Positions 1 to 34,640 of a stretch of DNA of 34,640 bases are shown here, piece after piece; within the stretch, counting starts at the first letter, position 1, and each line of letters opens with the position of its first letter. The stretch lies in contig JAGRJO010000004.1 in the NCBI GenBank assembly GCA_020442725.1, positions 1-34,640 of the forward strand, written 5' to 3'. The position numbers and the translations under genes were made by a program. The notes under the pieces are model-generated. The model worked only from the letters and a program-made list of their open reading frames with translations, had not been told where the DNA came from and made no database searches. This DNA is from Lysobacterales bacterium. GTDB lineage: Bacteria > Pseudomonadota > Gammaproteobacteria > Xanthomonadales > Marinicellaceae.

Positions 1-36
1 TTTTTTGCACAAAAACCCGAAAGAAAAATCTGTTGC

Positions 37-112
37 GTCCCCTTCGTCTAGTGGCCTAGGACTCCGCCCTTTCACGGCGGCAACAGGGGTTCGAACCCCC
101 TAGGGGACGCCA
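37..112 (+). tRNA. tRNA-Glu (anticodon TTC)
   Basis: This is a complete 76-nt cloverleaf. The acceptor stem 37-43 pairs with 102-108, followed by discriminator G at 109 and an encoded CCA at 110-112. The anticodon stem CCGCC (64-68) pairs with GGCGG (76-80), and the 7-nt loop has anticodon TTC at 71-73. The T arm has the usual GGTTCGAAC core. It inserts glutamate at GAA/GAG codons. The 5' side holds only 36 bases of the window, so its promoter is not visible. No second copy of the tRNA 3' end was seen further on, so there is no proof that the neighbouring accessory DNA integrated here. Confidence 0.97.
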
Positions 113-328
113 ATTCATCGGTTCGAAAACTTCCTTTAATTTCAATCAGATATATCGTATATCAACTTCGTTACGTAACATTTCAACCTCTTGAAACACT
201 GTTTATCCCTGATAAATCAGCATTACATATAATCTATTGTTCTTAAATTTATATTCGTTTTAAATTATCTATTATCGACAAAAAATATTGGACTAATCTT
301 CCTCAAAAAAACAGCTCAATTTCAGCTC

Positions 329-361
329 TGTGACCAAAATGTGACCAAATTGTGCCCAACT
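329..361. repeat. Three tandem 11-bp repeats (TGTGACCAAAA type)
   Basis: Three head-to-tail 11-mers start at 329, 340 and 351: TGTGACCAAAA, TGTGACCAAAT and TGTGCCCAACT. The 11-bp period is about one helical turn, so identical groups would face the same side of the DNA. This is typical of arrays of protein binding sites. Related words (TGAACCAAAATG at 7284 and TGACCCAAAATG at 7317) recur just before the giant gene. What binds here is unknown; a transposase or a repressor are both possible. Confidence 0.55.
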
Positions 362-393
362 TGAAAATATTGAAAAATTTAAGATTTCCACAT

Positions 394-676
394 TGACCTC
401 AACACCGGAAAATTTCATGACCTCAACACCAATCAAAATTTTATGAGCTGGACACCACAAACTTGGACAAAATTTTTACTAAAGTTAATAATGACCTCAG
501 TACCAAATTTATTAATCTTGGTCACAACAGTCACAATAGGATTTAAGTTGAAGTGTTTAACAAATAAATAAAAATTTAACTTCGATACTTGAATAGTGAA
601 TTTAATCCAAACACTCCTGTGACTATTTTTGGTCACAAAAATAAGATACTGGAAAATGTAATCTGACCTCAACACT
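394..676. repeat. Cluster of degenerate TGACCTCAACACC direct repeats
   Basis: A 13-bp word recurs in the same orientation: TGACCTCAACACC at 394-406 and again at 418-430, TGAGCTGGACACC at 444-456, TGACCTCAGTACC at 492-504 and TGACCTCAACACT at 664-676. The first three copies are spaced 24-26 bp and separated by A/T-rich AAAATTT-like blocks. Multiple short terminal repeats of this kind are known at the ends of IS21-family and Tn7-like elements, so this may be a transposon-end relic. No transposase gene is present in the window. The variation in spacing and sequence argues against a CRISPR array. Confidence 0.5.
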
Positions 677-1179
677 TTAAGAATTTTGTGAAAATAGTAT
701 AAAGGTCATAGAATCTCTCCTAATGACATTAAAATCTTCATAATTTGTTATTAATAAAGTATAATTTCAATTAGATAACAAGGTTGAAATCTGTACCTTA
801 CTTGGTGTTATTTTTCAGACTTTGAAAAATTTTCAAATCACATGACAAGTTTTTTCTGATCGAACTGAATACGGATAATTGTAAAAAATATATGTATCCC
901 TTTTACAATTTATTGATTAGTTTTACTCAAAAAGATTTCACTACTAATTGAATACCGAATCTGGGTACTACTGTTGGTGCAACAATCAACCAGAAAGTTT
1001 TATTTAGCAGAGTATCATTTCCTATTAAAGTTTCAACTTCTGCAAATACTCAATATTTATCATGAGACCTAATTTATATTCGTCCTGACGATATCAATAA
1101 ACTCTTTGTCTCTGGTTTAATTACGTTAACTATCGTCTCCACATATGAATATGTCACTCTATTATTCACTGCCCGGGAA

Positions 1180-2448
1180 TTATGCAAAGGTATTAATAAT
1201 TTGTTCTGTTATATACTTACTATAGTTCCCATTATCGACATAATTATTGAATATATCTTTTGCTAGAACGACTAACTGAATATTATTGTCATTGACTTTT
1301 ACCTCTGATGAATTATCAATTAATTTATCTAGGTCAACTAAATAATTATTGTCAGGTTTAATAGCATCACCATGTGCTCCCAAAGCTATTAATACAGGTA
1401 TGTTTCTTTCATTGGAAAACTTTTTGTATCTTTGTGATTGACTTTTATAACACCAGGAATAGTCTTTTTTGTTATCTTCAGTCTTAAAGAAATAATCGCC
1501 TCTATACTTGCATTCGATTGCTAACTTTAAACCTGATTTGTGTTGAACAACCAAGTCAGGGTTTTGGCTTGATTCTGAATTCAGTTTATAATAACTGCCC
1601 TTGTCTGGACTCCATTCCAATATTTTAAAGCTTCTTTTTTCTACAAGACTAAGCGCAACACAATATTCATATTTTCTGCCTTTTAGAACACTCTCATAGT
1701 TTGTATCTGTAAAATCAATGTCGAAGTATTTAGCTTCAGATTGAATAATGGCATATTCCTCTTCCAGTTTTTCATAAGACGCTTTCATCTCATCAATGGT
1801 TATCTCATATTCTCTAATTTTTGATTCTTGCTCAACTAACTCCTTTAATTTAGTTGCAAATTCTAATCTCTTGGTTTTTATGATTTCGTCCAGCTTTGTG
1901 TTCTTATGTCTTAAAATCAAAAGCTCATTATTGACGCTTTTAAATTTGTTTTTCCATGATTTCGCCTCTGCCTTCAACTTGGAGATTCGTGAATATAAAC
2001 TATTGTTTTCAAATAGAGAATCTTTGAGTTTTCTCTTGTATAGGAAAGGCTGATGAACCCAATAAACAGTTGATAAAAAAGACAAAACCAGACTGATCCA
2101 AAATACATAGAGCAGATATCTGTGTGAAACAAACAAACCATCAAATATATTAAATCCGATATCGACATTTTCTTTTACCCACATCAAATCGTTGTTACTG
2201 ATCACCAGATTTTTATCCTGATATTTTTCAATATAAATTGAGGGCAAAAAGCGTCCCAGCTTTAATGATGCCAGAACCTTCTCTGATTGTGAGTCAGGAT
2301 CATATAATGAGATGCTTTCATCGGTTTGGTTTGAAACATACCTAATTTTATTAATTGGTAAATTTGTGTCGAAGTAACCTAGCAGGGTTCCGGAAAATAA
2401 TAATACATAAGTTGAAACTATAAATACGGCCAAAAGTATAAATTTCAT
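1180..2448 (-). CDS. Membrane-anchored coiled-coil protein with PD-(D/E)XK nuclease domain
   Basis: The 422-aa product has a hydrophobic N-terminal segment (about 4-24) and a second membrane helix (about 110-130), with a roughly 85-residue stretch between them that is probably periplasmic. A charged coiled coil follows (about 140-240), then a C-terminal nuclease fold (about 255-400). The catalytic pattern is visible: GRKYEY with E261, NPDL with D298, AIECKYR with E312 and K314, then YKSQSQRY and the strand IPVLIALG. This matches Mrr-like/Holliday-resolvase-like restriction endonuclease domains, so DNA cleavage near the inner membrane is the likely activity. ATG at 2446-2448 is preceded by AGGA eight bases upstream, which supports the start. 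It ends the leftward block, 66 bp after the HsdM remnant. A role in defence is inferred from the domain and the neighbours. Confidence 0.85.
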   Translation of the reverse strand: MKFILLAVFIVSTYVLLFSGTLLGYFDTNLPINKIRYVSNQTDESISLYDPDSQSEKVLASLKLGRFLPSIYIEKYQDKNLVISNNDLMWVKENVDIGFNIFDGLFVSHRYLLYVFWISLVLSFLSTVYWVHQPFLYKRKLKDSLFENNSLYSRISKLKAEAKSWKNKFKSVNNELLILRHKNTKLDEIIKTKRLEFATKLKELVEQESKIREYEITIDEMKASYEKLEEEYAIIQSEAKYFDIDFTDTNYESVLKGRKYEYCVALSLVEKRSFKILEWSPDKGSYYKLNSESSQNPDLVVQHKSGLKLAIECKYRGDYFFKTEDNKKDYSWCYKSQSQRYKKFSNERNIPVLIALGAHGDAIKPDNNYLVDLDKLIDNSSEVKVNDNNIQLVVLAKDIFNNYVDNGNYSKYITEQIINTFA

Positions 2449-2514
2449 GAAAAGTTTCCTTTATTTTTATAATGGGTTTCTAAATACTCACTTCGCTAAT
2501 ATTCTTCGATACTC

Positions 2515-2757
2515 CTAAACTCTTCCAGGGCATGGCGGTAATGAACCTCCAGTGGCATCTCTATCTAGCATCACAAAATGAGCACAATTGTACTTTTTAG
2601 GAACTACCAATGATTGACCTGCAAACGAGTGTTCATCTGCCATATTGAGAAAGATTAAATTGGTGATCTGTTCAACATAATCCCCATAACCCTCACCATC
2701 GTCACGGAGGACGGGGGTGTAATTCCAGACTTTGTTGACTAATTCGGATGTTGTCAT
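2515..2757 (-). pseudogene. hsdM: HsdM remnant: N-terminus of a type I DNA methyltransferase
   Basis: The 80-codon open frame starts at ATG (2755-2757). Residues 1 to about 42 (MTTSELVNKVWNY, then LRDDGEGYGDYVEQIT and FLNMADE) match the conserved N-terminal helical domain of HsdM, the modification subunit of type I restriction systems. A weaker match continues to VPKKYN (about 52-57). The remaining roughly 23 residues are unfamiliar, and a TAG stop follows at 2515-2517. HsdM is normally about 480-570 residues, and the whole AdoMet-binding and NPPF-motif methylase core is missing. This is therefore a non-functional stub created by deletion. It lies 51 bp after the 308-aa gene and marks this block as a former type I locus. 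Confidence 0.8.
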
Positions 2758-2808
2758 TTATTTTCTCTTTGTTGGAAGTTTTAAAATTGAGCTTTTTTGA
2801 GGGTAATT

Positions 2809-3735
2809 TTAAATTTGAACCTTTTCCGATACATCATTAAAGCTAAGTTCACCAATTTCCATTTTCTTTCTAATTTTTAATATCTTTTTCGAGGTTGGTA
2901 GCCCTTTTATTTTCAACTTACATTTAATTGATAATCTCTTAAAGAGACAATTTATCTGATCAATCACATGCTCACGTAAAAGAGATTGTGCGTATTTAAA
3001 ATTTAGCATTCGATAAAAAGTGTAAAATTCAGTACACCTATCTTGAGTCCAGTTTCTACCATTCCAGCCCCAATTTTTAGTCGCTGAGTCGATATATATT
3101 TTATTGTTTCTTCTGTATTTCATAAAATCAAAGTCTTTTTCTATTAATCCGCTATTTAAGTTTTCCCTATAAAAATCTGGACCCAAATTATCATATCTAC
3201 TCATTTGCTTTAATAGTTTTTGATACTTTTTCACTCCTCCAAGGCTTTTGGGGATTACTATTTCCCAAACTATACTTTGATTGGCGAATGAAAACTTTCT
3301 ATTCCAGATAGTTCTATCTGCTTTTGGAATTATTTGTAAGTAATAACCAAATAACTTATAAAGGTTTTTCGATGTGAAGCTTTTAATGTAAACCTGTTTT
3401 TTATCTTTAATAATTTCATAGTATGCTTGGCCATCCCAAACCAAGTTCCTAACAATATTATTTACTGCATCACAGACTATCTCTCTGTTGTCATATGCTT
3501 TAATTTTTCCAAGTTCTCGAATGATTTCTGTTGCTTTGTCGCATTCAGTTTTTTTTCCTTTAAACTCTACTAAGAAATTTTTCTGCCTACTTCTTCCTCC
3601 GATTGGCATAATATCCAGTTGAATATCTTCAATGAACATATGAACATTCGTAGCGATATTATCTGCTCGTGAAAGACTTGGAAAGTGCGTTGCCATAGTA
3701 GGTATAGTATTAGACCTTGACTGGTTTTTTTTCAC
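2809..3735 (-). CDS. Unknown 308-aa protein coupled to the membrane protein gene
   Basis: I do not recognise this protein. It is 308 residues, basic towards the C-terminus, with no signal peptide or membrane helix, so probably cytoplasmic. The stretch around residues 85-140 (VNNIVRNLVWDGQAYYEI, then KSFTSKNLYKLFGYYLQIIP) faintly recalls phage portal proteins, but this is far too weak to assign a function. A WGWNGRNWTQDR tract near residue 220 is unusually rich in tryptophan. The start is GTG at 3733-3735, overlapping the TGA of the 835-aa gene by four bases. A good Shine-Dalgarno (GAAGG) lies inside that gene's end, so the two are probably translationally coupled and made in a fixed ratio. 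The frame is intact although flanking restriction genes are wrecked, suggesting the pair is still under selection. Confidence 0.75.
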   Translation of the reverse strand: MKKNQSRSNTIPTMATHFPSLSRADNIATNVHMFIEDIQLDIMPIGGRSRQKNFLVEFKGKKTECDKATEIIRELGKIKAYDNREIVCDAVNNIVRNLVWDGQAYYEIIKDKKQVYIKSFTSKNLYKLFGYYLQIIPKADRTIWNRKFSFANQSIVWEIVIPKSLGGVKKYQKLLKQMSRYDNLGPDFYRENLNSGLIEKDFDFMKYRRNNKIYIDSATKNWGWNGRNWTQDRCTEFYTFYRMLNFKYAQSLLREHVIDQINCLFKRLSIKCKLKIKGLPTSKKILKIRKKMEIGELSFNDVSEKVQI

Positions 3736-6239
3736 TCTTTACCTTCCTCTTCTCTGTCTAAAGATTGTTGTAAATTACGACGTTTTCGACCAAAATCTAA
3801 CTCCTCACCTACTTCTTTGATCCTCAGATAATATGTAATAAAAATATCTATTCCGTCAAATAAACTACCATGCTTTTCTCGTGCAAAGATACGAATTAAA
3901 GCGCTTTCGTGATCTATTACTGTGTGTGTAAAACCAAATTGTCCTGAAGAAGCTTCATGTCTTGCTACATCAGATAATTTTCGATTGATGCGTATTTCCC
4001 AATTTGTACGTAGTACACTCCTATGGGCTAATTCAAAAGAATGCTCTGTAATAGCAACTGATGAAGCCAATAAAGGCAATGGGTTTTTTTTACTTCCTTT
4101 TGTTAAATATTCATCCCACACCCCCACTACTACCGACCATAATTGTTCATCATCGTAATAATCGGCCATTAATTTGGCATACCCAGATAACTCCATCAAA
4201 TCAAGTAGTGGTGCAGCTGCTATTTTAAAATTTCTCTGAGTATGTAGATCCATTGAAATGGTCTGTGGGCGTAACTTATCAAAAGACATAAGGCATCCAT
4301 ACAAATATGTTGGAAATACACTTCTCAATAAATTTTGATTATTATTTATTATTGCTTCAAATATGGCTTCACCAGATGTATGCAAAAATTGACCAGCATA
4401 ATCAGGGAAACCTTCTGGCCTTTTAAGAAAAGATAACATCAAACTTTGTTTTGACATCAACTCCATAAGCTCATTTTCACGTAACTTACTCTCTTGCTCT
4501 AATTTCTCTGAGTCAAAAGTAGACCAAGGAAGTCCTTTCACATTCCTACCCTGACTACATTTCGACCAAACATTTGAGAAAATTTTTAGCTGATTGTTAA
4601 CTTTATGCCAAAACTCCCACTCTCTACTAATGACAGAACCAGCTAACCAAGGATGCTTTGTTTTTGTTGTTTTTTCAATCCAAGATTTATATAGTTCCAT
4701 GCCTTTGTAAATAAGTGCTTCAACGTTTTGAACTAAAGTGTCAGTTTCAATTTGTAATATAAGCTCTTTTTGGTACCAAATTGGTGTTATTTTCCTACCC
4801 TCTGTCAATACTTCAAATTCTATTCTGGGCTTAAACCATTCTAAACGTGGCAAACAATATAATGGAAATCCATGTTTATATATATTTGAATCTTTATTCC
4901 AACGTACCCTGTTCAACTTATTTTCTATACTTTGGGGGTCTACTGTATTGACCTGTTCCCCACATGCTATTGCAATATTTATTGGTATAGATGCGAAACG
5001 CTCAATTACGGCGAGCTTTTCAAGAACCTCATTGGTTAATAGTGGCTTTTCTGATTCCTGTGATAGGATATTTAGAATTGAATGGCCCAAATTCTCCATG
5101 ATTTTCATTACTCTTGGAACCTGACCATTACTTGCCACTAATTTTAAATAAACTTCAATATAGTTTATCAATTCTAATACTTCGTTATATCTCTCCTCTG
5201 TTAAGTTAATTTCCAAACAATTATCAATAATGACTATAACTCTTTCCTCAATCCATTCTTTATCATTCTCAATTTCTGGCCCTAAAAATGTACCAGTTTC
5301 ATGAGCTATTGAAACACTTGAGTCATCTGATTGATACCAATTTTTGTGAACATATTTTTGCTCATACCATTGGCTATTTGATGGAATTTGGTTTTTCATA
5401 TCTTCGTAATACAATAAAAACTTAATTAGCTCTTTGCACATAGAAATATATGGAGTACCACGTAAATGGACTTCATTTCGTGTTATTTCTGCCAAAGTTT
5501 TCAGAGTATCTAAACTAGAAGAAGCGAGCTTGTTAGTATGTTTTTGAAAAGCCGAATCGTTCCAACGATATTCACCAGCAACAACCATGTTTAGAAATTG
5601 CTTTAGTTTGTTGAATAAATTGTAGCTAAGCGCTGTAGGATCAAACAAATAAAAGACACGCTGACCTAATTTTACAAAAGCTATAATGCCTACTCCTGCT
5701 CCCACAAGCATTACAGGAATTGCAATTTGTATTCGTTCAAAACCCAAAACACGAAAAGCTACTAGTGATATACCGAAGAAGGTAATAAAAGACAATAAGT
5801 GCATATAGACATTTCCAACTCGTTCTTGCGCGAGAAGGTCACGAATATTGTTAGGAACTTTTGCATATATGGAACCAGCAATTGTACTGATCGCTGCATA
5901 ATATAAACCGATAAATGCGCCACCAATTCCACTGATGGTTAATAAGAAAGAAACATAGTCCCCATCATCAGGAATTTTGAAAATTGTGAACTCGTAAAAT
6001 TCAATTACTTGAGGGTTAATCAATTGGAGTAAAATTGATAGGATTAATGCCAGTACAAGTTGCATTTGAGTAATTTGGAATAAATGCCGTAACCCAAATA
6101 GGCTATATCTTTTCTCTCTCGCAATATGTCTAGAGTTAAAACTTTTAGTACCAATCCAGAAATAAGCTTTCGACAGAAACGAACGTAGTTTCCAAAAAAA
6201 TTTATGCTGAGAAAAAAACATGAACCAAGAGTTTTTCAT
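3732..6239 (-). CDS. Large four-helix membrane protein of unknown function (835 aa)
   Basis: I do not recognise a named family. The N-terminal 200 residues hold about four membrane helices (roughly 58-76, 96-122, 146-166 and 170-190). They include a glycine-rich second helix (FLLTISGIGGAFIGLYYAA) that resembles pore-lining or oligomerising segments. The remaining 640 residues look soluble and mostly helical, presumably cytoplasmic, without a visible NTPase, nuclease or protease motif. The ATG at 6237-6239 overlaps the TGA of the chimeric restriction remnant by four bases. Its own TGA overlaps the GTG of the next gene by four bases. A membrane protein plus a small soluble partner inside a restriction island is a common plan for anti-phage systems that act at the membrane, but that role is inference from layout alone. 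Confidence 0.78.
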   Translation of the reverse strand: MKNSWFMFFSQHKFFWKLRSFLSKAYFWIGTKSFNSRHIAREKRYSLFGLRHLFQITQMQLVLALILSILLQLINPQVIEFYEFTIFKIPDDGDYVSFLLTISGIGGAFIGLYYAAISTIAGSIYAKVPNNIRDLLAQERVGNVYMHLLSFITFFGISLVAFRVLGFERIQIAIPVMLVGAGVGIIAFVKLGQRVFYLFDPTALSYNLFNKLKQFLNMVVAGEYRWNDSAFQKHTNKLASSSLDTLKTLAEITRNEVHLRGTPYISMCKELIKFLLYYEDMKNQIPSNSQWYEQKYVHKNWYQSDDSSVSIAHETGTFLGPEIENDKEWIEERVIVIIDNCLEINLTEERYNEVLELINYIEVYLKLVASNGQVPRVMKIMENLGHSILNILSQESEKPLLTNEVLEKLAVIERFASIPINIAIACGEQVNTVDPQSIENKLNRVRWNKDSNIYKHGFPLYCLPRLEWFKPRIEFEVLTEGRKITPIWYQKELILQIETDTLVQNVEALIYKGMELYKSWIEKTTKTKHPWLAGSVISREWEFWHKVNNQLKIFSNVWSKCSQGRNVKGLPWSTFDSEKLEQESKLRENELMELMSKQSLMLSFLKRPEGFPDYAGQFLHTSGEAIFEAIINNNQNLLRSVFPTYLYGCLMSFDKLRPQTISMDLHTQRNFKIAAAPLLDLMELSGYAKLMADYYDDEQLWSVVVGVWDEYLTKGSKKNPLPLLASSVAITEHSFELAHRSVLRTNWEIRINRKLSDVARHEASSGQFGFTHTVIDHESALIRIFAREKHGSLFDGIDIFITYYLRIKEVGEELDFGRKRRNLQQSLDREEEGKE

Positions 6240-6532
6240 GGGTTCAGCTCTAATAAGTTTCCACTAAAAGCCGATGCTAAAATCGACTGTTTGTTTTTTT
6301 CAGCTTTACCAAACTGTTTTTCAACTTCCGTTTCAAGCTTTGAAATCAAGTTAAGTTTTTCTTCAACTATTTCAATTATCGTATCCCGAACAACCACTCC
6401 ATGAACGCCTTGATCTCCGGAATAAAGATTCATTGCTTTTTTATCCTGAATGACCCAGCTTGCCGATTCGAGTTTGGCATCGATTTCCAAGCGTGTTTCT
6501 GCTTCTATTTTGTCAGTGGGTGGTGGTGTCAC
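6236..6532 (-). pseudogene. Chimeric type I restriction remnant: HsdR N-terminus fused to HsdS C-terminus
   Basis: The 98-codon open frame starts at GTG (6530-6532). Residues 1 to about 48 (TDKIEAETRLEIDAKLESA, then WVIQDKKAMNLY) match the start of HsdR, the motor-nuclease subunit. Residues about 52-96 (IIEIVEEKLNLISKLE, then KNKQSILASAFSGNL) match the C-terminal conserved helix and SILA-AF-G tail of HsdS, the specificity subunit. The join falls around 6376-6400. An internal deletion removed nearly all of hsdR and hsdS and joined the ends in frame. Neither half keeps catalytic or target-recognition parts, so restriction activity is lost. It may still act as a translated leader, because its TGA overlaps the ATG of the 835-aa gene. 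Confidence 0.8.
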
Positions 6533-6600
6533 GGTTTATCTCAGATTATTCAAAATACCGGAATTAGTTTATGAATCCCTTTTTCTATACAAATTCAAAT

Positions 6601-6629
6601 AATATAACTGATTCGAGAAATATTTACAA
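6601..6629 (-). promoter_or_regulatory. Candidate sigma70 promoter of the leftward block
   Basis: Reading leftwards, a -35-like TTGTAA (6629-6624) and a -10-like TATATT (6606-6601) are separated by 17 bp. Transcription would start near 6594, about 60 nt before the GTG at 6532. The boxes match only moderately and the region is AT-rich, so a chance match is possible. No operator-like palindrome was seen. Confidence 0.4.
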
Positions 6630-6666
6630 ATAGGGTTTTAGTTGTTTATGTTAATTAGGTTTGTAA

Positions 6667-7161
6667 TATAAATCATTAAAACCACTCAATAATATTCGTC
6701 AAAGAGAAACAATAGCAAACATTCCTACGTTCTGTCAGATATTTCCTAAAATTAAATCATCAAATAAAATATTTGAAGCATTTAATTTTTCAGAAGAAAT
6801 GATTTCCATATTTGAGGGATATGTTAAAAGTGCAATTTAGGAACTTGGTTTTATTTTTACAGTTGCCAATTAATATACAGGCTCTCATAATCGAGCAATA
6901 AGCGATGAAATAATGGCGACTCTCAAATCTTGCAAAATATTGATAACGGACTTTATCCATCAGAGAAAAAGTGTATATTTTGAAACTGGTTTTTCAATGG
7001 GAATGAAAACTCCTATTATTTGGACTTGCAAAGAGGATCATTTAGAAAATCTATCATTTAATACTAGACAATTTTCACATATTGTTTGGACACATGGAGA
7101 GGATTTGAAACAACAAATAAAAAATCGATTAAAGTTATTATTTAATTTCTTAGTTAGATAG
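6667..7161 (+). pseudogene. Decayed nucleoside 2-deoxyribosyltransferase/TIR-like protein gene
   Basis: One reading frame (starting at 6667) stays recognisable across two in-frame stops, TAG at 6838-6840 and TAA at 6871-6873, and ends at TAG 7159-7161. Before the stops it reads KIFEAFNFSEEMISIFEGY. After them come HNRAISDEIMATLKSC, ILITDF, SVYFETGFSMGM, PIIWTC and NTRQFSHIVW. This order (strand-FDEEM, DDEI-A-L, VADFT, GVYFEAGFA-GLG, PVIWTC, FDTRQ-NHIVW) is that of a Rossmann-like family usually annotated as nucleoside 2-deoxyribosyltransferase-like and related to TIR/SLOG NAD-sensing domains. Intact relatives often occur in defence islands. No start codon was found at the 5' end, so the N-terminus is also damaged. 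The open part from 6913 is only the C-terminal half, so a working product is unlikely. Confidence 0.75.
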
Positions 7162-7330
7162 TTTCAAGAAATTGATGTCTATTATGGTATAGGTCAGTCA
7201 GGAGGTATTTAGACAGATAAAATTAATTAAACAGAATACAATCGCCTTGAGGCGAAAATTACATTATGATAACTTAAACAAAATGAACCAAAATGTCTCT
7301 TAATTTATGAGGTCGGTGACCCAAAATGAT

Positions 7331-7360
7331 TTGACGACGTACTGTAAGTTACAGTATGAT
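7331..7360 (+). promoter_or_regulatory. Sigma70-type promoter of the giant operon
   Basis: TTGACG (7331-7336) and TATGAT (7355-7360) each differ from the consensus -35 and -10 at one position and are separated by 18 bp. Transcription would start near 7367, giving a 5' leader of about 70 nt before ATG 7438. It is correctly placed and directed for the 6135-aa gene and the RHS gene behind it, and no other promoter as good was seen in 7162-7437. Confidence 0.65.
7340..7356. promoter_or_regulatory. Perfect palindrome between the promoter boxes, likely operator
   Basis: TACTGTAA, a single G and TTACAGTA form an 8+1+8 perfect inverted repeat. It fills the spacer between the -35 and -10 boxes and overlaps the first two bases of the -10. 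A dimeric regulator bound here would block or reshape the promoter. The position is like that of MerR-family sites, but their spacers are usually 19-20 bp, so an ordinary repressor fits as well. No regulator gene is adjacent in the window. Confidence 0.55.
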
Positions 7361-7405
7361 ATAAACTTGATTGATGAACGAACTCAGACCGTTTTAGCAG
7401 GTGGT

Positions 7406-7433
7406 TTATCAATCATTCATTTTAAATTGATAA
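7406..7433 (+). promoter_or_regulatory. Inverted repeat in the 5' leader next to the start codon
   Basis: TTATCAAT (7406-7413) and ATTGATAA (7426-7433) are perfectly complementary arms around a 12-nt loop, ending four bases before ATG 7438. In RNA this would be an AU-rich hairpin occupying the ribosome-binding region, where no clear Shine-Dalgarno is visible. It could tune translation or be a second DNA operator. The stem is A/T-only apart from one C-G pair per arm, so its stability is low. Confidence 0.35.
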
Positions 7434-7437
7434 TTTT

Positions 7438-10400
7438 ATGACTACTAAACCTCATTTTGACTTTCTCAGAGTATTATCTTTCTTTATTATTTTTCAAGTC
7501 TTTCTATATTCGATTTGTGCAGCTGATGCCTATGAATCAGATGTGGTTGCTGGTGCTTCAAAACCATTCGATTTTGAAAAATTCACTAATCAATTTGAAG
7601 CTGATTATGTAGAAGAAAACCAAGGAATATCAATTATCAATTTTGTTGGTAATTATGACAAAACAATTGATGGAATGCCAAATCATGAGGCTAGACAGGC
7701 TGTAATGCATGAGTTTTTTCGGCATCAGGATGATGATTATGATTTCATTTTTGTTTTTACCCAGTTTGAATTTGATACAGGTGAAGCAACAGCTTTTGCA
7801 AACAGCATTTTTAATGATGTTGAGGGGATAGGCAAAGAACTTTTTGACTACAGAGCAAATTATTCGTCCGGTATACTGCAATCAATAATTGATATGGCAG
7901 ATGTAAACAGGTGGGAGTTTAATCCTGCTAATAGAAATTATGATGCCTTGCTTGATACTGTGATTCATGAATTTATGCATCGTTGGGGAATTTCGGTAAA
8001 GTATATTGATGCAAATGGAGAAGTTAGTAATCGCCTTTTAGGAAGATCTAATAGTCACTGGAGCTATTATTTTAATTCCAACGCATCAGTAATGTATGGT
8101 TCTTTATGGCAAGAAATACAACAAGGCCAATTTCAAACTATTGATACACGTCACTCTTTAAGCCCGCTTGATTTATATCTGGCGGGTTTTATAGATAGAG
8201 ACTCTGTAGCTGACATGTTTGTTATTGATAATGCGAGTCAGGGTCATAATACTGATATTCCTCCTCCTGTTGGAACAAGAATTAGTGGAGAAAAAGAACT
8301 TGTTTCCATTAATGATATCATTGCATATGAAGGACAAAGAATCCCCGATAATGTAAATTCCCAGCATGAGTTTAAGGTAAAGTTTATTTTATTAAAATCA
8401 CCGGATGATGAAATAGATACAATTGCAGTTGCCAATATTTTTACCTTAAGCAAAGAATTCCAAAAAAGATTCCACGCAGAAACACATGGCATAGGCATTA
8501 TACATCTGAATCAAAGCGAAAGTATATTAATTTCAGATCCTGAAGTTTTGGCCTATGTTCCTGGAACGCTTGAGACATTTGACAGCAATCTAGCCAAATC
8601 ATTTATTTTATCTAAAGGAAATTCATGGTGGGCTGATAGAAAGTCCAGCAAAGTTAGAGATACCATCGCAGTAATTAAAGCACTACAACTACTGGTGCAA
8701 GAATATCCTGAGCTCTCTGGAGAACTTGACTCAGCTATTCTTTGGATTAATAACTATCAATGGGAAAATCAAGATGAAGTTGCCTGGATGCTTTCTAGTG
8801 GAGTATTAAATAGTGAAAAGACACAACAGCTTCTTGATGAAATTTATTCTAATGAGGGAAACACAGGTGGCTGGGGTCTGAAGAGCAATGAAAACTCATC
8901 TGTCTATGACACAATCTTAATATTAGATACCCTTGCTCAAGTTCAGGATGATGAGCTGAACCTGAGTGCTGAAACAGCTCAATTTATTTTAAACAATATA
9001 AATGAAGATAGTGGCTCTGCTTATGTGTCAGGTGGTGAAAGCAGTTTGGTATCTTCAGCAATACTGCTAAAACACATTGATAAATTAACATCAAGTATAC
9101 AGATAAAAGACGGCCTGATTCAATTTATCCTAAGCAAAAAAAATCCAGACAACACATTTGGAAACGGAACCGCTTATGAGACAGCTATAGCAATCATTGC
9201 ACTTAAATCTTTGGGCGATGATTCCTACCAACCACAAATTAACTTCTCTAAGTCTGCATTGGGTAGAATGCAAAGTGTGGATGGGTCGGTTCAAGGTAGT
9301 ATTTATTCTACAGCACTTGCAATATCATTAATTAGTGAAAATTCTCTGGCTAATTTGCTGTTTGCTGATAGTGAAATTTCAAGTGCAGAAATCACAGCAG
9401 GAGAGCAAATTACCATAAACTATACTATTGAGAACAATGGTAATGATATTGCAGAAAACATCGAGGTTTCAGTATATAAAAATAGTATTGATACCGGTAA
9501 CCTGTTACAAAACATAATAATACCCTCATTGCCCATATCAGAGCAGGTTGAAAATGAAATTATAATACCCACAGAATCTTTTAGCGGCACTATTGACTTG
9601 TTGATTGTTATTGATGCCAACAACGATATAAATGAGTTCAATGAAGTTGATAATATTCACAGCTTCACAATACATAGCAGAGATGTAGATGACACACCAG
9701 AATTGGTTTTTGACCGGAGTGACTTTCACATATCTCCCACACAGTTCGATTCATTGCCCATTGATATCGTTTCTAACATCACAATATCTAACTTATCGGC
9801 GGTAGAATTGAACAATGTAGAAGTCAGCCTGTCATTACAAGAAATTGATAGCTCCTATACAATTCTGGAAGCACAAACAGTTAATTTACCTCCGCTTTCA
9901 AAACAGCAACTAATATTTAATCATCAAGTTCTTCAAACAACGACAGATATACAGCTACTTTACAAAATTGATCCTGAAAATGCTATTGGTGAACAAAACG
10001 AACAAAATAATAGCCATGTTTTTACTATTGAAAAAATTTCTACAGTTGACCTTGAAGTAAATAACGAAGGGATTGCTGTTCCGAGCCAAATAATGGCTGG
10101 TGAATCCTATGATATCGCATTTCATTTTATTAATAGGGGAACCGAAAGCTCCTCATCTTTTGATATTAGAGTATATGCTGATGGCAACAATGAATCCCAG
10201 CTCATTCATCAATCACAGGTGGCAGAGCTTGCAGCAGGTGGGCAAAATAGTAGAAGTGTCAGTTGGCAACCTTCTTCTGAAGGAGACTATGAGTTAAGGT
10301 TTATTTTGGATGAAAACAACAATGTTGCTGAAACAAATATACTGAATAATGAAGTATCCATACCAGTTCGGGTGTTAGTGAATCAAAACACAAATCTTGG

Positions 10401-13400
10401 GATTGATGAAAATAATACTACAATCTCTCCTGATCCTGGGCTTCAGGGTCAGAATCTTCATTTTTCTATTGACGTATTTAATGATTCCAACCAAGACTCC
10501 GGTGAGTTTGACATCAAAATATTTAGACAGTCTGATGTTGGTAGTACAAATGTTTTATTACTCAATCTATCAGATAATGCAGAAATTCCTTCACAAGATT
10601 CTCGACAGGTTGAAGTAGATATTGATGTTGGAGACCTTGTCGGAGAGCACAATTTTATTATTGAGATAGATCCGGAGGATGAGATTGTTGAATATAATGA
10701 AAATGACAATTTGGCAATACTTCAACACCAGATTCTAAAACTACCTGATGCCCAGGCCAATACCGGAAGTTTTCAGTTGACACCATCTATTCCAGTAACA
10801 GGAGAAAATTTGTCTGTTACCATTAGTGTTAATAACATAGGCGAACAAAATATAAGCTCACTAGATGTCTCACTATATACTGGCAATAATCAAAATAACC
10901 AGCAAGAACTGGTTGAATCACAAAATATACCTCAACTTCTTTCGGGTCAATCCAGTAATGTTGTATTTGATTTTATTTTCCCCAATGATAATGCTGTTGA
11001 TAAATTGATAGTAAAAATTGATGAGAATAATTTAATAAATGAAGGAAATGAAAACAACAATGAAGCAATATTGTTAATAAATAACCAGGATGGTTCATTA
11101 TTTGTAACAAATACTGATTTTTCGCCAAATGGAGATAACATTAAAGATGAAACACTAATAGTTTTTAATGTTGACGAAACCTCTGATTACAAGTTAATAA
11201 TTTACGATAATAATCAGCAAGTTATTAAAAGCGTTGAATCTGAGGATTTTCTGAATACCAACTATGGTGATTTTCTATGGAATGGTAAAAATGATAGGGG
11301 AATTATAGCTCGGGACGGCCATTACACCGTAAAATTGGAAAACTCAGAGAATGAAGTAACAGCAAGTGTTGTTATTCATATTGACACTAACAACTCATCA
11401 CTTTTTGAGTCGATGAAATCGGCTGATAGTCATTTCTCCAGCTTGAACTGTCTGTTTGATAGTTCAGGTCAGCTTAAATATTCCAATGACGGAAAGTATC
11501 TTTATACAAGTAGCTACCGTAATCTGAATGGTGAACTTATTAAAGGTTTGTTCATTATTAAAGCAGATGGTTCATCGATAAAGTCAATATTGCCTGAATC
11601 AATTTATTACTCTGATTCAGGTAACACCAGAAATGCTGAAATTGAATTTTTCTCAGTATTGCAGAACAACGATATCTTCTTCATTTTGGAAAGAAAAATA
11701 AATTTTTGGACTAGAGTACAAGAATTTTACATATCTGAATCGGCAACACAACTCATCAGAAGGATATCTCCAGATATAGAAGACAGTAGCTTGAGAGTAT
11801 TAACTGTGAAGGATAGATTTGCGATAGTTGATGCCGAAGGATTGTATCAAAAAATCTATTTTGACGGTACCACACCGAAACAGGTACAGGATGTTATTGA
11901 AGACAGTCAAGCAATAGCAGAAGTGAGTTCTGGAATGATTTTCCAAAGAAGTCTGTTCACTTATCCCGCAACTGTAAGCTTATACTTCTTGAGTTATGAT
12001 TACAATCAGGAGCCTGAAGTCTTCTTATCTGATATTGAAATAAAGGACAACCAAGCCTTCATTGATAGTTTTTATAAGAAAGTGTCTGCCAACCGTAATT
12101 TCCTGGCTCAGGATGATGGTGAAAGTGTCCATTTTTATTTTTTCCATGATTTCAGCCTGACCAAAGTGTTTGATAAGCCTGTCAACTCAGCTGACTCCTA
12201 TGGTCTCACTTCTTATGGTGAATTATATATATTCAATGAAGATGCTAGTATGAGTTTATACAACTCTAGTGGGAGCTTATTGCTTAATACGGAAGGATTT
12301 TCATCAATACAAGAATTTGATGAGTTTTTGCAAAATGGCTTTTCAGTAGAGGTCAATATCCAAGATATTGATGTTTATGTGGATTCCTCAGGATTAATAG
12401 ATTCATATATTTCTCAGAAAATAATTGATTTTACAGATAGCTCTGATTCGAAGCAACTTACTTTTATTATTGAAAATCAGTTATTTGGTACTTTTAATAC
12501 ACCGGAATGTCCAATATTTGCAATCTGTGACAACTGGCCTGAAACAGTATCTGATGTCAAAGTCACCAGTTTGAACAAAATAATAACAATCGACTATGAT
12601 GATCTGTTATCACCAGATATCAATGTCTCTGGTTCAATATCTGAAAATATCAGATTGAGTCAAATACAAGAAGGTCGAAGCTCTCTGGTTAGAGCCACTA
12701 TGAGTACAACTGGTGTTGACCACTTTTATGATATAAACAATATTGAATCAGGTGCGATAAGCTTTCAATTGACTGAAAACATCTCAATTAATAATTCATT
12801 TCCGTATTTGAGCATCAAAGATGAATTTGATAACTTTGGAATCTGGCCTAAGCATAGAAAAGTAGGGATTTTTGATTCATTTCTTATATCGGATTTAGGT
12901 AATAACACGATTCAGTACAATAACTGTCCTATTGAAGGGGGGACTAACTTTATCTATCGATCCAGAGATAATTTATATGCTGATGTTGCACTTAAAAATA
13001 ATGAACAAGTCATTGAAATCAGAGCTACTGCTTTTGATAAATCATTTAAAAAATATGATATTTACTGGTCATCACTAGCCTCTCCTGCGAGCCAATGGAA
13101 TTTATTATACAGTTCAGAGTATGCACCCAATGGTGAAATTGTTCAAAACTGGCTTCCTCCTGCTAGTGGACCTTATTCAGTCAGAGTGACTGCATATGAT
13201 AATGCCGGAAATCAATATGAAGATACCGAAACGATATCAACCACCAGTATTAATACACCTGTTAGAAATATCATTGTATCTCCACAGTATTTCTCTCCAA
13301 ATGGCGATGGCGTTCAAGATGAAGTTTTAATACAGTACGATGTTACTGATATAGCAGAAGTCTTGGTAGAAATTCAAGATGATTCGGGTTTGACATTACA

Positions 13401-16400
13401 AACCTACATCAGGGAGCACACTACACCGGCTCAACTTGAGACCATTCATTGGGATGGAAAAGACTCAAACGGAAATTTATTAGGTGATGGGGAATATAAA
13501 ATCATAGTTAATGGTATAAATTTTGAGGTTACTCTGGATACAAAAGCAATTGAAGCAGAACTGATATCAGGTTTGTATGGAAGCACTTATGGAGAGTTCT
13601 TATCTTTATTAAGTGAAATTGTATTGCCTACAAGGGATGAGATTGAAGAACAAATAGGCACTCAGGATTACCACTCTCATATAACACAGATTTATGATGA
13701 ACAATCCGAACAATGGCAAAATACTCAATCAATGGAGAACATCCTTCTGGACTCTGAAAACCTGACCTCCAGCTTTAATTCGAGGTATCGACTTAAAGTT
13801 ACTGATAAAGCTGGCAATATCGGTTACTCGGAGATTCAACACCCAGAGGAAATTCAATACAGAAAAGTTGGGCTATTAAAGAAAAACGAAGACCTTAATG
13901 AAACTGAAGAAATTCGCTTTTTGTATAGGAAAAATAAAGTCGAAACGGCAAATAATGCAGATGAATCAGAAAATTCGTTTGTAGTTGACTGGTCAACTGG
14001 TGACAAGATTGCTTATGTTATTCAAGCTCTTGATTATGAAGATATCGAATTTATCAAATTCAAAACCAGATATCAGAATGGAAACGATATCATAGAATCA
14101 GAATCCAGACTGGTGAATATGCTGTCAAGGACAGAAGCAGCCGATTATCTAAGGGATAAATATGCAGGAGATAACTCAAATATTCATAACTTTGTAGATA
14201 TATTTGTAGATACTGGAGCTAATGAAAGAAAAATGCCAGTTTTCATGATTGAGCTGGACAAAATAGACTTTCCTGATACAAGAGGATATATAGAGGTATT
14301 TTTTGAAATCAAGAAGTTGTCAAGAACGGTTCATTTGCAATCAAAGGTTAAATTTGTATCAACAGGAAATAATCTTAAGTTCAAAAATTTAACTTTCGAC
14401 AGTATTTTAGATTTGCAAGGTTTACCTGAAATTGCAGAAGAAGCTTATACAAATTTGTTAATGAATGTCAGAGAAACAAAAGGCTTTGAATACTATTGGG
14501 TGTTTGAGGAAGGAAACAATATTAATTACTTGAACTCATCACTAATAAGAAGAACATCTGAAAATGGCAATATTCAATCAACTGACATGTTTTCTGAATA
14601 TTATATCGACCTCACCGATTCATACAGCTCCAGAATATATGCACTGCCAAAACCGGAATGCCAGGTGCAACAACAAGTTTACTGGAGAGCCGAGACGGAT
14701 ATTGGTGATGTAATCGAGTCTGATGTATTGTTTTCTGAGAATGTTTTCTGTATTGAACCGGAAATGGAAGCGTCATTTTATTTGGGAGAGTTTTGTAGTA
14801 ATAACGACCCGGGAAATTCACCAATTCAATTTGATATTAAAGTAGAAAATATTCCTCCTGAATCCTCTCAATTGGTTCTAATTGAGCTCTATAATGAATA
14901 TGACCAGCAGCTCGTTTTTTCTGATACCAATCCTCAAATTCAATATGATGAAAATAATAATGGAAATTATCATTCGGTTGCGAGTTTTAACACATCTCTT
15001 CTCCCAAATGGCAACTACGATTTCAGGTTAGTTACGACAGATCAAAACGGAAATAGTAAATCAGTATTTGAGCGTGTCATTATTAATCATGAGCCAACAA
15101 CAAACTGGATATCATATCCACAGCCAGGAACAAAAATATGTGGTAATGATCAAATTGCCATCAATGCAGGTATCAGCAACAGTCTGGGGTACAGCTCAGA
15201 AATTTATCTACTAACAGAACATAGTGTCTATGGAGATACACTTATCCATCAGAACTACAGAAGTTTTGACAAACTGTCAACGACAGGTTCACCTGTTTAT
15301 TTGTCAGATGATTTTTCAATTTCTTCGATGGACGGTCAGGCTACATTAATCCTTGAAACTCATAACTCCTCAGGGATAAGCTATTGTAGCAGCATTGATA
15401 TTCATATCGACTCTATAGTTAACACCACTATAGCTATAAATGAGGCTTTTGACTCAGAGTTATTGATATTTTCACCAAACTCCGATAATCAATTTGATAC
15501 TTTAGGGCTGTTAAACATGGAAGCACATGAAAGACTGGATATTCAGCTTGACTTGTTTGATATAAATAATGAAGAACCACAATTTGTTGGAATCTTGTCC
15601 GCCAATACACTTGATGTTAACCAGGTTGTGGAATTTATATGGGACGGAACCTTTCAAGGCAATACAGTTGTCGACGGAGAATACCGGATTGATATCTCAA
15701 TAACCGATGAATGTGGAAACAATCAAATAAATAAATTTCCAATAACAATTGATACAACTCCACCAGTTGTCGAATTCCTGAGTCCTATTGACGGAGAAAA
15801 CCTAAATGCTATACAAAGAATAGCTGTTGTTATAAATGAATTACATCCTGGGTTCAATCTGGAGTCAAGATTAAAGGTTGAGTTCCTTTACAATGGAACA
15901 TGGAATGAGATAGATGAAAATAAACAGTTATCATATGATGGTTCGCAACAGGTATATATTTTACAACTTGACTGGAACACAACAAGCCTACCACCAGGCT
16001 CATACCCGTTGCGTATCACATCAGAGGATGTGGTTGGCAATATTTCTGCAACACAGATTACTCCGGTAATACAGGAACAGCAAAATATATTTTGGAGCTT
16101 TTCAGTAATTCCAACATATATTTCACCCAATGCAGACAATGTAAAAGACAAAACAACAATAACATTCGGGCTAAATACTCACTCAAGTATTTCTGTAGAT
16201 ATATTTGATGGACAAGGAAATAGAGTCAGAAATTTGACTGATAATCAGCAGTTTACTCCTCAGCAACATCTAATTGAGTTTGATGGTTTCGATGATGACT
16301 TGAATGTTCTGCCAGATGGTACTTATATCGTTACTATTTCAGCGACTGAAACAAATAATCCAGCCAATACTTACTCTTTGAATCTGGAATTTATAGTCGA

Positions 16401-19400
16401 TAACAGTTTGCCACAAGTACAATGGATAAACCCGGACTCTCAAATTATTAAAAATACTGGGTTTGCATCAGTCTCGCTTACAGAGTCACACCTGCTAGAT
16501 ATGCAGGTAACAAACCAAAAGCTGAACCCCTCTGGTCCTGAAGTTACAGTACTATCTACAACGACAACAGGAGTATTTGACTTGCTGACACTGGAATCTT
16601 TGGAAGAAACACAATATCAACTTGTAGCTCATGCTCAAGATTTGGCTGGAAACACAACTTACAACACAATAAGCTATACCATAGACAAAACTCCACCGTT
16701 AATCAATTTGATATCTCCGGTCGCAAACTCAGTTATTGGCGGCGATAGTGCTATTGTAAATGTAACCGGCGAGATCACTGATACCAACTTCGATTACTAC
16801 GATATATCAATAGCACCTGTTTCAAATAACCCGGTGTGGCAAACAATACATACCGGAACTGAATTAGCTGACTCAGGTTTTAATATTGAACAATCGCTGG
16901 CGGTAAATGACGGATTATATCTTATTAGATTAACGGCATACGATAAAGCAGGCTGGCAATCTGAACAGACTGTTGAAGTTATTTTGGATACAACCGCTCC
17001 AGTCTCTCTTATTTCACAACCTTCAAATAACTCAACAATTGCTGCCAATAGTCAGGTTTTGGGTACAGCCACAGATGATAACCTAGATTTTTATACGCTT
17101 TCCTATAAATTATCAGGCACAACTGAATGGAAAATCATTAATATAGGGCAAACCAGTATCTCATCTGAACAATTGGGTCTTATATCATCAACTCTGGAAT
17201 CTGGAGATTACCTAATCAAACTTAGTGTACAAGATAAGGTCGGTTTGATTTCCAATTCGGAAATAAGTATCACAATAGACAATACGCCTCCTCCTTCACC
17301 AACAAATCTTACAGCACAAATAGTAAACAGCAATCAAGTCTTGTTGCAATGGGATTCGGTCAATTCTCAGGATTTCGCAGGGTATATTATTCATCGCAAT
17401 GGCGAGCGTCTAAACCAAATAATTTTTGACCAAACACAATATACAGACATCAATCTGACTGATGGTGAATATATCTATCAGGTGTTTGCACAAGATAATG
17501 CAGGGAATATCAGTCAACCAGACAACTCTGTTTCTATCACAATAGATACAACTCCGCCGACAGTTTTTATAATAACTCCTGCTAATGAACAGCGAGTTAA
17601 CAGAGTTATTGACATTACAGGCAATGCAACCAGTTTACTAGACTTCAAACAATTCGATTTGTACTATCGAAACATCAATAATGCAGCACCAGGAACTTTA
17701 ATAACTCATTCACCAGTTCCGGTGAATTATGGTCTGCTTGGCACATTGGATACCACTTTTTTAGCTCAGAATCAGCAATACATAATCAGGCTGGAAGCCA
17801 GAGACAATCACGACAATATTTCGGTAGATGAGAAAATAATTTATGTTGATAATGTTGCCCCGGCTGTTGTATTAAACTTGACGGCTGAATTACAGGGAGA
17901 AAATTCGGTTTTGTTACAATGGACAGCCAATAGCGAAACAGATCTTGCCGGATATTTGGTATTGCAAAATGGGGTCGTCATCTCAGGAAATGGAACAGGA
18001 GAAATAAGCATAGGAAATGCAATAACAGATACCAGTTTAATGGTAGAAAACCTGAATGACGGAGAACATACATTCCATCTGATAGCGATAGATATCACGG
18101 GTAATTACAGTTCTCTGAGCATTCCGGTGCAGCAAACAATCAACACCAGAGTGCCTGATACCATAATTTCTTCTCCGCACGATGGTAGAAAATTTGAATC
18201 ACCGATATTGTTCTCTGCAACCAGTAATGATCTAGATATTGCAGAAATCAGTTTTTCATACTCTACTGACAATACAAATTGGGTGTTACTTGCAACAGAC
18301 ACAACAGAGCCGTTTCAGACTACTTTGAACCCGGTTTCACTCGGTCTGAATTATGGAAATATTTATTTACAGGCTATTGCAACAGATTACAGCTCCCAAA
18401 CGGACTCCACTCCAGCCCGGATAACAACCGAATATACCGATATTACAGCACCGGAACCAGTTAACAACATCACCGCTAGTGTGGACGGGGGAGATATTAA
18501 CCTGAACTGGGATGCCAATAGTGAAAATGATTTACAAGGGTACAACATCACCAGAATTTTCAATGGTCAGAGCATATTATTGACAAGCACTCCGATTACG
18601 GATACAGCATATCTGGACACAAATCTTGCTGATGGAGAGTATAGTTACAAAATTGTAGCTATAGACGACTTTGACAACTCATCTGATGCTACAACAATGA
18701 GCGGGCTGCAAGTGTTCTCAATAAACCTTAACCAGCCATTTTCCCCGATACTAACGCCACAACAGACCCAACTATCTGGCTCAAGTGTAACTAAGGAGGG
18801 TTATATTCAGTTGGTTCTACAGAATACCAATGGCAATACTGCATTGCCGGATATGTTGCTTACAGACACCTATGGTTTTAACAGTCTGCCCATAGACCTG
18901 ATACCAGATCTCAATATATTGTCAGCTACCCATATCAAAGAAAATGGAGACAAAAGTAAAATTCAAACAATAAATATTGAGCAAAGTCCTGTACCATTGA
19001 TACCGCTAAACTTTCAGGTGAACTCAGTCGATTTTACCAGCGAACTAAGCTGGGATGCTCCAGATACAGCAACATTTGGATACTTGCCATACAGGAATTC
19101 AACACCAATCTATCCAATCTCAAGAGTCATGTCCGGTATCAGTTACCAAACCAGCTCCAATGACTATGCAGATGACAGGGTTTCTGATGAAGACCCGCAA
19201 ACTGTATGGAGTCCATCATATAGTGATATTACAGATTACAACCCGACATTTATAGAATTAACATTTGATGATAAAAAATGGATTACAAGTGTTGAATTTC
19301 ATTGGTATGAAGATTTTGAGCAAAATATATACAGCCCTTCATCGTTCCAGCTTCAATATCACTCTTCGGTTGGTTGGGTCACTATTGAAGAAATAGAAAA

Positions 19401-22400
19401 TATAAATCAAGCAGTTATTCCTGTTACTACTGACAAGCCTTATTTGACGGACAAGGCAAGATTGTTGATAACAACACCAGAAGGGGTGTATGAATCTATT
19501 GCACTTTCTGAATTTGTTGTTAATTATCAGGAACTGGCAACAACAGAGTCGGTAAGCCTGAACGAAACTGATGGAATATACAGTTATCATGTAACATCCA
19601 TCAACAACTATGGGTTTGAAAGTTTAGCAAGTAGTACAGTTGAAGTCTCAATTGGAGATGTTGAACCTCCTGTCGAAGTAACATTAACCGGGCAGGTTTC
19701 GGGTATTAATGATGTCACACTAAACTGGAGCAGCTCATCATCTGCAGATACAGCCGGATATTGGATATTCAGAAACGGCCAACTTCTTATTGCAATTGAT
19801 AATGAACAAGTATTCAACTATACCGACTCAAATCTGCCAAACGGAGAATACACCTATTACATAAAAGTGGTTGATACCGCAGGCAATCTGTCACCTGCAT
19901 CTAATAGCTATCTTGCTCAAATACAGCAACAACAGCTTCCCGGAATTGAAAACTTGGTAATTCAGGCACCAGTATCTGGAGGGTCATTGGTACTTAATTG
20001 GGATGAGAGTCAATCTCCCAGGTTTAATAGTTATAAAGTCTACCGCTCACTCAGCTCATCAACAGGATATAACCATATTGCTGATACAACACAAGCCACC
20101 TACAATGACCAGAATGTAGAAAACGGGACAAGGTACTACTTTGTTGTGACCATGTCAGATAGTTCTGGGAACGAAAGTCCATATTCCAATGAAGTTTCAG
20201 CAATACCTTCAGATTTGTTGCCTCCTGAGGTGCCTGTTATCTTATCTCCAACTACAAATGGAAATCCGATTACGATAGACACAAACATTGCAACAATTGC
20301 TGGTACTGCCGAACCGGGAACCAATGTAGATTTATTTGTTAACAATGTGTATTCAGGAAGCCTCTTAACTGAGTCCGACTACACTATAAACAGAATCTCA
20401 ATCAATGGATTTATGTTTCAAACAGCTTTCAGTGATAAAGGAGACTGGTTTGCCTATTATGATTTTGAAAACTTGTATATTAAAAACATAATAACCAACG
20501 AGTTGAAAAGCGAGCGTCTTGAAACTCTCAACTTCAAATGGAACAAAGAGGGAACTCATATTTATGTTATCTATTATGATGATGACTTAGGTGGAGAAAG
20601 TCTGGCAAAATTTGATACAGATCTTACTCAAACAACACTATTGAATGAAGACACATTAAGTAGTGCAGTACCATCACCCGATGAGCAATTGATATTATAT
20701 CAAGGTGAAAGTTATAACCCTGATACAGGCATAAGCACAGAAGGGCTATGGTTGTTTGATGTGCAAAGCAGCACTAAAACTGAAATTGTTCTTAGTGAAA
20801 CAATAGCAACGAATAATATGCAAATCTCATGGTCAGACAATGGAGATTATGTCGCATTTATAAATGACGCCGGAGATTCTCCTCTGTACTTGTATGATAT
20901 CAATACACAAGTTTTGACAACTATTGCAACAGGATTTGAGTACAGTAGTTCTCTGACATTTGCCAATGGCAGCACTCAATTGATATATGAAAGAGAAAAC
21001 CTAATATATCAATATGACATATCAACGCAAAATATCGTTGAATTATCTTTACCGGGATACAATCTCAATTCGGTGGATATGTCGCCAAACAGCAATCATA
21101 TTTCCTACAAGCAAGGTTGTTGTGACATTATAATTTATAATCCCGAAACCCAGTCTACCCAAAACATATACTCTAGTAACTCTGATCTGGGCCAAATCAA
21201 TTGGAATGAGAACCACGGAATATTAGCTGTTGAAAACAATAGCGTCATTAAATTCGGCTTTCCAGGAAGCTTTGTATTTGCAGATACGATGCTCAATTCC
21301 GGAGAAAACCATATCTATGTTACAGCTACTGATGACAACAACAATACATCACTTCCTTCAGCAGAAATTCTGATTAATGTTGAAATTACCGAACTTGCAG
21401 ATATTCAATTGGAATCCCGAAATATCATCATTTCACCGGAAACTGCACTTTCAGGAACGCAATTTGTTGCATCAGCAACTGTCAGAAATAGCGGAGCAAT
21501 TCCGGCGATGGCAACCAAGCTTAATGTCTTCCTGACTAATCCTGAGGGAGTCACTTTGGAAGTCATACCTGATAGAAACATGGTTGATTTGCAACCCGGT
21601 GAAGCTCAATCAATCTACATGGATTTGGGCAACATTGTCATGCATGGAACTTATATATTGCAAATATCCGCAGACTCTGAAAACTCAATTCCTGAAAATC
21701 AGGAGAACAACAATACAGCATACAAGACATTCAACGTGCTGGAGAATAATGAACCGACCTTATTATTGTCATTAGCACCACATCAAGTTGCGTCTCAACA
21801 ACCAGTCTCAATATTTTTACAGCTATTTAATCCACTACTTGAATTCAACGGACAAATCAATCTGGCAATAAAAGATGAGCAAGGCTTTCCGGTAAAAATA
21901 TATGAACCATACCAAATAAATAATTTGCTATACAATCAAAGTATTGAAATAGAAACTGACTGGCAAACGTCGGATATATTTTCAGGAACATATATAGTTG
22001 TAGCCAATTTACAGGATGCCAGTGGCAATCGCATATCCGAACAGGAAGAACATATAATTGTGTCATCCTACGCAGAGTTTGAACTGGCCGTACAAATTCA
22101 GCAAAACCTTATTACTCAAGGCGATAACCTTCAGTTTTCCACAGCTATAGACTACACCAGCGGAAACACAACCCAAAGTGGAAATTTAATATGGCAAGTC
22201 ATTGACAGCAACCAGCAAATTATACATACAGAAACAAGAACCATGCCCACAATGACAAGCGGTTTCAATGCGATTATCAATGATTTCTGGTTTGCTCAGG
22301 AAACAGGAAACTACCAGCTCAAAATCGAACTGATAACCAACGACTATCAACAAATACTAACACTTCCATTCACAGTGCTTGCGGAAGAACAAATTCCGGC

Positions 22401-25400
22401 AATAAGTGGTGAGATTCAAGCTGTAACAGATATAATTTTAGGAAATGATTTTAATATTCACTACAGACTTTCAAATACAGGCAATACAAATTTGACCAAT
22501 ATTCCTGTAACACTTAAATTGCTAAGTACAGACTTACAATCTGAAATCATTGTACAAACAGAAAATGTATCACTCTCTGCAGGGCAAACAATAGAGGAAT
22601 ACATGCAACTGCCTTCACAAAACCTAAATGCAGAGACATATATTCTTGCAATTTATGCTGATTTAAGTCAATCAGGCAACAACCCTTCACAACTTCTTGA
22701 TACACAATTGATTCAGGCTCTGGATGTAACCGGTCCAGTTATTGAAGTTATAAGTCCTCTTGCAGGAAGTATCAAACCGGCAAACATGAGTATTTTGTTT
22801 ATTGTGACTGATATTAATGGAACCGTTGAATCCGTTGAAATGCACTCAACAGAGAATATAACAGGTCTGCCCAATAACTTTAATGTTAATAATATCAATA
22901 ATCAATATGAACATACTGTATATAACCTGGATGAAGGTAATAACCAGATAATAATCACCGCTACGGATAATTTTGGCAACACTACAGAAAAAACATTGAG
23001 TTTCATAGTTGACTCAACTTCTCCGAGTATAGAAATTACGGGAGCAGAAGAAAGCCGACTATATAACCATGCAGTAACAACAGAAGTAATTATATCAGAT
23101 ACAAACTTAATCAGCTCGGAGATACTGCTAAACAGCTCGGTCATATCAGCAACACATGATATTACCGAAGAAGGAAATTACTTCCTTATGGCTCGTGCAG
23201 AAGATTCAGCTGGAAATATAAGTATAGAAAGTATAAATTTCGGTATTGACCTCACGGCACCGCAAATCAATATTAATTTTCCTGTCAATGGCTCAGAAAC
23301 ACAGCATCAGCAAACAGACATACATGGAACAACAGAGCCGGGTTCAACAGTAGTGTTGACCATTTCAGGCTATCAGGTAAATACTCAAGCTGGAACAGAT
23401 GGTAGTTTTGATTTTTATGATGTACCACTACAAAGAGGAAACAACGAAATAAACTTACAGGCAACAGACGATGCCGGTAACCAGAGTCCGAATTCAGTTA
23501 TTGAAATTATATCGATAGAACCTGTAGATATTCATGCACAAATTACCATGTCAGAAACATTCCCGGTTGAAAACAATCTTTTGGCTGAATACAGGCTGAC
23601 GAATAATAATAGTAATCAACACAGCGGGCTTCAAGTTCAGCTTCAAATTTATAATCAAACAAGCACTCAATTGATAGAAACCCAGATTAATACCACCGAT
23701 ATGTCTCCTCTGGAAACAATCGACTTAAACACATCGTTTGGTTTTATTCCTGATATTGAAGACTACAGGCTAGTGCTGAGCATCCTTATAAACAACGAAT
23801 GGCAAATCAAGGATGAAAAAATAATTAGTGCTATTGACACAACAGCACCGCAAATTGCAGTAATTCAACCACAACAGCAGATATATAGTGCGGATTTAAT
23901 AGCATCGATTGATGTAACAGATCAATACTCTCAAATCCAGCAAGTCTCATATGAAATCAACAACTCAGGAAATTGGCAAAACATGGTGCATAAAACGGAT
24001 GCAAATTATATAGCCAATTTACAACTGGCTGATGGCAACCATAGCATCAAATTTTCGGCAACAGATCTTTTTGATAACCGTATGGAGACTACAGAAACAA
24101 TCTTTTTTGTAGATACAACAGCACCACAAATAAATGTCAACTCACCACCAGATGGACTGATAACCAATGATAATGTATTACTGGATTTTGATGTCACAGA
24201 CCAAAACCAGTACCAATTCACCTCACAACTTAATGGTATCAATGTAAACAGTAATGACGAAATCAGTCAGGAAGGAGACTATCTGTTGATTATAGTTGCA
24301 ACCGATGAGGTGCAAAACCAGTCCCAACATGAGACTCGGTTTATTATCGACAAAACGATACCTGATTTGCTCATTACCAACCTGATTGACAACCAGCAAA
24401 TTATTGTCAATGGTATAACGATTACAGGTATCACAGAACCCAATGCGAGCATCAATTTGCAAAGTGTATCCGGAATTAATCAAACAGTCCAAAGTGATGA
24501 CTCAGGTGAATTTCAGTTTACAAATATTTTGCTGATTTCGGGAGAAAATACACTTCAGTTTACAGCAACAGATCAAGCAGGAAACCAAAGTGAAACAGTT
24601 AGCAGGACGATCCATTTTAATAATGTCGGCACTTGTAATGTGTTTGGGTTTAAGCAAGCATCTCCATTCAATGTAATGGTTCTGGAGAACTACACCGGTT
24701 CTTATTCGTCAATAGAAGGCAGGTTAGCAGCAGGTGCCAACATAAATCTCAATGAATATGAAATAGGGCAACAGTTAACAGCAGATAATGCAGAAGATTC
24801 TCTGTTATCTGGAGGACAAATTCGCTATGAAAATGGTCGTTTGCACTACGGCAATATGTTGGCATCCGGGGAAATAAGGGTAACACCAGATGTAATAAAG
24901 AATATGGCACCTGGTACCAACATTATCAGCTATGCCCAGTTGCCCATAGACATACCATATAGCTTCGGACAATTGCAATTGATGTCTAATGCCTTTGTTG
25001 AACAAGAATCTAATGCGAGTTATAGCATTACTGATGGCAATATTCATTTGACAGGAAATTGTCAGGATGAACTACAAATATATAACATACCTATTGCTGA
25101 CTTTGAGACAGTACGAAGCATGTCATATCAATGTCTATCAGAAGAAGGATATATAATAATCAATGTTGAAGGAGAAAATATTGATTTGAAATATAAAGAT
25201 TTAACAAATCTGGAAACCATATCCTCGAGAGTTATATTTAACTTCCATCAGGCACTAAATCTGTATATTGATGATATTATTATCCCTGCAAGCATACTGG
25301 CAACGCAATCTCATGTCAGTAGTAAGCATCCTGATGTTATTTTCGCTAACAATTTTGAGTCTATTCATAAAGGTTTGGTTCAAGGACAACTGTTTGCAAA

Positions 25401-25845
25401 ATCTCTTAATAGTGACACGCAGTTTATGCATCAGCCATTTAGTTGTAATAACATGCTTGAAATCAATGCGGCACCTATCGCTGAAAATCAATTTATTACT
25501 ACCACACCGCGTGAATCGATCAGTTTTACTTTGAAAGTGACAGATGAAACACCAATCAACCTACAATATATTCAAACGACCTCAGTCTCAAGAGGATCTC
25601 TTTCCGGTAGCATGCCAAACTTGGTATATACTCCGGAACAAGGTTATATTGGCCTGGTCAGTTTTGAATATCAGGTTACCGATCAGTATGGAAAAACAGC
25701 AACAGCTACTGTAACTATAGAAGTGACTGATGAAGATGTTTTTGAAGATGAATTAGTAAAAGCTACCAACCACCACCAAATGTTTACCTCAGCACTAATT
25801 ATTTTAGGGACACTTAGCCAAATTATCTTATGGAGAAGAAAATGA
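7438..25845 (+). CDS. Giant exported multidomain protein: metalloprotease-like head, Ig stalk, choice-of-anchor A tail (6135 aa)
   Basis: A signal peptide (about 1-30, hydrophobic VLSFFIIFQVFLYSI) precedes a metallopeptidase-like region with HEFMHRWG at 177-184, a possible third zinc ligand H207 in SHWSYYF, and SPLDLYLAGF behind it. Then come prenyltransferase-like alpha-alpha repeats (about 385-620), five CARDB domains (about 642-1215), a FlgD-like Ig (SPNGDN, about 1222) and a propeller-like region (about 1330-1700). More FlgD-like Igs follow at about 1942, 2662 and 2882, then a long run of Ig and FN3 domains joined by DTTPP-type linkers. A discoidin-like insert lies at about 3885-4030, a second propeller at about 4300-4610, and another CARDB at about 4655. 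The protein ends with a choice-of-anchor A domain (about 5735-6005), a cadherin-like Ig and a membrane helix (about 6115-6132) closed by RRK. Domain limits are read by eye. It is probably an envelope-anchored adhesin or protease projecting from the cell. ATG 7438 follows an in-frame stop at 7423. Confidence 0.88.
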   Translation: MTTKPHFDFLRVLSFFIIFQVFLYSICAADAYESDVVAGASKPFDFEKFTNQFEADYVEENQGISIINFVGNYDKTIDGMPNHEARQAVMHEFFRHQDDDYDFIFVFTQFEFDTGEATAFANSIFNDVEGIGKELFDYRANYSSGILQSIIDMADVNRWEFNPANRNYDALLDTVIHEFMHRWGISVKYIDANGEVSNRLLGRSNSHWSYYFNSNASVMYGSLWQEIQQGQFQTIDTRHSLSPLDLYLAGFIDRDSVADMFVIDNASQGHNTDIPPPVGTRISGEKELVSINDIIAYEGQRIPDNVNSQHEFKVKFILLKSPDDEIDTIAVANIFTLSKEFQKRFHAETHGIGIIHLNQSESILISDPEVLAYVPGTLETFDSNLAKSFILSKGNSWWADRKSSKVRDTIAVIKALQLLVQEYPELSGELDSAILWINNYQWENQDEVAWMLSSGVLNSEKTQQLLDEIYSNEGNTGGWGLKSNENSSVYDTILILDTLAQVQDDELNLSAETAQFILNNINEDSGSAYVSGGESSLVSSAILLKHIDKLTSSIQIKDGLIQFILSKKNPDNTFGNGTAYETAIAIIALKSLGDDSYQPQINFSKSALGRMQSVDGSVQGSIYSTALAISLISENSLANLLFADSEISSAEITAGEQITINYTIENNGNDIAENIEVSVYKNSIDTGNLLQNIIIPSLPISEQVENEIIIPTESFSGTIDLLIVIDANNDINEFNEVDNIHSFTIHSRDVDDTPELVFDRSDFHISPTQFDSLPIDIVSNITISNLSAVELNNVEVSLSLQEIDSSYTILEAQTVNLPPLSKQQLIFNHQVLQTTTDIQLLYKIDPENAIGEQNEQNNSHVFTIEKISTVDLEVNNEGIAVPSQIMAGESYDIAFHFINRGTESSSSFDIRVYADGNNESQLIHQSQVAELAAGGQNSRSVSWQPSSEGDYELRFILDENNNVAETNILNNEVSIPVRVLVNQNTNLGIDENNTTISPDPGLQGQNLHFSIDVFNDSNQDSGEFDIKIFRQSDVGSTNVLLLNLSDNAEIPSQDSRQVEVDIDVGDLVGEHNFIIEIDPEDEIVEYNENDNLAILQHQILKLPDAQANTGSFQLTPSIPVTGENLSVTISVNNIGEQNISSLDVSLYTGNNQNNQQELVESQNIPQLLSGQSSNVVFDFIFPNDNAVDKLIVKIDENNLINEGNENNNEAILLINNQDGSLFVTNTDFSPNGDNIKDETLIVFNVDETSDYKLIIYDNNQQVIKSVESEDFLNTNYGDFLWNGKNDRGIIARDGHYTVKLENSENEVTASVVIHIDTNNSSLFESMKSADSHFSSLNCLFDSSGQLKYSNDGKYLYTSSYRNLNGELIKGLFIIKADGSSIKSILPESIYYSDSGNTRNAEIEFFSVLQNNDIFFILERKINFWTRVQEFYISESATQLIRRISPDIEDSSLRVLTVKDRFAIVDAEGLYQKIYFDGTTPKQVQDVIEDSQAIAEVSSGMIFQRSLFTYPATVSLYFLSYDYNQEPEVFLSDIEIKDNQAFIDSFYKKVSANRNFLAQDDGESVHFYFFHDFSLTKVFDKPVNSADSYGLTSYGELYIFNEDASMSLYNSSGSLLLNTEGFSSIQEFDEFLQNGFSVEVNIQDIDVYVDSSGLIDSYISQKIIDFTDSSDSKQLTFIIENQLFGTFNTPECPIFAICDNWPETVSDVKVTSLNKIITIDYDDLLSPDINVSGSISENIRLSQIQEGRSSLVRATMSTTGVDHFYDINNIESGAISFQLTENISINNSFPYLSIKDEFDNFGIWPKHRKVGIFDSFLISDLGNNTIQYNNCPIEGGTNFIYRSRDNLYADVALKNNEQVIEIRATAFDKSFKKYDIYWSSLASPASQWNLLYSSEYAPNGEIVQNWLPPASGPYSVRVTAYDNAGNQYEDTETISTTSINTPVRNIIVSPQYFSPNGDGVQDEVLIQYDVTDIAEVLVEIQDDSGLTLQTYIREHTTPAQLETIHWDGKDSNGNLLGDGEYKIIVNGINFEVTLDTKAIEAELISGLYGSTYGEFLSLLSEIVLPTRDEIEEQIGTQDYHSHITQIYDEQSEQWQNTQSMENILLDSENLTSSFNSRYRLKVTDKAGNIGYSEIQHPEEIQYRKVGLLKKNEDLNETEEIRFLYRKNKVETANNADESENSFVVDWSTGDKIAYVIQALDYEDIEFIKFKTRYQNGNDIIESESRLVNMLSRTEAADYLRDKYAGDNSNIHNFVDIFVDTGANERKMPVFMIELDKIDFPDTRGYIEVFFEIKKLSRTVHLQSKVKFVSTGNNLKFKNLTFDSILDLQGLPEIAEEAYTNLLMNVRETKGFEYYWVFEEGNNINYLNSSLIRRTSENGNIQSTDMFSEYYIDLTDSYSSRIYALPKPECQVQQQVYWRAETDIGDVIESDVLFSENVFCIEPEMEASFYLGEFCSNNDPGNSPIQFDIKVENIPPESSQLVLIELYNEYDQQLVFSDTNPQIQYDENNNGNYHSVASFNTSLLPNGNYDFRLVTTDQNGNSKSVFERVIINHEPTTNWISYPQPGTKICGNDQIAINAGISNSLGYSSEIYLLTEHSVYGDTLIHQNYRSFDKLSTTGSPVYLSDDFSISSMDGQATLILETHNSSGISYCSSIDIHIDSIVNTTIAINEAFDSELLIFSPNSDNQFDTLGLLNMEAHERLDIQLDLFDINNEEPQFVGILSANTLDVNQVVEFIWDGTFQGNTVVDGEYRIDISITDECGNNQINKFPITIDTTPPVVEFLSPIDGENLNAIQRIAVVINELHPGFNLESRLKVEFLYNGTWNEIDENKQLSYDGSQQVYILQLDWNTTSLPPGSYPLRITSEDVVGNISATQITPVIQEQQNIFWSFSVIPTYISPNADNVKDKTTITFGLNTHSSISVDIFDGQGNRVRNLTDNQQFTPQQHLIEFDGFDDDLNVLPDGTYIVTISATETNNPANTYSLNLEFIVDNSLPQVQWINPDSQIIKNTGFASVSLTESHLLDMQVTNQKLNPSGPEVTVLSTTTTGVFDLLTLESLEETQYQLVAHAQDLAGNTTYNTISYTIDKTPPLINLISPVANSVIGGDSAIVNVTGEITDTNFDYYDISIAPVSNNPVWQTIHTGTELADSGFNIEQSLAVNDGLYLIRLTAYDKAGWQSEQTVEVILDTTAPVSLISQPSNNSTIAANSQVLGTATDDNLDFYTLSYKLSGTTEWKIINIGQTSISSEQLGLISSTLESGDYLIKLSVQDKVGLISNSEISITIDNTPPPSPTNLTAQIVNSNQVLLQWDSVNSQDFAGYIIHRNGERLNQIIFDQTQYTDINLTDGEYIYQVFAQDNAGNISQPDNSVSITIDTTPPTVFIITPANEQRVNRVIDITGNATSLLDFKQFDLYYRNINNAAPGTLITHSPVPVNYGLLGTLDTTFLAQNQQYIIRLEARDNHDNISVDEKIIYVDNVAPAVVLNLTAELQGENSVLLQWTANSETDLAGYLVLQNGVVISGNGTGEISIGNAITDTSLMVENLNDGEHTFHLIAIDITGNYSSLSIPVQQTINTRVPDTIISSPHDGRKFESPILFSATSNDLDIAEISFSYSTDNTNWVLLATDTTEPFQTTLNPVSLGLNYGNIYLQAIATDYSSQTDSTPARITTEYTDITAPEPVNNITASVDGGDINLNWDANSENDLQGYNITRIFNGQSILLTSTPITDTAYLDTNLADGEYSYKIVAIDDFDNSSDATTMSGLQVFSINLNQPFSPILTPQQTQLSGSSVTKEGYIQLVLQNTNGNTALPDMLLTDTYGFNSLPIDLIPDLNILSATHIKENGDKSKIQTINIEQSPVPLIPLNFQVNSVDFTSELSWDAPDTATFGYLPYRNSTPIYPISRVMSGISYQTSSNDYADDRVSDEDPQTVWSPSYSDITDYNPTFIELTFDDKKWITSVEFHWYEDFEQNIYSPSSFQLQYHSSVGWVTIEEIENINQAVIPVTTDKPYLTDKARLLITTPEGVYESIALSEFVVNYQELATTESVSLNETDGIYSYHVTSINNYGFESLASSTVEVSIGDVEPPVEVTLTGQVSGINDVTLNWSSSSSADTAGYWIFRNGQLLIAIDNEQVFNYTDSNLPNGEYTYYIKVVDTAGNLSPASNSYLAQIQQQQLPGIENLVIQAPVSGGSLVLNWDESQSPRFNSYKVYRSLSSSTGYNHIADTTQATYNDQNVENGTRYYFVVTMSDSSGNESPYSNEVSAIPSDLLPPEVPVILSPTTNGNPITIDTNIATIAGTAEPGTNVDLFVNNVYSGSLLTESDYTINRISINGFMFQTAFSDKGDWFAYYDFENLYIKNIITNELKSERLETLNFKWNKEGTHIYVIYYDDDLGGESLAKFDTDLTQTTLLNEDTLSSAVPSPDEQLILYQGESYNPDTGISTEGLWLFDVQSSTKTEIVLSETIATNNMQISWSDNGDYVAFINDAGDSPLYLYDINTQVLTTIATGFEYSSSLTFANGSTQLIYERENLIYQYDISTQNIVELSLPGYNLNSVDMSPNSNHISYKQGCCDIIIYNPETQSTQNIYSSNSDLGQINWNENHGILAVENNSVIKFGFPGSFVFADTMLNSGENHIYVTATDDNNNTSLPSAEILINVEITELADIQLESRNIIISPETALSGTQFVASATVRNSGAIPAMATKLNVFLTNPEGVTLEVIPDRNMVDLQPGEAQSIYMDLGNIVMHGTYILQISADSENSIPENQENNNTAYKTFNVLENNEPTLLLSLAPHQVASQQPVSIFLQLFNPLLEFNGQINLAIKDEQGFPVKIYEPYQINNLLYNQSIEIETDWQTSDIFSGTYIVVANLQDASGNRISEQEEHIIVSSYAEFELAVQIQQNLITQGDNLQFSTAIDYTSGNTTQSGNLIWQVIDSNQQIIHTETRTMPTMTSGFNAIINDFWFAQETGNYQLKIELITNDYQQILTLPFTVLAEEQIPAISGEIQAVTDIILGNDFNIHYRLSNTGNTNLTNIPVTLKLLSTDLQSEIIVQTENVSLSAGQTIEEYMQLPSQNLNAETYILAIYADLSQSGNNPSQLLDTQLIQALDVTGPVIEVISPLAGSIKPANMSILFIVTDINGTVESVEMHSTENITGLPNNFNVNNINNQYEHTVYNLDEGNNQIIITATDNFGNTTEKTLSFIVDSTSPSIEITGAEESRLYNHAVTTEVIISDTNLISSEILLNSSVISATHDITEEGNYFLMARAEDSAGNISIESINFGIDLTAPQININFPVNGSETQHQQTDIHGTTEPGSTVVLTISGYQVNTQAGTDGSFDFYDVPLQRGNNEINLQATDDAGNQSPNSVIEIISIEPVDIHAQITMSETFPVENNLLAEYRLTNNNSNQHSGLQVQLQIYNQTSTQLIETQINTTDMSPLETIDLNTSFGFIPDIEDYRLVLSILINNEWQIKDEKIISAIDTTAPQIAVIQPQQQIYSADLIASIDVTDQYSQIQQVSYEINNSGNWQNMVHKTDANYIANLQLADGNHSIKFSATDLFDNRMETTETIFFVDTTAPQINVNSPPDGLITNDNVLLDFDVTDQNQYQFTSQLNGINVNSNDEISQEGDYLLIIVATDEVQNQSQHETRFIIDKTIPDLLITNLIDNQQIIVNGITITGITEPNASINLQSVSGINQTVQSDDSGEFQFTNILLISGENTLQFTATDQAGNQSETVSRTIHFNNVGTCNVFGFKQASPFNVMVLENYTGSYSSIEGRLAAGANINLNEYEIGQQLTADNAEDSLLSGGQIRYENGRLHYGNMLASGEIRVTPDVIKNMAPGTNIISYAQLPIDIPYSFGQLQLMSNAFVEQESNASYSITDGNIHLTGNCQDELQIYNIPIADFETVRSMSYQCLSEEGYIIINVEGENIDLKYKDLTNLETISSRVIFNFHQALNLYIDDIIIPASILATQSHVSSKHPDVIFANNFESIHKGLVQGQLFAKSLNSDTQFMHQPFSCNNMLEINAAPIAENQFITTTPRESISFTLKVTDETPINLQYIQTTSVSRGSLSGSMPNLVYTPEQGYIGLVSFEYQVTDQYGKTATATVTIEVTDEDVFEDELVKATNHHQMFTSALIILGTLSQIILWRRK
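25832..25838 (+). promoter_or_regulatory. Shine-Dalgarno of the RHS gene, inside the end of the giant gene
   Basis: GGAGAAG lies within the codons for the last residues (WRRK) of the giant protein, with GGAG six bases before the ATG at 25842. Stop and start share four bases (ATGA). Ribosomes finishing the giant gene can therefore start the RHS gene directly. The sequence encoding the anchor's basic tail doubles as the ribosome-binding site. Confidence 0.7.
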
Positions 25846-28800
25846 AATTAGCAAAAAAAATATCACTGCTTTTAGCCCTGGCAATTGCCGCAGGCTTGTC
25901 AGCCCAAAAAATATCAGAGCAGCAAAATGAGCCAGCAGACAAACAAAAAACTCAAAACCTAATGCAACAATGGATGACAGGACTACTTTCTGGTAAAGAC
26001 ATGTCTGGTGTCAGTAAAAGTTACTCACAGCAATTGCAAGGTTCAAAAAAGTCGACGCATCCCTTGGGTAACGACACTCTTTGGGATTTCAATAAAAAGT
26101 ACAGCCAATATCTAAAAGACCTGAACACACTCAAACAAATGGAACAAAAGGATACAGGAGAACAACAATGGCAAAGCAGGATAGAATATCTGAAACAAAG
26201 CTACCAACAGGCAAGAAAATCTCAAATCAAACTTTTAGATGAATTGAAGGCAAAAAAACAATTTCTGTTGGAAAACAATATTGTGCAGGAAAAACTGATA
26301 CTGATTGACGATTTGATAAAAAAGACCAACTCGAGTTTTTCAGCAACCACCATTGAACTCATGCAGGGAGACACCCAAAACAAAATCGCCAGCAAAGAAA
26401 AATGGCATGATTTTCTGATGCAGCAGAAAAAAGTTCACAAGACACAAGTTGAAAAAAGCACAAACATCTCAAACACACCAAAAATATTAAGAAACAGCAC
26501 ACTGCCATACTCCGGCACGAACTACTTTGCTCCCGCGTTGGAATACACCCCGCAAATCACACCGAGTTATGCAAATGAGAATCCGGCACCTCCAACAGCA
26601 GAAGATCTGGGAGACAGCCTAACTATTGAATTGAACGAAGAAATATCTCAACTGGCAGCAGAGTTAGAGCATGACTACATAAAAATCTACAATCATATCA
26701 GACAAAACATTCAGCTTGAATACTATAGTTCCGCCCAAAAGGGTGCAGCAGCCACACTCAAATCACAAGCAGGAAACGACATAGATCAGGCAGCACTACT
26801 TATAGCCTTGTTACGAGTCTCAAAAGTACCAGCCAGATTTGTACAGGGAGTGATACGCCAACCAATAGATGAAGCGATGGCATCAATTGGTTTATATGAA
26901 CCCAATCAGGTACTGATGGCACTGAATCGTGCCGGCATTCCACACACTCCGGTGATTGAAGGAGGGCAAGTTGCCGCAATTGACCGTCACTACACATGGG
27001 TGAGTGCCTATATTCCCTACTCAGGCTATCGAGGAACAGCTGCTGATTTACACAACCGAACATGGATTCCTCTGGCACCGGCAATCAAACAAGACCATCT
27101 TGAGACCATCGGCTATGACTATGGCAACTTTCCAATCGATAGTGATCAACTGGTTAATGAATATTTGATGACGGTACACAACAGCTCCCCGTTACTGTAC
27201 TGGAAAAACCAGGTGACACAAGACCTTGTGCAAAACCATCCAGACATCGATTATGAAGATTTCTTTAACCGGCACAGGCAGGAAACAACTCCGTATAAAC
27301 TTATTCCTGCCTCGCTGCCGTTTCAAGTCATCAGCACTACCAGAGAAAATGCCAAACTGCAAGAGGATCAGATGCAAAGTATAACCTTGCAACTGGGAGA
27401 AAATTCACAATATCTTGATGTTACATTACCAATACCACAAATAGCAGGCAAACGACTCAGTCTATCCTATCAGGGAGCCACAGTTGATGATATAAACATT
27501 ATCAATCAAGCCGGAGGAATGGCACATGTAGAACCCTATCTGGTCAATCTCAGAGCGATAGTCAAAATAGATGGAAGACAAATTGACACCGACAATGCCC
27601 CCTTGCCAATGGCAAGCATGCAAAACCTTAAAATAAGCATCACCAGCCCGATGGGAGTTGAAACATTCAACCGCAACACACTAGCAGGAAACTACCTGAC
27701 ATTGACCGTTTCAATACAGAATGATCACTATCTACCGGATAGCACCCACAGCAACCTTTATGCTGATGAAACCAAAGCCACTCGCATCATGCACAATCTG
27801 GCAAAAAACTACAACAATCACTGGAATCAGGCCGAAAATGAACTAGCATCTGTTATAGATGTTGCACTAATTAAACCGATTCCGTCAATCAGTATTATAT
27901 CGCCGGAATACACTCTGACACAAACTCAAGGGTTGACAACTGCAATGCAATTTGCAGGCATTAGCATTGATGCTGTCAGCAAAAGTTTAGAGGCTATCAG
28001 CAGAAACAACGACCCACAAGCTGCTTATGACTTTTATCGTCTTTCATCATTACACGGGTCATGGTTAGAGTCAGATATTTTTAACAGCCAATGGGCAATT
28101 CATGCCATATCTGCAGATACAGGCATAAGGAAACTGTCAGAAACAGCCTCCATACTGCAACTGACATCTGCAAATCAAAATCTGCTACAATCCAGCAATC
28201 ACCCTCAATACATCAAGGATGAAATCATCAGCCACCTTGAGCAAGGCAGGCATGCGGTTATCGCTGATACAAGCGACATTATTAACACATGGAACGGCTC
28301 ATCATGGCATATCTATGACCCTGACAGCGGACACTCCGGCTATTTTATTTCAGGATATTATGCTGGTGGCCAAACCACCGAAGATCCACATGGCTGGACC
28401 AATACCGAAATATACAATACCCTGATCAACCCCTACAGCGAAGGCAGCAACACCGACCCGCTGTCTGTAACTGATATTGTTATCATTGACTCCAGCAACT
28501 TCCAAAGCGGTACCGTAGACACTTATTTGGAAAAACCCCTGGCTGTGATAGTTGTTGACCAATACAACAACCCTGTTGAAGGAGCAGAGGTTTTTTTCAC
28601 CATTGAATATGGTGCAGGTTTGCTGATTGACCCCGAAGATGGAAACAGAACATCCACCAGCAGTCTCAGCACACACAGCAACAATCTGGGAGTTGCAACA
28701 GTCAACTTCAAAAGAGACCAGCAAACCAGCTTTGTTGGTCTGCTTTATAAAAATGTAACTGATCTCTATCCCTACCGTGTAGGAAGGACCTACATTAGTG

Positions 28801-31800
28801 CCCGGACACCCACTTACTACGGGCTCATCACCTCAAAAGAAGATTTTAGTATTCTGTCCTGGCCGGATGAGGCAGCAACAATTAATTTCACCTGTGTTAA
28901 TGGGTGCTCAAATGCGAGCAACCTGGTTCCACAAGGTACTGAAAGCACAAATATGTACTATATTGTCCAAGATGAGTTTGGCAATGTAGTAGCCAATACC
29001 CCGGTTACTATAAGCACTACCAATGCCACCAATAAAAACGGAATCAACCTGCATGCTGAAAAAGTATTTACCAACATACCCGACACAGCGTCACAAAGTG
29101 TAGGCAGAACATCACCGACAAATCATACAAACGCCCAAAAAGGAAGCCTGGTTTGTGATACATTCTACACAATATATGATTGGCAGAATGAAGTGACAGA
29201 TCCTTTCACCCCCATTTACTCCCAAGCCAAAATTGCCTTGCAAAACAACTGTAGCACAGACGGACTGGGGGCTCCGGATTGTGCAGAGACATCAGTTGTC
29301 TCCACCTCCAGCAACAGCTGGGAAGGATTTAGTGCCTATGCTCCCATAGTTCCTGTATCTCCACATCAACAACAAACTTATACGATTTCCCTGACATCAG
29401 ACAACCTGCCAACAGCACAAATTCAGCAAAAACTGTTTCAATGGGGTCCAGAAGTAACTGATGAAGAAACCTTTATCTGCTATAAACCGTTAGATCCGGT
29501 TGAAGTCAGAATCCATCGTGGCTCAGTCAATTGGGGTCCTTACGGGCTATGGGAGGCAGCAAAGCCCGGTACCAGTATGAGTGTACCCAGACGGATATTC
29601 AATTTTCCGACCTATTTTGAGCAGGGCAAATACTACATCTCGAAACTTCAGGATACCTACAGCTATGGACACGGAGACCTAATACTTGAGCCCACGGTGT
29701 CACAAAACAATCTGCAACTCAATATCAACCCGCAAAATACGGGAACACTAGATATTAGCCTGATACCAGATGGCTATGATACATTCAATTACACCCTGCC
29801 TGCTGAACCATCATTAAACCTCTTTGATCTGGAAATGGTCTTTGAAAGGCCTGAGGCCACAGGAAACCCGACTGATGTTATTAATCTTACTGACTTTATC
29901 TGGAGTGCAGAAATTGAAATCACCTCAATCACACCCAACTCGTTTGAACTGGATGAAAACTTCCGTTTAAAACAACCGGTGAGAATACTGGCTCACTCCT
30001 ATCCGCAAGGATACTCACCCAAAGAAGTTACCTTCAGAATCTACAAGGAACAATCCCTGATAGACGAATCAGCACCGCTTGTGTTTCCACTGGGAGGAGT
30101 TTACGACTACTACTTTGAAACCAGCGAAGCCATCAACCCACAAGCTGACTATCAAGTCGAAGTCATCATGAACAAGGGCACAGACTTTGAAATCAGGTCA
30201 GATAAAGCCTCGTTAGGTGATTTCAGTCAAAAAATTGTCCGAAGAGTGAGCTCTCAGCAACTGGACAGTGCCTTCACCGGTCAGGTTGGAGGTGGAATAA
30301 TTATCGACGATGTGATTCCCAATATTTTGAGAAAGCACACCGAAGTTTATCTCAATGACGCTCTGGTATGTGAAAAAGGCGGCTTTGAGTTTGAACTCAT
30401 ATCCGAATCAGATGTAACCATAGAACTGCATAAGCTGGATGAACATGGAGAACCAACCGGCAATATCACCACCATTGCTGAAGACACCTACTCATCGGGA
30501 ATTTATCAACTCGATGTAGGATTTAATGTGCTGGATGAAGGCAGCTATCAGGTGAGAATATCCGCCACATCACTTATTACCGGTGATATTGAAGATATCC
30601 GCGGTGTTTTTGTCTCATCAGTCAACCAAATGGATACACTTTCTATTGGTCATCCTGTTGTTAAAGGAGTCGATTTGGCAACCGGAGAACTCACATACTC
30701 CAAACAAAACATCTCCATATCGGCACCCGGTACTGACCTTGAATTCATCCATACCTATAGCAATGCCGCTAACCTTGAGATGGGGCCATTAGGTTACGGC
30801 TGGTCACACAACTACATGTCAAGAATCATTGAAAGAGACTGTGGCGTCATTGTAGTCACCGGAACAGATGGTGGAATGACAAGATTCCGTAACATTAATG
30901 GTATCATCAGCCCCATGCGTGGCTACCACTCGGTACTGGAAAAAAATGAAGATGGCAGCTACAGTTTTTACAGTAAAAATGGCACCCACTATCACTACAG
31001 CCCATATCCAAACAGCGGTTGGTGGAATGACTATATCGAAGATACCAACGGCAATCGTCTGACTATCCAATTGCAACAAACCGGGCAATACGCCCCAATC
31101 ATCAAATCCGTTACTGACTCCACTAATAGAAAACTGCACTATCACTATACTGTCCAATCCTTTCAATGTCAGCAAAATGTATGCGGAACCAGCGGACAAG
31201 TCCTAACCCAAATAACAGGGCCAGAACAACTGGAAATTAACTTCGAATACAATGAGTACGGTCAATTAGCATCAGTACAACAATGCATATCCGGTAATTG
31301 CCAGATGAAAGAAAGCTACAGCTACAGACCCAAGGCTAATGAATACATTCTTGATTATGAATCCAATTTGCTATCTGTAGTGCAAGACAACTTCACAAAT
31401 GCCCAAAGAAGTTATGAATATCAGGATATAACCATCAACCTTGATGTATCTGGGTTACCACCATCGACAACACTAGATGTCAAACAAATCCAAAGCATCA
31501 CAGAAACCGATGCCGGGATTACCAGTTTTAACTTTGGTGTAGAAGTTAACGACTTCAACGACACAGCCACCGTTGATCAAAACGGCACTATCAGCAACTA
31601 CACACTCAACGACTACGGAGCAGCAACACAAATCACAACCCCAGCAGGCACTAAAACAATGGACTGGGAAATCAGCGATGAAATCCTGCTGATATCAGAA
31701 ACAGACGAGAACGACCGAGTCAAGAGTTATCAATATGACGACAATGCCAATATCACCTCCGAAACCATAGGCACTATTAGCCAGCAATACACCTATACCA

Positions 31801-34640
31801 ATACCGGCAATACCAAACCCTATATCAAAACACTAGCAGAAAGTCACACCGATTTCAAAGGTAGTGTAATTGAAAACATTTTCGATGCCAAAGGCAACAA
31901 ACTCAGCGAAACCAAAGGTGGTGTCACCATCGAATACGACTACAACTCACAAGGTTTGGCACAATCGGTCAAAGACGGCAACAGCAACACCACTATATTG
32001 CACTATGACAACCACGGTCAACTCTCCGGTGTGACCAACCCTCTGGGTTACCAAACAAGCACCATATGGGATAAATTAGGCAGAAAACTCAGCGAAACCG
32101 ATGCCAACGGCAACACAACAGAGTACACCTATGATGCGGCCAGCCGTATCACCCAAAAACAACTCAACGACCGCATCTGGCAATACCAATACCAGCAAGG
32201 TGGACTGATAAAAACTGAAACCGACCCCAATGGCAATACAACAATTTACACATATGACACCCAAGGTCGGTTATTACAAATTGAAAACGCCGATAGCAAG
32301 ACTTTCAGTTATACTTATGATGCCAACGGCAATAAATTGAGTGAGAAAGATTTTAACGACAACATCACAACATTCCAATACGACCTGGCCAATCGGCTTG
32401 TTACCAAGACCGAGCCTTTGGGTAAGGTGACGACCTATTCGTACGATGGCGTCGGCAATATCTTATCTGAAACCACGACAGAGGCAACAGGTGATCGGAC
32501 GACGAGTTACAGTTATGATCCGCAGAGGTATTTTTTGACAGAAACAACAACAGGAGGGGATGAGGTTACATCAACAATCAGCAGGACTGTGGATGGTGAG
32601 GGAAATATTCTTAGTGAAACCGATGCCAACGGCAATGAAACGCTGTTTGTCTATGATGATTTTAATCGTCTTGTGAGTGAAAACGGGCCAATGGGTTCAG
32701 GCAGAACAATTGTTTATGATGGCAATGGCAATATCACCGAGCAAACTGTTTTTAATAGTACTGAAAATCAGACCCAGGCCAATAGTTTTGACGCCGCCAA
32801 CCGCAAAATGTCCACAACCAACGCAGAAGGTGAGATAACAACATACAGCTATGATGGCAATAACAATATTATTCAGGAAATCATGCCACAGGGTAAAAAA
32901 ACCACATACAGCTACAATGACCTCAATCAAGTCAGTTCCAAAATCGAAACAGCCACAATACCGGCTATCTGGAACTATGACTATGATTTGGCAGGAAATC
33001 TTGAAATAGAAACCTGGCCAAATGGCAATGAGATTGTTACAGTTTATGATGCCCTCAACAGAGTAGTGAGTAAAACTGACAGTATCGGAAGCATCAGCAC
33101 TACCAGCTATGATGGCAATTCCAATGTCTTAAGCGAAACCGATGGCAACGGCAATGAAACCACACACACATACAATGCGCTCAATCAGCGTATCAGCACA
33201 AACAAGCCCGAAGGAAGAAACTACAGCTACACCTATACAGTCTTTGATGAATTACTCAGCGAAACCAGCCCCAATGGCAGGATTAACTACTCTGTGAACA
33301 ACCTCGGACAACGCACCGCAGCCACAGGGCCAAATGAATTTAGTGAAAGCTACAACCGAGATGGCAATAATAATTTGCTGGAATTCACCGACTCCAGAGG
33401 CACGAGTACTGCATATATTGTCAACGCCCTTAATCAAAGAACCTCGCAAACGACCGGCAGTTTCTCAATGACCATGGAATATGATACCCTTGGCAACAAA
33501 ATATCAGGGACCGATTATAAAGGCATAGTCAGTGAGTTTACATACGATAAACGCAACCGCCAACTGACCTTCACTCGTGCAGGGCAGTTACAAAAGACCA
33601 CCGACTACAATGCAGCAGGATTGGTTCAAACCGAAACCGATGCCAACGGCAATGGCACAGTTCATCAATACAACAGTCAATATCACCGCAAACAAACCAA
33701 CCTGCCTGAAAACCAGCTGATAAAATACACCACCAATGGCTTTGGTGACACTCTCACCCAAGACAACCCGGGGGCTAACGATATAACAAATACATATGAT
33801 GCCAGAAGAAGACTGACATCAATAACCAACGGCAATAACGAAACCACAAGTTATGAATACGACCTCAATGACAATCGCACAGCCATCATCAAACCCAAAG
33901 GCAACCGCATAGAATTTGGCTTTGATGCAGCGAATCGATTAACAAGTGTTAAGAATATTGGAGAAAACATCGAAACGGTTTATGCTTATGACAACCGGGA
34001 TAACCTAACCAGCATCACCGATGCTGAAGGTAAGGAAACTGCTTTCGAATTTGATAACCGCAACAGAAAAACATCCAAGACTTATCCTGATGGCGAAGAA
34101 GTGACATACTCCTACGACCCCAATGGTAATTTGGAAACAATGAACTTACCCAACGGAACAGCAATAACTTTCGGATATGATATTTTGAACCGCAAAACCA
34201 GTGAAAGCTACAGCGGAGGATATGGTAGTGCAAATGTCACCTATGCACTGGATGCCAATGGCAATGTTGAACAAATTAATGAGACTATTGATGGTGAGAT
34301 TTTTACCACAACTCAAGGCTTTGATGACTTGGAAAGAATGACCTCCAAAACCGATCGTTATGGAAACAGCTTTCAGTTTTCCTATGACCCCAACGGCAAC
34401 AGAAAAACTTTCAAAGACCATGAAAACAAGCTCACCAATTACACCTTTGATGGCTTAAATCGCCTAAAAAAACTCACACACGCCGGTGTTGGTACATTCA
34501 ACTGGAGTTACAACATAGCCGGATTGACAGAAACCATTGATTATCCCAATGGAGCATCAGTTGATTATGAATACGATTTGGCTAACAGAATTTCAAGTAT
34601 TTATAACAAGATGTCAGGAGCAAATATCACAGAGCATTTG
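25842..34640 (+). CDS. Exported RHS/YD-repeat protein with degenerate transglutaminase-like domain (partial, at least 2933 aa)
   Basis: The frame is open from ATG 25842 to the window edge, so the C-terminus is missing. A clean signal peptide (MKLAKKISLLLALAIAAGLSA, cut after residue 21) precedes a coiled-coil region (about 80-180). A transglutaminase-like domain (about 290-420) follows: AGNDIDQAALLIALLRVSK at 310-328, RHYTWVSAY at 382-390 and WIPLAP at 408-413. The usual catalytic Cys is not seen (GND), the His is shifted or replaced (H383-Y384), and the Asp is Ala412. A TWNGSSWHIYDPDSGHSGYFISG segment (about 816-838) and an invasin-like Ig (about 895-965) follow. The RHS start (GHPVVKGVDLATGELTY, about 1603) leads into many YD repeats from about 1960 on (for example DANGNTTEYTYDAASRIT). 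RHS repeats fold into a hollow shell around a C-terminal, often toxic, domain; that part is not visible. The gene is translationally coupled to the giant gene upstream. Confidence 0.9.
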   Translation, partial: MKLAKKISLLLALAIAAGLSAQKISEQQNEPADKQKTQNLMQQWMTGLLSGKDMSGVSKSYSQQLQGSKKSTHPLGNDTLWDFNKKYSQYLKDLNTLKQMEQKDTGEQQWQSRIEYLKQSYQQARKSQIKLLDELKAKKQFLLENNIVQEKLILIDDLIKKTNSSFSATTIELMQGDTQNKIASKEKWHDFLMQQKKVHKTQVEKSTNISNTPKILRNSTLPYSGTNYFAPALEYTPQITPSYANENPAPPTAEDLGDSLTIELNEEISQLAAELEHDYIKIYNHIRQNIQLEYYSSAQKGAAATLKSQAGNDIDQAALLIALLRVSKVPARFVQGVIRQPIDEAMASIGLYEPNQVLMALNRAGIPHTPVIEGGQVAAIDRHYTWVSAYIPYSGYRGTAADLHNRTWIPLAPAIKQDHLETIGYDYGNFPIDSDQLVNEYLMTVHNSSPLLYWKNQVTQDLVQNHPDIDYEDFFNRHRQETTPYKLIPASLPFQVISTTRENAKLQEDQMQSITLQLGENSQYLDVTLPIPQIAGKRLSLSYQGATVDDINIINQAGGMAHVEPYLVNLRAIVKIDGRQIDTDNAPLPMASMQNLKISITSPMGVETFNRNTLAGNYLTLTVSIQNDHYLPDSTHSNLYADETKATRIMHNLAKNYNNHWNQAENELASVIDVALIKPIPSISIISPEYTLTQTQGLTTAMQFAGISIDAVSKSLEAISRNNDPQAAYDFYRLSSLHGSWLESDIFNSQWAIHAISADTGIRKLSETASILQLTSANQNLLQSSNHPQYIKDEIISHLEQGRHAVIADTSDIINTWNGSSWHIYDPDSGHSGYFISGYYAGGQTTEDPHGWTNTEIYNTLINPYSEGSNTDPLSVTDIVIIDSSNFQSGTVDTYLEKPLAVIVVDQYNNPVEGAEVFFTIEYGAGLLIDPEDGNRTSTSSLSTHSNNLGVATVNFKRDQQTSFVGLLYKNVTDLYPYRVGRTYISARTPTYYGLITSKEDFSILSWPDEAATINFTCVNGCSNASNLVPQGTESTNMYYIVQDEFGNVVANTPVTISTTNATNKNGINLHAEKVFTNIPDTASQSVGRTSPTNHTNAQKGSLVCDTFYTIYDWQNEVTDPFTPIYSQAKIALQNNCSTDGLGAPDCAETSVVSTSSNSWEGFSAYAPIVPVSPHQQQTYTISLTSDNLPTAQIQQKLFQWGPEVTDEETFICYKPLDPVEVRIHRGSVNWGPYGLWEAAKPGTSMSVPRRIFNFPTYFEQGKYYISKLQDTYSYGHGDLILEPTVSQNNLQLNINPQNTGTLDISLIPDGYDTFNYTLPAEPSLNLFDLEMVFERPEATGNPTDVINLTDFIWSAEIEITSITPNSFELDENFRLKQPVRILAHSYPQGYSPKEVTFRIYKEQSLIDESAPLVFPLGGVYDYYFETSEAINPQADYQVEVIMNKGTDFEIRSDKASLGDFSQKIVRRVSSQQLDSAFTGQVGGGIIIDDVIPNILRKHTEVYLNDALVCEKGGFEFELISESDVTIELHKLDEHGEPTGNITTIAEDTYSSGIYQLDVGFNVLDEGSYQVRISATSLITGDIEDIRGVFVSSVNQMDTLSIGHPVVKGVDLATGELTYSKQNISISAPGTDLEFIHTYSNAANLEMGPLGYGWSHNYMSRIIERDCGVIVVTGTDGGMTRFRNINGIISPMRGYHSVLEKNEDGSYSFYSKNGTHYHYSPYPNSGWWNDYIEDTNGNRLTIQLQQTGQYAPIIKSVTDSTNRKLHYHYTVQSFQCQQNVCGTSGQVLTQITGPEQLEINFEYNEYGQLASVQQCISGNCQMKESYSYRPKANEYILDYESNLLSVVQDNFTNAQRSYEYQDITINLDVSGLPPSTTLDVKQIQSITETDAGITSFNFGVEVNDFNDTATVDQNGTISNYTLNDYGAATQITTPAGTKTMDWEISDEILLISETDENDRVKSYQYDDNANITSETIGTISQQYTYTNTGNTKPYIKTLAESHTDFKGSVIENIFDAKGNKLSETKGGVTIEYDYNSQGLAQSVKDGNSNTTILHYDNHGQLSGVTNPLGYQTSTIWDKLGRKLSETDANGNTTEYTYDAASRITQKQLNDRIWQYQYQQGGLIKTETDPNGNTTIYTYDTQGRLLQIENADSKTFSYTYDANGNKLSEKDFNDNITTFQYDLANRLVTKTEPLGKVTTYSYDGVGNILSETTTEATGDRTTSYSYDPQRYFLTETTTGGDEVTSTISRTVDGEGNILSETDANGNETLFVYDDFNRLVSENGPMGSGRTIVYDGNGNITEQTVFNSTENQTQANSFDAANRKMSTTNAEGEITTYSYDGNNNIIQEIMPQGKKTTYSYNDLNQVSSKIETATIPAIWNYDYDLAGNLEIETWPNGNEIVTVYDALNRVVSKTDSIGSISTTSYDGNSNVLSETDGNGNETTHTYNALNQRISTNKPEGRNYSYTYTVFDELLSETSPNGRINYSVNNLGQRTAATGPNEFSESYNRDGNNNLLEFTDSRGTSTAYIVNALNQRTSQTTGSFSMTMEYDTLGNKISGTDYKGIVSEFTYDKRNRQLTFTRAGQLQKTTDYNAAGLVQTETDANGNGTVHQYNSQYHRKQTNLPENQLIKYTTNGFGDTLTQDNPGANDITNTYDARRRLTSITNGNNETTSYEYDLNDNRTAIIKPKGNRIEFGFDAANRLTSVKNIGENIETVYAYDNRDNLTSITDAEGKETAFEFDNRNRKTSKTYPDGEEVTYSYDPNGNLETMNLPNGTAITFGYDILNRKTSESYSGGYGSANVTYALDANGNVEQINETIDGEIFTTTQGFDDLERMTSKTDRYGNSFQFSYDPNGNRKTFKDHENKLTNYTFDGLNRLKKLTHAGVGTFNWSYNIAGLTETIDYPNGASVDYEYDLANRISSIYNKMSGANITEHL

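Follow-up and report, generated by a model that had tools for sequence, protein, structure and literature searches.

A conserved, mobile gene pair encoding a membrane protein and a predicted portal-fold protein in a decayed restriction locus

Tailed phages, herpesviruses and gene transfer agents have as a hallmark protein the portal, a DNA-conducting ring whose stem and clip are the docking part for terminase and tail. We know of no portal that is a stand-alone cellular protein. In bacterial immunity, phage portals trigger the SpbK and Avs4 systems (PMC12847820, PMC12931631). Of two further systems, SNIPE is described as a membrane-located defence, a nuclease (PMC13190303), and Tab as acting on the tape measure protein and interfering with virion assembly (PMC10884400). 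A host-encoded defence protein with a portal fold was not found in the openly licensed PMC literature, which is weak evidence of absence. Here we describe a gene pair, A-B, found in a 34,640-nucleotide stretch of DNA from a Lysobacterales bacterium (the window), in which B is predicted to have such a fold.

An intact gene pair among restriction remnants

The pair and its surroundings comprise the following features:

3732..6239, minus strand: gene A, ATG start, 835 aa, four N-terminal transmembrane (TM) helices and an all-helical cytoplasmic region of ~640 aa
2809..3735, minus strand: gene B, GTG start, 308 aa, soluble, predicted phage-portal fold with shortened stem/clip and C-terminus
6236..6532, minus strand: in-frame fusion of an HsdR start and an HsdS end, 98 aa, identified by tblastn and PADLOC
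2515..2757, minus strand: N-terminal stub of HsdM, 80 aa, 51 bases after B
1180..2448, minus strand: 422-aa neighbour protein with two hydrophobic segments, a coiled coil and a PD-(D/E)XK-like C-terminal region
37..112, plus strand: tRNA-Glu, at the locus edge

The original prediction had placed two intact frames, joined by a four-base overlap, between an HsdR/HsdS chimera and an HsdM stub. The coordinates bear this out: A and B share the four bases GTGA, and tblastn with the proteins of an intact relative (G358) identified both remnants. The fusion ORF matches HsdR residues 30-77 in its first part (53% identity, window 6541-6383) and HsdS residues 458-502 in its second (49% identity, window 6388-6254), and is the product of a deletion. 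As it overlaps A by ATGA, translational coupling to A is retained. The stub after B matches HsdM residues 5-71 of the same relative at 67% and is divergent beyond; an HsdM-like stub also follows B in G358 itself and in L008. PADLOC matches at the restriction-modification (R-M) remnants were MTase_I (1.1e-14) and Specificity_I (1.2e-10). The 422-aa neighbour lies outside the conserved A-B unit; its nuclease motif was identified by eye, and its match to PDDEXK_15 (E 0.011) is below the cut-off. No flanking repeat copy of the tRNA-Glu was found within positions 1-7440.

A-B is present at 15 loci, 14 of them distinct, in Gammaproteobacteria, Betaproteobacteria, Bacillota and Poribacteria. The two genes were adjacent and overlapping at all 15 loci, B was single-copy in each of the 12 genomes checked, and homologues keep the whole length of both proteins at about 30-80% identity. 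Third codon positions vary most among the homologues, and between the window and locus L007 dN was about 0.23-0.31 with dS about 1.8-1.9, near saturation (NG86; 2 of 6 pairs without dS). Full-length homologues, third-position variability and dN below dS together indicate that the long frames of A and B are not there by chance and, judged by these comparisons, the pair is under purifying selection. The anticipated retention of the pair beside decaying neighbours was thus confirmed, A-B being intact in the window although its R-M system is lost. A third conserved component was rejected: an all-against-all comparison of ORFs of at least 40 aa within 1.5 kb of A-B at 12 loci gave no recurrent partner, the only matches being an unrelated helicase similarity, the HsdM stub (window and L008) and the start of A in two relatives. 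Nor did this comparison show a conserved relaxase, helicase or ATPase next to the pair.

Predicted structures of the two proteins

A single AlphaFold2 job with 10 sequences as input gave a model of B with a pLDDT of 81.9 and a pTM of 0.83. Foldseek comparison with viral models returned seven matches at E<=0.001 (best E 7.7e-5), the top named ones being portal or COG4695. When the model was compared with the PDB by VIA-align, 118 of 692 chains reached a Z of at least 8, and every one of the 50 entries listed was a portal (best match Z 11.7, rmsd 3.9, 226 residues). The similarity covers about residues 24-286, and B is predicted to have the phage portal fold; what had been noticed as a faint portal-like stretch is, at the level of predicted fold, nearly the whole of B. 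Like HK97 gp3, T4 gp20, lambda gpB, HTV1 and the GTA portal, the model of B shows wing strands followed by a long C-terminal helix, a strand and short helices, in this order, at an identity of only ~10% to the aligned portals of the fold searches. However, B is shorter than portals (308 aa compared with about 360-500 in the listed chains). With motifs paired by eye, the span from the wing end to an fGvP-like motif is 66 residues in B, ~50 fewer than the 114-117 of those portals (7 of 21) that gave a single measurable value, and the span from this motif to the C-terminus is 87 residues compared with 129 in HK97 gp3, ~40 fewer. This motif spacing suggests that ~50 residues are missing from the stem/clip of B; if the clip is truly missing, terminase docking would be unlikely.

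At the sequence level, B had no match in NCBIfam, a Pfam portal match (PF04860 and similar) was absent in all 10 B members tested, and phrog_12 appeared in only one of the 10, with a non-significant E of 0.52. Comparison by hhalign with 21 HK97-type portals was not significant (P 0.078 and 0.15), with scores of 21.4 and 18.4 and controls up to 18.7; sequence-based proof of portal homology was therefore discarded. The portal set consisted of 20 usable ORFs out of 30 portal loci, plus HK97, and IMG/VR portals were left out of it because they were near-identical HK97 relatives or gave two matches only. None of 50,697 phage records matched B, pattern-limited scans of viral contigs gave no confirmed match, and no capsid, terminase or tail genes were seen by eye among the flanking ORFs at the A-B loci that were read. 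With no phage neighbours and no phage-record match, B was rejected as an ordinary prophage portal. It also differs from portals in having a membrane partner, in lacking neighbouring capsid or terminase genes and in matching no Pfam or PHROG family. In PADLOC-DB 2.0.0, which covers the systems of its 2023 release, B matched only DpdC (E 0.15), and none of the profile libraries searched gave a DNA-binding or ATPase match to A-B.

Four hydrophobic segments were found in A (61-79, 99-117, 148-166 and 170-188), the structure model concurring, and none in B, in line with the original prediction of a four-helix membrane protein with a partner. From this topology we infer that A would sit in the inner membrane, with a large domain in the cytoplasm. 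A had no match in Pfam, NCBIfam, PHROGs or PADLOC, so that, as had been stated, neither protein falls into a nameable family. The structure searches proposed for both proteins led from B to portals. From A, searches of PDB and viral folds led only to generic helical-repeat matches (designed helical repeats, importins, other solenoids) and to no family, and a fold assignment was abandoned. DUF2254 (PF10011) showed a weak collinear profile match to A over TM2-TM4 (hhalign score 27.7, P 0.027, probability 1.8%), with 30 reversed or rotated control profiles scoring at most 20.9; hmmscan gave no DUF2254 match, and the cytoplasmic part of A is unlike DUF2254 proteins as far as compared.

Genomic settings and mobility

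A-B was found in type I, III and IIG R-M loci, tRNA-flanked mini-islands, a Tn7-like neighbourhood and on plasmids. Of the other 13 distinct loci, 4 have R-M genes next to the pair (G358, L008, L009, L010); as a background, 52 strong N6_Mtase matches were counted by eye in 56 genomes totalling 146.8 Mb, ~1 per 2.8 Mb. A PDC-S31 candidate lies near the pair at L013, and no defence genes were found near it at L007, L011, L012 or on the Paenibacillus plasmids. Homologous pairs recur as a two-gene unit with linkage to defence genes, though not at several of its loci. In the mini-islands, tRNA repeats bracket A-B with no recombinase seen inside; tRNA-flanked islands occur in Mangrovimicrobium sediminis and P. 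fluorescens FW300-N2E3. The TnsA-like match in the Tn7-like neighbourhood (G546) is weak and, at an E of 1.3e-5, does not reach the cut-off; a putative TniQ-like gene there was named by eye. A from a betaproteobacterium and A from a Peptococcaceae member are 67% identical. A-B is a mobile unit.

The pair resembles type I R-M accessory genes in the window and in G358, where four bases are shared by A and the stop of hsdS or of its remnant. The order hsdR-hsdS-A-B-hsdM in G358 is putative, being read across an assembly break, as A straddles two contigs, with its first 89 aa on one and the remainder on the other. Unlike such accessory genes, A-B is mostly found at loci without type I R-M: type I genes or stubs lie beside it at only 3 of 14 distinct loci (window, G358, L008). 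Obligate type I R-M subunits were rejected on this ground.

Possible roles and comparison with known systems

We give a probability of about 0.5 to a reading in which A-B is a membrane-anchored complex built on a domesticated portal, protecting the cell or its carrier element against phages or incoming DNA. In the mechanism that we infer throughout, from the assembly of a ring and the binding of A to B up to defence itself, B would be a domesticated descendant, or a fold mimic, of a phage portal that has lost much of the stem/clip and of the C-terminus but kept the core that makes up the ring in portals, and would probably assemble into a ring. The helical domain of A would hold B on the cytoplasmic side of the inner membrane, with A supplying the membrane-acting part. 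Recognition would most likely fall to the portal-fold ring, which would engage either DNA or a phage component of DNA packaging or head assembly; A would respond by permeabilising the membrane or blocking the passage of DNA. The predicted fold, obligate pairing, R-M linkage, mobility, persistence beyond R-M loss and the precedent of SpbK and Avs4 support this reading; the non-significant profile comparison, the uninformative fold search for A, the loci without defence genes and the lack of a PADLOC model weaken it. As a whole, the original interpretation as a defence pair is partly supported. Similarity to a non-defence family, which was to speak against it, was found insofar as B resembles phage portals in fold only, but not in a phage context. 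More tentatively, a host-owned portal ring of B docked on A might act in immunity as a gate or sensor at the membrane, detecting DNA or parts of the phage packaging machinery and responding via A, and would then be the first portal outside a virus-type particle.

Alternatively, B could be a portal decoy that makes virions fail, either by competing with the phage portal or the proteins it works with (scaffold, terminase, head protein) or by joining or capping them; A would be no more than its membrane anchor. A dominant-negative subunit might look like this, a portal fold in which the stem/clip and the C-terminus are shortened, and Tab is a precedent for defence through blocked virion assembly (PMC10884400). 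We nevertheless consider this unlikely, as it is difficult to picture B assembling together with diverse portals at only ~10% identity to any of them, and the large, conserved 835-aa membrane partner is left unexplained. Similarly doubtful is a portal-fold ring on A that engages double-stranded DNA crossing the membrane, to block phage or conjugative entry or to serve the carrier's own DNA movement. The DNA-conducting nature of portals and the inferred inner-membrane position of A, with its large cytoplasmic domain, would suit such a gate. SNIPE provides a precedent for membrane-located defence at DNA entry (PMC13190303), but the profile libraries gave no DNA-binding or ATPase match and no relaxase, helicase or ATPase is a conserved neighbour.

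The tRNA-bracketed mini-islands without a visible recombinase, and the portal fold itself, would also be compatible with B as a remnant of a phage satellite or of an element of the gene-transfer type, A-B benefiting the element and not the cell. The negative phage-record and viral-contig scans, flanks in which no capsid, terminase or tail genes were seen, the R-M linkage and the retention of A-B inside a collapsed R-M locus make this rather improbable. Least probable is a spurious portal similarity, with A-B an unrelated membrane pair such as a toxin-antitoxin or stress system: the profile tests would allow it, but the model is of high confidence, its match list consists solely of portals at scores well above the Z of 7-8 typical of models without a match, and, by eye, the C-terminal elements of B fit HK97 gp3 in order and length.

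If the membrane-anchored defence complex is the right reading, this conserved, horizontally spreading pair of a portal-fold and a membrane protein, compact at two genes and ~3.4 kb, would be a new way to turn a phage part against phages or DNA entry, and a protective role would explain its survival where the restriction system collapsed. Likened by description, A-B shares a predicted membrane location with SNIPE and a possible interference with virion assembly with Tab. As with SpbK and Avs4, its immunity would centre on a portal. Whereas in those systems the portal belongs to the phage and the sensor is a TIR or STAND enzyme, in A-B, where no such enzyme domain was matched, it is the host that encodes the portal-fold protein.

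The gene pair and its surroundings in the window

Closely spaced on the minus strand, from 6532 down to 2515, lie a 98-aa fusion ORF, the membrane-protein gene A, its partner gene B and an 80-aa stub. The pair and the further features of the window are as follows.

3732-6239, minus strand: A, predicted membrane protein, 835 aa
2809-3735, minus strand: B, partner with a predicted portal fold, 308 aa
1180-2448, minus strand: protein of 422 aa that has two hydrophobic segments as well as a coiled coil and ends in what reads by eye as a PD-(D/E)XK-like motif
6913-7161, plus strand: 82-aa frame resembling, by eye, a piece of a nucleoside deoxyribosyltransferase-like protein
7438-25845, plus strand: repeat-rich surface-type protein, 6135 aa (by eye)
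25830-34640, plus strand: YD-repeat (Rhs-like) protein, overlapping the 6135-aa protein and continuing past the window end (by eye)

Four-base overlaps join the fusion ORF to A (ATGA) and A to B (GTGA). Compared with intact homologues in G358, another genome carrying the pair, the fusion ORF consists of HsdR residues 30-77 and HsdS residues 458-502 joined in frame, and the stub corresponds to HsdM residues 5-71, hsdM being disrupted downstream of B. These matches indicate that a deletion took most of hsdR and hsdS, sparing an in-frame leader into A. The original prediction of a pair between an HsdR/HsdS chimera and an HsdM stub was borne out, coordinates included, by the ORFs, the overlaps and the comparison with G358. 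Beside the pair, the 422-aa protein is a candidate membrane-tethered nuclease (Pfam PDDEXK_15 match only E 0.011), and the 82-aa frame, with no Pfam match, is apparently a gene remnant.

Family, selection and genomic neighbourhoods

Searches of Pfam, NCBIfam, PHROGs and PADLOC turned up nothing convincing for A or B, nor for ten members of each gene, and the pair is absent from PADLOC-DB 2.0.0; judged by sequence, it is a family of its own. Homologues came from two Paenibacillus plasmids, one Burkholderia glumae plasmid, nine genome contigs and the genomes G358 and G546, giving 15 loci with the window, of which 14 are distinct, since the protein accessions on the two Paenibacillus plasmids are identical. 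Adjacency and gene order are kept at 15/15 loci, as is a reading-frame overlap (manual count), which measures four bases at 10 loci, one base on the two Paenibacillus plasmids, and more at L011, L013 and G546. The pair is rare: A is present in 2 of 369 genomes of the same class and B in 2 of 398 of the same phylum, the window's own counted each time, and among 61 relatives A occurs in the window's own genome only. B was single-copy in all 12 genomes checked.

Between the window and L007, differences at the three codon positions were 0.27/0.14/0.49 for A and 0.30/0.23/0.50 for B, with NG86 estimates of dN 0.23 and dS 1.8 (A) and dN 0.31 and dS 1.9 (B). As dS is near saturation, these values show purifying selection and not a precise dN/dS ratio. 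A proteins of L008 (a betaproteobacterial MAG) and L009 (a Peptococcaceae MAG) share 67% identity, and those of L008 and L012 (Paraburkholderia) 41%; provided that the MAGs are binned correctly, the pair would have moved between phyla.

Three of the records are plasmids. In L015 (9335-13577), a 53-base tRNA-Ala-end repeat (94%) flanks a 4.2-kb island of essentially A-B alone, with no recombinase seen inside by inspection; in L014 (8975-14753), a 16-base exact tRNA-Leu-end repeat flanks the pair together with a PIN-domain (PIN_12) gene, with no evident recombinase. In G546 the pair lies beside tyrosine recombinase, Mu-transposase-C, AAA and weak TnsA-like genes. Around the pair in L013 (Dyella mobilis; 7799-9656 and 14905-14965), repeated palindromic elements of the AAAGGGGTC(A/G)GATTCC type are scattered. 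Neither protein matched any of 50,697 phage records, and pattern-limited scans of viral contigs gave no confirmed match.

Restriction-modification (R-M) genes adjoin the pair at 4 of the 13 distinct loci besides the window (G358, L008, L009 and L010). In G358, hsdR and hsdS precede the pair, an N-terminal piece of hsdM begins 6 bases past B, and further downstream come a complete hsdM and two nucleases, one HNH and one Mrr-type; the A gene there spans an assembly break. Upstream of the pair in L008 are a restriction enzyme of the BPTD_3080 family and a type III methyltransferase, with an HsdM stub downstream; L009 has a methyltransferase start (47 aa) after B, with 89% identity to an annotated methyltransferase of an Aminobacter plasmid, and L010 a type IIG-like methyltransferase immediately upstream. 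With 52 strong N6_Mtase matches (E<=1e-20; manual count) in 146.8 Mb from 56 genomes, an R-M gene should lie within 5 kb by chance, on a rough assumption allowing for several families, at something on the order of 1% of loci. A candidate defence gene, PDC-S31, lies ∼2.2 kb upstream in L013, and a VapC-annotated gene immediately upstream on the B. glumae plasmid; nothing telling was found near the pair in L007, L011, L012 or the Paenibacillus plasmids. The hsdM start occurs in triplicate in G358 (L019:7755-9893), two N-terminal fragments preceding the complete gene, as might result from repeated insertion of genes at that point.

Predicted structures of A and B

The AlphaFold2 model of B (pLDDT 81.9, pTM 0.83; 10-sequence alignment) gave 7 matches at E<=0.001 among predicted viral proteins, some without a name; with E values down to 7.7e-5, the leading matches were portals or COG4695 proteins. 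In a second look, against the PDB, Z was at least 8 in 118 of 692 chains aligned, 7-8 being, by the search tool's own note, the usual best for models without a clear match. In this comparison 50 of the 50 entries listed were portals or portal/neck complexes; the closest of those listed came from Haloferax tailed virus 1 (226 residues aligned at Z 11.7 and rmsd 3.9), and T4, lambda, P74-26, gene transfer agents, SPP1 and HK97 were also represented. HK97 gp3 has 115 residues from the end of the wing strands to its FGVP motif and 129 after it, and the spans paired with these by eye in B are 66 and 87, so that the stem/clip and C-terminal parts of B look reduced. Comparison of B with 21 HK97-type portals by hhalign gave P 0.078 (score 21.4) with the untrimmed portal alignment and P 0.15 (score 18.4) with the trimmed one, for which 40 reversed and shuffled controls scored up to 18.7; the aligned region is collinear with the fold and no more than that, and kinship with portals is not proven by sequence profiles. 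As the predicted model has a portal fold and neither profiles nor genome context place B among portals, the term used here for B is portal-fold protein rather than phage portal.

A has four hydrophobic segments within residues 61-188, modelled (pLDDT 80.7, pTM 0.72) as four helices leading into a large all-helical region, which would be cytoplasmic provided that the N-terminus is inside. Conservation peaks at membrane helix TM2 and the next loop (GGVFIGLYYAAIS...YAKVPNNIRDLLAQER) and around QRxFxLFDPT; fold searches returned generic helical repeats. TM2-TM4 showed a weak collinear profile match to DUF2254 membrane proteins (score 27.7, P 0.027, probability 1.8%; 30 reversed controls at most 20.9).

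Proposed function and known immunity

Together, these are coupled genes for a predicted membrane protein and a predicted portal fold, under selection, mobile and frequently beside R-M genes. The frame overlap and constant pairing suggest that the products form a complex. Portals form rings, so B probably assembles as a ring, which A would place at the membrane. We give a probability of about 0.5 to A-B being a complex directed against phages or mobile elements: the ring of portal-fold subunits would recognise either DNA or some component of phage packaging, and A would act on the membrane.

Other readings compete with this one. The portal fold of B could be a modelling artefact, a reading that the profile scores favour and the structural matches oppose. 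If the fold is real, B might serve as a decoy in phage assembly, or A-B might be a pure DNA gate; the mobile settings, for their part, could reflect a pair that serves its carrier element.

On present evidence, the pairing of a portal-fold protein with a membrane protein lies outside the known kinds, its role in defence being a proposal; in the open-access literature no membrane protein turned up whose partner is a portal-fold protein encoded by the host, and papers beyond it may exist. The phage portal is a known immunity trigger, SpbK being activated by the portal YonE and Avs4 binding a portal (PMC12847820; PMC12931631); assembly of virions is the step blocked by Tab (PMC10884400), and SNIPE works at the membrane while DNA is injected (PMC13190303). 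In none of these four, as described there, is the portal host-encoded, whereas in A-B the portal-fold protein is encoded by the host itself.

What the first reader, a model, noticed from the sequence alone, without database searches (positions are those of the whole stretch)
7438..34640. Two coupled giant genes: choice-of-anchor surface protein plus RHS shell protein
A 6135-aa exported, probably envelope-anchored multidomain protein and an exported RHS protein of at least 2933 aa share one promoter and a four-base ATGA overlap. RHS proteins are usually paired with VgrG, TcA-type or secretion partners. Pairing with a metalloprotease-headed, choice-of-anchor stalk protein is not an arrangement I know as a described system. 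Inference: the stalk protein displays, processes or delivers the RHS product, for example its zinc protease head cleaving the RHS toxin or a target surface.
Basis: partly seen in the sequence, partly recalled or inferred. Interest (0 to 1): 0.75.

Follow-up and report, generated by a model that had tools for sequence, protein, structure and literature searches.

The report
Giant surface partner of RHS toxins
A marine bacterium (a relative of Marinicella) carries two huge overlapping genes, one for an RHS-shell toxin of a known class and one for a giant exported partner protein; the same pair occurs side by side in many unrelated bacteria, which points to an undescribed two-protein way of displaying or delivering RHS toxins.

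Summary
ORF 7438-25845 (6135 aa) and the RHS ORF from 25842 (2933 aa, cut by the contig end) overlap by ATGA.

The RHS protein belongs to a class named in 2012 (PMC3482391): signal peptide, inactive transglutaminase (TG) domain, Ig, RHS, variable toxin. Complete relatives (~3500 aa) end in unrelated toxin domains followed by immunity genes. The window's own genome holds RHS tips with the same junction and phospholipase or lipase toxins plus immunity-like genes; one overlaps the window's 3' end.

New here: the giant is its constant partner. Its zincin-toroid head lies 17-20 kb upstream of the TG module on the same strand in 20 of 20 testable genomes of the order (4 more end at contig breaks). 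The pair recurs in Burkholderiales, Alcanivorax and Acidobacteriota MAGs. A reduced toroid + TG pair exists in Firmicutes. The choice-of-anchor A domain is a separate gene between the two in three Burkholderiales.

18 of 23 carriers tested lack T6SS TssB; all have T2SS secretin. The partner system appears undescribed in the papers I could search: a new variant of a known kind.

The parts
7438..25845 (+). giant partner gene, 6135 aa
   Evidence: orthologues have open frames of mostly 5,565-7,011 aa where complete
7438..7530 (+). predicted signal peptide of the giant (aa 1-31)
   Evidence: hydrophobic window aa 7-31, sequence
7585..8607 (+). zincin-like head (about aa 50-390)
   Evidence: alignment A1, invariant H177 E178 M180 H181 H207 M219; no Pfam family
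7966..7980 (+). HEFMH zinc-binding-like motif (aa 177-181)
8620..9357 (+). alpha/alpha-toroid domain (terpene-cyclase/TED-like fold)
   Evidence: Prenyltrans in 10/12, TED_complement in 5/12 members; PDB squalene-cyclase-like hits 3.9e-16
9367..11127 (+). CARDB Ig-like array
   Evidence: PF07705 6.9e-52
24667..25443 (+). choice-of-anchor A / pAdhesive_15 domain
   Evidence: TIGR04215 1.9e-39, PF20597 5.6e-29; separate gene in three Burkholderiales
25465..25719 (+). Big_9 / tandem-95 domain
25780..25842 (+). short C-terminal hydrophobic stretch ending WRRK (putative anchor)
   Evidence: sequence; below the 1.6 hydropathy cut-off
25831..25834 (+). GGAG, likely ribosome-binding site of the RHS gene
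25842..25845 (+). ATGA overlap of the two genes
   Evidence: the same 4-base overlap in several relatives
25842..34640 (+). TG-RHS toxin gene, 2933 aa, 3' end missing
   Evidence: complete orthologues about 3450-3730 aa
26457..28631 (+). conserved TG module (about 700 aa) found also without RHS in Firmicutes
   Evidence: alignment A3, 43 sequences; AlphaFold pLDDT 88.6; TG fold 3isr Z 11.6
26778..26780 (+). Asp codon where active transglutaminases have the catalytic Cys
28539..28724 (+). Big_1 Ig-like domain
   Evidence: PF02369 0.007, invasin-like match
30669..30887 (+). DUF6531 (entry of the RHS shell)
   Evidence: 1.5e-10
31941..34220 (+). RHS/YD repeats
   Evidence: PF05593 3.8e-100
34251..34377 (+). 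segment repeated (98%) at the end of contig C154, beside a Tle1-type toxin tip; likely cause of the contig break

Best explanation
A two-partner polymorphic-toxin operon that does not depend on T6SS. The downstream gene makes a Sec-exported RHS toxin: an enzymatically dead transglutaminase-fold module of about 700 aa, an Ig domain, an RHS shell that should enclose the toxin, and an exchangeable C-terminal toxin whose immunity gene follows. The upstream gene makes a giant exported Ig-stalk protein with a zincin head, an alpha/alpha toroid and a C-terminal anchor. Most likely the giant is the surface carrier: it holds the RHS toxin through a contact with the TG module, presents it to neighbouring bacteria, and a contact event releases the toxin into the target. 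The outer membrane is probably crossed by T2SS. Shown: the pairing, toxin and immunity features in relatives, the inactive TG site, co-inheritance. Inferred: surface location of both proteins, physical contact between them, the T2SS route, release, and any role of the protease.
For: Adjacency in 20/20 testable genomes of the order, head to TG 17.2-19.8 kb, same strand; a long ORF directly upstream of the TG-RHS gene in other classes and phyla with the head found there. Distances of the two proteins correlate at r = 0.90 over 30 pairs (best of 5000 shuffles 0.35; species history is not removed). Toroid without protease upstream of TG in 8 of 9 subtype-2 pairs. Firmicutes pairs: toroid protein ending SPKTGD + TM (sortase-type) followed by a TG protein. 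Toxins and immunity: Tle1 7e-38 and 1.3e-39, Lipase_3 1.3e-4, DUF6765 1.1e-7, ankyrin and SUKH immunity; only 4 of 105 C-terminus pairs similar. T6SS TssB absent in 18 of 23 carriers, GspD in 23 of 23. Precedent: an RHS bacteriocin of Xanthomonas lost activity without T2SS (PMC7259588). The 2012 survey suggests the inactive TG domain anchors the toxin by binding peptides.
Against: No experiment. T2SS is common in this order, so its presence does not discriminate. The C-terminal anchor varies and is weak in the window protein. The window's own RHS gene lacks its 3' end, so its toxin is inferred from relatives and from the contigs C154 and C401.
Confidence: 0.5

Rival explanations
1. The giant is a processing partner: its zincin head cleaves the RHS protein (or the giant itself) to free the toxin.
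For: HExMH with further invariant residues in all 12 aligned heads; in the order sample full-length heads were always paired with TG-RHS where testable.
Against: Subtype 2 and the Firmicutes pairs keep the toroid but lack the head, so cleavage by it is not needed for the pairing. RHS toxins are known to be released by self-cleavage inside the shell (established for T6SS Rhs and Tc proteins).
Confidence: 0.15
2. The giant is an adhesin or receptor-binding protein that brings cells together and works alongside a separately secreted RHS toxin, without carrying it.
For: Many Ig/CARDB/FlgD_ig domains and a choice-of-anchor A/adhesive domain; gene coupling.
Against: Co-inheritance of giant and TG module across phyla and conservation of toroid + TG even without RHS suggest a direct link.
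Confidence: 0.25
3. The pair is an ordinary surface-protein operon (cell-wall or biofilm function); the RHS part is not a toxin in this species.
For: The 3' end is missing in the window; Firmicutes versions lack RHS.
Against: Same-genus and same-family genes end in toxin-like domains with coupled immunity genes; tips with phospholipase toxins in the own genome.
Confidence: 0.1

Closest known systems
Inactive-transglutaminase RHS polymorphic toxins (Zhang et al. 2012, PMC3482391)
   Same: Signal peptide, TG domain with lost catalytic residues, optional Ig, RHS repeats, variable toxin, immunity genes; assigned to Sec/T2SS export.
   Different: That survey names no partner gene for this class; here a giant zincin-toroid-Ig protein is a constant upstream partner, and the conserved TG module is about 700 aa, larger than the TG domain.
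WapA of Bacillus / CdiA-CdiB systems
   Same: Exported polymorphic toxin with immunity gene, T6SS-independent (from general knowledge).
   Different: WapA has its own cell-wall domain and CdiA a TpsB transporter; neither has this partner. No TpsB-type domain was found in the giant.
Bacterial teneurin-like proteins (PMC13018210)
   Same: YD-shell toxins, many with a signal peptide, variable toxin and immunity gene, delivery unknown.
   Different: The word transglutaminase does not occur in that paper and no giant partner was found in the passages read.
TANFOR toxins of Bacteroidetes (PMC7073777)
   Same: Sec-exported polymorphic toxin often beside a large secreted repeat protein.
   Different: Different leader domain, T9SS context, other neighbours.
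Xanthomonas Bcn-A (PMC7259588)
   Same: RHS antibacterial protein, activity T2SS-dependent, immunity gene.
   Different: 1398 aa, several small accessory ORFs, no giant partner.

Membership tests
[quoted passage not shown]
   hydrophobic N-terminus after basic residues in the RHS protein; no dedicated signal-peptide predictor was available
Polymorphic toxin with inactive transglutaminase leader | Transglutaminase domain with lost catalytic residues | tested here: met
   PF01841 1.1e-9; Cys replaced by Asp; fold match 3isr Z 11.6, rmsd 3.4, 152 aligned
Polymorphic toxin with inactive transglutaminase leader | RHS array followed by a variable toxin domain | tested here: inconclusive
   RHS met; the toxin end lies beyond the contig; met in relatives
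Polymorphic toxin with inactive transglutaminase leader | Immunity gene downstream | tested here: inconclusive
   beyond the contig; present in relatives and beside tips C154 and C401 of the same genome
T6SS Rhs effector | PAAR or VgrG-linked N-terminus and a T6SS in the genome | tested here: not met
   no PAAR in P0002; TssB not found in G000 (74.5% complete) nor in six relatives of its family, absent in 18 of 23 carriers
Tc toxin (TcB/TcC) | SpvB/TcdB-type N-terminal domains and a TcA partner | tested here: not met
   no such Pfam match in either protein
Two-partner CDI system | TpsB/POTRA transporter partner and TPS domain | tested here: not met
   no such match in either protein

The most novel reading that the evidence does not exclude
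A previously unrecognised delivery apparatus for Sec-exported RHS toxins: a giant zincin-toroid-Ig carrier whose partner is a dead transglutaminase module shared by proteins with and without an RHS shell, in Gram-negative and Gram-positive bacteria.
Probability: 0.4. Interest if true: 0.8.

Novelty: new variant of a known kind. Interest (0 to 1): 0.62.

Why it matters
How Sec-exported RHS toxins without T6SS, Tc or TPS partners are displayed and delivered is open; a 2026 study of teneurin-like toxins says no obvious delivery machinery is known for them (PMC13018210). A conserved, testable partner gene, and a conserved toroid + TG core from Firmicutes to Acidobacteriota, gives a concrete candidate.

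Tried and rejected
Conserved upstream helper genes: none found beside the giant in 12 relatives. Small ORFs before the giant in three genomes match no Pfam or NCBIfam family.

The choice-of-anchor domain as the defining trait: rejected, absent from the Marinicella giant C-terminus tested.

Gene fusion as strong evidence: in Pseudomarimonas arenosa the head lies in one open frame of 9908 aa that also holds the RHS gene, but another frame holds stops and a TGATG just after the giant's C-terminus, so a one-base mutation or sequencing error could explain it; not counted. Apparent fusions in Dokdonella BIN16 and Tahibacter aquaticus are stop-free overlapping frames of GC-rich DNA, rejected.

A genome-contig scan with the window head alone and a viral-contig scan with the head alignment found nothing. 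The head was not folded: the sequences allowed for folding gave no alignment for it. Foldseek whole-model TM-scores were low; only the TG part has a clear match.

Exceptions to the pairing: G083 had TG hits but no A1 hit, and in G280 the toroid lies downstream.

Full report
Observation. The window is the whole contig C358 of a draft genome (2.38 Mb, 413 contigs, 74.5% complete). Two genes fill 7438-34640: a 6135-aa ORF and an RHS ORF that starts inside its stop codon (ATGA, 25842-25845) and runs off the contig. Named twins of genomes in the same genus and family are Marinicella species and a MAG labelled Alcanivoracaceae, so the organism is a Marinicella relative in the broad Xanthomonadales group; this placement is an inference from those names.

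The RHS protein. It has a signal-peptide-like N-terminus, a transglutaminase-like domain (1.1e-9), a Big_1 domain, DUF6531 and 13 RHS repeats. In the alignment with 13 relatives the catalytic Cys position is Asp in nearly all (GNDVDQA). An AlphaFold model of the 725-aa module (43 sequences, pLDDT 88.6) matches a bacterial transglutaminase-like protein at residues 25-305 (3isr, Z 11.6, rmsd 3.4, 152 aligned). This is the class called inactive-transglutaminase polymorphic toxins in PMC3482391, which listed it under Sec/T2SS export with no signature neighbour gene.

Toxin and immunity. Complete relatives are about 3500 aa. After a conserved junction of the form DP..G....PPSLHRYxYAxxNPTxxIDPxG they end in 288-410 aa that are unrelated to each other in 101 of 105 pairs. 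Some match known toxins: Tle1 phospholipase, DUF6765, weak URI nuclease. Immunity candidates follow, often overlapping by four bases; ankyrin and SUKH proteins are among them. In the window's own genome contig C154 holds the same junction, a Tle1 toxin (7e-38), three small exported-looking genes as immunity candidates (two of them near-copies), and the start of another tip that is 98% identical to window 34251-34377. Contig C401 holds a Lipase_3 tip with a DKNYY protein. So the contig break is probably caused by repeated tips. That C154 or C401 continues the window gene is not shown.

The giant. Its head carries HExMH, invariant in 12 relatives, then an alpha/alpha toroid, then Ig-type domains and a choice-of-anchor A domain. 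In Undibacterium, Duganella and Pseudoduganella the choice-of-anchor A domain is a separate gene between giant and RHS gene (6e-41 to 1e-44).

Do they belong together? In 398 genomes of the order, full-length heads occur in 24; the TG module lies on the same contig and strand 17.2-19.8 kb on in all 20 that can be tested, and the other 4 are cut by contig ends or incomplete. In named genomes of other groups (Burkholderiales, Alcanivorax, a Kangiellaceae MAG, Acidobacteriota and Deltaproteobacteria/Myxococcota MAGs) a long ORF usually precedes the TG-RHS gene and the head is found in the same genome. Distances of heads and TG modules correlate at 0.90 over 30 pairs; species history is not removed. 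MAGs labelled as different phyla are each other's nearest in both proteins, which suggests transfer as a unit or mislabelled bins. A second subtype has a toroid protein without the protease head upstream of a TG protein in 8 of 9 cases. In Ruminococcus and relatives a 1489-aa toroid protein with a sortase-type end (SPKTGD) precedes a TG protein of about 950 aa without RHS. The core of the pairing is therefore toroid + TG module.

Mechanism. T6SS TssB was absent in 18 of 23 carriers, including all seven of the window's family, while T2SS secretin was present in all. An RHS bacteriocin in Xanthomonas needs T2SS for activity (PMC7259588). I favour the giant as surface carrier or display stalk for the RHS toxin (confidence 0.5), over an independent adhesin (0.25) or a toxin-processing protease (0.15). 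Shown are gene pairing, domain content, toxin polymorphism and the dead TG site. Location, contact, export route and release are inferred.

Novelty. The toxin class is known; the constant giant partner, its subtypes and its span were not found in seven searches of the open literature, which do not cover most subscription journals.

Noticed in passing
window 2515-2757 (-) and 6236-6532 (-): Fragments of type I restriction genes: HsdM N-terminus (PADLOC 1.1e-14) and HsdS C-terminus (1.2e-10), flanking two overlapping unknown genes (3732-6239 and 2809-3735), so a decayed or interrupted defence locus.
   Followed up: partly
window 6913-7161 (+): An 82-aa ORF similar to the end of a TIR effector (PADLOC 5.2e-5), just upstream of the giant gene.
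   Followed up: no
window 1180-2448 (-): 422-aa protein with N-terminal hydrophobic segments and a C-terminal stretch resembling nuclease domains (ECKYRGDY); no convincing Pfam family.
   Followed up: no
L065 (G000:C58): A different RHS type in the same genome with two RHS tips separated by small genes.
   Followed up: partly
C-termini of giants in L078-L081, L085, L092, L104, L119; also L068: Recurring motif (I/L)F.(D/N)GF(E/D) near the C-terminus of exported proteins, also as IFANNFES in the window giant; may be a sorting signal.
   Followed up: no
L052 8510-8980, L054 8965-9513, L057 1318-1809: Small exported-looking proteins of 156-182 aa directly before the giant in three genomes of the order, no family match; possible third component.
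   Followed up: partly
L118 6295-9960: Thermincola MAG: TG module followed directly by a C-terminus that looks like a nuclease toxin, without RHS, then a 134-aa gene.
   Followed up: no
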